Assembly: GCF_038502225.1 (NCBI RefSeq)
Contig: NC_091390.1
Span: 10,099,744 to 10,163,743, forward strand
Direction: 5' to 3'
DNA from: Cherax quadricarinatus
Taxonomy: Eukaryota; Arthropoda; Malacostraca; Decapoda; Parastacidae
Length of the DNA: 64,000 nt
Under the pieces are notes generated by a model. The model did not search any database and was not told the DNA's origin. It saw nothing but the letters and a program-made list of their open reading frames with translations. The translations under genes and the position numbers were made by a program. This document shows, in pieces, positions 1 through 64,000 of this stretch (its first letter is position 1; each line of letters begins with the position of its first letter).

Positions 1-2727
1 TGCACCACCATCATATCAACTGCACCACCATCATATCAACTGTACCACAATCATATCAACTGCACCACCATCATATCAACTGCACCACCATCACATCAAC
101 TGCACCACCATCATATCAACTGCACCACCATCATATCAACTGCACCACCATCATGTCAACAGGACCACCATCATATCAACTGCACCAACATCATATCAAC
201 AGCACCACCATCATATCAACTGCACCACCATCATATCAACAGCACCACCATCATATCAACAGCACAACCATCATATCAACAGCACCACCATCATATCAAC
301 AGCACCACCATCATATCAACAGCACCACCATCATATCAACTGCACCTCCATCATATCAACTGCACCACCATCATATCAACTGCACCTCCATCATATCAAC
401 TGCACCTCCATCATATCAACTGCACCACCATCATATCAACTGTACCACCATCATATCAACTGCACCTCCATCATATCAACAGCACCTCCATCATATCGAC
501 AGCACCACCATTATTTCAACTGCGCCACCATCATATCAACTGCACCTCCATCATATCAACAGCACCTCCATCATATCAACTGCACCTCCATCATATCAAC
601 TGCGCCACCATCATATCAACTGCGCCACCATCATATCAACAGCACCACCATCATATCAACTGCGCCACCATCATATCAACAGCACTGCCATTATATCAAC
701 TGCGCCACCATCATATCAACTGCACCACCATCATATCAACTGCGCCACCATCATATCAACAGCACCACCATCATATCAACTGCACCACCATCATATCAAC
801 AGCACCACTATCATATCAACTGCACCACCATCATATCAACAGCACCACCATCATATCAACTGCACCTCCATCACATCAACTGCACCACCATCATATCAAC
901 AGCACCTCCATCATATCGACAGCACCACCATTATTTCAACTGCACAACCATCATATCAACTGCACCACCATCATATCAACTGCACCACCATCATATCAAC
1001 AGCACCACCATTATATCAACTGCACCACCATCATATCAACTGCACCACCATCATATCAACTGCACCAGCATCATATCAACTGCACCACCATCATATCAAC
1101 TGCACCACCATCATATCGACAGCACCACCATTATATCAACTGCACCACCATCATATCAACTGCACCACCATCATATCAACTGCACCACCATCATATCAAC
1201 TGCACCACCATCATATCAACTGCACCACCATCATATCAACTGCGCCACCATCATATCAACTGCACCACCATCATATCGACGGCACCACCATTATATCAAC
1301 TGCACCACCATCATATCAACTGCACCACCATCATATCAACTGCACCACCATCATATCAACTGCACCACCATCATATCGACAGCACCACCATTATATAAAC
1401 TGCACCACCTTCATATCAACTGCACCACCATCATATCAACTGCACCACCATCATATCAACTGCACCACCATCATATCAACTGCACCACCATCATATCAAC
1501 TGCACCACCATCATATCGACGGCACCACCATTATATCAACTGCACCACCATCATATCAACTGCACCACCATCATATTGACAGCACCACCATCATATCAAC
1601 TGCACCAGCATCATATCAACTGCACCACCATCATATCAAGTGCACCACCATCATATCAACTGCACCACCATCATATCGACGGCACCACCATTATATCATT
1701 TGCACAACCATCATATCAACTGCACCACCATCATATCGACAGCACCACCATTATATCAACTGCACCACCATCATATCAACTGCACCACCATCATATCAAC
1801 TGCACCACCATCATATCAACTGCACCACCATCATATCGACAGCACCACCATTATATCAACTGCACCACCATCATATCAACAGCACCACCATCATATCGAC
1901 AGCAGCACCATCATATCAACAGCACCACCATCATATCGACAGCACCACCATTATATCAACTGCACCACCATCATATCAACAGCACCACCATCATATTGAC
2001 AGCACCACCATCATATCGACAGCACCACCATTATATCAACTGCACCACCATCATGTCAACAGCACCACCATCATGTCAACAGCACCACCATCATATCGAC
2101 AGCACCACCATCATCTCAACAGCACCACCATCATATCAACTGCACCACCATCATATCAACTGCACCACCATCATATCAACAGCACCACCATCATATCGAT
2201 AGCACCACCATCATATCGACAGCACCACCATCATCTCAACAGCACCACCATCATATCAACTGCACCACCATCATATCAACTGCACCACCATCATATCAAC
2301 TGCACCACCATCATATCGACAGCACCACCATCATATCAACAGCACCACCATCATATCAACAGCACCACCATTATATCAACAGCACCACCATCATATCAAC
2401 AGCACCACCATCATATCAACAGCACCACCATCATATCAACAGCACCACCATTATATCAACAGCACCACCATCATATCAACAGCACCACCATCATATCAAC
2501 AGCACCACCATCATATCAACAGCACCACCAATATATCAACAGCACCACCATCATATCAACAGCACCACCATTATATCAACAGCACCACCATCATATCAAC
2601 AGCACCACCATCATATCAACAGCACCACCATTATATCAACAGCACCACCATCATATCAACAGCACCACCATTATATCAACAGCACCACCATCATATCAAC
2701 AGCACCACCATCATATCAACAGCACCA
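1..2727. repeat. 20-bp minisatellite, left end cut by the window
   Basis: Tandem copies of TGCACCACCATCATATCAAC, about 136 in view. The main variants are TG or AG at the unit start, C or G in CRCCACC, and CGAC or CAAC at the end. Length is almost invariant at 20 bp. Because 20 is not a multiple of 3 and the unit has no forward stop, every forward frame reads the same 20-residue His/Thr/Pro-rich peptide, which gives an 876-codon open frame at 153-2783. I see no signal peptide, intron or promoter, so I treat that frame as a by-product. Variant units recur in runs, for example the AG-type units near 2340-2720, which suggests local amplification. Confidence 0.95.
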
Positions 2728-2806
2728 GTGTTAATGGGAGTGTAACACAGGATAATCTGCTAAATTTACAAAACAAACACTAAGGAAACTGTCAAGTTAT
2801 AGCGGC

Positions 2807-2988
2807 GGTTCCTTCCCTCAGTGCCAAGTGCGGGAAGGTTCCTTCCCTCAGTGCCAAGTGCGGGAAGGTTCCTTCCCTCAGTGCCAAGTGCGGGAAGGTT
2901 CCTTCCCTCAGTGCCAAGTGCGGGAAGGTTCCTTCCCTCAGTGCCAAGTGCGGGAAGGTTCCTTCCCTCAGTGCCAAGTGCGGGAAGG
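2807..2988. repeat. 30-bp minisatellite, about six copies
   Basis: Six near-identical 30-bp units containing CCTTCCCTCAGTGCCAAGTG and then CGGGAAGGTT. The short frames open on both strands here are by-products. A diverged half-unit, TTTTTCCCTCAGTGCTTTT, lies downstream near 3135 and may be a relic of the ancestral sequence. Confidence 0.95.
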
Positions 2989-3318
2989 AAGTGGATTAGT
3001 TAAATAGCCAAGGATTTTTTTTTCAATAGCTGACTTTGATATTAACTGGCCAGTGTACATTAGGAGGAAAACATAGAAGAAAACACCGAATGTAACAACA
3101 AAACTCGAAGGAATCTTTCATGGTGCAGTGGCCGTTTTTCCCTCAGTGCTTTTAAAAATATCTGAAACATTAACTTTACGACGACCAGTCAACAACACGA
3201 CGCAGCTCCGCTAAATGGCACTGATGAGGCTTTGGGCGGATAACGCCATTGATTATTTTTTTTATCCTGACAGGATGGAAATGAGTTAAGAATGTAATAG
3301 GTAAAACTGGTCAGTGAA
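2989..3318. other. unassigned spacer between minisatellites
   Basis: AT-rich sequence with poly-T runs. I find no gene, RNA or recognisable mobile element, apart from the minisatellite-like half-unit near 3135. Confidence 0.6.
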
Positions 3319-3755
3319 GTGAGGAGTGAAAGGGGTCTCTGAAGGGAACAAGTGAGGAGTGAAAGGGGTCTCTGAAGTAAGGGGACAAGTGAGGAGTGAA
3401 AGGGGTCTCTGATGTAAGGGGACAAGTGAGGAGTGAAAGGGGTCTCTGAAGTAAGGGGACAAGTGAGGAGTGAAAGGGGTCTCTGAAGTAAGGGAACAAG
3501 TGAGGAGTGAAAGGGGTCTCTGAAGTAAGGGAACAAGTGAGGAGTGAAAGGGGTCTCTGATGTAAGGGAACAAGTGAGGAGTGAAAGGGGTCTCTGAAGT
3601 AAGGGAACAAGTGAGGAGTGAAAGGGATCTCTGAAGTAAGGGAACAAGTGAGGAGTGAAAGGGGTCTCTGATGTAAGGGAACAAGTGAGGAGTGAAAGGG
3701 GTCTCTGAAGTAAGGTGACAAGTGAGGAGCAAAAGGGATCTCTGAAGTAGGGGAT
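3319..3755. repeat. 37-bp minisatellite, about twelve copies
   Basis: Units begin GTGAGGAGTGAAAGGGGTCT and continue CTGAAGTAAGGGRACAA. Variants are GAAGTAAG or GATGTAAG, and GGGGAC or GGGAAC. The first unit is shortened (GAAGGGAACAA). Units decay after 3755 (GAGGGGTGAAGGGGGG) and are gone by about 3830. The minus-strand open frames over it are repeat by-products. Confidence 0.93.
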
Positions 3756-3920
3756 ACATGAGGGGTGAAGGGGGGTTGTAAAGTAAAGGGAATAACTGAA
3801 AGAGGTTTGTGGAATAAGATAACAAGAAATTTACTAGTATATACTTTGCCATTGCTTGGTGACTAACAGCGGTCAGTGGTTTCTTAACAAAAAAAAAAAA
3901 ATGTAAAGTGATAGTGTAGA

Positions 3921-4343
3921 GTGAAGATGGCTGGCATTAGAAGGATACAGGCTGCCATAATTATTTTTCTCCTTATCCTGCAGTTCTCTGAAGAAAGAAA
4001 TCGGTCATTGGGACTGGGAAAGGCAAAAGGGGTGACAGCACGATGGTCAGTGAAAGACCAACAGTTGCCATCCTACCAGAAATTTAAATGTCACTATCAC
4101 CACAAGGTCTAGCAACACCGCATATCCAAACAAAAACAATGGTGCACAGCTTTTATTGTGGCGCTATTAAGTGACGATATCCATACTAATCCAGGACCTC
4201 AAATTACGGTACAGGTGAAAAACAGACAGATAAGTGATGGTGATAATGACAGTCTAGTAGCTAGGAATGATAACCTTAACTCTATATGTAATGCACAGAC
4301 AGGTCAATGTGAGACAATAGAACCATTCTTATTATCTCAAACA
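3921..4343 (+). pseudogene. LINE-type ORF start with 2A-like motif, cut by a gap
   Basis: An open frame starts at ATG 3921. It has a hydrophobic stretch at about residues 11-22 (AAIIIFLLILQF) and then basic sequence. It stops at a single TAG (4110-4112), and the same frame stays open from there to the N gap. About 20 codons after the stop it encodes LLSDDIHTNPGPQ. The D-I-x-x-NPGP pattern is the 2A-like ribosome-skipping motif found near the N-terminus of many APE-type non-LTR retrotransposons; the usual glutamate is histidine here. I infer the 5' end of a CR1- or L2-like LINE ORF. What follows is hidden by the gap. Either the TAG is a mutation or the frame uses a later start. Without the endonuclease or RT domain in view the family stays uncertain. 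Confidence 0.5.
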
Positions 4344-4443
4344 NNNNNNNNNNNNNNNNNNNNNNNNNNNNNNNNNNNNNNNNNNNNNNNNNNNNNNNNN
4401 NNNNNNNNNNNNNNNNNNNNNNNNNNNNNNNNNNNNNNNNNNN
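4344..4443. other. assembly gap of 100 N
   Basis: Exactly 100 N, a conventional length for a gap of unknown size. It separates the LINE fragment from the leader of the Ty3/gypsy element and may hide that element's 5' LTR. Confidence 0.99.
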
Positions 4444-4783
4444 TTTTTTTGTACTTGTTCTGCAGTGAATTAATTTTTTATTGATATTTTTCTGCATTAT
4501 TATTCTCAGTTTATTATTGCATCTTGTTTTTTTCATTTTCTAAATTTTCCTGATGCTATCTTGGCATTTTATTTTAATTTTGTTTATGGATTCTTAGAAA
4601 ATATTTAAATTTCCCAGTTAACAATTTAGTAATTTTATTTTATACTTTTTACATTCATTTCAAATTTTATTAGTTAATTCCTTTATTAGCAAGAGTAAAG
4701 ACAGCTCATTTTGCATTTAATTCAGTCTCCATTAATATTTTTACTTGTATATTTCAATGTAATTTTTTTTTGAACATTAAAAT
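4444..4783. other. T-rich leader upstream of the foldback
   Basis: About 340 bp of T-rich sequence without a frame. Its composition matches 5455-5641 on the far side of the foldback, so both are probably the untranslated leader of the Ty3/gypsy element, split by insertion. No LTR or primer-binding site is recognisable. Confidence 0.45.
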
Positions 4784-4844
4784 GGTATAAAATACCGACA
4801 GGTTGTTAGGTAAGACACATATACAACAGTTAGGTATCTTTATT

Positions 4845-4883
4845 TCGAAACGTTTCGCCTACACAGTAGGCTTCTTCAGTCGA
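4845..4883 (-). ncRNA. hammerhead-like core, CUGAAGA family, left arm
   Basis: On the minus strand: stem I TCGA, core CTGAAGA, an extra A, stem II GCCTAC/GTAGGC with loop TGT, then GAAAC, GTT and stem I TCGA. It is the reverse complement of the copy at 5374-5412. Core position 7 is a free position in the CUGANGA consensus, so the A there is allowed. Confidence 0.65.
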
Positions 4884-5373
4884 GTACAGAAAAGTTGATA
4901 GAAGCAGAAGATACTTGAAGACGATGTAATCAGTCCATCACCCTTAAAGTTTTGAGGTGGTCAGTCCCTCAGTCCGGAGAAGAGCATTGTTCCAAAGTTT
5001 GAAACAATATGGAGTTGAAGTGACAGGATGGAGCCTTATATAGTGCCAGGAGGTGAGACAGGTCACTAGTAGAACGCAGATGTTGGGAGGTCAGGTCCTT
5101 CTCAAATCCAGCCTCTCTCACTACTAGAGGTAGTCGTAGTTGATTCCAGGTCTGAGAAGGACCTGACCTCCCAACATCTGCGTTCTACTAGTGACCTGTC
5201 TCACCTCCTGGCACTATATAAGGCTCCATCCTGTCACTTCAACTCCATATTGTTTCAAACTTTGGAACAATGCTCTTCTCCGGACTGAGGGACTGACCAC
5301 CTCAAAACTTTAAGGGTGATGGACTGATTACATCGTCTTCAAGTCTCTTCTGCTTCTATCAACTTTTCTGTAC

Positions 5374-5412
5374 TCGACTGAAGAAGCCTACTGTGTAGGC
5401 GAAACGTTTCGA
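5374..5412 (+). ncRNA. hammerhead-like core, CUGAAGA family, right arm
   Basis: Stem I TCGA (5374-5377), core CTGAAGA (5378-5384), extra A, perfect 6-bp stem II GCCTAC/GTAGGC with loop TGT (5386-5400), GAAAC, triplet GTT (5406-5408) and stem I TCGA (5409-5412). Stem III is only the palindrome ACGT, so cleavage would need two copies paired together. An AATAAA follows at once. Confidence 0.65.
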
Positions 5413-5641
5413 AATAAAGATACCTAACTGTTGCATATGTGTCTTACCTAACAATAATTTTTTTTTCTTGGCCAATAGTCCTTTACATTGAGTTGTCCTT
5501 CCTCTTGCAGTGTATCTTAGACATTTTTTATTACTTCTGCAGAATTAGTTGCATCTCTTTTATTTCAATTTTAGCATTTTGTATCATTTTTATTGTTCAT
5601 TATTTTTGCCTTAATTGTTTTTGTGCAACTTCTTTGCCATT

Positions 5642-6839
5642 ATGTCTCACATACCGTCAAGTGATACTTTAGTGAATGTCGACACTCAGACCTCTCAGGC
5701 TACTGCTGCTCCTGTCATCAGTCCTCACAATTCCTTAGCGACTGACAGACCGACCCAGACACCGAGATACTATAGTTATACTCGTGATTCCCTTGATGCG
5801 TTACCTTTATTCAATGGCCATGTACATAGTCTTGAAGCATGGTTTGCGGCCATTCGTTCTCGTGCTAGTGCTCTAGTTGAAGGTCCTCCTTCAGAGGAAA
5901 GTCTTATCAGACTTGCTAAAGAAGCTCTTCATCGATCCCCTGCTGCTGTTCACGTTGTTGATCTCCTTGATATGCGTGACTTCAGGAATCTTACTAAGTG
6001 GTCACAATATGAGGAACTGATTCGTTCTTTCCTTGTCCCAGTAAGAACAGCTGATCCATATGTCGTTCTTAGGGAACTAGTGAATGCTACACCCATGAGT
6101 AATGAATCGTTGAGTGCATTTGCTGTTAGATTAGACAAACTTTTATCATCATTTATCAATGCTGTCCAGTCATCAGCTTTTCTCCCTGATGAGGTTAAAC
6201 CATTCACAGAACCGTTTGCTAAAATAGCAGCTTTTGGAGCAATCAAAGAACTAATGCCGCCCGCTTCCATGTGTGCTTATGAGGCTCATCCTCCAACTGT
6301 GACGATGGAACCACTTACAGCCTTAAATCATGTACGTTCCTTGTGCCCCCAGGGTACTTTCCCATGTATTAAAAAGTAATTTCACACCTATGCCTCAGTC
6401 TGCACCACCTCTTGTTTGCGCCACAGAGACCAATCGTGGTCGTCAACCATCTCAGAGATCACCAAGAACCAGTGTACAGAGTCGTTATAAACCTCGTAGT
6501 ATTCATAGTACATTCAGCAACCATAGTCGGCGGACTTGTTACAGCTGTGGTTTCCGTGGCCATATTGCAATTAATTGTCCTGATAGTTACCCTAAGAGAC
6601 ATCGTACTGATGATGAGTACCCAGATCTTCCCTACTGTACTTATCAAAGAATACATGGACATGACACATCTGAGTGCAATGCTCTCTATAACCTTCAGTA
6701 CTCTAGGTCTTTCCGTGGCCGTTCCAACCGCAGAACCCGTAGAGAAAACAGACGTCGTGGTTCTCAAACTAACCAGAACCAGGTTCATTCTTCCAATTCG
6801 GGGGAATTCGAGCGCTTAAGTCAAACCGTCCCATGGTGA
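5642..6839 (+). pseudogene. gag: gag of the Ty3/gypsy element, one frameshift
   Basis: The start is the ATG at 5642 (MSHIPSSDTL); the open frame upstream of it has no ATG. The first segment, to the TAA at 6377-6379, is the capsid-like part (SLEAWFAAIRSRASAL, LLDMRDFRNLTKW). The frame then shifts by one base between about 6330 and 6379. The second segment, to TGA 6839, carries a canonical CX2CX4HX4C zinc knuckle, CYSCGFRGHIAINC (about 6536-6577), and a second Cys/His cluster, CTYQRIHGHDTSEC, that recalls the variant knuckle of some plant gypsy Gags. The tail is Arg-rich, as expected for nucleocapsid. Gag would package the RNA and form the particle. Capsid and knuckle normally share one protein, so the break is most likely a mutation or a base-calling error. 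Confidence 0.8.
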
Positions 6840-8647
6840 CAGTAGGTGATAATGAGTACACCATCCCCGTTCACAATTCCTTTGAAGCCTTAAGCAGTCT
6901 CGAGAATGACAATCCTGCTGATGATGTTGCTTCATATGTCTCTGACATAGATGATTTTGGGGATGAAGTGGAACAAGTTTTTTCTGATGACAATCCACCT
7001 TTTTGTTTGCACATAACTTCCAATGCAACCATAGGCCCTATAGTGCAAGCATCTGTTCATAATGCGCCCGTTCATTTGTTCATGGACTCTGGTGCGCAAG
7101 TCAATATTATTAGGTCTAGTTTGTTTAAGGATAAGCAGTTACGACATGTCCTTCTCGTAGAACCGACTCATGTGTCCTCCCTTAGTGGAGTAGCTGGTTC
7201 TCACCTGCGTGTCCGAGGTCGGACTTCCCTAACTTTTTCTATCCAAGGTAGAGACTTCACTGCTTCCTTCCTTGTTGTCGACCAGATTACTTTCCCTGGT
7301 GACCTTCTACTGGGCTTTGCTTCCATGCGAGACTTACGCATTGTGCTCGACCCTTATCGATGGCATGCCCAAATTGACGACTTGATCGTTCCATTCTGGG
7401 GTTACCAGCTTGGATCAGAAATCTGTCATACTGCTGCAGAGTATGATGTACGGATTAAGTCCCTACAAGCTAATGCATTCTCCAGTAGCGTACCCAAGCG
7501 GTCAGGCACTGGTAATTCTGTCACTCCCGTCTGCGTTCCACCTATACCTTCAGACTTGCAGGATAGTCCGTTGCCTCAAGTGTCCGAGGACACTCAGACT
7601 GCCTTGAATGCACAACCTATCCTTGCAATGACTGCTAGTTCGAGTAGTAGTTTCTCCACAGGGGATGCCTTGTCAGAAAACGATTACTTGAAACTAGTAA
7701 TGCCATCTCTTGTTGATGTCACATGCCGTCTGCAGAAAGACGTCTCTGTTGCGGCTAGTGCTCTCACTAGAGTGTCTGTTGTTGTTCCTAGTGTTCCAGA
7801 TGGTGATAACGTCCTAGTTGACAGTGATTCCTGCAAAGTAAAAGGTCTATTTGTTGAACCATCCTTACATGTTGTAAGAGATAGTAAGATCCATTTCTTC
7901 CTGGCCAACACTTCTGGTCACAGTGTTCGTCTCAGAGCAAATACCAACCTCGTTGACCTAGTTCACTATCCTTACCCTGTTCAGGTAGAGGATGAGTTGT
8001 CACCTGACCAGTGGGTCGGTGCTATTTCTACCGGGGAGACCTCATCCACTTCACTGGATCAATCTGTTCCACCAGTTGAGGAGAAAGACTTAGCTCCCAC
8101 TGACTTCCCAGATGAAGTCAAGCGTTTGTTGACTCTGTTGAACAAACGTCGTAAAGCCATTGCCTTACCAGGTGAGAAGATGGGTATAACGAACTTATTG
8201 TCCCATCGTATTCCACTTGAACCTGGTACTAGACCTATCTACATACCTGCGTACAGAATGCCTCATTCACAAGTTGCTGTCGCAGAAGAATTGATCAATC
8301 AGATGCTTGATGATGGAGTTATTGCACCTAGCAATTCACCTTGGAATGCACCCTTGATCCTAGTACCTAAGAAGGATGGTACTTGGCGCCCAGTGATTGA
8401 CTTTAGGAAGTTAAATGCGAAAACTATTCCAAATCGCTTCCCACTTCCTGTACTGGGTGATCTTTTACGTAACATCGGAGATAACAAAGTCTTTCCAACC
8501 CTGGATTTGTTACAAGGGTTTTGGCAAGTCCCTCTTCACGAGGACAGCCAAGAGCTAACTGCATTCTCCACTCCTACAGGTCATTATCACTTCCTCCGTA
8601 TGGCGTTTGGATTACGATCTTCCCTATCACGTTCTCAAGGCTCATGA
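6833..8647 (+). pseudogene. pol: pol part 1: aspartic protease and N-terminal RT
   Basis: Starts at ATG 6833, which overlaps the gag stop (ATGGTGA). The frame is also open upstream, so entry by a -1 frameshift is equally possible. The protease active site DSGA is at about residues 85-88 (7085), in the context HLFMDSGAQVNII. A long linker of low similarity follows. The RT fingers and palm begin near residue 460: VPKKDGTWRPVIDFRKLN (about 8368-8421), then LDLLQGFWQVPL, which holds the first catalytic aspartate, and FLRMAFGLRS. Just after this the frame breaks. The catalytic YLDD box lies in a different frame downstream, so a single lost base near 8620 inactivates the enzyme. The final residues before the stop at 8647 are out-of-frame. 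Confidence 0.85.
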
Positions 8648-11061
8648 CTAATATCTTTAGAGGTCTCATAGGTAATGCACTTATGGTGTACTTAGATGAC
8701 GTAATCGTCATGTCTAAAGACGTGGATACACACTTGAAAAGACTTGATGTAGTACTTGGTAAGCTTGAAGAAGCCAATTTAAAGATTAAACTGTCTAAAT
8801 GTCAATTTTTCAGATCAGAAATTAAGTTTCTTGGTCACGTAGTCACTCCTAGAGGGGTTACGACTGACCAAAGTAAAGTAACTGCAGTACTAAATTTTCC
8901 AACTCCCAAAACTGCTGATGCTGTAAGATCCTTTGTGGGCTTAGCAGGTTTTTATAGATCTTTCATTGCCAATTTTTCTTCCATAGCTGCTCCTCTAACT
9001 GAGTTGCTTAAGAAAGATGCTCCTTTTGTTTGGACCTTCCGTCAAGAAAGAGCATTCCAAACTCTAAAAGAAAAGCTAACATCTGCTCCAATTTTGAAAT
9101 TTCCAGATTTTTCTAAGCCCTTCTATCTGACAACTGATGCTAGTTCTATTGGCATAGGTGCCGTACTAGCTCAGAAGACCGATGGCAAGTACAACGCAGT
9201 TGCATTTGCTAGCCGAGTCCTTACGAAGGCTGAACGTAATTATACAGTAACTGAGCAAGAAGCTTTAGCAATAGTATGGTCTTTAAAGTACTTCCGAGAC
9301 ATTATTTATCAGTACTCTGTTCATGTCTTGACAGACCAAGCTTCACTGATACCTTTATTCCAGAACAAACAACCTACTGGAAGGTTAGCCAGATGGACCT
9401 TGACTATCCAAGAGTTCAATCCCACCTTTGAGCATTTACCTGGCAAGTCAAATGTAGTCGCAGATGCCTTATCGCGACATGTTAGTATAGTAACTGCAGA
9501 CCCTCCATTTAGTGCTGAAGAAGTAAAGAATGCTCAACGAACAGATCCCATGTGGTCTGGTGTGATTCGATTCCTGCTCCAGGAAGATCTTATTCTGACT
9601 GTGAAGCCACCAGCACCCATCAGTGACTTTGTCATGAACCAAGAATTACTGTATCGAACAGCCGAGTTGGGTACTCCTAGCAGAAGAGTATACCAGTTAG
9701 TAATTCCACAGTCACTAGTGAATGTAGCCTTACAGCTAGTTCACGATGTACCAGGTGTTGCACACCCTGGTATGGATCGTTCAGTAAAACAAGCCAGATT
9801 GAAATACTTTTGGCCTCGTATGGCAACTGATATTTCTGAGTATGTTAAGAAATGTTGTGTCTGCATGCAACATAAAGGTAATGCTAATGGTCCTAATCCA
9901 ATCCAAGTATATCCAACTACTAGCGAACTGTGGGAAAGAGTTGCGCTAGATTTGTTAACTAATTTCCAATGTTCCCTCCAAGGCAACAAACATCTGTGTG
10001 TTATGGTAGACCATTTCACCAGATATTGTGAGTTAGTTCCTATTGCAGATAAGACTGCCGAGACAGTAGCTAAAGTGTTTAAAGAACGCATTATCTGCAG
10101 GCATACCACCCCTAAGTCCCTAGTAACAGATAATGGAGGTGAATTCTGTAATGAGATTCTTGAAAATTTGTGTACCTTGTACAAGATCTCTAAATCCACC
10201 ATTGTTCCTCATCATCCTGCCAGCAATGGGTTAGCGGAACGAACCAATAAGAAAGTACTTGATGTCTTGAGAGCCACTATCAATCCCAACAGTGAAACTT
10301 GGGATGAAGTTATACCTGATGTGCAGTGTGCTATAAATTCTGCTTACAATGTTTCTATAGGTGACACTCCACATTATGCATTGTACGGTGTAGATAAACG
10401 TTTGGCTTATGAGTTGTTATATTCTAATCCGAAACCAAATTACAACCCTGATGATTTCATAGCAACTCGTACCAGCTTAGCTCAAAGTGTTTTTAGAAGA
10501 ATCCGTGAAACACTTCATAAATCAACAGCAGAATTTACAAGAGTCGCAAACACTCGAGCAAAGCCATCCAAAATCAAAGTAGGTTCGAGAGTTATGCTGA
10601 TTAACTTCAACAAAACGTCTGCAATGCCAAAGCTTGATCAAAAGTTTGTTGGTCCTTATCGAGTAGTTGAACATATCACTGGTAATAAGTATAAGGTTAG
10701 AGAGATTAGTACTGGTCAGTATAAAGAATCGCATTTAGATCATATGAAGTTAGTATGTGATGATAATGATGTTCCAACCCAGACTAATGTGACAGACTCT
10801 AACAATCCTCCTGATCCTGTACTCTCTTCCTCTGATATTCAGTCAGACGATCAACCTGAATGTCGTTATTCCCTACGTACACGACAGGTATTGAGAAATC
10901 CTCAAGTATCATTTGTAACATCCAATTCAGATTTGCCTCAAATACAGCATGAGTTAGCCAATACAACAGAGTTTGATCCTCCCAGAGATGACACTCATTC
11001 TGCATATGTCAATCTTACCCTAGCAGAGTTGGGGTTAAATGTAAATAACCTGAATAGATGA
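8632..11061 (+). pseudogene. pol: pol part 2: RT palm, RNase H, integrase
   Basis: An open frame continues from 8632 (FSRLMTNIF) to TGA 11061; in-frame codons before that point (from 8521) are out-of-phase RT sequence. Domains in order: the RT palm with YLDDVIV (about 8686-8706), thumb, RNase H beginning LTTDASSIGIGAVLAQ (about 9127), integrase with its HHCC zinc domain (HPGMDRSVKQARLKYFW ... CCVC, about 9760-9870), the catalytic core with D (VALDLL, about 9950), D (VTDNGGEF, about 10125) and E (HHPASNGLAERTNKK, about 10240), and a C-terminal GPY/F module (KFVGPYRVVEHITG, about 10640). All catalytic residues are present. The only serious lesion is the frame break before 8632. The acidic, Pro-rich tail after 10750 has no domain I recognise. 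Confidence 0.9.
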
Positions 11062-11458
11062 ATAATTACAGTATCAACTTATCAGTATTCAAGAATTTTT
11101 TTTTTGTGTTCATGTTCTCTCCGCATTCTGAGAGTTAACAGTCTAGGTTTGAGTGCACCGAATCTGCCTTTCTGTTAAACACTTCTTTGTATATATTCCT
11201 TCCTCAGAATCCATAGATCACATGAATACAGATCGATCGATCAAATTTTTTTTATCACTTCTATTGTGTAATCTCAACGTTGAGTTTCATTCGATGAGTT
11301 GTGCTATATTATACCTTGTATTGCATTACAGTTTCAGTTACGTAAGCTTCCATTCCAATGTTCTACTTATGTATGTTATAATGCTTAATTGTTGTGTACT
11401 TTGACATTGTATAGAATCAGCCCAAGCCGTATACCTGCCATCTCTAGTTTGTATTAGT
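11062..11458. other. untranslated 3' region of the gypsy element
   Basis: T-rich, with no frame longer than chance and no envelope-like ORF. I see no clear purine-rich tract directly before the LTR candidate, which weakens that boundary. Confidence 0.5.
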
Positions 11459-11774
11459 TGTATGTCGGGACGACATACGTTAGCGTCGACGAGCTCTCTG
11501 TAGTAGTAACCAGTTACCAGTAACCAGTGTACCAGTAGATGACTCACTACCAACCGTCTCTGCCTGAGTCACTCTCTGTATTCATATTGTGCTGACCACA
11601 GCAGTATTCAAAGACCCCCTCACATATGGGTACTGTGGGCGGCCAGTCAGTCTTACGAGAGTGAGCTAGGAGATAGGTACGGCTGTTTGGGCACTCCCCA
11701 CATTATCCGTAATATACATACTACCAGCCTACGTGAGTATTACTTTAACCTATCCACGAGTTCGAACTCCCACA
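11459..11774 (+). repeat. candidate 3' LTR of the Ty3/gypsy element
   Basis: Begins TGTATGTCGGGACGACATAC, with a short internal inverted repeat (TATGTCG/CGACATA), and ends CCCACA, giving TGT...ACA termini over about 316 bp. It lies at the right distance after pol. It includes short direct repeats (GTAACCAGTTACCAGTAACC) near 11505. The call rests on position and termini only, since no second copy is in the window. Confidence 0.42.
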
Positions 11775-11775
11775 T

Positions 11776-12220
11776 AAGTGGACTGGTGTGGGTCACATCC
11801 TGGGTGTTAGTGGACTGGTGTGGGCCACATCCTGGGTGTTAGTGGACTGGTGTGGGTCACATCCTGGGTGTTAGTGGACTGGTGTGGGTCACATACTGGG
11901 TGTTAGTGGACTGGTGTGGGTCAAATCCTGGGTGTTAGTGGACTGGTGTGGGTCACACCCTGGGTGTTAGTGGACTTGTGTGGGTCACATCCTGGATGTT
12001 AGTGGACTGGTGTGGGTCACATCCTGGGTGTTAGTGGACTGGTGTGGGTCACATCCTGGGTGTTAGTGGTCTGGTGTGGGTCACATCCTGGGTGTTAGTG
12101 GACTGGTGTGGGTCACATCCTGGGTGTTAGTGGACTGGTGTGGGTCACATCCTGGGTGTTAGTGGACTGGTGTGGGTCACATCCTGGGTGTCAGTGGACT
12201 GGTGTGGGTCGCATCCTGGG
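11776..12220 (+). repeat. 32-bp tandem array, about 14 copies
   Basis: Units of GTGGACTGGTGTGGGTCACA followed by TCCTGGGTGTTA, with few substitutions (CACACCC, CAAATCC, CTTGTG). The last unit has GTCAG and CGCATCC, closer to the SINE consensus, and passes straight into SINE body sequence. Confidence 0.95.
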
Positions 12221-12304
12221 ACAAAACTGACCTAATTTTCGGGAAATGCTCAGCATAACAAGCGGCTTTCTATATAGTAGTATGTCACTGATGTCAGCTA
12301 TGGT

Positions 12305-15300
12305 CGGTATACCTTGTACATGTACTTGTATACCTTGTACATGTACCTGTATACCTTGTACATGTACTTGTATACCTTGTACCTGTACTTGTATACCTTG
12401 TACACGTACTTGTATACCTTGTACATGTACTTGTATACCTTGCACATGTACTTGTATACCTTGTACATGTACTTGTATACCTTGTACATGTACTTGTATA
12501 CCTTGTACATGTACTTGTATACCTTGTGCATGTATTGTATACCTAGTACACGTAATTGTATACCTTGTACATGTACTTGTATACCTTGCACATGTACTTG
12601 TATACCTTGTACATGTACTTGCATACCTTGTGCATGTACTTGTATACCTTGCACATGTACTTGTATACCTTGCACATGTACTGGTATACCTTGTACATGT
12701 ACTTGTATACCTTGTACATGTACTTGTATACCTTGTACATGTACTTGTATACCTTGTACATGTACTTGTATACCTTGTACATGTACTTGTATACCTTGTA
12801 CATGTACTTGTATACATTGTGCATGTATTGTATACCTTGTACACGTAATTGTATACCTTGTACATGTACTTGTATACCATGTACATGTACTTGTTTACCT
12901 TGTGCATGTACTTGTGTACCTTTTACATGTACTTGTATACCTTGTACATGTACTTGTACACCTTGTACATGTACTTGTATACCTTGTACATGTACTTGTA
13001 TACCTTGTACCTGTACTTATATACCTTGTACACGTACTTGTATACCTTGTACATGTACTTGTATACCTTGTACATTTACTTGTATACCTTGTACATGTAC
13101 TTGTATACCATGTACATGTACTTGTATACCTTGTACATGTATTTGCGTACCTTGTACATGTACTTGTATACCTTGTACATGTACTTGTATACCTTTTACA
13201 TGTACTTGTATGCCTTTTACATGTACTTGTGTACCTTGTACTTATACTTGTATACCTTGTACATGTACTTGTATTCCTTGTACACGTACTTGTATACCTT
13301 GTACACGTACTTGTATACCTTGTACATGTACTTGTATGACTTGTACATGTACTTGTATACTATGTACATGTACTTGTATACCTTGTACATGTACTTGTAT
13401 ACATTGTACAATTAGTTGTATACCTTGTACATGTACTTGTATACTTTGTACATGTACTTGTATACTTTGTACACGTACTTGTATACCTTGTACATGTACT
13501 TGTATGCCTTATGCATGTACTTGTATACCTTGTACATGTACTTCTATACCTTTTACATGTACTTGTATACCTTGTACACGTACTTGTATTCCTTGTACAT
13601 GTACTTGTATACCTTGTACATGTAATTGTATACCTTGTACACGTACTTGTATACCTTGTACATGTACATGTATACCTTGTACATGTACTTGTATTCCATG
13701 TACATGTACTTGTATACCTTGTACATGTAATTGTATACCTTGTACATGTACTTGTATGCCTTGTACATGTACTTGTATACCTTGTACATGTACTGGTATA
13801 CCTAGTACATGTACTTGTATACCTTGTACATATACTTGTATACCTTGTACATGTACTTGTATACCTTGTGCATGTGCTTGTATGCCTTGTATATGTACTT
13901 GTATACCTTGTACATGTACTTGTATACCTTGTACTCGTTCTTGTATACCTTGTACATGTACTTGTATACCTTGTACATGTATTTGTATACCTTGTAGATG
14001 TACTTGTATACCTTGTACATGTACTTGTATACCTTGTACATGTACTTGTATACCTTGTGCATGTACTTGTATACCTTGTACATGTACTGGATACCTTGTA
14101 CATTTACTTGTATACCTTGTACATGTATTTGTATACCTTGTACATGTACTTGTATACCTTGTACATGTACTTGTATGCCTTGTACATGTACTTGTATACC
14201 TTGTACATGTACTTGTATACCTTGTACATGTACTTGTATACCTTGTACGTGTACTTGTATACCTTGTACATGTACTTGTATACCTTGTACATGTACTTGT
14301 ATACCTTGTACATATACTGGTATACCTTGTACATTTCCTTGTATACATTGTACATGTATTTGTATACCTTGTACATGTACTTGTATACCTTGTACATGTA
14401 CTTGTATACCTTGTACATGTACTTGTATACCTTGTACATGTACTTGTATACTTTGTACATGTACTTGTATACCTTGTACATGTACTTGTATACCTTGTAC
14501 ATGTACTTGTATACTTTGTACATGTACTTGTATACCTTGTACATGTACTTGTATACCTTGTACATGTACTTGTATACCTTGTACATATATTGGTATACCT
14601 TGTACATTTACTTGTATACCTTGTACATGTATTTGTATACCTTGTACATGTACTTGTATACCTTTTACATGTACTTGTATACCTTGTACATGTACTTGTA
14701 TACCTTGTACATGTACTTGTATACCTTGTACATGTACTTGTATACCTTGTACATGTACTTGTATACCTTGTACATGTACTTGTATAAATTGTACATGTAC
14801 TTGTATACCTTGTACATGTACTTGTATACCTTGTACATGTACTTGTATACCTTGTACATGTACTTGTATACCTTGTACATGTACTTGTATACCTTGTACA
14901 TGTACTCGTATACCTTGTACATGTACTTGTATACCTTGTACATGTACTTGTATGCCTTGTACATGTACTGGTATACCTTGTACATGTACTTGTATACCTT
15001 GTACATGTACTCGTATACCTTGTACATGTACTTGTATACCTTGTACATGTACTTGTATGCCTTGTACATGTACTGGTATACCTTGTACATGTACTTGTAT
15101 ACCTTGTACATGTACTTGTATACCATGTACATGTACTTATATACCTTGTACATGTACTCGTATACCTTGTACATGTACTTGTATACCTTGTACATGTACT
15201 TGTATGCCTTGTACATGTACTGGTATACCTTGTACATGTACTTGTATACCTTGTACATGTACTCGTATACCTTGTACATGTACTTGTATACCTTGTACAT

Positions 15301-17785
15301 GTACTTGTATGCCTTGTACATGTACTGGTATACCTTGTACATGTACTTGTATACCTTGTACATGTACTCGTATACCTTGTACATGTACTTGTATACCTTG
15401 TACATGTACTTGTATACCTTGTACATGTACTCGTATACCTTGTACATGTACTTGTATACCTTGTACATGTATTTGTATACCTTGTAGATGTACTTGTATA
15501 CCTTGTACATGTACTTGTATACCTTGTACATGTACTTGTATACCTTGTGCATGTACTTGTATACCTTGTACATGTACTGGTATACCTTGTACATTTACTT
15601 GTATACCTTGTACATGTATTTGTATACCTTGTACATGTACTTGTATACCTTGTACATGTACTTGTATGCCTTGTACATGTACTTGTATACCTTGTACATG
15701 TACTTGTATACCTTGTACATGTACTTGTATACCTTGTACGTGTACTTGTATACCTTGTACATGTACTTGTATACCTTGTACATGTACTTGTATACCTTGT
15801 ACATATACTGGTATACCTTGTACATTTCCTTGTATACATTGTACATGTATTTGTATACCTTGTACATGTACTTGTATACCTTGTACATGTACTTGTATAC
15901 CTTGTACATGTACTTGTATACCTTGTACATATACTTGTATACTTTGTACATGTACTTGTATACCTTGTACATGTACTTGTATACCTTGTACATGTACTTG
16001 TATACTTTGTACATGTACTTGTATACCTTGTACATGTACTTGTATACCTTGTACATGTACTTGTATACCTTGTACATATACTGGTATACCTTGTACATTT
16101 ACTTGTATACCTTGTACATGTATTTGTATACCTTGTACATGTACTTGTATACCTTGTACATGTACTTGTATACCTTGTACATGTACTTGTATACCTTGTA
16201 CATGTACTTGTATACCTTGTACATGTACTTGTATACCTTGTACATGTACTTGTATACCTTGTACATGTACTTGTATAAATTGTACATGTACTTGTATACC
16301 TTGTACATGTACTTGTATACCTTGTACATGTACTTGTATACCTTGTACATGTACTTGTATACCTTGTACATGTACTCGTATACCTTGTACATGTACTTGT
16401 ATACCTTGTACATGTACTTGTATGCCTTGTACATGTACTGGTATACCTTGTACATGTACTTGTATACCTTGTACATGTACTCGTATACCTTGTACATGTA
16501 CTTGTATACCTTGTACATGTACTTGTATGCCTTGTACATGTACTGGTATACCTTGTACATGTACTTGTATACCTTGTACATGTACTTGTATACCTTGTAC
16601 ATGTACTTATATACCTTGTACATGTACTCGTATACCTTGTACATGTACTTGTATACCTTGTACATGTACTTGTATGCCTTGTACATGTACTGGTATACCT
16701 TGTACATGTACTTGTATACCTTGTACATGTACTCGTATACCTTGTACATGTACTTGTATACCTTGTACATGTACTTGTATGCCTTGTACATGTACTGGTA
16801 TACCTTGTACATGTACTTGTATACCTTGTACATGTACTCGTATACCTTGTACATGTACTTGTATACCTTGTACATGTACTTGTATACCTTGTACATGTAC
16901 TCGTATACCTTGTACATGTACTTGTATACCTTGTACATGTACTTGTATGCCTTGTACATGTACTGGTATACCTTGTACATGTACTTGTATACCTTGTACA
17001 TGTACTTGTATACCTTGTGCATGTACTTGTATACCTTGTACATGTACTTGTATACCTTGTACATGTACTTGTATACCTTGTACATGTACTTGTATGCCTT
17101 GTACATGTACTGGTATACCTTGTACATGTACTTGTATACCTTGTACATGTACTCGTATACCTTGTACATGTACTTGTATACCTTGTACATGTACTTGTAT
17201 ACCTTGTACATGTACTCGTATACCTTGTACATGTACTTGTATACCTTGTACATGTACTTGTATGCCTTGTACATGTACTGGTATACCTTGTACATGTACT
17301 GGTATACCTTTTACATGTACTTGTATACCTTGTACATGTACTCGTATACCTTGTACATGTACTTGTATACCTTGTACATGTACTTGTATACCTTGTTCAT
17401 GTACTCGTATACCTTGTACATGTACTTGTATACCTTGTACATGTACTTGTATGCCTTGTACATGTACTGGTATACCTTGTACATGTACTTGTATACCTTG
17501 TACATGTACTTGTATACCTTGTGCATGTACTTGTATACCTTGTACATGTACTTGTATACCTTGTACATGTACTTGTATACCTTGTACATGTACTCGTATA
17601 CCTTGTACATGTACTTGTATACCTTGTACATGTACTTGTATGCCTTGTACATGTACTGGTATACCTTGTACATGTACTTGTATACCTTGTACATGTACTT
17701 GTATACCTTGTGCATGTACTTGTATACCTTGTACACGTACTTGTATACCTTGTACATGTACTTGTATACCTTGTACGTGTACTGA
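12305..17785. repeat. 21-bp tandem array, about 260 copies
   Basis: Units consist of TTGTATACC followed by TTGTACATGTAC. The unit contains the perfect palindromes GTACATGTAC and GTATAC. Its length is divisible by 3 and it has no stop in any of the six frames, so all six frames stay open for hundreds of codons as 7-residue repeats. These are not genes. Units are more diverged in the first 1.7 kb and more uniform later. A higher-order duplication of 1,491 bp (71 units) relates about 13970-15460 to 15461-16950. Marker variants such as ACTCG, ACTGG and TATGCC recur in the same order. Confidence 0.95.
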
Positions 17786-17792
17786 TAATAAA

Positions 17793-17849
<57 letters not shown>

Positions 17850-17850
17850 C
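17793..17850. repeat. (ATT)n microsatellite, SINE tail
   Basis: Nearly pure ATT repeats directly after ACTGATAATAA. This SINE family ends in such a tail, so it marks the 3' end of the expanded element. Confidence 0.9.
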
Positions 17851-17952
17851 ATCGTGATTCACTTCTTTCCCCTGAGCGGTCAATATGTTTCTTGTCTCTA
17901 ATTTCATACAGATTTATCTTGCATTCGCGTAATTACTTCCCAAAATGAAACT

Positions 17953-18118
17953 GACCAATCGCACTTCAGAACTTCGATGCCGCCAACGAAATCGACCAAT
18001 CACATTTTACCAGCTTCGATATAGTCAGCGACAAAGACCAATCAGAGAGCAGCTGCACGGTGTATGTGGTTACTCACCACATATAAATTAAAGAGACGGG
18101 TGAGTGTATTTGTCAGAG
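17953..18118 (+). promoter_or_regulatory. candidate RNA polymerase II promoter: three CCAAT boxes and TATA
   Basis: Three exact GACCAATC boxes lie at 17953, 17994 and 18036, spaced 41 and 42 bp apart. TATAAAT is at 18082. TTTGTCAGAGTG contains an Inr-like TCAG whose A, at 18115, is 33 bp after the TATA start. The inverted repeat GTGGTTACTCACCAC (18066-18080) lies between the CCAAT and TATA parts. A splice-donor-like site follows at 18180. The arrangement is stronger than chance, but no coding exon is seen. It could serve a host gene outside the window or be the promoter or LTR of a mobile element. Confidence 0.5.
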
Positions 18119-18185
18119 TGAAGACAGTCGTGGTGACACGAGGTCTTCTCTTCTTGCTCTTCTGCTACAGACATTTACAGTAAGT
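18115..18185 (+). other. possible non-coding first exon ending in a splice donor
   Basis: From the predicted start at 18115 the sequence runs about 65 bp to ACA followed by GTAAGT (18180-18185), a strong donor. It contains no ATG. The pyrimidine-rich stretch CTTCTCTTCTTGCTCTTCTG precedes it. No matching acceptor or coding exon is identifiable downstream before the array. Confidence 0.35.
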
Positions 18186-18535
18186 GATGAACCTTGAACG
18201 TTGGAGATTTTCCTCGTACTAAATGACCCATATGGGTTTACCGCTATCCAAATACAGTAATATTTGTCATTTTAACATGTGAAAATAATGAATAATTTAA
18301 GATTAGAGTTTAGTAATTTAAATCGCAGGTTACAATAATTATCGTAAAATTTACGACAAGTGGTTAAAAGAAGTTATTGTAAGTTCACAACGAAGTCGTT
18401 CGACTGAGATTTAATCTTCCAGTGAGAAAAAAGATGCAGGTTGCTGGAGAAGCTTTTATATCACTCTCCGTAGAGCTTTACCAAGTTATGACTTTATAAA
18501 GCTCTATATAACGAATATAGAGTCTCTCCTAAAAA
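18186..18535. other. AT-rich sequence, nothing recognised
   Basis: About 350 bp with no frame, RNA gene or element I can name. If the upstream promoter is real, this would be intron. Confidence 0.5.
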
Positions 18536-18537
18536 AA

Positions 18538-18602
18538 AAAACATACCACGGGTGGGGATAGAATCCGCGGTCAGAGAGTCTCAAAACTCCAGACCGTCGC
18601 GT
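18538..18602 (-). mobile_element. tRNA-derived SINE fragment, second family
   Basis: On the minus strand it reads CGCGACGGTCTGGAGTTTTG, then AGACTCTCTGACCGCGGATT, then CTATCCCCACCCGTGG. The spacing resembles a tRNA A box and a degenerate B box. A closely similar copy lies at 56303-56372. Confidence 0.6.
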
Positions 18603-18624
18603 TTGTTTGTTTGTTTGTTTGTTT
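18601..18624. repeat. (GTTT)n microsatellite
   Basis: Six perfect GTTT units directly adjoining the SINE fragment. Confidence 0.9.
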
Positions 18625-18654
18625 GCAATCGTGTCATTACGATTTCGTGAGTCT

Positions 18655-18726
18655 CCTTCGCTAGTTGCTGTATAGCCCTTGTGGTTTAGCGCTTATTTTT
18701 GATAATAATAATAATCCTTCGCTAGT
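18655..18726 (+). mobile_element. short SINE tail insertion with 11-bp target duplication
   Basis: CCTTCGCTAGT occurs at 18655-18665 and again at 18716-18726. Between them lie 50 bp ending in GATAATAATAATAAT. The inserted piece (TATAGCCCTTGTGGTTTAGC, then GCTTATTTTT) matches the 3' end of a SINE whose minus-strand copy begins near 62805 (AAAAAAGCGCTAAACC). The perfect duplication shows a 5'-truncated retroposition. Confidence 0.8.
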
Positions 18727-18845
18727 CAGTAGTACATCACCATAATTGTGACGACGTAGTTGGTAGTGTTTATATAATGGATTCTTGAGGCATCTTGTAA
18801 ATGGTATAAAACACGTACATGTGAAACAGTTGGGTATTTTCACCG

Positions 18846-18884
18846 TTGAAACGTTTCGCTTACACAGTAGACTTTCTCAGTCAA
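18846..18884 (-). ncRNA. hammerhead-like core, decayed
   Basis: On the minus strand: TTGA, CTGAGAA (off consensus at position 8), A, GTCTAC-TGT-GTAAGC (one mismatched pair), GAAAC, GTT, TCAA. Probably inactive. Confidence 0.45.
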
Positions 18885-18972
18885 ATAAACAGAAAACAGA
18901 TCAAGTGAAATGAAGTCCAAGGTTGAGGGACTGATTACATCATATCACTGCTACACTTGTTCCTTCCGTATT

Positions 18973-19011
18973 TGACTGAAGAAGGCTACTCAGTAGTCGA
19001 AATGTTTCAAC
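18973..19011 (+). ncRNA. hammerhead-like core, TTGA/TCAA stem I
   Basis: TTGA (18973-18976), CTGAAGA, A, GGCTAC-TCA-GTAGTC, GAAAT (usually GAAAC), GTT, TCAA (19008-19011). Stem I pairs perfectly. The GAAAT breaks the ACGT palindrome that would form stem III. Confidence 0.5.
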
Positions 19012-19029
19012 AATGAAAATACTGAGCAT

Positions 19030-19330
19030 ATGCCTACACAAAAGGCCTAGGAACAAGGCCGGCAAAAGACTTAAAAGGAGTACATCTGGATTCATATCTT
19101 GTCTTATTACAAGCAAATTTAAGATATTTGCTTAATAATTCTAACAAATTGATTTCATTAATAAAATCACGTGACATGACACAGGTGTTCACACTGTCTC
19201 CGTAACCCTGAATGAGTGGATAATTAACCATATTGTTTAGGTGAGAAAAATAACCGGCCATATACTTTGTATTTGGTTTAGTTATCATCTATGTGCCATC
19301 CAAGCTGCCAGAAGTATTGTGACCAAGCCT
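19030..19330. other. unique sequence left of the large array, nothing recognised
   Basis: No gene or element identified. The long forward frame beginning at 19241 has about 25 codons here before it enters the array. Confidence 0.5.
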
Positions 19331-22300
19331 CACCCTGGCTACTGTGCATCAGTCACCCTGGCTACTGTGCGTCAGTCAGCCTGGCTACTGTGCGTCAGTC
19401 AGCCTGGCTGCTGTGCATCAGTCAGCCTGGCTAATGTGCATCAGTCAGCCTGGCTACTCTGCATCAGTCAGCCTGGCTACTGTGCATCAGTCAGCCTGGC
19501 TACTGTGCGTCAGTCAGCCTGGCTATTGTGCATCATTCAACCTGGCTACTGTGCATCAGTCAGCCTGGCTACTGTGCATCATTCAGCCTGGCTACTCTGC
19601 ATTTTTCAGCCTGGCTACGGTGCATCAGTCAGCCTGGCTACGGTGCGAAAATCAGCCTGGCTACTGTGCGTCAGTCAGCCTGGCTACTGTGCGTCAGTCA
19701 GCCTGGCTACTGTGCATCACTCAGCCTGGTTATTGTGCATCAGTCAGTTTGGCTACTGTGCATCTGTCAGCCTGACTACTGTGCATCAGTCAGCCTGGCA
19801 ACTGTGCATTGTCAGCCTGGCTACTGTGCATCAGTCAGCCTGGCTAATGTGCATCAGTCAGCCTGGCTACTGTGCATCAATCAGATTGGCTACTGTGCAT
19901 CAATCAGCCTGGCTACTGTGCATCAGTCAGCCTGGCTACTGTGCGTCATTCATCCTGGCTACTGTGCATCAGTCAGCCTGGCTACTGTGCATCAGTCAGC
20001 CTGGCTCCTGTGACTCATTCCACCTGGCTACTGTGCATCAGTCAGCCTGGCTACTGTGCATCATTCAGCCTGGCTACTGTGCATCATTCAGCCTTGCTAC
20101 GGTGCATCAGTCAGCCTGGCTACGGTGCATCAGTCAGCCTGGCTACTGTGCGTCAGTCAGCCTGGCTACTGTGCGTCAGTCAGCCTGGCTACTGTGCATC
20201 AGTCAGCCTGGCTATTATGCGTCAGTCAGCCTGGCTACTGTGCATCATTCAACCTGGCTACTGTGCATCAGTCAGCCTGGCTACTGTGCATCATTCAGCC
20301 TGGCTACTCTGCATTATTCAGCCTGGCTACGGTGCATCAGTCAGCCTGGCTACGGTGCGCCAATCAGCCTGGCTACTGTGCGTCAGTCAGCCTGGCTACT
20401 GTGCATCACTCAGCCTGGTTATTGTGCATCAGTCAGCTTGGCTACTGTGCATCAGTCAGCCTGGCTACTGTGCATCAGTCAGCCTGGCTACTGTGCATCA
20501 GTCAGCCTGGCTACTGAACATCAGTCAGCCTGGCTACTGTGCATCAGTCAGCCTGGCTGCTGTGCATCAGTCAGCCTGGCTACTGTGCATCAGTCAGCCT
20601 GGCTACTGTGCATCATTCATCCTGGCTACTGTGCATCAGTCAGCCTGGCTACTGTGCATCAGCCAGCCTGGATACTGTGCATCAGTCAACCTGGCTACTG
20701 TGCATCAGTCAGCCTGGCTACTGTGCATCAGCCAGCCTGGCTACTTTACATCAGCCAGCCTGGCTACTGTGCATCAGTCAGCCTGGCTACTGTGCATCAT
20801 TCATCCTGGCTACTGTGCATCAGTCAGCCTGGCTACTGTGCATCAGTCAGCCTGGCTACTGTGCATCAGTCAGCCTGGCTACTGTGCATCATTCAGCCTG
20901 GCTACTGTGCATCAGTCAACCTGGCTACTGTGCATCAGCCAGCCTGGCTACTGTGCATCAGTCCGCCTGGCTACTGTGCATCAGCCAGCCTGGCTATTGT
21001 GCATCAGTCAACCTGGCTACTGTGCATCAGTCAGCCTGGCTACTGTGCATCAGTCAGTCTGGCTACTGTGCATCAGTCAGCCTGGCTACTGTGCATCAGT
21101 CAGCCTGACTACTGTCCATCAGTCAGCCTGGCTACTGTCCATCAGTCAGCCTGGCTACTGTGCATCAGTCAGCCTGGCTACTGTGCATCAGCCCGCCTGG
21201 CTACTGTGCATCAGTCAGCCTGGCTACTGTGCATCAGTCAACCTGGCTACTGTGCATCAGTCAGCCTGGCTTCTGTGCATCAGCCAGCCTGGCTACTGTG
21301 CATCAGTCAGCCTGGCTACTGTGCATCAGTCAGCCTGGCTACTGAGCATCAGTCAGCCTGGCTACTGTGCATCAGTCAACCTGGCTACTGTGCATCAGTC
21401 AGCCTGGCTACTGTGCATCAGCCAGGCTGGCTACTGTGCATCAGTCAGCCTGGCTACTGTGCATCAGTCAGCCTGGCTACTGTGCATCAGTCAGCCTGGC
21501 TACTGTGCATCAGTCAGCCTGACTACTGTGCATCAGTCAGCCTGGCTACTGTGCAACAGTCAGCCTGGCTACTGTGCATCAGTCAGCCTGGCTACTGTGC
21601 ATTGTCGGCCTGGCTACTGTCCATCAGTCAGCCTGGCTACTGTGCACCAGTCAGCCTGGCTGCTGTACATCAGTCAGTCTGGCTACTGTGCCTTCGTCAG
21701 CCTGACTACTGTGCATCAATCAGCCTGGGTACTGTGCATCAGTCAGCCTGGCTACTGTGCATCAGTCAGCCTGACTACTGTGCATCAGTCAGCCTGGCTA
21801 CGGTGCATCAGTCAGCCTGGCTACTGTGCATCAGTCAGCCTTGCTACTGTGCATTGTCAGCCTGGCTACTGTGCATCAGTCAGCCTGGCTACTGTGCATC
21901 AGTCAGCCTGGCTACTCTGCATCAATCAGCCTGGCTACTGTGCATCAGTCAGCCTGGCTACTGTGCATCAGTCAGCCTGGCTACTGTGCATCAGTCAGCC
22001 TGGCTACTGTGCATCATTCATCCTGGCTACTGTGCATCAGTCAGCCTGGCTACTGTGCATCAGTCTGGCTACTGTGCATCAGTCAGCCTGGCTACTGTGC
22101 ATCAGTCAGCCTGGCTACTGTGCATCAGTCAGCCTGGCTACTGTGCATCAGCAAGCCTGGCTGCTGTGCATCAGTCACCCTGGCTACTGTGCATCAGTCA
22201 GCCTGGGTACTGTGCATCAGCCCGCCTGGCTACTGTGCATCAGTCAACCTGGCTACTGTGCATCAGTCAACCTGGCTACTGTGCATCAGTCAGCCTGGCT

Positions 22301-25300
22301 TCTGTGCATCAGTCAGCCTGGCTACTGTGTATCAGTCAGCCTAACTACTGTGCATCAGTCAGCCTGACTACTGTGCATCAGTCAGCTTGGTTACTGTGCA
22401 TCAGTCAGCCTGGCTACTGTGCATCATTCAGCCTGGCTATTGTGCATCAGTCAGCCTGGCTACTGTGCAACAGTCAGCCTGGCTACTGTGCATCAGTCAG
22501 CCTGGCTACTGTGCATCAGTCAGCCTGGCTACTGTGCATCAGTCAGCCTGGCTACTGTGCATCATTCAGCCTGGCTACTGTGCATCAGTCAACCTGGCTA
22601 CTGTGCATCAGCCAGCCTGGCTACTGTGCATCAGTCCGCCTGGCTACTGTGCATCAGCCAGCCTGGCTATTGTGCATCAGTCAACCTGGCTACTGTGCAT
22701 CAGTCAGCCTGGCTACTGTGCATCAGTCAGTCTGGCTACTGTGCATCAGTCAGCCTGGCTACTGTGCATCAGTCAGCCTGGCTACTGTCCATCAGTCAGC
22801 CTGGCTACTGTCCATCAGTCAGCCTGGCTACTGTGCATCAGTCAGCCTGGCTACTGTGCATCAGCAAGCCTGGCTGCTGTGCATCAGTCACCCTGGCTAC
22901 TGTGCATCAGTCAGCCTGGCTACTGTGCATCAGCCCGCCTGGCTACTGTGCATCAGTCAGCCTGGCTACTGTGCATCAGTCAACCTGGCTACTGTGCATC
23001 AGTCAGCCTGGCTTCTGTGCATCAGCCAGCCTGGCTACTGTGCATCAGTCAGCCTGGCTACTGTGCATCAGTCAGCCTGGCTACTGTGCATCAGTCAACC
23101 TGGCTACTGTGCATCAGTCAGCCTGGCTACTGTGCATCAGCCAGGCTGGCTACTGTGCATCAGTCAGCCTGGCTACTGTGCATCAGTCAGCCTGGCTACT
23201 GTGCATCAGTCAGCCTGGCTACTGTGCATCAGTCAGCCTGACTACTGTGCATCAGTCAGCCTGGCTACTGTGCAACAGTCAGCCTGGCTACTGTGCATCA
23301 GTCAGCCTGGCTACTGTGCATTGTCGGCCTGGCTACTGTCCATCAGTCAGCCTGGCTACTGTGCACCAGTCAGCCTGGCTGCTGTACATCAGTCAGTCTG
23401 GCTACTGTGCCTTCGTCAGCCTGACTACTGTGCATCAATCAGCCTGGGTACTGTGCATCAGTCAGCCTGGCTACTGTGCATCAGTCAGCCTGACTACTGT
23501 GCATCAGTCAGCCTGGCTACGGTGCATCAGTCAGCCTGGCTACTGTGCATCAGTCAGCCTTGCTACTGTGCATTGTCAGCCTGGCTACTGTGCATCAGTC
23601 AGCCTGGCTACTGTGCATCAGTCAGCCTGGCTACTCTGCATCAATCAGCCTGGCTACTGTGCATCAGTCAGCCTGGCTACTGTGCATCAGTCAGCCTGGC
23701 TACTGTGCATCAGTCAGCCTGGCTACTGTGCATCATTCATCCTGGCTACTGTGCATCAGTCAGCCTGGCTACTGTGCATTAGTCAACCTGGCTACTGTGC
23801 ATCAGTCAGCCTGGCTACTGTGCAGCAGCCAGCCTGGCTACTGTGCATCAGTCAGCCTGGCTACTGTGCAGCAGCCAGCCTGGCTACTGTGCATCAGTCA
23901 GCCTGGCTACTATGCATCAGTCAGCCTGGCTACTGTGCATCAGTCAGCCTGACTACTGTGCATCAGTCATCCTGGCTACTGTGCATCAGTCATCCTGGCT
24001 ACTGTGCATCAGTCAGCCTGACTACTGTGCATCCGCCAGCCTGGCTACTGTGCATCAGTCAGTCTGGCTATTGTGCATCATTCAACCTGGCTACTCTGCA
24101 TCAGTCAGCCTGGCTACTGTGCATCATTCAGCCTGGCTACGGTGCATCAGTCAGCCTGTCTACGGTGCGCCAGTCAGCCTGGCTACTGTGCGTCAGTCAG
24201 CCTGGCTACTGTGCGTCAGTCAGCCTGGCTACTGTGCATCACTCAGCCTGGCTATTGTGCATCAGTCAGCTTGGCTACTGTGCATCTGTCAGCCTGGCTA
24301 CTGTGCATCAATCAGCCTGGCTACTGTGCATCAGTCAGCCTGGCTACTGTGCATCAGTCAGCCTGGCTACTGTGCATCAGTCAGCCTGGCTACTGTGCAT
24401 CAGTCAGCCTGGCTACTGTGCATCAGTCAGCCTGGCTACTGTGTATCAGTCAGCCTAACTACTGTGCATCAGTCAGCCTGACTACTGTGCATCAGTCAGC
24501 TTGGTTACTGTGCATCAGTCAGCCTGGCTACTGTGCATCATTCAGCCTGGCTACTGTGCATCAGTCAGCCTGGCTACTGTGCATAAGTCAGCCTGGCTAC
24601 TGTGCATCATTCATCGTGGATACTTTGCATCAGTCAGCCTGGCTGCTGTGCATCAGTCAGCCTAGCTACCGTACATCAGTCAGCCTAGCTACTGTGCATC
24701 AGTCAGCCTGGCTACTGTGCATCAGTCAGCCTGGCTACTGTGCATCAGTCTGCCTGGCTACTGTGCATCAGTCAGCCTGGCTACTGTGCATCAGTCAGCC
24801 TGGCTACTGTGCATCAGTCAGCCTGGCTACTGTGCATCAGTCAGCCTGGCAACTGTGCATCAGTCAGCCTTGCTACTGTGCATCAGCCAGCCTGGCTACT
24901 GTGCATCAGTCAACCTGGCTACTGTGCATCAGTCAGCTTGGCTACTGTGCATCAGCCAGCCTGGCTACTGTGCATCAGCCAGCCTGGCTACTGTGCATCA
25001 GTCAGCCTGGCTACTGTGCATCAGCCAGCCTGGCTACTGTGCATCAGTCAGCCTGGCTACTGTGCATCATTCATCCTGGCTACTGTGCATCAGTCAGCCT
25101 GGCTACTGTGCATCAGTCAGCCTGGCTACTGTGCATCAGTCAGCCTTGCTACTGTGCATCATTCAGCCTGGCTACTGTGCATCAGTCAACCTGGCTACGG
25201 TTCATCAGTCAGCCTGGCTACTGTGCATCAGTCAGCCTGGCTGCTGTGCATCAGCCAGCCTGGCTACTGTGCATCAGTCAACCAGGCTACTGTGCATCAG

Positions 25301-28300
25301 TCAGCCTGGCTACTGTGCATCAATCAGCCTGGCTACTGTGCATCAGTCAGCCTGGCTACTGTGCATCAGTCAGCCTGGCTACTGTGCATCAGTCAACCTG
25401 GCTACTGTGCATCAGTCAGCCTGGCTACTGTGCATCAGTCAGCCTGGCTACTGTGTATCAGTCAGCCTAGCTACTGTGCATCAGTCAGCCTGACTACTGT
25501 GCATCAGTCAGCTTGGTTACTGTGCATCAGTCAGCCTGGCTACTGAGCATCATTCAGCCTGGCTACTGTGCATCAGTCAGCCTGGCTACTGTGCATAAGT
25601 CAGCCTGGCTACTGTGCATCATTCATCGTGGCTACTTTGCATCAGTCAGCCTGGCTGCTGTGCATCAGTCAGCCTGGCTACCGTACATCAGTCAGCCTGG
25701 CTACTGTGCATCAGTCAGCCTGGCTACTGTGCATCAGTCAGCCTGGCTACTGTGCATCAGTCTGCCTGGCTTCTGTGCATCAGTCAGCCTGGCTACTGTG
25801 CATCAGTCTGCCTGGCTACTGTGCATCAGTCAGCCTGGCAACTGTGCATCAGTCAGCCTGGCTACTGTGCATCAGCCAGCCTGGCTACTGTGCATCAGTC
25901 AACCTGGCTACTGTGCATCAGTCAGCCTGGCTACTGTGCATCAGCCAGCCTGGCTACTGTGCATCAGCCAGCCTGGCTACTGTGCATCAGTCAGCCTGGC
26001 TACTGTGCATCAGCCAGCCTGGCTACTGTGCATCAGTCAGCCTGGCTACTGTGCATCATTCATCCTGGCTACTGTGCATCAGTCAGCCTGGCTACTGTGC
26101 ATCAGTCAGCCTGGCTACTGTGCATCAGTCAGCCTTGCTACTGTGCATCATTCAGCCTGGCTACGGTTCATCAGACAGCCTGGCTACTGTGCATCAGTCA
26201 GCCAGGCTGCTGTGCATCAGCCAGCCTGGCTACTGTGCATCAGTCAACCAGGCTACTGTGCATCAGTCAGCATGGCTACTGTGCATCAGTCAGTCTGGCT
26301 ACTGTGCATCAGTCAGCCTGGCTACTGTGCATCAGTCAACCTGGCTACTGTGCATCAGTCAGCCTGGCTACTGTGCATCATTCATCCTGGCTACTGTGCA
26401 TCAGTCAGCCTGGCTACTGTGCATCAGCCAACCTGGCTACTGTGCATCAGTCAACCTGGCTACTGTGCATCAGTCAGCCTGGCTACTGTGCATCAGTCAG
26501 CCTGGCTACTGTGCATCATTCATCCTGGCTACTGTGCATCAGTCAGCCTATCTACTGTGCATCAGTCAGCCTGGCTACTGTGCATCAGTCAGCCTGGCTA
26601 CTGTGCATCATTCAGCCTGGCTACTGTGCATCATTCAGCCTGGCTACGGTGCATCAGTCAGCCTGTCTACGGTGCGCCAGTCAGCCTGGCTACTGTGTGT
26701 CAGTCAGCCTGGCTACTGTGCGTCAGTCAGCCTGGCTACTGTGCATCACTCAGCCTGGCTATTGTGCATCAGTCAGCTTGGCTACTGTGCATCTGTCAGC
26801 CTGGCTACTGTGCATCAATCAGCCTGGCTACTGTGCATCAGTCAGCCTGGCTACTGTGCATCAGTCAGCCTGGCTACTGTGCATCAGTCAGCCTGGCTAC
26901 TGTGCATCAGTCAGCCTGGCTACTGTGCATCAGTCAGCCTGGCTACTGTGTATCAGTCAGCCTAACTACTGTGCATCAGTCAGCCTGACTACTGTGCATC
27001 AGTCGGCTTGGTTACTGTGCATCAGTCAGCCTGGCTACTGTGCATCATTCAGCCTGGCTACTGTGCATCAGTCAGCCTGGCTACTGTGCATAAGTCTGCC
27101 TGGCTACTGTGCATCATTCATCGTGGCTACTTTGCATCAGTCAGCCTGGCTGCTGTGCATCAGTCAGCCTAGCTACCGTACATCAGTCAGCCTGGCTACT
27201 GTGCATCAGTCAGCCTGGCTACTGTGCATCAGTCAGCCTGGCTACTGTGCATCAGTCTGCCTGGCTACTGTGCATCAGTCAGCCTGGCTACTGTGCATCA
27301 GTCAGCCTGGCTACTGTGCATCAGTCAGCCTGGCAACTGTGCATCAGTCAGCCTGGCTACTGTGCATCAGCCAGCCTGGCTACTGTGCATCAGTCAACCT
27401 GGCTACTGTGCATCAGTCAGCTTCGCTACTGTGCATCAGCCAGCCTGGCTACTGTGCATCAGTCAGCCTGGCTACTGTGCATCAGCCAGCCTGGCTACTG
27501 TGCATCAGTCAGCCTGGCTACTGTGCATCATTCATCCTGGCTACTGTGCATCAGTCAGCCTGGCTACTGTGCATCAGTCAGCCTGGCTACTGTGCATCAG
27601 TCAGCCTTGCTACTGTGCATCATTCAGCCTGGCTACTGTGCATCAGTCAACCTGGCTACGGTTCATCAGTCAGCCTGGCTACTGTGCATCAGTCAGCCTG
27701 GCTGCTGTGCATCAGCCAGCCTGGCTACTGTGCATCAGTCAACCAGGCTACTGTGCATCAGTCAGCCTGGCTACTGTGCGTCAATCAGCCTGGCTACTGT
27801 GCATCAGTCAGCCTGGCTACTGTGCATCAGTCAGCCTGGCTACTGTGCATCAGTCAGCCTGGCTACTGTGCATCAGTCAGCCTGGCTACTGTGCATCAGT
27901 CAGCCTGGCTACTGTGTATCAGTCAGCCTAGCTACTGTGCATCAGTCGGCCTGACTACTGTGCATCAGTCAGCTTGGTTACTGTGCATCAGTCAGCCTGG
28001 CTACTGTGCATAAGTCAGCCTGGCTACTGTGCATCATTCATCGTGGCTACTTTGCATCAGTCAGCCTGGCTGCTGTGCATCAGTCAGCCTGGCTACCGTA
28101 CATCAGTCAGCCTGGCTACTGTGCATCAGTCAACCTGGCTACTGTGCATCAGTCAGCCTGGCTACTGTGCATCAGTCTGCCTGGCTTCTGTGCATCAGTC
28201 AGCCTGGCTACTGTGCATCAGTCTGCCTGGCTACTGTGCATCAGTCAGCCTGGCAACTGTGCATCAGTCAGTCTGGCTACTGTGCATCAGCCAGCCTGGC

Positions 28301-31300
28301 TACTGTGCATCAGTCAACCTGGCTACTGTGCATCAGTCAGCCTGGCTACTGTGCATCAGCCAGCCTGGCTACTGTGCATCAGCCAGCCTGGCTACTGTGC
28401 ATCAGTCAGCCTGGCTACTGTGCATCAGCCAGCCTGGCTACTGTGCATCAGTCAGCCTGGCTACTGTGCATCATTCATCCTGGCTACTGTGCATCAGTCA
28501 GCCTGGCTACTGTGCATCAGTCAGCCTGGCTACTGTGCATCAGTCAGCCTTGCTACTGTGCATCATTCAGCCTGGCTACGGTTCATCAGTCAGCCTGGCT
28601 ACTGTGCATCAGTCAGCCTGGCTGCTGTGCATCAGCCAGCCTGGCTACTGTGCATCAGTCAACCAGGCTACTGTGCATCAGTCAGCCTGGCTACTGTGCA
28701 TCAGTCAGTCTGGCTACTGTGCATCGGTCAGCCTGGCTACTGTGCATCAGTCAACCTGGCTACTGTGCATCAGTCAGCCTGGCTACTGTGCATCATTCAT
28801 CCTGGCTACTGTGCATCAGTCAGCCTGGCTTCTGTGCATCAGCCAACCTGGCTACTGTGCATCAGTCATCCTGGCTACTGTGCATCAGTCAGCCTGGCTA
28901 CTGTGCATCAGTCAGCCTGGCTACTGTGCATCATTCATCCTGGCTACTGTGCATCAGTCAGCCTATCTACTGTGCATCAGTCAGCCTGGCTACTGTGCAT
29001 CAGTCAGCCTGGCTACTGTGCATCATTCAGCCTGGCTATTGTGCATCATTCAGCCTGGCTACGGTGCATCAGTCAGCCTGTCTACTGTGCGCCAGTCAGC
29101 CTGGCTACTGTGCGTCAGTCAGCCTGGCTACTGTGCGTCAGTCAGCCTGGCTACTGTGCATCACTCAGCCTGGCTATTGTGCATCAGTCAGCTTGGCTAC
29201 TGTGCATCTGTCAGCCTGGCTACTGTGCATCAATCAGCCTGGCTACTGTGCATCAGTCAGCCTGGCTACTGTGCATCAGTCAGCCTGGCTACTGTGCATC
29301 AGTCAGCCTGGCTACTGTGCATCAGTCAGCCTGGCTACTGTGCATCAGTCAGCCTGGCTACTGTGTATCAGTCAGCCTAGCTACTGTGCATCAGTCAGCC
29401 TGACTACTGTGCATCAGTCAGCTTGGTTACTGTGCATCAGTCAGCCTGGCTACTGTGCATCATTCAGCCTGGCTACTGTGCATCAGTCAGCCTGGCTACT
29501 GTGCATAAGTCAGCCTGGCTACTGTGCATCATTCATCGTGGCTACTTTGCATCAGTCAGCCTGGCTGCTGTGCATCAGTCAGCCTAGCTACCGTACATCA
29601 GTCAGCCTGGCTACTGTGCATCAGTCAGCCTGGCTACTGTGCATCAGTCAGCCTGGCTACTGTGCATCAGTCTGCCTGGCTACTGTGCATCAGTCAGCCT
29701 GGCTACTGTGCATCAGTCAGCCTGGCTACTGTGCATCAGTCAGCCTGGCAACTGTGCATCAGTCAGCCTGGCTACTGTGCATCAGCCAGCCTGGCTACTG
29801 TGCATCAGTCAACCTGGCTACTGTGCATCAGTCAGCTTGGCTACTGTGCATCAGCCAGCCTGGCTACTGTGCATCAGCCAGCCTGGCTACTGTGCATCAG
29901 TCAGCCTGGCTACTGTGCATCAGTCAGCCTGGCTACTGTGCATCATTCATCCTGGCTACTGTGCATCAGTCAGCCTGGCTACTGTGCATCAGTCAGCCTG
30001 GCTACTGTGCATCAGTCAGCCTTGCTACTGTGCATCATTCAGCCTGGCTACTGTGCATCAGTCAACCTGGCTACGGTTCATCAGTCAGCCTGGCTACTGT
30101 GCATCAGTCAGCCTGGCTGCTGTGCATCAGCCAGCCTGGCTACTGTGCATCAGTCAACCAGGCTACTGTGCATCAGTCAGCCTGGCTACTGTGCATCAAT
30201 CAGCCTGGCTACTGTGCATCAGTCAGCCTGGCTACTGTGCATCAGTCAGCCTGGCTACTGTGCATCAGTCAGCCTGGCTACTGTGCATCAGTCAGCCTGG
30301 CTACTGTGCATCAGTCAGCCTGGCTACTGTGCATCAGTCAGCCTGGCTACTGTGTATCAGTCAGCCTAGCTACTGTGCATCAGTCAGCCTGACTACTGTG
30401 CATCAGTCAGCTTGGTTACTGTGCATCAGTCAGCCTGGCTACTGTGCATCATTCAGCCTGGCTACTGTGCATCAGTCAGCCTGGCTACTGTGCATAAGTC
30501 AGCCTGGCTACTGTGCATCATTCATCGTGGCTACTTTGCATCAGTCAGCCTGGCTGCTGTGCATCAGTCAGCCTGGCTACCGTACATCAGTCAGCCTGGC
30601 TACTGTGCATCAGTCAGCCTGGCTACTGTGCATCAGTCAGCCTGGCTACTGTGCATCAGTCTGCCTGGCTTCTGTGCATCAGTCAGCCTGGCTACTGTGC
30701 ATCAGTCTGCCTGGCTACTGTGCATCAGTCAGCCTGGCAACTGTGCATCAGTCAGCCTGGCTACTGTGCATCAGCCAGCCTGGCTACTGTGCATCAGTCA
30801 ACCTGGCTACTGTGCATCAGTCAGGATGGCTACTGTGCATCAGCCAGCCTGGCTACTGTGCATCAGCCAGCCTGGCTACTGTGCATCAGTCAGCCTGGCT
30901 ACTGTGCATCAGCCAGCCTGGCTACTGTGCATCAGTCAGCCTGGCTATTGTGCATCATTCATCCTGGCTACTGTGCATCAGTCAGCCTGGCTACTGTGCA
31001 TCAGTCAGCCTGGCTACTGTGCATCAGTCAGCCTTGCTACTGTGCATCATTCAGCCTGGCTACGGTTCATCAGTCAGCCTGGCTACTGTGCATCAGTCAG
31101 CCTGGCTGCTGTGCATCAGCCAGCCTGGCTACTGTGCATCAGTCAACCAGGCTACTGTGCATCAGTCAGCCTGGCTACTGTGCATCAGTCAGTCTGGCTA
31201 CTGTGCATCAGTCAGCCTGGCTACTGTGCATCAGTCAACCTGGCTACTGTGCATCAGTCAGCCTGGCTACTGTGCATCATTCATCCTGGCTACTGTGCAT

Positions 31301-34300
31301 GCATCAGTCACCCTGGCTACTGTGTCAGCCTGGCTACTGTGCATCAGTCAACCTGGCTACTGTGCATCAGTCCGCCTGGCTACTGTGCATCAGTCAGCCT
31401 GGCTACTGTGCATCAGTCAGCCTGGCTACTGTGCATCATTCATCCTGGCTACTGTGCATCAGTCAGCCTATCTACTGTGCATCAGTCAGCCTGGCTACTG
31501 TGCATCAGTCAGCCTGGCTACTGTGCATCATTCAGCCTGGCTACTGTGCATCAGTCAACCTGGCTACTGTGCATCAGCCAGCCTGGCTACTGTGCATCAG
31601 TCCGCCTGGCTACTGTGCATCAGCCAGCCTGGCTATTGTGCATCAGTCAACCTGGCTACTGTGCATCAGTCAGCCTGGCTACTGTGCATCAGTCAGTCTG
31701 GCTACTGTGCATCAGTCAGCCTGGCTACTGTGCATCAGTCAACCTGGCTACTGTCCATCAGTCAGCCTGGCTACTGTGCATCAGTCAGCCTGTCTACTGT
31801 GCATCAGCAAGCCTGGCTACTGTGCATCATTCTGCCTGGCTGCTGTGCATCAGTCACCCTGGCTACTGTGCATCAGTCAGCCTGGCTACTGTGCATCAGC
31901 CCGCCTGGCTACTGTGCATCAGTCAGCCTGGCTACTGTGCATCAGCCCGCCTGGATACTGTGCATCAGTCAGCCTGGCTACTGTGCATCAGTCAACCTGG
32001 CTACTGTGCATCAGTCAGCCTGGCTTCTGTGCATCAGCCAGCCTGGCTACTGTGCATCAGTCAGCCTGGCTACTGTGCATCAGTCAGCCTGGCTACTGAG
32101 CATCAGTCAGCCTGGCTACTGTGCATCAGTCAACCTGGCTACTGTGCATCAGTCAGCCTGGCTACTGTGCATCAGCCAGGCTGGCTACTGTGCATCAGTC
32201 AGCCTGGCTACTGTGCATCAGTCAGCCTGGCTACTGTGCATCAGTCAGCCTGACTACTGTGCATCAGTCAGCCTGGCTACTGTGCATCAGTCAGCCTGGC
32301 TACTGTGCATCAGTCAGCCTGGCTACTGTGCATTTTCGGCCTGGCTACTGTCCATCAGTCAGCCTGGCTACTGTGCACCAGTCAGCCTGGCTGCTGTACA
32401 TCAGTCAGTCTGGCTACTGTGCCTTCGTCAGCCTGACTACTGTGCATCAATCAGCCTGGGTACTGTGCATCAGTCAGCCTGGCTACTGTGCATCAGTCAG
32501 CCTGACTACTGTGCATCAATCAGCCTGGCTACGGTGCATCAGTCAGCCTGGCTACTGTGCATCAGTCAGCCTTGCTACTGTGCATTGTCAGCCTGGCTAC
32601 TGTGCATCAGTCAGCATGGCTACTGTGCATCAGTCAGCCTGGCTACTCTGCATCAATCAGCCTGGCTACTGTGCATTAGTCAGCCTGGCTACTGTGCATC
32701 AGTCAGCCTGGCTACTGTGCATCAGTCAGCCTGGCTACTGTGCATCAGTCAGCCTGGCTACTGTGCATCATTCATCCTGGCTACTGTGCATCAGTCAGCC
32801 TGGCTACTGTGCATCAGTCAACCTGGCTACTGTGCATCAGTCAGCCTGGCTACTGTGCAGCAGCCAGCCTGGCTACTGTGCATCAGTCAGCCTGGCTACT
32901 GTGCAGCAGCCAGCCTGGCTACTGTGCATCAGTCAGCCTGGCTACTGTGCATCAGTCAGCCTGGCTACTGTGCATCAGTCAGCCTGACTACTGTGTATCA
33001 GTCATCCTGGCTACTGTGCATCAGTCATCCTGGCTACTGTGCATCAGTCAGCCTGACTACTGTGCATCCGCCAGCCTGGCTACTGTGCATCAGTCAGTCT
33101 GGCTATTGTGCATTATTCAACCTGGCTACTCTGCATCAGTCAGCCTGGCTACTGTGCATCATTCAGCCTGGCTACGGTGCATCAGTCAGCCTGTCTACGG
33201 TGCGCCAGTCAGCCTGGCTACTTTGCGTCAGTCAGCCTGGCTACTGTGCGTCAGTCAGCCTGGCTACTGTGCATGACTCAGCCTGGCTATTGTGCATCAG
33301 TCAGCTTGGCTAATCTGCATCTGTCAGCCTGGCTACTGTGCATCAATCAGCCTGGCTACTGTCCATCAGTCAGCCTGGCTACTGTGCATCAGTCAGCCTG
33401 GCTACTGTGCATCAGTCAGCCTGGCTACTGTGCATCAGTCAGCCTGGCTACTGTGCATCAGTCAGCCTGGCTACTGTGTATCAGTCAGCCTAGCTACTGT
33501 GCATCAGTCAGCCTGACTACTGTGCATCAGTCAGCTTGGTTACTGTGCATCAGTCAGCCTGGCTAATGTGCATCATTCAGCCTGGCTACTGTGCATCAGT
33601 CAGCCTGGCTACTGTGCATAAGTCAGCCTGGCTACTGTGCATCATTCATCGTGGCTACTTTGCATCAGTCAGCCTGGCTGCTGTGCATCAGTCAGCCTGG
33701 CTACCGTACATCAGTCAGCCTGGCTACTGTGCATCAGTCAGCCTGGCTACTGTGCATCAGTCTGCCTGGCTACTGTGCATCATTCAACCTGGCTACTGTG
33801 CATCAGTCAGCCTGGCTACTGTGCATCAGTCAGCCTGGCTACTGTGCATCATTCATCCTGGCAACTGTGCATCAGTCAGCCTGGCTACTGTGCATCAGCC
33901 AGCCTGGCTACTGTGCATCAGTCAACCTGGCTACTGTGCATCAGTCAGCCTGGCTACTGTGCATCAGCCAGCCTGGCTACTGTGCATCAGTCAGCCTGGC
34001 TACTGTGCATCAATCAGCCTGGCTACTGTGCATCAGTCAGCCTTGCTACTGTGCATCATTCAGCCTGGCTACTGTGCATCAGTCAACCTGGCTACGGTTC
34101 ATCAGTCAGCCTGGCTACTGTGCATCAGTCAGCCTGGCTGCTGTGCATCAGTCAGCCTGGCTACCGTACATCAGTCAGCCTGGCTACTGTGCATCAGTCA
34201 GCCTGGCTACTGTGCATCAGTCAGCCTGGCTACTGTGCATCAGTCTGCCTGGCTTCTGTGCATCAGTCAGCCTGGCTACTGTGCATCAGTCTGCCTGGCT

Positions 34301-37046
34301 ACTGTGCATCAGTCAGCCTGGCAACTGTGCATGAGTCAGCCTGGCTACTGTGCATCAGCCAGCCTGGCTACTGTGCACCAATCAACCTGGCTACTGTGCA
34401 TCAGTCAGCCTGGCTACTGTGCATCAGCCAGCCTGGCTACTGTGCATCAGCCAGCCTGGCTACTGTGCATCAGTCAGCCTGGCTACTGTGCATCAGCCAG
34501 CCTGGCTACTGTGCATCAGTCACCCTGGCTATTGTGCATCATTTATCCTGGCTACTGTGCATCAGTCAGAATGGCTACTGTGCATCAGTCAGCCTGGCTA
34601 CTGTGCATAAGTCAGCCTTGCTACTGTGCATCATTCAGCCTGGCTACGGTTCATCAGTCAGTCTGGCTACTGTGCATCAGTCAGCCTGGCTGCTGTGCAT
34701 CAGCCAGCCTGGCTACTGTGCATCAGTCAACCAGGCTACTGTGCATCAGTCAGCCTGGCTACTGTGCATCAGTCAGTCTGGCTACTGTGCATCAGTCAGC
34801 CTGGCTACTGTGCATCAGTCAACCTGGCTACTGTGCATCAGTCAGCCTGGCTACTGTGCATCATTCATCCTGGCTACTGTGCATCAGTCAGCCTTGCTAC
34901 TGTGCATCAGCCAACCTGGCTACTGTGCATCAGTCAACCTGGCTACTGTGCATCAGTCAGCCTGGCTACTGTGCATCAGTCAGCCTGGCTACTGTGCATC
35001 AGTCAGCCTGGCTACTGTGCATCATTCATCCTGGCTACTGTGCATCAGTCAGCCTATCTACTGTGCATCAGTCAGCCTGGCTACTGTGCATCAGTCAGCC
35101 TGGCTACTGTGCATCATTCAGCCTGGCTACTGTGCATCAGTCAACCTGGCTACTGTGCATCAGCCAGCCTGGCTACTGTGCATCAGTCCGCCTGGCTACT
35201 GTGCATCAGCCAGCCTGGCTATTGTGCATCAGTCAACCTGGCTACTGTGCATCAGTCAGCCTGGCTACTGTGCATCAGTCAGTCTGGCTACTGTGCATCA
35301 GTCAGCCTGGCTACTGTGCATCAGTCAACCTGGCTACTGTCCATCAGTCAGCCTGGCTACTGTGCATCAGTCAGCCTGTCTACTGTGCATCAGCAAGCCT
35401 GGCTACTGTGCATCATTCTGCCTGGCTGCTGTGCATCAGTCACCCTGGCTACTGTGCATCAGTCAGCCTGGCTACTGTGCATCAGCCCGCCTGGCTATTG
35501 TGCATCAGTCAGCCTGGCTACTGTGCATCAGCCCGCCTGGCTACTGTGCATCAGTCAGCCTGGCTACTGTGCATCAGTCAACCTGGCTACTGTGCATCAG
35601 TCAGCCTGGCTTCTGTGCATCAGCCAGCCTGGCTACTGTGCATCAGTCAGCCTGGCTACTGTGCATCAGTCAGCCTGGCTACTGAGCATCAGTCAGCCTG
35701 GCTACTGTGCATCAGTCAACCTGGCTACTGTGCATCAGTCAGCCTGGCTACTGTGCATCAGCCAGGCTGGCTACTGTGCATCAGTCAGCCTGGCTACTGT
35801 GCATCAGTCAGCCTGGCTACTGTGCATCAGTCAGCCTGGCTACTGTGCATCAGTCAGCCTGACTACTGTGCATCAGTCAGCCTGGCTACTGTGCATCAGT
35901 CAGCCTGGCTACTGTGCATCAGTCAGCCTGGCTACTGTGCATTTTCGGCCTGGCTACTGTGCATCAGTCAGCCTGGCTACTGTGCATCAGTCAGCCTGGC
36001 TGCTGTACATCAGTCAGTCTGGCTACTGTGCCTGATTCAGCCTGGCTACTGTGCATCAGTCAGCCTGGCTACTGTGCATCAGTCAGCCTGGCTACTGTGC
36101 ATCAGTCAGCCTGACTACTGTGCATCAGTCAGCCTGGCTACTGTGCATCAGTCAGCCTGGCTACTGTGCATCAGTCAGCCTGGCTACTGTGCATTGTCAG
36201 CCTGGCTACTGTGCATCAGTCAGCCTGGCTACTGTGCATCAGTCAGCCTGGCTACTGTGCATCAGTCAGCCTGGCTACTGTGCATCAGTCAGCCTGGCTA
36301 CTGTGCATCAGTCAGACTGGCTACTGTGCATCAGTCAGCCTGGCTACTGTGCATCAGTCAGCCTGGCTACTGTGCATCATTCATCCTGGCTACTGTGCAT
36401 CAGTCAGCCTGGCTACTGTGCATCAGTCAACCTGGCTACTGTGCATCAGTCAGCCTGGCTACTGTGCAGCAGCCAGCCTGGCTACTGTGCATCAGTCAGC
36501 CTGGCTACTGTGCAGCAGCTAGCCTGGCTACTGTGCATCAGTCAGCCTGGCTACTGTGCATCAGTCAGCCTGGCTACTGTGCATCAGTCAGCCTGACTAC
36601 TGTGCATCAGTCATCCTGGCTACTGTGCATCAGTCATCCTGGCTACTCTGCATCAGTCAGCCTGACTACTGTGCATCCGCCAGCCTGGCTACTGTGCATC
36701 AGTCAGTCTGGCTATTGTGCATTATTCAACCTGGCTACTCTGCATCAGTCAGCCTGGCTACTGTGCATCATTCAGCCTGGCTACGGTGCATCAGTCAGCC
36801 TGTCTACGGTGCGCCAGTCAGCCTGGCTACTTTGCGTCAGTCAGCCTGGCTACTGTGCGTCAGTCAGCCTGGCTACTGTGCATGACTCAGCCTGGCTATT
36901 GTGCATCAGTCAGCTTGGCTACTCTGCATCTGTCAGCCTGGCTACTGTGCATCAATCAGCCTGGCTACTGTGCATCAGTCAGCCTGGCTACTGTGCATCA
37001 GTCAGCCTGGCTACTGTGCATCAGTCAGCCTGGCTACTGTGCATCA

Positions 37047-38560
37047 GTCCTACTGTGCATCTGGATCAGCTCAGCTGCTGCCGGTCAATCAGGCTACAGC
37101 CGCAGGCGGTCCATCAGCCTGGCTGCTGTGCATCATCAGCCTGGCTGCTGTGGTCATCAGCCTGGCTACGTTCATCAGTCAGGCCCTGGCACGCCATCAA
37201 GTCCGGCCTGGCTACTGTGCATCAGGTCCAGCCTGGCGGCTGGCCGTGCATCAGTCAGCCTGCTCCTGGCAATCAGGGTCAGCCTGCTGCCAGCGCCTCA
37301 AATCACCTGGCCTGCGGCTGCCTCCCAGTCCTGCCTGGCCATGGCCGTCGATCCGGCCTGGCTGCACGTCCGGTCTGCCCCAACCAGCTTACGCCATCAG
37401 TCAGCTGGCTGCATGCGTGAGTCGGCCTGGCTGCGCAGCCGGCTCAGCAGCCTGGCCCACCTGTGCAGTCAACTGGCTCTGCTGTGCATCAGTCAGCCCC
37501 TGCTACCAATGCATCCAACCAGCTGCTACCATAGCATCCACAAGGTTACCATCAGTCAGCCTGACTACTGTGTATCAGTCATCCTGGCTACTGTGCATCA
37601 GTCATCCTGGCTACTGTGCATCAGTCAGCCTGACTACTGTGCATCCGCCAGCCTGGCTACTGTGCATCAGTCAGCCTGGCTACTGTGCATCAGTCAGCCT
37701 GGCTACTGTGCATCAGTCAGCCTGGCTACTGTGCATCAGTCAGCCTGGCTACTGTGCATCAGTCACTGGCTACTGTGCATCAGTCAGGCCTGGCAGCCTG
37801 GTACGCCATCAATTCGCTGGACTACTGTGCATCATCAGCCTTCTCAAGCCATCCCAGCCGGCCTGTCTACGGTGCGCCAGTCAGCCTGGCTACTTTGCGT
37901 CAGTCAGCCTGGCTACTGTGCATCAGTCAGCCTGGCTACTGTGCATGACTCAGCCTGGCTATTGTGCATCAGTCAGCTTGGCTCCGGTCGCCTGGCTACT
38001 GTGCATCCAGTCAGCCTGGTCTACTGCTTAAACAACATGCATCACTGTGCCATCATTCGGCCTGGCTGCTGTGCATCCAGTCGCCACACCTGGTGCATCG
38101 ATCAGCCTGACACTTGTGCATCAGCCCGCTGGCTGTTGTGTCGTCAAGCTGCCTGCTGGTGGCATCAGCCCGCCCAGGCTGCTGTGCATCAGGTCGCTGC
38201 TGCAGCGCATCCGTCAAGGCTGGCCTGCCGCCGGTCAGGCCTGGCTTCTGTGCATCAGCCGGCCTGGCTGCTGTGCGGCTCGTCAACAACCTGGCTGACA
38301 TGTCAGCCAGGCCTGGCTGAAGCATCAGTCAGCCTGGCTACTGTACGTCAAATCTGCATCTGTCAGCCTGGCTACTGTGCATCAATCAGCCTGGCTACTG
38401 TGCATCAGTCAGCCTGGCTACTGTGCATCAGTCAGCCTGGCTACTGTGCATCAGTCCAGTCAGCCTGGCTACTGTGCATCAGTCAGCCTGGCTAGGTTCA
38501 ATCCACTCGGCTGTCACCCGGTGCGCCAGTCAGCCTGGCTATGCTCAGTCAGCCTACTGT
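37047..38560. other. disordered, probably mis-assembled stretch of the 23-bp array
   Basis: Here the 23-bp phase collapses into scrambled, GC-richer text (CAGCTCAGCTGCTGCCGG, CCGCAGGCGGTCC, GGCTGGCCTGCCGCCGGTC) in which fragments of the unit still appear. Milder indels continue to about 39500. Nothing else in 30 kb of array looks like this. A low-coverage consensus or bad join is more likely than a biological insert. Confidence 0.7.
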
Positions 38561-39684
38561 GCATCAGTCAGCCTGGCTACTGTGCATCAGTCAGCCTGGC
38601 TACTGTGCATCAGTCAGCCTGGCTACTGTGCATCAGTCAGCCTGGCTACTGTGCATCAGTCAGCCTGGCTACTGTGCATCAGTCAGCCTGGCTACTGTGC
38701 ATCAGTCATCCTGGCTACTGTGCATCAGTCAGCCTGGCTACTGTGCATCAGTCAGCCTGGCTACTGTGCATCAGTCAGCCTGGCTACTGTGCATCAGTCA
38801 ACCTGGCTACTGTGCATCAGTCAGCCTGGCTACTGTGCATCAGTCAGCCTGGCTACTGTGCATCAGTCAGCCTGGCTACTGTGCATCAGTCAACCTGGCT
38901 ACTGTCCATCAGTCAGTCAGCCTGGCTACTGTGCATCAGTCAGCCAGCCTGGCTACTGTGCATCAGCTACTGTGCAGCCTGGCTACTGTGCATCATTCTG
39001 CCTGGCTGCTGTGCATCAGTCAACCTGGCTACTGTGCATCAGCCAGCCTGGCTACTGTGCATCAGTCCGCCTGGCTCTGTGCATCAGCCAGCCCTGGCTA
39101 CCTGGCTACTGTGCATCAGTCAGCCTGGCTACTGTGCATCAGTCAGTCTGGCTACTGTGCATCAGTCAGCCTGGCTACTGTGTCAACCTGGCTACTGTCC
39201 ATCAGTCAGCCTGGCTACTGTGCATCAGTCAGCCTGTCTACTGTGCATCAGCAAGCCTGGCTACTGTGCATCAGCCCGCCTGGCTAGTGTGCATCAGGCC
39301 GCCTGGCTAGTGTGCATCAGCCCGCCTGGCTATTGTGCATCAGTCAGCCTGGCTACTGTGCATCAGACAGCCTGGCTACTGTGCATCAGTCAGCCTGGCT
39401 CCTGTGCATCAGTCAGCCAGCCTGGCTACTGTGCATCAGTCAGCCTGGCTACTGTGCATCAGTCAGCCTGGCTACAGCATCAGTCAGCCTGGCTACTGTG
39501 CATCAGTCAGCCTGGCTACTGTGCATCAGCCAGGCTGGCTACTGTGCATCAGTCAGCCTGGCTACTGTGCATCAGTCAGCCTGGCTACTGTGCATCAGTC
39601 AGCCTGGCTACTGTGCATCAGTCAGCCTGGCTACTGTGCATCAGTCAGCCTGGCTACTGTGCATCAGTCAGCCTGGCTACTGTG

Positions 39685-42600
39685 CATTTTCGGCCTGGCT
39701 ACTGTCCATCAGTCAGCCTGGCTACTGTGCACCAGTCAGCCTGGCTGCTGTACATCAGTCAGTCTGGCTACTGTGCCTTCGTCAGCCTGACTACTGTGCA
39801 TCAATCAGCCTGGGTACTGTGCATCAGTCAGCCTGGCTACTGTGCATCAGTCAGCCTGACTACTGTGCATCAGTCAGCCTGGCTACGGTGCATCAGTCAG
39901 CCTGGCTACTGTGCATCAGTCAGCCTTGCTAATGTGCATTGTCGGCCTGGCTACTGTGCATCAGTCAGCCTGGCTACTGTGCATCAGTCAGCCTGGCTAC
40001 TCTGCATCAATCAGCCTGGCTACTGTGCATCAGTCAGCCTGGCTACTGTGCATCAGTCAGACTGGCTACTGTGCATCAGTCAGCCTGGCTACTGTGCATC
40101 AGTCAGCCTGGCTACTGTGCATCATTCATCCTGGCTACTGTGCATCAGTCAGCCTGGCTACTGTGCATCAGTCAACCTGGCTACTGTGCATCAGTCAGCC
40201 TGGCTACTGTGCAGCAGCCAGCCTGGCTACTGTGCATCAGTCAGCCTGGCTACTGTGCAGCAGCTAGCCTGGCTACTGTGCATCAGTCAGCCTGGCTACT
40301 GTGCATCAGTCAGCCTGGCTACTGTGCATCAGTCAGCCTGACTACTGTGCATCAGTCATCCTGGCTACTGTGCATCAGTCATCCTGGCTACTCTGCATCA
40401 GTCAGCCTGACTACTGTGCATCCGCCAGCCTGGCTACTGTGCATCAGTCAGTCTGGCTATTGTGCATTATTCAACCTGGCTACTCTGCATCAGTCAGCCT
40501 GGCTACTGTGCATCATTCAGCCTGGCTACGGTGCATCAGTCAGCCTGTCTACGGTGCGCCAGTCAGCCTGGCTACTTTGCGTCAGTCAGCCTGGCTACTG
40601 TGCGTCAGTCAGCCTGGCTACTGTGCATGACTCAGCCTGGCTATTGTGCATCAGTCAGCTTGGCTACTCTGCATCTGTCAGCCTGGCTACTGTGCATCAA
40701 TCAGCCTGGCTACTGTGCATCAGTCAGCCTGGCTACTGTGCATCAGTCAGCCTGGCTACTGTGCATCAGTCAGCCTGGCTACTGTGCATCAGTCAGCCTG
40801 GCTACTGTGCATCAGTCAGCCTGGCTACTGTGTATCAGTCAGCCTAGCTACTGTGCATCAGTCAGCCTGACTACTGTGCATCAGTCAGCTTGGTTACTGT
40901 GCATCAGTCAGCCTGGCTAATGTGCATCATTCAGCCTGGCTACTGTGCATCAGTCAGCCTGGCTACTGTGCATAAGTCAGCCTGGCTACTGTGCATCATT
41001 CATCGTGGCTACTTTGCATCAGTCAGCCTAGCTACTGTGCATCAGTCAGCCTGACTACTGTGCATCAGTCAGCTTGGTTACTGTGCATCAGTCAGCCTGG
41101 CTACTGTGCATCAGTCAGCCTGGCTACTGTGCATCAGTCAACCTGGCTACTGTCCATCAGTCAGCCTGGCTACTGTGCATCAGTCAGCCTGTCTACTGTG
41201 CATCAGCAAGCCTGGCTACTGTGCATCATTCTGCCTGGCTGCTGTGCATCAGTCACCCTGGCTACTGTGCATCAGTCAGCCTGGCTACTGTGCATCAGCC
41301 CGCCTGGCTATTGTGCATCAGTCAGCCTGGCTACTGTGCATCAGCCCGCCTGGCTACTGTGCATCAGTCAGCCTGGCTACTGTGCATCAGTCAACCTGGC
41401 TACTGTGCATCAGTCAGCCTGGCTTCTGTGCATCAGCCAGCCTGGCTACTGTGCATCAGTCAGCCTGGCTACTGTGCATCAGTCAGCCTGGCTACTGAGC
41501 ATCAGTCAGCCTGGCTACTGTGCATCAGTCAACCTGGCTACTGTGCATCAGTCAGCCTGGCTACTGTGCATCAGCCAGGCTGGCTACTGTGCATCAGTCA
41601 GCCTGGCTACTGTGCATCAGTCAGCCTGGCTACTGTGCATCAGTCAGCCTGGCTACTGTGCATCAGTCAGCCTGACTACTGTGCATCAGTCAGCCTGGCT
41701 ACTGTGCATCAGTCAGCCTGGCTACTGTGCATCAGTCAGCCTGGCTACTGTGCATTTTCGGCCTGGCTACTGTCCATCAGTCAGCCTGGCTACTGTGCAC
41801 CAGTCAGCCTGGCTGCTGTACATCAGTCAGTCTGGCTACTGTGCCTTCGTCAGCCTGACTACTGTGCATCAATCAGCCTGGGTACTGTGCATCAGTCAGC
41901 CTGGCTACTGTGCATCAGTCAGCCTGACTACTGTGCATCAGTCAGCCTGGCTACGGTGCATCAGTCAGCCTGGCTACTGTGCATCAGTCAGCCTTGCTAA
42001 TGTGCATTGTCGGCCTGGCTACTGTGCATCAGTCAGCCTGGCTACTGTGCATCAGTCAGCCTGGCTACTCTGCATCAATCAGCCTGGCTACTGTGCATCA
42101 GTCAGCCTGGCTACTGTGCATCAGTCAGACTGGCTACTGTGCATCAGTCAGCCTGGCTACTGTGCATCAGTCAGCCTGGCTACTGTGCATCATTCATCCT
42201 GGCTACTGTGCATCAGTCAGCCTGGCTACTGTGCATCAGTCAACCTGGCTACTGTGCATCAGTCAGCCTGGCTACTGTGCAGCAGCCAGCCTGGCTACTG
42301 TGCATCAGTCAGCCTGGCTACTGTGCAGCAGCTAGCCTGGCTACTGTGCATCAGTCAGCCTGGCTACTGTGCATCAGTCAGCCTGGCTACTGTGCATCAG
42401 TCAGCCTGACTACTGTGCATCAGTCATCCTGGCTACTGTGCATCAGTCATCCTGGCTACTCTGCATCAGTCAGCCTGACTACTGTGCATCCGCCAGCCTG
42501 GCTACTGTGCATCAGTCAGTCTGGCTATTGTGCATTATTCAACCTGGCTACTCTGCATCAGTCAGCCTGGCTACTGTGCATCATTCAGCCTGGCTACGGT

Positions 42601-45600
42601 GCATCAGTCAGCCTGTCTACGGTGCGCCAGTCAGCCTGGCTACTTTGCGTCAGTCAGCCTGGCTACTGTGCGTCAGTCAGCCTGGCTACTGTGCATGACT
42701 CAGCCTGGCTATTGTGCATCAGTCAGCTTGGCTACTCTGCATCTGTCAGCCTGGCTACTGTGCATCAATCAGCCTGGCTACTGTGCATCAGTCAGCCTGG
42801 CTACTGTGCATCAGTCAGCCTGGCTACTGTGCATCAGTCAGCCTGGCTACTGTGCATCAGTCAGCCTGGCTACTGTGCATCAGTCAGCCTGGCTACTGTG
42901 TATCAGTCAGCCTAGCTACTGTGCATCAGTCAGCCTGACTACTGTGCATCAGTCAGCTTGGTTACTGTGCATCAGTCAGCCTGGCTAATGTGCATCATTC
43001 AGCCTGGCTACTGTGCATCAGTCAGCCTGGCTACTGTGCATAAGTCAGCCTGGCTACTGTGCATCATTCATCGTGGCTACTTTGCATCAGTCAGCCTGGC
43101 TGCTGTGCATCAGTCAGCCTGGCTACCGTACATCAGTCAGCCTGGCTACTGTGCATCAGTCAGCCTGGCTACTGTGCATCAGTCTGCCTGGCTACTGTGC
43201 ATCATTCAACCTGGCTACTGTGCATCAGTCAGCCTGGCTACTGTGCATCAGTCAGCCTGGCTACTGTGCATCATTCATCCTGGCAACTGTGCATCAGTCA
43301 GCCTGGCTACTGTGCATCAGCCAGCCTGGCTACTGTGCATCAGTCAACCTGGCTACTGTGCATCAGTCAGCCTGGCTACTGTGCATCAGCCAGCCTGGCT
43401 ACTGTGCATCAGTCAGCCTGGCTACTGTGCATCAATCAGCCTGGCTACTGTGCATCAGTCAGCCTTGCTACTGTGCATCATTCAGCCTGGCTACTGTGCA
43501 TCAGTCAACCTGGCTACGGTTCATCAGTCAGCCTGGCTACTGTGCATCAGTCAGCCTGGCTGCTGTGCATCAGTCAGCCTGGCTACCGTACATCAGTCAG
43601 CCTGGCTACTGTGCATCAGTCAGCCTGGCTACTGTGCATCAGTCAGCCTGGCTACTGTGCATCTGTCTGCCTGGCTTCTGTGCATCAGTCAGCCTGGCTA
43701 CTGTGCATCAGTCTGCCTGGCTACTGTGCATCAGTCAGCCTGGCAACTGTGCATGAGTCAGCCTGGCTACTGTGCATCAGCCAGCCTGGCTACTGTGCAC
43801 CAGTCAACCTGGCTACTCTGCATCAGTCAGCCTGGCTACTGTGCATCAGCCAGCCTGGCTACTGTGCATCAGCCAGCCTGGCTACTGTGCATCAGTCAGC
43901 CTGGCTACTGTGCATCAGCCAGCCTGGCTACTGTGCATCAGTCACCCTGGCTATTGTGCATCATTCATCCTGGCTACTGTGCATCAGTCAGAATGGCTAC
44001 TGTGCATCAGTCAGCCTGGCTACTGTGCATCAGTCAGCCTTGCTACTGTGCATCATTCAGCCTGGCTACGGTTCATCAGTCAGTCTGGCTACTGTGCATC
44101 AGTCAGCCTGGCTGCTGTGCATCAGCCAGCCTGGCTACTGTGCATCAGTCAACCAGGCTACTGTGCATCAGTCAGCCTGGCTACTGTGCATCAGTCAGTC
44201 TGGCTACTGTGCATCAGTCAGCCTGGCTACTGTGCATCAGTCAACCTGGCTACTGTGCATCAGTCAGCCTGGCTACTGTGCATCATTCATCCTGGCTACT
44301 GTGCATCAGTCAGCCTTGCTACTGTGCATCAGCCAACCTGGCTACTGTGCATCAGTCAACCTGGCTACTGTGCATCAGTCAGCCTGGCTACTGTGCATCA
44401 GTCAGCCTGGCTACTGTGCATCAGTCAGCCTGGCTACTGTGCATCATTCATCCTGGCTACTGTGCATCAGTCAGCCTATCTACTGTGCATCAGTCAGCCT
44501 GGCTACTGTGCATCAGTCAGCCTGGCTACTGTGCATCATTCAGCCTGGCTACTGTGCATCAGTCAACCTGGCTACTGTGCATCAGCCAGCCTGGCTACTG
44601 TGCATCAGTCCGCCTGGCTACTGTGCATCAGCCAGCCTGGCTATTGTGCATCAGTCAACCTGGCTACTGTGCATCAGTCAGCCTGGCTACTGTGCATCAG
44701 TCAGTCTGGCTACTGTGCATCAGTCAGCCTGGCTACTGTGCATCAGTCAACCTGGCTACTGTCCATCAGTCAGCCTGGCTACTGTGCATCAGTCAGCCTG
44801 TCTACTGTGCATCAGCAAGCCTGGCTACTGTGCATCATTCTGCCTGGCTGCTGTGCATCAGTCACCCTGGCTACTGTGCATCAGTCAGCCTGGCTACTGT
44901 GCATCAGCCCGCCTGGCTATTGTGCATCAGTCAGCCTGGCTACTGTGCATCAGCCCGCCTGGCTACTGTGCATCAGTCAGCCTGGCTACTGTGCATCAGT
45001 CAACCTGGCTACTGTGCATCAGTCAGCCTGGCTTCTGTGCATCAGCCAGCCTGGCTACTGTGCATCAGTCAGCCTGGCTACTGTGCATCAGTCAGCCTGG
45101 CTACTGAGCATCAGTCAGCCTGGCTACTGTGCATCAGTCAACCTGGCTACTGTGCATCAGTCAGCCTGGCTACTGTGCATCAGCCAGGCTGGCTACTGTG
45201 CATCAGTCAGCCTGGCTACTGTGCATCAGTCAGCCTGGCTACTGTGCATCAGTCAGCCTGGCTACTGTGCATCAGTCAGCCTGACTACTGTGCATCAGTC
45301 AGCCTGGCTACTGTGCATCAGTCAGCCTGGCTACTGTGCATCAGTCAGCCTGGCTACTGTGCATTTTCGGCCTGGCTACTGTCCATCAGTCAGCCTGGCT
45401 ACTGTGCACCAGTCAGCCTGGCTGCTGTACATCAGTCAGTCTGGCTACTGTGCCTTCGTCAGCCTGACTACTGTGCATCAATCAGCCTGGGTACTGTGCA
45501 TCAGTCAGCCTGGCTACTGTGCATCAGTCAGCCTGACTACTGTGCATCAGTCAGCCTGGCTACGGTGCATCAGTCAGCCTGGCTACTGTGCATCAGTCAG

Positions 45601-48600
45601 CCTTGCTAATGTGCATTGTCGGCCTGGCTACTGTGCATCAGTCAGCCTGGCTACTGTGCATCAGTCAGCCTGGCTACTCTGCATCAATCAGCCTGGCTAC
45701 TGTGCATCAGTCAGCCTGGCTACTGTGCATCAGTCAGACTGGCTACTGTGCATCAGTCAGCCTGGCTACTGTGCATCAGTCAGCCTGGCTACTGTGCATC
45801 ATTCATCCTGGCTACTGTGCATCAGTCAGCCTGGCTACTGTGCATCAGTCAACCTGGCTACTGTGCATCAGTCAGCCTGGCTACTGTGCAGCAGCCAGCC
45901 TGGCTACTGTGCATCAGTCAGCCTGGCTACTGTGCAGCAGCTAGCCTGGCTACTGTGCATCAGTCAGCCTGGCTACTGTGCATCAGTCAGCCTGGCTACT
46001 GTGCATCAGTCAGCCTGACTACTGTGCATCAGTCATCCTGGCTACTGTGCATCAGTCATCCTGGCTACTCTGCATCAGTCAGCCTGACTACTGTGCATCC
46101 GCCAGCCTGGCTACTGTGCATCAGTCAGTCTGGCTATTGTGCATTATTCAACCTGGCTACTCTGCATCAGTCAGCCTGGCTACTGTGCATCATTCAGCCT
46201 GGCTACGGTGCATCAGTCAGCCTGTCTACGGTGCGCCAGTCAGCCTGGCTACTTTGCGTCAGTCAGCCTGGCTACTGTGCGTCAGTCAGCCTGGCTACTG
46301 TGCATGACTCAGCCTGGCTATTGTGCATCAGTCAGCTTGGCTACTCTGCATCTGTCAGCCTGGCTACTGTGCATCAATCAGCCTGGCTACTGTGCATCAG
46401 TCAGCCTGGCTACTGTGCATCAGTCAGCCTGGCTACTGTGCATCAGTCAGCCTGGCTACTGTGCATCAGTCAGCCTGGCTACTGTGCATCAGTCAGCCTG
46501 GCTACTGTGTATCAGTCAGCCTAGCTACTGTGCATCAGTCAGCCTGACTACTGTGCATCAGTCAGCTTGGTTACTGTGCATCAGTCAGCCTGGCTAATGT
46601 GCATCATTCAGCCTGGCTACTGTGCATCAGTCAGCCTGGCTACTGTGCATAAGTCAGCCTGGCTACTGTGCATCATTCATCGTGGCTACTTTGCATCAGT
46701 CAGCCTAGCTACTGTGCATCAGTCAGCCTGACTACTGTGCATCAGTCAGCTTGGTTACTGTGCATCAGTCAGCCTGGCTACTGTGCATCAGTCAGCCTGG
46801 CTACTGTGCATCAGTCAACCTGGCTACTGTCCATCAGTCAGCCTGGCTACTGTGCATCAGTCAGCCTGTCTACTGTGCATCAGCAAGCCTGGCTACTGTG
46901 CATCATTCTGCCTGGCTGCTGTGCATCAGTCACCCTGGCTACTGTGCATCAGTCAGCCTGGCTACTGTGCATCAGCCCGCCTGGCTATTGTGCATCAGTC
47001 AGCCTGGCTACTGTGCATCAGCCCGCCTGGCTACTGTGCATCAGTCAGCCTGGCTACTGTGCATCAGTCAACCTGGCTACTGTGCATCAGTCAGCCTGGC
47101 TTCTGTGCATCAGCCAGCCTGGCTACTGTGCATCAGTCAGCCTGGCTACTGTGCATCAGTCAGCCTGGCTACTGAGCATCAGTCAGCCTGGCTACTGTGC
47201 ATCAGTCAACCTGGCTACTGTGCATCAGTCAGCCTGGCTACTGTGCATCAGCCAGGCTGGCTACTGTGCATCAGTCAGCCTGGCTACTGTGCATCAGTCA
47301 GCCTGGCTACTGTGCATCAGTCAGCCTGGCTACTGTGCATCAGTCAGCCTGACTACTGTGCATCAGTCAGCCTGGCTACTGTGCATCAGTCAGCCTGGCT
47401 ACTGTGCATCAGTCAGCCTGGCTACTGTGCATTTTCGGCCTGGCTACTGTCCATCAGTCAGCCTGGCTACTGTGCACCAGTCAGCCTGGCTGCTGTACAT
47501 CAGTCAGTCTGGCTACTGTGCCTTCGTCAGCCTGACTACTGTGCATCAATCAGCCTGGGTACTGTGCATCAGTCAGCCTGGCTACTGTGCATCAGTCAGC
47601 CTGACTACTGTGCATCAGTCAGCCTGGCTACGGTGCATCAGTCAGCCTGGCTACTGTGCATCAGTCAGCCTTGCTAATGTGCATTGTCGGCCTGGCTACT
47701 GTGCATCAGTCAGCCTGGCTACTGTGCATCAGTCAGCCTGGCTACTCTGCATCAATCAGCCTGGCTACTGTGCATCAGTCAGCCTGGCTACTGTGCATCA
47801 GTCAGACTGGCTACTGTGCATCAGTCAGCCTGGCTACTGTGCATCAGTCAGCCTGGCTACTGTGCATCATTCATCCTGGCTACTGTGCATCAGTCAGCCT
47901 GGCTACTGTGCATCAGTCAACCTGGCTACTGTGCATCAGTCAGCCTGGCTACTGTGCAGCAGCCAGCCTGGCTACTGTGCATCAGTCAGCCTGGCTACTG
48001 TGCAGCAGCTAGCCTGGCTACTGTGCATCAGTCAGCCTGGCTACTGTGCATCAGTCAGCCTGGCTACTGTGCATCAGTCAGCCTGACTACTGTGCATCAG
48101 TCATCCTGGCTACTGTGCATCAGTCATCCTGGCTACTCTGCATCAGTCAGCCTGACTACTGTGCATCCGCCAGCCTGGCTACTGTGCATCAGTCATCCTG
48201 GCTACTCTGCATCAGTCAGCCTGACTACTGTGCATCCGCCAGCCTGGCTACTCTGCATCAGTCAGCCTGGCTACTGTGCATCATTCAGCCTGGCTACGGT
48301 GCATCAGTCAGCCTGTCTACGGTGCGCCAGTCAGCCTGGCTACTTTGCGTCAGTCAGCCTGGCTACTGTGCGTCAGTCAGCCTGGCTACTGTGCATGACT
48401 CAGCCTGGCTATTGTGCATCAGTCAGCTTGGCTACTCTGCATCTGTCAGCCTGGCTACTGTGCATCAATCAGCCTGGCTACTGTGCATCAGTCAGCCTGG
48501 CTACTGTGCATCAGTCAGCCTGGCTACTGTGCATCAGTCAGCCTGGCTACTGTGCATCAGTCAGCCTGGCTACTGTGCATCAGTCAGCCTGGCTACTGTG

Positions 48601-49100
48601 TATCAGTCAGCCTAGCTACTGTGCATCAGTCAGCCTGACTACTGTGCATCAGTCAGCTTGGTTACTGTGCATCAGTCAGCCTGGCTAATGTGCATCATTC
48701 AGCCTGGCTACTGTGCATCAGTCAGCCTGGCTACTGTGCATAAGTCAGCCTGGCTACTGTGCATCATTCATCGTGGCTACTTTGCATCAGTCAGCCTGGC
48801 TGCTGTGCATCAGTCAGCCTGGCTACCGTACATCAGTCAGCCTGGCTACTGTGCATCAGTCAGCCTGGCTACTGTGCATCAGTCTGCCTGGCTACTGTGC
48901 ATCATTCAACCTGGCTACTGTGCATCAGTCAGCCTGGCTACTGTGCATCAGTCAGCCTGGCTACTGTGCATCATTCATCCTGGCAACTGTGCATCAGTCA
49001 GCCTGGCTACTGTGCATCAGCCAGCCTGGCTACTGTGCATCAGTCAACCTGGCTACTGTGCATCAGTCAGCCTGGCTACTGTGCATCAGCCAGCCTGGCT
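39685..49100. repeat. higher-order duplication within the array, period 5,677 bp
   Basis: The sequence from 39685 recurs from 45362, and that from 41753 recurs from 47430, with the same rare variants in the same order: the CTAATGTG that creates a stop, TTGTCGG, GCAGCAGCTAGCC, GTGCATGACTC. After about 48190 the offset becomes 5,700 (one extra unit) and continues to about 49100. The inner spacing of 2068 + 3609 gives the period. A further offset of 9,422 links 33536-37040 with 42958-46460. Confidence 0.8.
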
Positions 49101-49964
49101 ACTGTGCCTCAGCCAGCCTGGCTACTGTGCATCAGTCAGCCTGGCTACTGTGCATCATTCATCCTGGCTACTGTGCATCAGGCAGCCTGGCTACTGTGCA
49201 TCAATCAGCCTGGCTACTGTGCATCAGTCAGCCTTGCTACTGTGCATCATTCAGCCTGGCTACTGTGCATCAGTCAACCTGGCTACGGTTCATCAGTCAG
49301 CCTGGCTACTGTGCATCAGTCAGCCTGGCTGCTGTGCATCAGCCAGCCTGGCTACTGTGCATCAGTCAACCAGGCTACTGTGCATCAGTCAGCCTGGCTA
49401 CTGTGCATCAGTCAGTCTGGCTACTGTGCATCAGTCAGCCTGGCTACTGTGCATCAGTCAACCTGGCTACTGTGCATCAGTCAGCCTGGCTACTGTGCAT
49501 CATTCATCCTGGCTACTGTGCATCAGTCAGCCTGGCTACTGTGCATCAGCCAACCTGGCTACTGTGCATCAGTCAACCTGGCTACTGTGCATCAGTCAGC
49601 CTGGCTACCGTGCATCAGTCAGCCTGGCTACTGTGCATCAGCCAGCCTGGCTATTGTGCATCAGTCAGCCTGGCTACTGTGCATCAGTCAGCCTGGCTAC
49701 TGTGCATCAGTCAGCCTGACTACTGTGCATCAGTCAGCCTGGCTACTGTGCATCAGTCAGCCTGGCTACTGTGCATCAGTTATCCTGGCTACTGTGCATT
49801 GTCAGCCTGGCTACTGTGCATCAGTCAGCCTGGCTACTGTGCATCAATCAGCCTGGCTACTGTGCATCAGTCAGCCTGGCTACTGTGCGTCAGTCAGCCT
49901 GGCTACTGTGCAACAGTCAGCCTGGCTACTGTGCATCATTCATCCTGGCTACTGTGCCAGGACT

Positions 49965-51775
49965 TAACCCAGCAGCGAAGGCGGTCGTGGGACAGACACT
50001 GAGAACAGACATAGCAGGCTCTTCTGTTGGGACTCCGGTGGGGTGAGCGGGGACGACGGGACAGGCGAAGATTAGCGCTAGAGCGGAGTGTAGAATTGAG
50101 CCATGTCTTGACCCAAAAGCTAAGGCGAACGTGGGTGAGAGAATGAACAGCGCAAGGTACCTGTCAGAGAATGGTACCTGTCATAGAAGGTATCTGTCAG
50201 CGAATCCAAGGTTATTTGTAAATAGGGTTAGGAGCAGGATCATGCAAGGAGTAGAAAAGGTTGTGCTGGTTTGTGGGTCTGCGAATGTCTTCGTCAAGGA
50301 GAGAGGTCCAGTAGTCATGTCGTGTCTCAAGTTTGTCTATCTGTCTGTCACTGAGCGTCTTCCAGTACAGATTCAGCGCAGGGATGTCTAATTAGGCATG
50401 GAGAGACTCGCTTGTGGCGAAGTCCTCCCATCTGACATCAAGCACCCAGCGCAGCGCCTTGTTCTGGACACGCTGCAGTTTAATTAAGTTTGTTTTTGCT
50501 GTAAGAGAGAGGGCTAGAGGAGAGTAAGTTATCAGAGGACGTATTAGGGATTTGTAGAGGTGTAGTTTGGTGCGTTGAGAGGCATGTTTCAGTTTGTAGA
50601 GGCCCGCAAGGGCCTTACTAGCTATTGCATGTCTTGAGTGAATGTGTCCGTGTAAACGAAGAAGGTAGTCAAGATTAACGCCAAGGACAGTGACAGATTG
50701 TGTGATGGGGATGTAAGTGCGGGTGTCAGCTGTTCTGAGTTCGACAGGTAATGGAGGATCACGTTTCCTGTAGTTAAAACATGTAATGCTGGATTTAACT
50801 GCATTGGTTTTGATCCTCCATTTCTGTTCCCAGATGGCTATCTTGTCGACCTCATTTTGTGTTTTGTGTGAGTGTATCTATACTGGCGTGAGTGATGAGT
50901 TGTGTAATGTCGTCTACATAGGCTAGTGTGATAGAGTTGTGGTATACAGGTGTTGGAATGTCAGTGTATAAAATGTAGAGGGTAGGGGAGAGGACAGATC
51001 CCTGGGGTACTCCAGCATTTAGTGTGAAACAGTCAGAGTAACAGCCTTGGAATTTTATTCTCATGGTACGGCCGTCTAGGAAGTTGCAGAGGAGTTTACG
51101 AGTATTGAGAGGCAGGTTGAAGTTAGTGCAGAGTTTGTACTTGAGCCCTTCGTGCCAGACAGTGTCAAAAGCTTTTTCAACGTCTTTTGCAACCAGGGCT
51201 ATCCTGTTTCTTTGTTTTGTGTTTATGTGGATGTAGTTGAGAATGATGTTAATGGCATCCTGTGTGGATCTGTGTGTTCTGAAGCCAAACTGGCCATCAG
51301 AAAGTAGAGAATTTTGTTCCAGGTATCTGCGAAGGCGATGGTTGATGAGTTTTTCAAAGAGTTTTCCTAAAGTTTCGAGGAGGCTGATAGGGCGATAGTT
51401 TCTAGGATCAGAGTGGTCTTTATTGGGTTTAGGAAGGAGGATAGTAGTAGCAGCTTTGAAGAGGGAAGGGAAGTATTCAGAGGCAAGGGGGGCATTGAGG
51501 AAGTTTGTGTAGACAATAATGGTGGAGTCAGGAAGGTGTTTTAGGATAATATGGTTTAGGCCAGAGGCACCAGGAGCCTTGGGAGGAAGGTGTCTGAGGA
51601 GAGTTTTAATGTCTGTGTTGGTGAAAGGAGTGTCGAGTTCTTGGGAAGAGGTAAGAGAGTCCAGATGGATGTGGTTGTCTGGTGTTGTTTCTTGTGTGTG
51701 TGTAGTGTTCCAGTGTTCTATGTTCTGAATGTGTTGGATAGCGTTAGGGTGAGGTGGGTGTGAAAAGGAGAAATG
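49965..51775 (-). mobile_element. 5'-truncated Jockey/CR1-type LINE, minus strand
   Basis: Contains an RT-bearing ORF2 fragment (50212-51775) and about 250 bp of 3' sequence ending at the 23-bp array. The 3' part (on the minus strand GCTGCTGGGTTAAGTCCTGG) matches plus-strand sequence at 55155-55180 (GCTGCTGGGTTAAGCCCTGG), so the same LINE family is present twice. The 5' side stops abruptly at PLE-derived sequence near 51776. Confidence 0.75.
50212..51775 (-). pseudogene. LINE reverse transcriptase, C-terminal part
   Basis: Reading from 51775 down, the protein has LLRHLPPKAPGASGLNHIIL, LLPKPNKDHSDPRNYRPISL, FGFRTHRSTQDAI, LVAKDVEKAFDTVWHEGL (motif A), AGVPQGSVLSPTLY (motif B) and LAYVDDITQLI (motif C, about 50903-50935). 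These are the diagnostic RT motifs of Jockey- and CR1-like LINEs. A frameshift near 50860 moves the thumb and connection region into another frame (VTVLGVNLDYLLRLHGHI, LHLYKSLIRPLITYSP, LQRVQNKALRWVLDV). One in-frame TAA (50392-50394) interrupts it before the last 60 codons, which end at 50212. The apurinic endonuclease is absent. The enzyme would prime reverse transcription at a nicked target; this copy is dead. Confidence 0.85.
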
Positions 51776-52006
51776 GAGGGAATATATATAGGCCAGCAGA
51801 CAGGGACGGGACAAAAGAGGAAGTAGTGGAGTGAGTCAAATACTAAGAAAGAGGAGCACTACAAGGGAGCTAGTGGCCCACAGAGGGTAGGAGTAAGAAC
51901 ACAGACGGGGGGGGGATAATAAAGGACAAATGCCCAAGGCAGGAGAAAGAAAATCCAATGGAGAAAGAGGAAAGGGGAAGAGGGAGAAGAGAAAAAAAGA
52001 ATCAGG
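51776..52006 (-). other. 3' flank of PLE copy 2
   Basis: Purine-rich on the plus strand with no gene. The minus strand carries CCTCTTTTGTCCCGTCCCTG, then TCTGCTGGCCTATATATATTCCCTCC. This resembles the plus-strand sequence at 53163-53235, so the PLE fragment lies between inverted copies of one short terminus. Confidence 0.5.
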
Positions 52007-53040
52007 TTAAGTCACGAGTGTTGTGAAGTTTGGAGCATTTTACAATGTAGTGGGAGAGGAAGACATCTACAGAGACGAAGCCACGACTAAGTTTCATACA
52101 AGGAAAGTTGTGTATTAGGGAGGATTCAACCAGACGGCGACTGTTAAAGTTGGAAGTAGGGAAGACAGTTTTAGCAGAAGACCAGTCAATACGATGACTC
52201 TGATCTCTGACGTGACAGAAAAGAGCATTGTTAGTGTTGGCAAGCCTAACACAATTTTTGTACTCCCTGAGTCTGTCAGAAAGAGATCGACCAGTTTCTC
52301 CAAAGTATTGAAGATGACAGGAGGAGCAAGAAATAGACTAGACACCAGGAACATCTATAGAGGGAGGAGAGGTATGAACGAGGTTAGTGAGAGGAGTGTT
52401 AGTCTGGCGGAAAGTAAGTTTGATGTCTAAGGGACGGAGAGAGTTGTTGAGATTAGAAAGACTGGAAATATAGGGAAGGCAGAGGACAGAAGAGTTCCCA
52501 GGAGTAGAGAGTTTGAGAGAGAAGAAAATCCGTTTAACACGTGAGAAGACAGAGTGTATGAAGTGGGAAGGGAAGCCAAGACGGTAAAATGAATTATGAA
52601 GGGTAGAAATTTCTGACCCAAGGAACTGAGGATAACAAATGTGGAGAGCACGGAGAAAGAGGGAGATAACACTTTTCTTGACAGAGGAAGCATGATAAGA
52701 AAAGTAGTGAATGTACATGTCACTGTGCATAGGACTGTGGTACACGGAAAGAGCAAAACCTGTATCAGAGCGGTGGGCGTGAACATCAAGGAAAGTAAGC
52801 AAGGAATTAGATTCCCATTCAGTTTTAAACTTAATGGAAGGAGCAAGATTATTAAGAGCTTCAAGAAATGGTTGAAGGAGACTCGAGTCATGAGGTCAAA
52901 GAGCCAAGATGTCATCTACATAGCGGAGCCAGAGTGAAGGTCGCACATAAGAAGTAGGAAGAAGAACGGTCTCGAAGTATTCCATATTAAGATTAGCAAG
53001 AGCAGGAGATAGCGATACCGAAGGTTTGAGAATAATATTT
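52007..53040 (-). pseudogene. Penelope-like element copy 2: RT end and GIY-YIG endonuclease
   Basis: Reading down from 53040: a weak motif B region, LRYVDDILAL (RT motif C, near 52910) followed at once by a stop, a frameshift, then LLTFLDVHAHRSDTGFALSV, LFLRALHICYPQFLGSE and a connection region. Another frame change leads to GVYSISCSSCHLQYFGETGR (near 52330), the GIY-YIG endonuclease with its Cys-rich insert, and the protein ends RDLT at 52007. The same order of blocks occurs in the better-preserved PLE at 59318-60964 with modest identity, so this is a different PLE family. It is 5'-truncated where a (TAC)n tract begins. Some of its frames look open on their own but the domains span three frames. 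Confidence 0.8.
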
Positions 53041-53067
53041 ATCTTGGAAGGAAAGGCGGATAAGAAC

Positions 53068-53176
53068 CACTACTACTACCACCAATACTACTACTACTAC
53101 TACTACCTCTGCTACTACTACTACCTCTGCTACTGCTACTACCTCCACTACTACTACTACCTCCACTACTACCTCT
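53068..53176. repeat. (TAC)n-rich microsatellite
   Basis: Imperfect TAC repeats broken by CTCTGC and CTCCAC. A similar ACT/TAC tract lies inside both PLE copy 1 arms (57471-57500 and 61109-61145). Confidence 0.85.
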
Positions 53177-53342
53177 CTTGTCCCACCTCTGCCTGCTGGT
53201 CTATACATGTATATACTCCCTCCTCTCCTTTTCATTCCACTCCTGGTCCGTCGTGCTCTGTCCGCTCTACACTCAAGAATCCTCTCTTCGACCCCGTCGG
53301 GGTGGGGAATTTATATTCTACAAACGTCACATCCTTTTCACA

Positions 53343-55016
53343 ATGCTGTCACATCGTGTGAAAATCAAGCCTGTGAATGGAGCAATAAGTGAATCCTCGA
53401 AGTTAGCTTTAGCTACCGTCGTTAAGACCCGCCTGCAGGTCAAATTTACGGCAGTCCACTCTCTGAAGGACTCCTTCATTGTCGTCTGCACAGACGACAC
53501 GGCAGCATCAAAACTAATGGACGACTCTTCAGTCAGGACCCTACAAACACAACAATTCACTCTATCCCCTTCTCCATTCTTGAAGTCGAAACGTTCGGTC
53601 TTTGTGAAAAGACTGGACAATATCGTCACCTCTCTCTCTACTGAAGCACTGAAGACATCTATTGAGGAACAAAACACCTGGGCCTCGGTAGACAGCATCT
53701 CCAAGATCCCCAACGCCTCATCTATGCTAAAGATTACATTCTCAGACATCTCCATGGCTGTCCAAGCTCTCTCTGACGGTCTGGCCATCTCATATTACCA
53801 CATTCACCCTAGTCATATAGAACAAAAACGTTTCACATACATCTCCCACTGATGGACCTGCTACTGCTGGACCTGCTACTGCTAGACCTGCTACTGCTGG
53901 ACCTGCTACTGCTAGACCTGCTACTGCTGGACCTGCTACTGCTAGACCTGCTACTGCTGGACCTGCTACTGCTAGACCTGCTACTGCTGGACCTGCTACT
54001 CCTATAGACACAACACCAAGGACTGTCCCGTCAAGGATAAGAAGCTTTGTTCAAAATGTGGGAATGATGGACACGATTTCAGATCCTGCACCATTACTAC
54101 AGCACCAACATGTCTTAACTGCAAGGGTAATCATCATACCCTTGCAGCTAAGTGCCCACTCAGGAAAGAAATCATAGTGAAGAAAACTAAAGTTCTGAAG
54201 AACACCTCCAATTCACCGACATTCGCTGCAATAACCAAACCACAAACCAACACCACCAAGACTCTACATGCTAATCTACAGGCACCATCGCCCAGCAACT
54301 CCCTCTCTCCACTCCCCGACTGTGCTGCCTCCAAGGTGCTGTACTGCATGGTGTATGCACACCTTGCAAACGCAGCAAACCCCGGCACTTTCAACACCAC
54401 TATTAACCAACTATTCCGTCGGAACAACATGCCTGCCTTCGATTTTCCGGACTCCACACCTTAAGCAGACATCCTCAAGATTCTTCCCAACGCCCTGAAC
54501 TTTACTGCTCCTGCAGACCTGTCTCCTGCCCAAGCAACTGCTCCTGTAACTGCTATAACCACTTCCACCGCTGAAAACGTTTATCATGCTGCCTCAACCA
54601 CCGTCTCCCACCTCTCCCAGCCTGCTGTTACACAACCATTACACCTCACAGCTGCTCCTGTCGACCCTCAGTCACCTGCTACCACCACTGTAGATTCGCC
54701 CAATGAATCCACTCCAGAAGAGGAAGATAACGACGACTCCAGTAAACCCTCATGGGAAAACCTTACCTTCTACACTTCTCCTTCAAATACTGACACCATG
54801 ACCTGCACTGAACTCTACAAAAGCCTCGGTGCTGGAACAGTCAAGTATGCATGTGAATCACCGCTTCACTTCACACTCACCCAAGTTCTTGAGTTCATCA
54901 AGCCTCTACGTTTCACCTTCAGTAACAAGGCTAAACTATACCACCTATCTAGGAGCAGCTTCAAAAAGTTCGAAAATGGCTCCATTGCTAACCTGCCTCC
55001 TCAGTTAGTCCTATAA
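53343..55016 (+). pseudogene. LINE ORF1 (nucleic-acid-binding protein), interrupted
   Basis: One reading frame from ATG 53343 to the stop at 55014-55016, about 557 codons, with interruptions. Residues 1-168 form an RRM-like region (VFVKRLDNIVTSLSTEALKT, MLKITFSDISMAVQALSDG). A TGA (53850) and a tandem block with in-frame TAGs (53853-54003) follow. The frame then resumes [22 protein letters not shown] (CX2CX4HX4C) and [15 protein letters not shown] (CX2CX4HX5C). A second lone stop, TAA, is at 54462-54464. The C-terminal part is Pro/Thr-rich with an acidic stretch (EEEDNDDSS). RRM plus zinc knuckles is the layout of Jockey/CR1-type ORF1 proteins, which bind the element RNA. ORF2 of this copy is not seen. 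The 3' sequence at 55155-55240 matches the LINE on the minus strand at 49970-50060. Confidence 0.75.
53853..54003. repeat. 15-bp tandem block inside the LINE ORF1
   Basis: Ten units of 15 bp alternate CTGCTACTGCTGGAC and CTGCTACTGCTAGAC, giving a 30-bp higher-order period. The A variant creates an in-frame TAG. It sits exactly where the first Cys residues of a zinc knuckle are expected (C-Y-x-C before YRHNTKDC), so it probably grew from that codon run. Confidence 0.85.
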
Positions 55017-55290
55017 CTCCCATATGTGTTCTACCCTCTGATGTGACCTAGCCTGCTGCCAGCTGCTGAAGATTCAAGACTTCAACTACCACAAGTTCGA
55101 TGCAACAGTCCCTGCTATTCCTGTTCTCAAGTCTGCCCCACGATCGCCTTAGCTGCTGGGTTAAGCCCTGGCTCTATTTCTCTGACTAAGAACACTCCTC
55201 TCCAGCACTATTCATCTGTCCCGTCTTCCCCGCTCATCCCATTGGGATCTTACCTAAACGTGTTTGCTTGCTTGCTTTTCATTAGTGTCA
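55017..55290 (+). other. LINE-derived 3' region, no gene
   Basis: Shares CCTGCTATTCCTGTTCTCA and GCTGCTGGGTTAAGCCCTGG with the minus-strand LINE near 50000. No frame. Confidence 0.5.
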
Positions 55291-55362
55291 CTTCGTAAAT
55301 GGTCTAAATCGGACCGAAACGTCTTCGTAAGCTCCTCTCTTTTATGTGCGGGTTATTTGTGT
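55291..55362 (+). repeat. dispersed repeat with GGTCT-GGACC hairpin and GAAACGTC
   Basis: AAATGGTCTAAATCGGACC, then GAAACGTC and CTTTTATGTGCGGGTTATTT. The hairpin plus GAAACGTC mimics the stem II and 3' core of the hammerhead families but the CUGANGA box is missing. Two relatives are at 55888 and 56551. Confidence 0.55.
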
Positions 55363-55790
55363 ACCCTTGGAAGTCATTTGACTCCAAAATTCCAGTCAAG
55401 GATTTCCAGTCAATTTGACCAAAGTTAAAGTTTCCAGGAACTATTACGTTATGGTGTCTTGTAGTCTTAGCAATTTCTTCATAAAATAGTTTTCCCTTGG
55501 TATCTAATCCAAGTTTGGAGGATCGTGCATCATACCCCTTCGAAAATTCAACCAAGACAGTGTGCCCTTTCAGTCTTTATACCAGTTTTATAGATCAGTT
55601 CAAGTATTCTCTGACATAGTGCCATCCCACCTTGATTCCCGTTACTTCTGTCAACGTTCAACGACTGATAAAATGTGACATTTAACAGGCATCTTCTGAT
55701 TCTTCATATTAAACCACGTCTTAGTTATGGCAACTACGTCAATGGTATTTTCACTTCCAACTAATCGTGACTAGTCCATTTTGTTTCAAG
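55304..55790 (-). pseudogene. CR1-like LINE endonuclease fragment
   Basis: Reading down from about 55790, a broken frame includes IDVVAITKTWFNMKN, then after frame changes HNVIVPGNFNFGQIDWKSL and ESNDFQGYTNN (55380-55450). These match the apurinic-endonuclease motifs of CR1/L2 LINEs (the GDFNF..IDW box). Three frames are involved and no catalytic set is complete. Its right end overlaps the hairpin repeat. Confidence 0.6.
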
Positions 55791-55887
55791 AACTACAACC
55801 ATATATATTTAGAAACCCCTATTATGTTCCTCCAATATCTCTCTTGCTCTCCTTGTCACCTAGTACAACTGGCTTTCCAGAGCGTGT

Positions 55888-55980
55888 TTTTGTAAATGGT
55901 CCAAATCGGACCGAAACGTCGTTATAAGCTCCTCTCTTCTATGTGCGGGTTATTCGTGTATTGTTCCAGTCACGGTATTG
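55888..55980 (+). repeat. second copy of the GGTCC-GGACC / GAAACGTC repeat
   Basis: AAATGGTCCAAATCGGACC, GAAACGTC, CTATGTGCGGGTTATTCGTG, CCAGTCACGGTATTG. Stem pairs change together relative to the copy at 55291. No CUGANGA box. Confidence 0.55.
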
Positions 55981-56089
55981 TAACTTTTTTGTTTATTTTC
56001 TAGTATTCACCAATAGTAATAAAGTTGGTAGAATTACCGACAATATGTAAAGTAAAAGGACACAAGTGCAACTAATGTGACACTTATTG

Positions 56090-56126
56090 TGGCAACGTTT
56101 CGCTCTCCAGGAGCTTTATCAAGCCA
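56090..56126 (-). ncRNA. hammerhead-like core, UUGAUAA family, left arm
   Basis: Minus strand: stem I TGGC, core TTGATAA, A, stem II GCTCC-TGG-AGAGC region, GAAAC, GTT, stem I GCCA. Core positions 3 and 8 are U and A instead of C and G, which still pair. Confidence 0.55.
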
Positions 56127-56140
56127 TGTATTGTTTGTAA

Positions 56141-56177
56141 TGGCTTGATAAAGCTCCTGGAGAGCGAAACGTTGCCA
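56141..56177 (+). ncRNA. hammerhead-like core, UUGAUAA family, right arm
   Basis: TGGC (56141-56144), TTGATAA, A, GCTCCTGGAGAGC, GAAAC, GTT, GCCA (56174-56177). Reverse complement of the left-arm copy. Confidence 0.55.
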
Positions 56178-56302
56178 CAATAAATGTCACATTAGTTGCA
56201 CTTGTGTCCTTTTACTTTACATATTCACCAATAACTAACTCATTTTGCCTGTAACTCGCAATACAGCTATCGTGATGGTCTATTCTGCTTAATTTTATTG
56301 TA

Positions 56303-56372
56303 AACCATACCACGGGTGGGGTTAGAACTCGCGATCAGAGAGTCTCAAAACTTCAGACCGTCGCGATAGCCA
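56303..56372 (-). mobile_element. tRNA-derived SINE fragment, second family
   Basis: Minus strand: GTGGCTATCGCGACGGTCTG, then TTGAGACTCTCTGATCGCGA, then GTTCTAACCCCACCCGTGG. It parallels the copy at 18538-18602. The first block resembles a tRNA A box and GAGTTCTAACC a weak B box. Confidence 0.65.
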
Positions 56373-56550
56373 CGGTCCTTGTTTCACTGTTCTCTCACAG
56401 AAACTCATACCACTATTTCTAGTTTAAAGCCCTAACATCCCTAGCATATGTCATTTCTACCATAGAAGAGGTCCTAGTTTTCTCATTGTCTTCTCTCTTT
56501 TGCCCATCTCTATCCTTCTCACTTATAGTAGCTCCCTTTTCTTAGTGTGT
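56373..56550. other. unassigned sequence
   Basis: No gene or element recognised between the SINE and the next hairpin repeat. Confidence 0.5.
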
Positions 56551-56642
56551 GATTAGTTAATGGCTTCAGTTCGACCGAAACGTCGTCTAAGTTTCATTCT
56601 CCTATGTACGGGTTATTTGTGTATTGTTCAATCACGGTATTG
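56551..56642 (+). repeat. third copy of the GAAACGTC dispersed repeat
   Basis: TTAATGGCTTCAGTTCGACC, GAAACGTC, CTATGTACGGGTTATTTGTG, TCAATCACGGTATTG. The hairpin is decayed here. Confidence 0.5.
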
Positions 56643-56700
56643 TGCCATTTTATTCCATAGGTCCCAGTTGTTTATAAATGTTACTGCAATGTCCTCACAT

Positions 56701-56935
56701 GCCCCGTAGCTCAGTTACCAGACCACTCAGCTCATACATTAAGGTCCATTAGACACCTACTGTCCCTGTTGACCTAGCAATAAATAGGTACCCGGGTGTT
56801 AGCCAACTGATGTGGGTTGCATCCTGGGCACAAAACCTAGTTTGCCTGAAATGGTCTGCATGACAAGCGGCTGCCTATATAGTGTGACTGATGTCAATTA
56901 TGATCTGTATACGTTGTGCATGTACTTGTGGTATA
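56701..56935 (+). mobile_element. intact-looking tRNA-derived SINE (seed of the two arrays)
   Basis: Begins GCCCCGTAGCTCAGTTACCA, whose TAGCTCAGT matches a tRNA A box. It continues through GGTACCCGGGTGTTAGCC, GATGTGGGTTGCATCCTGGG, ACAAGCGGCTGCCTATATAG and TGACTGATGTCAATTATG, and ends GTATACGTTGTGCATGTACT. It holds one 32-bp unit and one 21-bp unit of the arrays at 11776-17785, in the same order. Its 3' tail is lost at the junction with a hammerhead element at 56942. Confidence 0.75.
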
Positions 56936-56941
56936 AACCTT

Positions 56942-57190
56942 GGTAATAAATACCGACAAGTTGGTTAAGAAAGACACGTAAGCAAACACTAAGACATATT
57001 TATTAGAAAACGTTTCGGTCCTGGGACCTTGATCACTTCTAACATACAGAGGTAGAAAGACATTATATATATAGGCGGAGAGTGAGGTGTGACGCACGTG
57101 ACCTGAGGAATGTCATAAGAACATAGGAATGGAGGAACACTGTAGAAGGCCTACTGGCCCATGCGAGGCAGGTCCTTATCAAAACAAACA
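56942..57190 (-). mobile_element. outer arm (left) of a hammerhead element, GUGAUCA family
   Basis: Reverse complement of 61607-61835, including the core and the stretch ATGCGAGGCAGGTCCTTATC. The hairpin GGTA-ATAAA-TACC followed by GACA lies at its left end (56942-56958). Confidence 0.75.
57003..57042 (-). ncRNA. hammerhead-like core, GUGAUCA family, left copy
   Basis: Minus strand: stem I TTAGAA, core GTGATCA, A, stem II GGTCC-CA-GGACC, GAAAC, GTT, stem I TTCTAA. Positions 3 and 8 are G and C, a swap of the usual C-G pair. Confidence 0.6.
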
Positions 57191-57304
57191 CATGATTTCA
57201 TCGTCTACCCGTCCTCATCATAGGTAGAGGTTGTTTTGTGATGAATGGTTTGAAAAACCGACAAGTTGAAGATTGTAATAAAGTTGTTAGAATTACCGAC
57301 AATA
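57191..57304. other. junction between nested elements
   Basis: Holds a second hairpin GGTT-TGAAA-AACC followed by GACAAGTTG (57247-57268) and TTGTTAGAATTACCGAC (57283-57299), both marks of hammerhead-element ends. No gene. Confidence 0.5.
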
Positions 57305-57348
57305 TGTAAAGTAAAAGGACACAAGTGCAACTAATGTGACATTTATTG

Positions 57349-57385
57349 TGGCAACGTTTCGCTCTCCAGGAGCTTTATCAAGCCA
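57349..57385 (-). ncRNA. hammerhead-like core in the left PLE arm
   Basis: Minus strand TGGC, TTGATAA, A, GCTCCTGGAGAGC, GAAAC, GTT, GCCA. Mirror image of the copy at 61232-61268. Confidence 0.55.
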
Positions 57386-57668
57386 TTACAAACAATACAT
57401 GGACACAGAGGGTATATAAAGGCTCAGAGTGAGGTGAATACTAGTGAGGTACCATTTCGATGTTCACTAGTGGTAGTAGTAGTAGTAGTAGTAGTGGTAG
57501 TGACAAAAGTAATACAATATGGTAGAGCAATTAATTCGTACATGAGTAAAAGGATATAAAAGCTATTACTTGGGTAACATAAAAATAGGTTGGACAAATA
57601 TAAACTGGAATGAGGCAGCTTGTTTCAGTGTTCACTCTCTGTGCTTTGTGTAGTATAACAGGAGAGAC

Positions 57669-58209
57669 TATGTGATGGCAGGGTTTACTGTTTTCAGGAG
57701 GATTCTTGCTAAGACTTCGGAGATGGTGAAGCTGCCGTTGTTTTGTTTAATTGTATTCGAAACAGCGATCAGTGCTGATTCAAGGCACTTGCGTGTGCGG
57801 AAATTAGTTTCTTTTATCACTAATTGGGCGTCTCTGAATTTCATAAGATGATTGGTGGAATTTCGGTGTTGTACACAGGCGTTGTTTAAGTTGTCGTTCC
57901 TACATGCGTATATGTGTTCATTGAGGCGGGTGTCGAGGTTTCTTGCTGTTTCACCTACGTAGATCTTGTCACAGCCTCCACAGGGTATAGTGTAAACTCC
58001 TGCATTGACTGGTTCGTGGTGCTTGGGTTTTGTCCTGGTTAGATCCTTTATTGAAGTGGTAGAAGCGATGGCGACTCTGGTGTTAGCTTGTGAAAGTACT
58101 TTTGAGACGTTTAGTGCAACCTGGCTGTTGGGAAGAATTATAACTTTGTTGGGAGCGGTGTTGATGCGTGGAGAATTGATGATCTGAAGAGCTCTTTTCT
58201 TGCAGTCTC
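57669..58209 (-). pseudogene. inverted copy of the PLE endonuclease end
   Basis: Minus-strand sequence encodes the last 180 or so codons of the PLE protein, including the GIY-YIG region, with the stop at 57669-57671. It is near-identical to 60427-60963 and starts abruptly at 58209, where it abuts the N-terminal coding part of the plus-strand PLE. It has no start and no RT. Confidence 0.8.
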
Positions 58210-58823
58210 TCCAACTCCAAGCACCCCTTCTCTCCAGCTACCCAAGCTTACTTAACTGAATGTGCCGAAGAACTTTCTAACATCGCTAAGGAAACCTTTG
58301 AAACTGCAAGGAATATGAGGGCCAATCTTCAGATTGACCAACACACTGCTGAGCATATTCTCAGCAGTCACCACAGCTAACCTCCAACAGAAGATCAAAC
58401 TCAATCGCAAACTTCAATACCTCTGCACTAACAGTCGATGGAAGGAAATGGGACGCGAATCCCTGATAAACAACTTATCGTCACGCACCTTAACCGACTA
58501 CGAGAAACAAGCACTGAGTCTGGGACTCAAATTTACCACCAACATACGCAAACCTAACTATCAACTCAATCTTGTTACCAGGAACCATAGACACAGTGAC
58601 AGCAACTTCCAGGAGGGTTATATACAGGGCCTTCTCACTGCAGCTTTATGTGAACCTTCTTCTTCTAATCTTCCTAGAAGATACATCACTGCCCTTAAGG
58701 ACCTCGCCAACGACCCCAACATCTCCACGACTATGGTGCTGTTCGCACCTACTCCTAGGTTGAGGGACTGATTACCTCATCTTCTGTACATAGTTCTACT
58801 GTCTTCAAGTTATGTCCTGGAAT

Positions 58824-58862
58824 TTGTATTGATAAAGCCACTGGATGGCGAAACGTCTACAA
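58824..58862 (+). ncRNA. hammerhead-like core with GUC, first tandem copy
   Basis: Stem I TTGTA (58824-58828), core TTGATAA, A, stem II GCCA-CTGGA-TGGC, GAAAC (58850-58854), triplet GTC (58855-58857), stem I TACAA (58858-58862). Positions 3 and 8 are U and A. Confidence 0.6.
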
Positions 58863-59238
58863 TAAAGATACCCAGATGTTGCACATGTGTCTTACTCTCA
58901 TCTTGTCGGTATTATATACCTTTCGTACACAACTTGTCAGACACTGCAACATCATGGAATCTTAATTCTAAGGACATGTACATAACCTTCACAACTACGA
59001 CTACTACTACAACTAACCCATCTCTTTGGGAAGGACCTACTTCCACTGGGGAATCCCGCCCACCAGTGAATTTGCCCTCGTCTGTTTCACCTGACGTTAC
59101 TATATAAGCGCCAGGATTCTTTCTTCTGCTTCAGAATCTCCACGACTATGGTGCTGTTCGCACCTACTCCTAGGTTGAGGGACTGATTACCTCATCTTCT
59201 GTACATAGTTCTACTGTCTTCAAGTTATGTCCTGGAAT

Positions 59239-59277
59239 TTGTATTGATAAAGCCACTGGATGGCGAAACGTCTACAA
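59239..59277 (+). ncRNA. hammerhead-like core with GUC, second tandem copy
   Basis: Same sequence as 58824-58862, exactly 415 bp downstream. Two cleavages would release a 415-nt monomer. Confidence 0.6.
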
Positions 59278-61110
59278 TAAAGATACCCAGATGTTGCACA
59301 TGTGTCTTACTCTCATCATCATTATCGTCACCACCGCCGACAAAGGAGGTGGAGTCGTCATACTCAACACCAGTGACTACAACACTAAAATGATGGACCT
59401 TTTGAATGATCAATCTACATACGAACCCATCAGCACTCAACAGTGGGAGACGCTCACCAAAGACTTTCTATACAAAACCAGACAAATACTCAAACGCACT
59501 AGAGAAGGGAAGAAACTTCTGTACTTGTTACCAAGCAACCCTAAACCAGCACACATGTATGGTTTACCCAAGACCCATAAACACAATATTCCTCTCAGAC
59601 CAATCACGTCAGGAATAGGCAGTGCTCCACACAAACTAGCCGGAGTTCTTGCCAAACATCTTTCCTGCCTTCTGGGGACCATCAGCCCCGCTCATCTTAA
59701 ACACTCAGGCGACCTTCTCAACCGCATCCGTAACCTCTCCATCCGTAACAAGAAACTAAGCAGTTTGGATGTGACTTCCCTCTTCACAAAAGTACCTACC
59801 AAAAAAGCCATCGAGGTTCTACGACGTAAAGTCAACCAGGACCTTAATCTTCCTTTACCTCCCGGAGATTTTGTTGACTTGATTGAACTCTGTGTTAACT
59901 TCAACTGTTTTTCCTTCAATAACAAGCTCTACAAACAAACCTACGGCATGGGAATGGGGTCCCCAATAAGTGCCGTCCTAGCCTACTTATACATGGAACA
60001 CCTAGAGTCCGAACACTTCGCCAACATCATCCCTTCAAGCGTCACTTGGTTACGTTACGTGGACGATGTCCTCGTAATAACTCCAAAACGTTTTGATGTA
60101 CGGGATCTTCAGGCAAGGCTCAACGCAGTTGAACCAGCGATTCAGTTTACACTAGAAGAAGAGTCCAATGACAAGCTACCTTTCCTCGACGTCCTCATTC
60201 ACAAAGTAGACAACAACCTAAGATTTCAAGTTTATCGGAAACCCACCAATAAAAATGATCTCACACACTTCTATTCCAGTCAAGATACCAAGACCAAAAG
60301 AGGCATCATCATCGGGTTTTTCCTAAGAGCATACCGAATTTGTAGTCCTGAGTTTCTTGACGAGGAATGTACTTACATTCACCAAACATTCACTGAGTTA
60401 CAATTTCCTTCTTTTTTCATCAAAGACTGCAAGAAAAGAGCTCTTCAGATCATCAATTCTCCACGCATCAACACCGCTCCCAACAAAGTTATAATTCTTC
60501 CCAACAGCCAGGTTGCACTAAACGTCTCAAAAGTACTTTCACAAGCTAACACCAGAGTCGCCATCGCTTCTACCACTTCAATAAAGGATCTAACCAGGAC
60601 AAAACCCAAGCACCACGAACCAGTCAATGCAGGAGTTTACACTATACCCTGTGGAGGCTGTGACAAGATCTACGTAGGTGAAACAGCAAGAAACCTCGAC
60701 ACCCGCCTCAATGAACACATATACGCATGTAGGAACGACAACTTAAACAACGCCTGTGTACAACACCGAAATTCCACCAATCATCTTATGAAATTCAGAG
60801 ACGCCCAATTAGTGATAAAAGAAACTAATTTCCGCACACGCAAGTGCCTTGAATCAGCACTGATCGCTGTTTCGAATACAATTAAACAAAACAACGGCAG
60901 CTTCACCATCTCCGAAGTCTTAGCAAGAATCCTCCTGAAAACAGTAAACCCTGCCATCACATAGTCTCTCCTGTTATACTACACAAAGCACAGAGAGTGA
61001 ACACTGAAACAACCTGCCTCATTCCAGTTTATATTTGTCCAACCTATTTTTACGTTACCTTTTACTCATGTACGAATTAATTGCTCTACCATATTGTATT
61101 ACTTTTGTCA

Positions 61111-61144
<34 letters not shown>

Positions 61145-61231
61145 CACTAGTGAACATCGAAATGGTACCTCACTAGTATTCACCTCACTCTGAGCCTTTA
61201 TATACCCTCTGTGTCCATGTATTGTTTGTAA

Positions 61232-61268
61232 TGGCTTGATAAAGCTCCTGGAGAGCGAAACGTTGCCA
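61232..61268 (+). ncRNA. hammerhead-like core at the PLE 3' terminus
   Basis: TGGC, TTGATAA, A, GCTCCTGGAGAGC, GAAAC, GTT, GCCA. It lies about 270 bp after the PLE stop, where PLE hammerheads are expected. Confidence 0.6.
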
Positions 61269-61312
61269 CAATAAATGTCACATTAGTTGCACTTGTGTCC
61301 TTTTACTTTACA

Positions 61313-61606
61313 AGTTGAAGATTGAGACACTTATGCAGCATATGGGAATCTTTATTCAGGAAACGTTTCGCCACACAGTGGCTTCATCAGTCCAATACAA
61401 AGAGGAAGGCGTAAGGAGAGGAGGAGAATGAGGTAATTAGTCCCTCAACCTGGAGTCGATGTGTTCAGTCCATCAATCTTGTAGAATGTACAGCATAGGG
61501 CCGTAGACGTGGCTTATATACTGTAGTGAGGTGACGTGAAGCAGATGGAGGCGGGGTCATAGTGGTACCATCCACTAGTCGAAGTAGGTCTTCGTCCAAA
61601 GGTTGT
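61313..61606 (-). mobile_element. single hammerhead-element unit, CUGAUGA family, minus strand
   Basis: About 290 bp without a frame, beginning AGTTGAAGATTGAGACAC on the plus strand (the end of the element) and including GAATCTTTATTCAGG next to the core. Lies between PLE copy 1 and the right outer arm. Confidence 0.6.
61359..61393 (-). ncRNA. hammerhead-like core with consensus CUGAUGA
   Basis: Minus strand: GGA, CTGATGA, A, GCCAC-TGT-GTGGC, GAAAC, GTT, TCC. The core box is exactly the consensus. Stem I has only three contiguous pairs, possibly extended past a bulge. Confidence 0.65.
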
Positions 61607-61835
61607 TTTGATAAGGACCTGCCTCGCATGGGCCTGTAGGCCTTCTACAGTGTTCCTCCATTCTTATGTACTTATGACATTCCTCAGGTCACGTGCGTCA
61701 CATCTCACTCTCCGCCTATATATATAATGTCTTTCTACCTCTGTATGTTAGAAGTGATCAAGGTCCCAGGACCGAAACGTTTTCTAATAAATATGTCCTA
61801 GTGTTTGCTTACGTGTCTTTCTAAACCAACTTGTA
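61607..61835 (+). mobile_element. outer arm (right) of a hammerhead element, GUGAUCA family
   Basis: Inverse of 56942-57190. It has the usual order: unique part, core, AATAAA, then GTTTGCTTACGTGTCTTTCT. Confidence 0.75.
61748..61787 (+). ncRNA. hammerhead-like core, GUGAUCA family, right copy
   Basis: TTAGAA (61748-61753), GTGATCA (61754-61760), A, GGTCC-CA-GGACC, GAAAC (61774-61778), GTT, TTCTAA (61782-61787). The 6-bp stem I is the longest of all copies. Confidence 0.6.
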
Positions 61836-61850
61836 CTTGTAGACATAAAC

Positions 61851-61894
<44 letters not shown>

Positions 61895-61895
61895 G
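61830..61895 (+). repeat. SINE tail remnant with (ATT)n
   Basis: CTTGTACTTGTAGACATAAA followed by about 14 ATT units, the same type of tail as at 17785-17850. Confidence 0.65.
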
Positions 61896-62265
61896 TGTTT
61901 GTCCAGCTAGCAATTAATACCATTTGCCCTGCACAACCATTCATTTCTAACTCCTCTCAGCAAAATGCTATATATGACAGTATGCCCTCCCTTCTTCCTA
62001 ATTATTGCTGTTGCTGACATATACCTGCTAATTAGGTCCTCATCACTACGTCTATCAACAATATCCTGACGGCTAACAATATCCTGCATCTCATCCACAG
62101 GAAAACATAACTTCTGCATCCTCTTCCTATCTCTAAATAAAGTCCTATCCTTATACTTAACCTGACTGTACCTGACTATAGCAATATTCTTTGTAGATGA
62201 ATGGTTCAGAGAACCGACATGTTGATAAATTAGACACATGTGCAACTCTTGGGTATCTTTAATGA

Positions 62266-62300
62266 GGAAACGTTTCGCCATACAGTGGCTTCATCAGTCC
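62266..62300 (-). ncRNA. hammerhead-like core, CUGAUGA family, left arm
   Basis: Minus strand: GGA, CTGATGA, A, GCCAC-TGT-ATGGC (one imperfect pair), GAAAC, GTT, TCC. Confidence 0.6.
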
Positions 62301-62378
62301 ATACATAGGAGAAACTTGAAGAACAGGAGGGACTGATTACCTCATTCTCCTCCTGTTCTTCAAGTTTCTCCTATGTAT

Positions 62379-62413
62379 GGACTGATGAAGCCACTGTGTG
62401 GCGAAACGTTTCC
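62379..62413 (+). ncRNA. hammerhead-like core, CUGAUGA family, right arm
   Basis: GGA (62379-62381), CTGATGA (62382-62388), A, GCCAC-TGT-GTGGC, GAAAC (62403-62407), GTT, TCC (62411-62413). Best match to the consensus in the window. Stem I may extend past a two-base bulge (AT with AT). Confidence 0.7.
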
Positions 62414-62794
62414 TCATTAAAGATACCCAAGAGTTGCACATGTGTCTAATTTATCAACAATATTCTTACTGTCTTTGGCGGTGTTCGTCGTGACGTTCTC
62501 GATCATCCTCGTTGGGATGTCCCGGATATTCGATTTACATTTCCTTGATTACACAGAACAAAGAATTACTGGGGTCACAGGAATCTCCTGGACCTTATCT
62601 TCAACTTCATCTCATCCAGGTAGCATCCAATCGTATGTCCGATCACTGACGCGGCTGTTCTCGACGACGTTGTTCCGAGGATAATCCTTGTACATACTTT
62701 TCATCCACTGAATCTCTCTTTTAACTTCCATTAACTCAGCTTTAAGCTGGAAATGGTCGAGGGAAGCCATCATCACAGTCTCAGTAAGCTATGA

Positions 62795-62990
62795 ACTAAG
62801 ATTATTACTATAATAAAAAAGCGCTAAACCTACAAGGGTCATACAACGCTGCAGGGCAGGGAAAGGTGCAGGGGTATTGGGTAACAAGAGGGAGAGGAAT
62901 TATCATTGGGTCATGGTGTGCAGTGGGGCAGGGGATAGTGCAGGGGTAGAGGGTAGCAAGAGATTGAGGTAGAAAGGACTGAGGGGAGTG
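62795..62990 (-). mobile_element. SINE, minus strand, third family
   Basis: On the plus strand it opens GATTATTACTATAATAAAAA, then AGCGCTAAACCTACAAGGGT and GCTGCAGGGCAGGGAAAGG. The first part is the reverse complement of the short tail inserted at 18666-18715. The body further right is purine-rich and its end is uncertain. Confidence 0.6.
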
Positions 62991-63005
62991 CTAGAGGCAT
63001 CATTA

Positions 63006-64000
63006 TCAAAGTTTGTGTAGTAAATCAGTTGCTGTCAAAAAGTCAATGAGAGAGTCTGGATTAAAGGAGGGTCCATCAGCATGAAGGGAAGGTAAAGAAA
63101 GAGAAGCAGAGCAGAGAGGAAGTTGGAGGTAAATTCTGCGTGCTCGTTGATAGTGGACAGTCCAACAGAATGTGGCTAACAGAAACTGGAACCTGACAAT
63201 TCTCAGAGGAACAGGGCGCCTCTCCATGAGATACCCGTGAGTAAGACGAGTATGGCCATTGCGAAAACAGGAGACAGTAGTCTCCCAACCTCGACACTGA
63301 AGACAAGAAGACGGCCAGTAATCTATACTCGGTTTAATAGAATGAAGTTTGTTATGGGGCAGATCAGACCAACGTTGTTGCCAACGGGTGCAAAGGTGGG
63401 TAGCAATTACAGCAAAATAGTTCGTGAATGGAACACCTCTATATGAAACTGGGAGGTCATGTGCTGCTGACCGCGCAACAGTGTCTGCCTGTTCATTGCC
63501 CTGTACGTCACCATGACCAGGGATCCAACAAAAAACAATATCTTCGTGTTTCTAGAGATACAGCATAACCAAAGATGGATACGGAGAACCAGGGGATGAG
63601 GTGTATATTTTCTTGTAGCCTGTAAAACACTAAAGAAGTCTGAAACTACCACACATGGTGACACAGACATAGATGCAATATGTATAAGTGCTACGAGAAT
63701 GGCATACAATTCAGTCATAAAAATGCAAGCAGAGATAGTAAATGCCCTCGCATGATGCTGTTCGGAAATACTGCTGCGAATCCGACGCCATCAGTTGGAA
63801 CCATCAGTTTACACTGTGATGGCATGAGAATGAGATTGAAAGTGGTTAAGAAAAAGAGAGTAAGAAGCCACCGTAAGCAGTTGGGCTTTTGCGCATGGCA
63901 GTGGAAAGAACAGTCATAAACTGTTGGAACTTCCCAGGGGGGTAGGGAAAAGTGAGATGCTACATGAACATAGAAAGGTGATAACTGAAGAGAAGACACG
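63006..64000 (-). pseudogene. LINE ORF2 C-terminus with RNase H, frameshifted
   Basis: Reading down from the window edge: a diverged VPTDGVGFAAVFP (first catalytic Asp of RNase H), a frame change near 63765, TELYAILVAL (Glu), VVVSDFFSVLQ (Asp), a further frame change, IPGHGDVQGNEQAD (final Asp, about 63500), then NGHTRLTHGYLMERRP and a Cys/His tail, ending at 63006. RNase H followed by this tail is typical of I-, R1- and LOA-type LINEs. It would remove RNA from the RNA-DNA hybrid during target-primed reverse transcription. The RT lies beyond the window. At least two frame changes make it a pseudogene. Confidence 0.75.

Follow-up and report, generated by a model that had tools for sequence, protein, structure and literature searches.

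Fifteen short motifs resembling the core of the hammerhead ribozyme lie within 64,000 nucleotides of the Cherax quadricarinatus genome (hereafter the window), and the question they raise is what kind of element carries them and whether they could act as ribozymes. The first-pass annotation had described fifteen cores in five families, and we located all 15 (families A–E, Table 1); 13 are intact and two are decayed. It had also given every copy the same fixed order of elements. That wording is inexact because the order holds in the 13 intact copies but not in 18880- (A3), whose box reads CTGAGAA, or in 18976+ (A4). Since both partners of a pair arose together, the 15 copies amount to only about eight insertions (A, A34, B12, B34, C, D, E1 and E23). 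Three insertions lie behind the U3-A8 cores and one behind the G3-C8 cores. Candidates dropped from the inventory were a match at 61315-61367 with a 28-nt loop and only 1 bp of stem I, three GAAACGTC sites (55316, 55913 and 56577) that lack stem I, and other GAAACGT sites lacking a box.

Table 1. Hammerhead cores and Penelope-like element (PLE) features in the window. Core coordinates run from the first base of the 7-nt box to H17, read on the stated strand; pLTR, pseudo-LTR.
Feature	Coordinates	Strand	Remarks
Core A1	4849..4879	-	C3-G8
Core A2	5378..5408	+	C3-G8
Core A3	18850..18880	-	Decayed: C3/A8 unpaired, stem II mismatch
Core A4	18976..19006	+	Decayed: GAAAT replaces GAAAC; C3-G8
Core B1	56094..56122	-	U3-A8
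Core B2	56145..56173	+	U3-A8
Core B3	57353..57381	-	U3-A8
Core B4	61236..61264	+	U3-A8
Core C1	57009..57036	-	G3-C8
Core C2	61754..61781	+	G3-C8
Core D1	58829..58857	+	U3-A8; cleavage triplet GUC
Core D2	59244..59272	+	U3-A8; cleavage triplet GUC
Core E1	61362..61390	-	C3-G8
Core E2	62269..62297	-	C3-G8
Core E3	62382..62410	+	C3-G8
PLE open reading frame, N-terminal part, upstream of D insertion	58355..58732	+	tblastn P0003 residues 94-219, 48% identity
PLE reverse transcriptase + GIY-YIG endonuclease, downstream of D insertion	59321..60937	+	tblastn P0003 residues 216-755, 58% identity
D insertion within PLE frame	58721..59317	+	Two direct pLTRs, 58721-58902 / 59136-59317 (100% identical)
B34 element	57276..61309	.	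15-bp duplications either side; within E1 pLTR
C element	56930..61831	.	9-bp duplications either side; encloses E1 and B34
B12, head-to-head pLTR pair	56016..56221	.	12-bp duplications either side
E23, head-to-head pLTR pair	62192..62457	.	10-bp duplications either side
A, head-to-head pLTR pair	4772..5454	.	12-bp T-rich duplications either side

In each pLTR, stem I is followed by a box of the CUGANGA type, then by an extra A and stem II; GAAA and the palindromic ACGU come next, and a GUU or GUC triplet closes the motif. The extra A directly follows A9 in 15/15 copies. A hammerhead core requires C3 U4 G5 A6 N G8 A9, G12 A13 A14, an A15-U16 pair and H17 (PMC7151607). All 13 intact copies have the required residues at every position other than 3 and 8, where five (families A and E) carry C3-G8 and eight (B, C and D) carry another pair. 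The residues that have no pairing role (U4 G5 A6, A9, G12 A13 A14 and U16.1) are constant in these 13 copies, while both stems vary.

Among the stems assigned in the first pass, stem II of family C is better drawn as GGTC/GACC with the loop CCAG, because GGTCC/GGACC would leave a 2-nt loop. In family B, stem II comprises 4 bp and a 5-nt loop. Instead of the three helices of a hammerhead, the motifs have stems I and II and a stem III reduced to a loopless AC/GU. With two base pairs and no loop, a single copy therefore cannot close stem III; a dimer of these motifs may act in a hammerhead-like manner. The missing stem III, visible as GAAAC directly abutting GTT or GTC, had gone unmentioned in the first pass.

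The strict motif (a box, GAAACGTH, and minimum lengths of 4 bp for stem II and 3 bp for stem I) occurred 13 times in the window and in none of 60 first-order Markov surrogates of the window. The narrower pattern CTGANGA...GAAAC was found five times, whereas 100 shuffles averaged 0.46 and never reached five or more. Among the 144 viral-contig loci with core letters that were listed, none combined a stem I of 3 bp or more with a stem II of 4 bp or more. These loci came from looser patterns, one of which selected GTGATCA deliberately, so counts of the 3/8 pair among them are biased.

Compensatory change in stems I and II had been proposed, together with covariation statistics as a check, and both shuffle and partner-exchange tests found covariation across the five families. 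The covariation score in the window copies was 0.532, computed from 9 of the 15 (near-copies A2, B1, B3, B4, C2 and D2 were excluded) and counting three stem II pairs only, because MAFFT misplaced a gap; none of 500 shuffles, which ignored the relatedness of the copies, reached this score. Slid (false) partners scored at most 0.107. When partners were exchanged, only the true assignment, 1 of 120, attained the observed level of total pairing. The further claim that positions 3 and 8 change as a pair holds in the 14 of 15 copies where they are Watson-Crick, but not in A3; taken alone, the observed 3/8 pairing was equalled by 4/120 exchanges. This last figure, the broken pair in one decayed copy, the single insertion underlying G3-C8 and the shuffles' disregard of relatedness all suit an account in which chance or common descent produced the motif and its 3/8 pairing. 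Given the empty surrogates, the uniqueness of the true partners in combined pairing and the low scores of slid partners, we consider that account very improbable. The paired changes in the hammerhead core across families are real. A wider covariation sample was sought through an alignment of PLE proteins, and no confirmed relative emerged from viral_contigs (26 pattern matches) or genome_contigs (82); the pattern of a U3-A8 core plus TAAAG had no match in viral_contigs.

The surroundings of the cores point to a Penelope-like element. Frame 59174-60961 matched Pfam RVT_1 (1.2e-08) and GIY-YIG (6.6e-05), as in a single-frame PLE, and the protein search, with 120 of its 460 matches listed, found PLE homologues. 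The insertions are nested within one another, and the flanks around the cores are homologous. Five of the six head-to-head pairs have pLTRs with one tailed and one untailed arm between exact 9-15 bp target duplications, the PLE combination of pLTRs, optional tail and target duplications. The sixth, A34, is without the tail motif, and its 8-nt duplication match is at chance level; for the D insertion, an exact target duplication was not established. The tail motif TTGTCGGTATT draws its support from its position, because its count shows no enrichment (12 matches with at most two mismatches, against a shuffle mean of 8.21, with 15/100 shuffles reaching 12). Because the cores sit in pLTRs around a reverse transcriptase (RT) and GIY-YIG gene and lack helix III, they appear, on sequence grounds, to be genuine minimal type I hammerheads of a kind known from PLEs, with one core version possibly unreported.

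A link to retrozymes had also been drawn. Non-LTR retrozymes are small non-autonomous tandem units (~150-400 bp) that carry type I hammerheads with helix III and spread as circular RNA. The ribozyme type is identical, and part of one report counts crustaceans among retrozyme hosts (PMC7229834). Here, however, stem III is absent, the tandem arrays found in the window contain no core, and the cores occupy pLTRs that belong to elements encoding an RT and showing both tails and target duplications. The retrozyme link was abandoned, and we regard such an origin as scarcely credible.

Searches with Rfam models of slices holding at least one copy of B, C, D or E gave HH9 as the best hammerhead, at 12.4 bits against a gathering score of 52. 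The whole-window run, in which alone family A was covered, gave no hammerhead among the 150 of 302 matches listed. Matches to microRNA families near 56.1 and 62.3 kb fall on the inverted pLTR hairpins, and others at 12.3-17.8 kb lie in a tandem array; those listed are below gathering scores, and both groups were rejected.

When six sequences were folded as monomers, three (A, B and C) were predicted to form both stems and leave the core open. For E1 and E3 the two stems form along with four extra pairs running through the core, and D adopts a different predicted fold. The active shared stem III is absent from the predicted dimers; in those of A, E1 and E3, GAAACGUUUC pairs with itself. Long hairpins from head-to-head pairs could mask the cores.

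The motifs might instead be PLE parts preserved because their folded RNA serves as a signal, either to a binding protein or in reverse transcription, with self-cleavage lost or unimportant. The poor folding of D, the blocked E core in simple folding and the decay of 2/15 copies would fit such a role, as would the finding that ribozyme mutants of a lizard PLE insert normally in vitro (PMC11167929). We nevertheless think it unlikely, because a plain stem-loop would have no need of the unpaired core residues, which stay invariant in every intact copy despite the stem changes.

In our judgment the motifs are quite probably minimal type I PLE hammerheads that cut tandem transcripts with the help of a dimer or a protein. 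In a tandem transcript, the ACGU of two copies would pair to form a shared stem III of four base pairs; alternatively, the fold would be held by the element's own protein. Cutting of the RNA after GUU or GUC would trim multimeric transcripts. Reverse transcription would begin farther downstream, at the tail ends, and would yield tailed and untailed arms. The letters, their covariation, the PLE anatomy, the nesting of insertions and the target duplications are observed directly, and we infer cleavage, dimer or protein help and the RT start site by analogy with other PLEs.

PLE hammerheads mostly lack helix III, according to parts of PMC6155905 and PMC7761336. The published minimal ones (Cervera & De la Pena 2014; Lunse, Weinberg & Breaker 2017), as described in the sources available, share the type I order, the absence of helix III, the pLTR site and the company of RT and GIY-YIG, whereas in the window the 3/8 pair comes in three coexisting versions. 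PAc, a Poseidon PLE of Anolis carolinensis (PMC11167929), likewise has a pLTR hammerhead near the frame start and a tail that is the stretch between two RT start sites. Its natural core is C3-G8, whereas the natural cores of the window, as read from their letters, include U3-A8 and G3-C8. In the lizard PLE, cleavage is protein-assisted, insertion in vitro proceeds without a functional ribozyme, and RNA-seq showed no ends at the ribozyme cut site (PMC11167929). Penelope families of Adineta vaga (PMC3846280, in part) resemble ours in their inverted pLTRs, optional 31-bp tail and 8-10 bp target duplications, but the host is a rotifer and the available main text does not contain the words 'hammerhead' or 'ribozyme'. 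Rotifer terminons also carry a PLE-type hammerhead but, in the portion available of PMC6431247, are telomeric and have many extra frames, neither of which is seen in the window. No paper combining hammerhead, Penelope and Cherax was found in the open literature.

The fixed extra A had been put forward as new; it is indeed constant, but its novelty is doubtful, as there is a viroid precedent in which the extra nucleotide reportedly lies after A9. The title of De la Pena and Flores 2001 describes an extra nucleotide within the viroid hammerhead core. Natural U3-A8, too, loses its claim to novelty: C3-G8 to U3-A8 covariation is already in Perreault 2011 (PMC3088659), the available part of which states no PLE location and does not mention G3-C8. 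A search of the open literature, which did not extend to the originals of Lunse 2017 and Cervera 2014, yielded no natural G3-C8. The one example found was engineered: a lizard PLE hammerhead with the double change C3G/G8C partly regained cleavage (PMC11167929). The natural G3-C8 core, which rests on one insertion here, may be a new version. Somewhat short of even, in our estimation, is the chance that the 3/8 pair of PLE hammerheads is free to switch as a unit, with G3-C8 occurring naturally as a functional alternative to C3-G8 and U3-A8 within the genome of a single animal; the extra A, dimerization or the element protein might make it tolerable.

With five related pLTR families, three versions of one core pair and a legible insertion history, the window amounts to a natural experiment on a small scale. 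It offers a test of whether hammerheads depend on which base occupies position 8 and, given that one lizard PLE inserts in vitro without cleavage (PMC11167929), a test of selection on PLE ribozymes.

We recovered fifteen hammerhead cores in five families (A–E) by scanning both strands for box, stem II, GAAA and stem I, by listing GAAACGT and looser box-to-GNAA motifs, and by tabulating the copies. These are the fifteen that the first-pass annotation had described. Thirteen are intact. The two decayed cores both lie at 18.9 kb, the minus-strand copy at 18880 with C3/A8 and a stem II mismatch and the plus-strand copy at 18976 with GAAAT. A strict scan returned 13 motifs for the window; across 60 first-order Markov surrogates it returned none. 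Of 144 loci retrieved from viral contigs by their core letters, none combined a stem I of 3 bp or more with a stem II of 4 bp or more; matching core letters therefore do not by themselves entail the stems. Rfam hammerhead models gave nothing at gathering score in slices covering copies of B, C, D and E (best, 12.4 vs. 52 bits).

The same annotation had proposed that stems I and II covary, as does the pair formed by core residues 3 and 8. For the covariation test we used nine rows (A1, A3, A4, B2, C1, D1, E1, E2 and E3), omitting the other six copies as near-copies; a misplaced gap in the alignment limited the stem II count to three pairs. Against 500 shuffles, which ignore relatedness among rows, standard pairs filled 93.5% of 62 cells (72.5% in shuffles), change on both sides in five of seven pairs was matched twice, and the covariation score of 0.532 was never reached; sliding the partners by 1–3 columns gave at most 0.107. 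When the 3′ halves of one sequence per family were swapped in all 120 ways, only the true assignment matched the observed total pairing (stem I 19/20, stem II 20/20, 3/8 5/5). Both results uphold the proposal. Taken alone, the 3/8 signal, for which 4 of the 120 exchanges were equally good, is suggestive; it gains weight because C3-G8 is a known base pair (PMC3088659). U3-A8 comes from three insertions and G3-C8 from one, and fifteen copies are not fifteen independent observations.

The cores sit in pseudo-LTRs (pLTRs) of Penelope-like elements (PLEs). The frame at 59174-60961 has reverse transcriptase (RT) and GIY-YIG domains, and in one protein search its best match was an uncharacterised Cherax quadricarinatus protein (94% identity over 57% of the query), which, as the result of a single search, makes a crayfish the probable host. 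Downstream of the cleavage site, a recognisable sequence around ATAAAGATACCCA...GTTGCACATGTGTC is common to A, B, D and E and more diverged in C, which makes the pLTRs of all five families look homologous. A second, diverged PLE-like RT fragment (52026-53012, minus strand) has ~34% tblastn identity to P0003, a PLE homologue; the two-strand core scan and motif listings placed no core beside it.

Coordinates of elements and other features in the window
Feature	Position	Strand	Remarks
PLE frame, N-terminal part	58355-58732		tblastn with PLE homologue
PLE frame, remainder	59321-60937		tblastn with PLE homologue
D pLTR pair	58721-58902 and 59136-59317		copies 100% identical; between both PLE frame parts
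pLTR tail	58903-58920	+	TGTCGG + hairpin
pLTR tails	near 4791, 56033, 56949, 57254, 57292; adjoining 62297	-	TGTCGG + hairpin
Large tandem arrays (three)	1-2727, 12307-17783, 19330-49957		units 20, 21, 23 nt; the last ~1332 copies over 30.6 kb
LTR-retrotransposon polyprotein	6773-11058	+	two overlapping frames: protease-like, RT, RNase H, integrase
Further RT frame	50855-51835	-	RVT_1, 8.8e-28
N run	4344-4443		100 N; near A pair

Six head-to-head pairs are present (A, A34, B12, B34, C and E23). In all except A34, which has no such tail, the minus-strand arm runs on into a TGTCGG-hairpin tail and the plus-strand arm ends at that point. The five tailed pairs are flanked by exact duplications abutting their ends (12, 12, 15, 9 and 10 bp, respectively; that of A is T-rich). 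Random pairs of 130-nt stretches from 50–64 kb, with abutment of an end not required, shared a word of at least 9 in 6.7% and at least 10 in 2.3% of 1937 draws; the 8-nt match at A34 does not exceed chance (21%). The insertions are nested. The E1 pLTR is interrupted by B34, which separates it from its tail (57254-57264, minus strand), and E1 is flanked by the C arms; D sits in the B34 frame, with no exact target duplication established for D. The tail hairpin arms vary as pairs between families (GGTAT/ATACC, GGTA/TACC, GGTTC/GAACC, GGTTT/AAACC); the B3 hairpin is broken. This anatomy fits Adineta Penelope, which has inverted pLTRs, an optional 31-bp tail and 8–10 bp duplications (PMC3846280).

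Three plus-strand hairpins of GGTC/GGCT type (55316, 55913 and 56577) are followed by GAAACGTC, two of them within a 72-nt repeat (90% alike). They lack stem I and an intact box and were not counted as hammerheads.

Stem III is absent, GAAAC being joined directly to GUU or GUC. Since ACGU is palindromic, pairing of this tetranucleotide between two copies could give them a common stem III of four pairs. PLE hammerheads of this kind reportedly cleave as dimers, going by the title of a 2017 paper by Lunse. In PAc, the Poseidon PLE of the lizard Anolis carolinensis, the hammerhead cleaves only with the element's protein, the tail spans the interval separating two RT start sites, and insertion in vitro does not require the ribozyme (PMC11167929). 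By analogy, we take the window's element to behave in the same way in all three respects. Predicted folds of A, B and C have both stems and an open core, in those of E1 and E3 the two stems are accompanied by four pairs running through the core, and that of D is different; the active form was not seen in predicted dimers. These mixed predictions argue mildly against easy spontaneous folding of the cores and would be consistent with protein being required.

An extra core nucleotide is said, by a paper title, to have a precedent in viroids. Natural U3-A8, which the first-pass annotation took to be new, is not: PMC3088659 places natural covariation from C3-G8 to U3-A8 in print in 2011. The precedent found for G3-C8 is the engineered C3G/G8C only (PMC11167929); natural G3-C8 was not found in the literature on core variants, as covered in part and with two key PLE hammerhead papers outside that coverage. 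The original observation was correct and careful, and what it describes is an RNA of a known kind, found where that kind is known to occur; one core version, the G3-C8 of a single insertion, is possibly unreported before.
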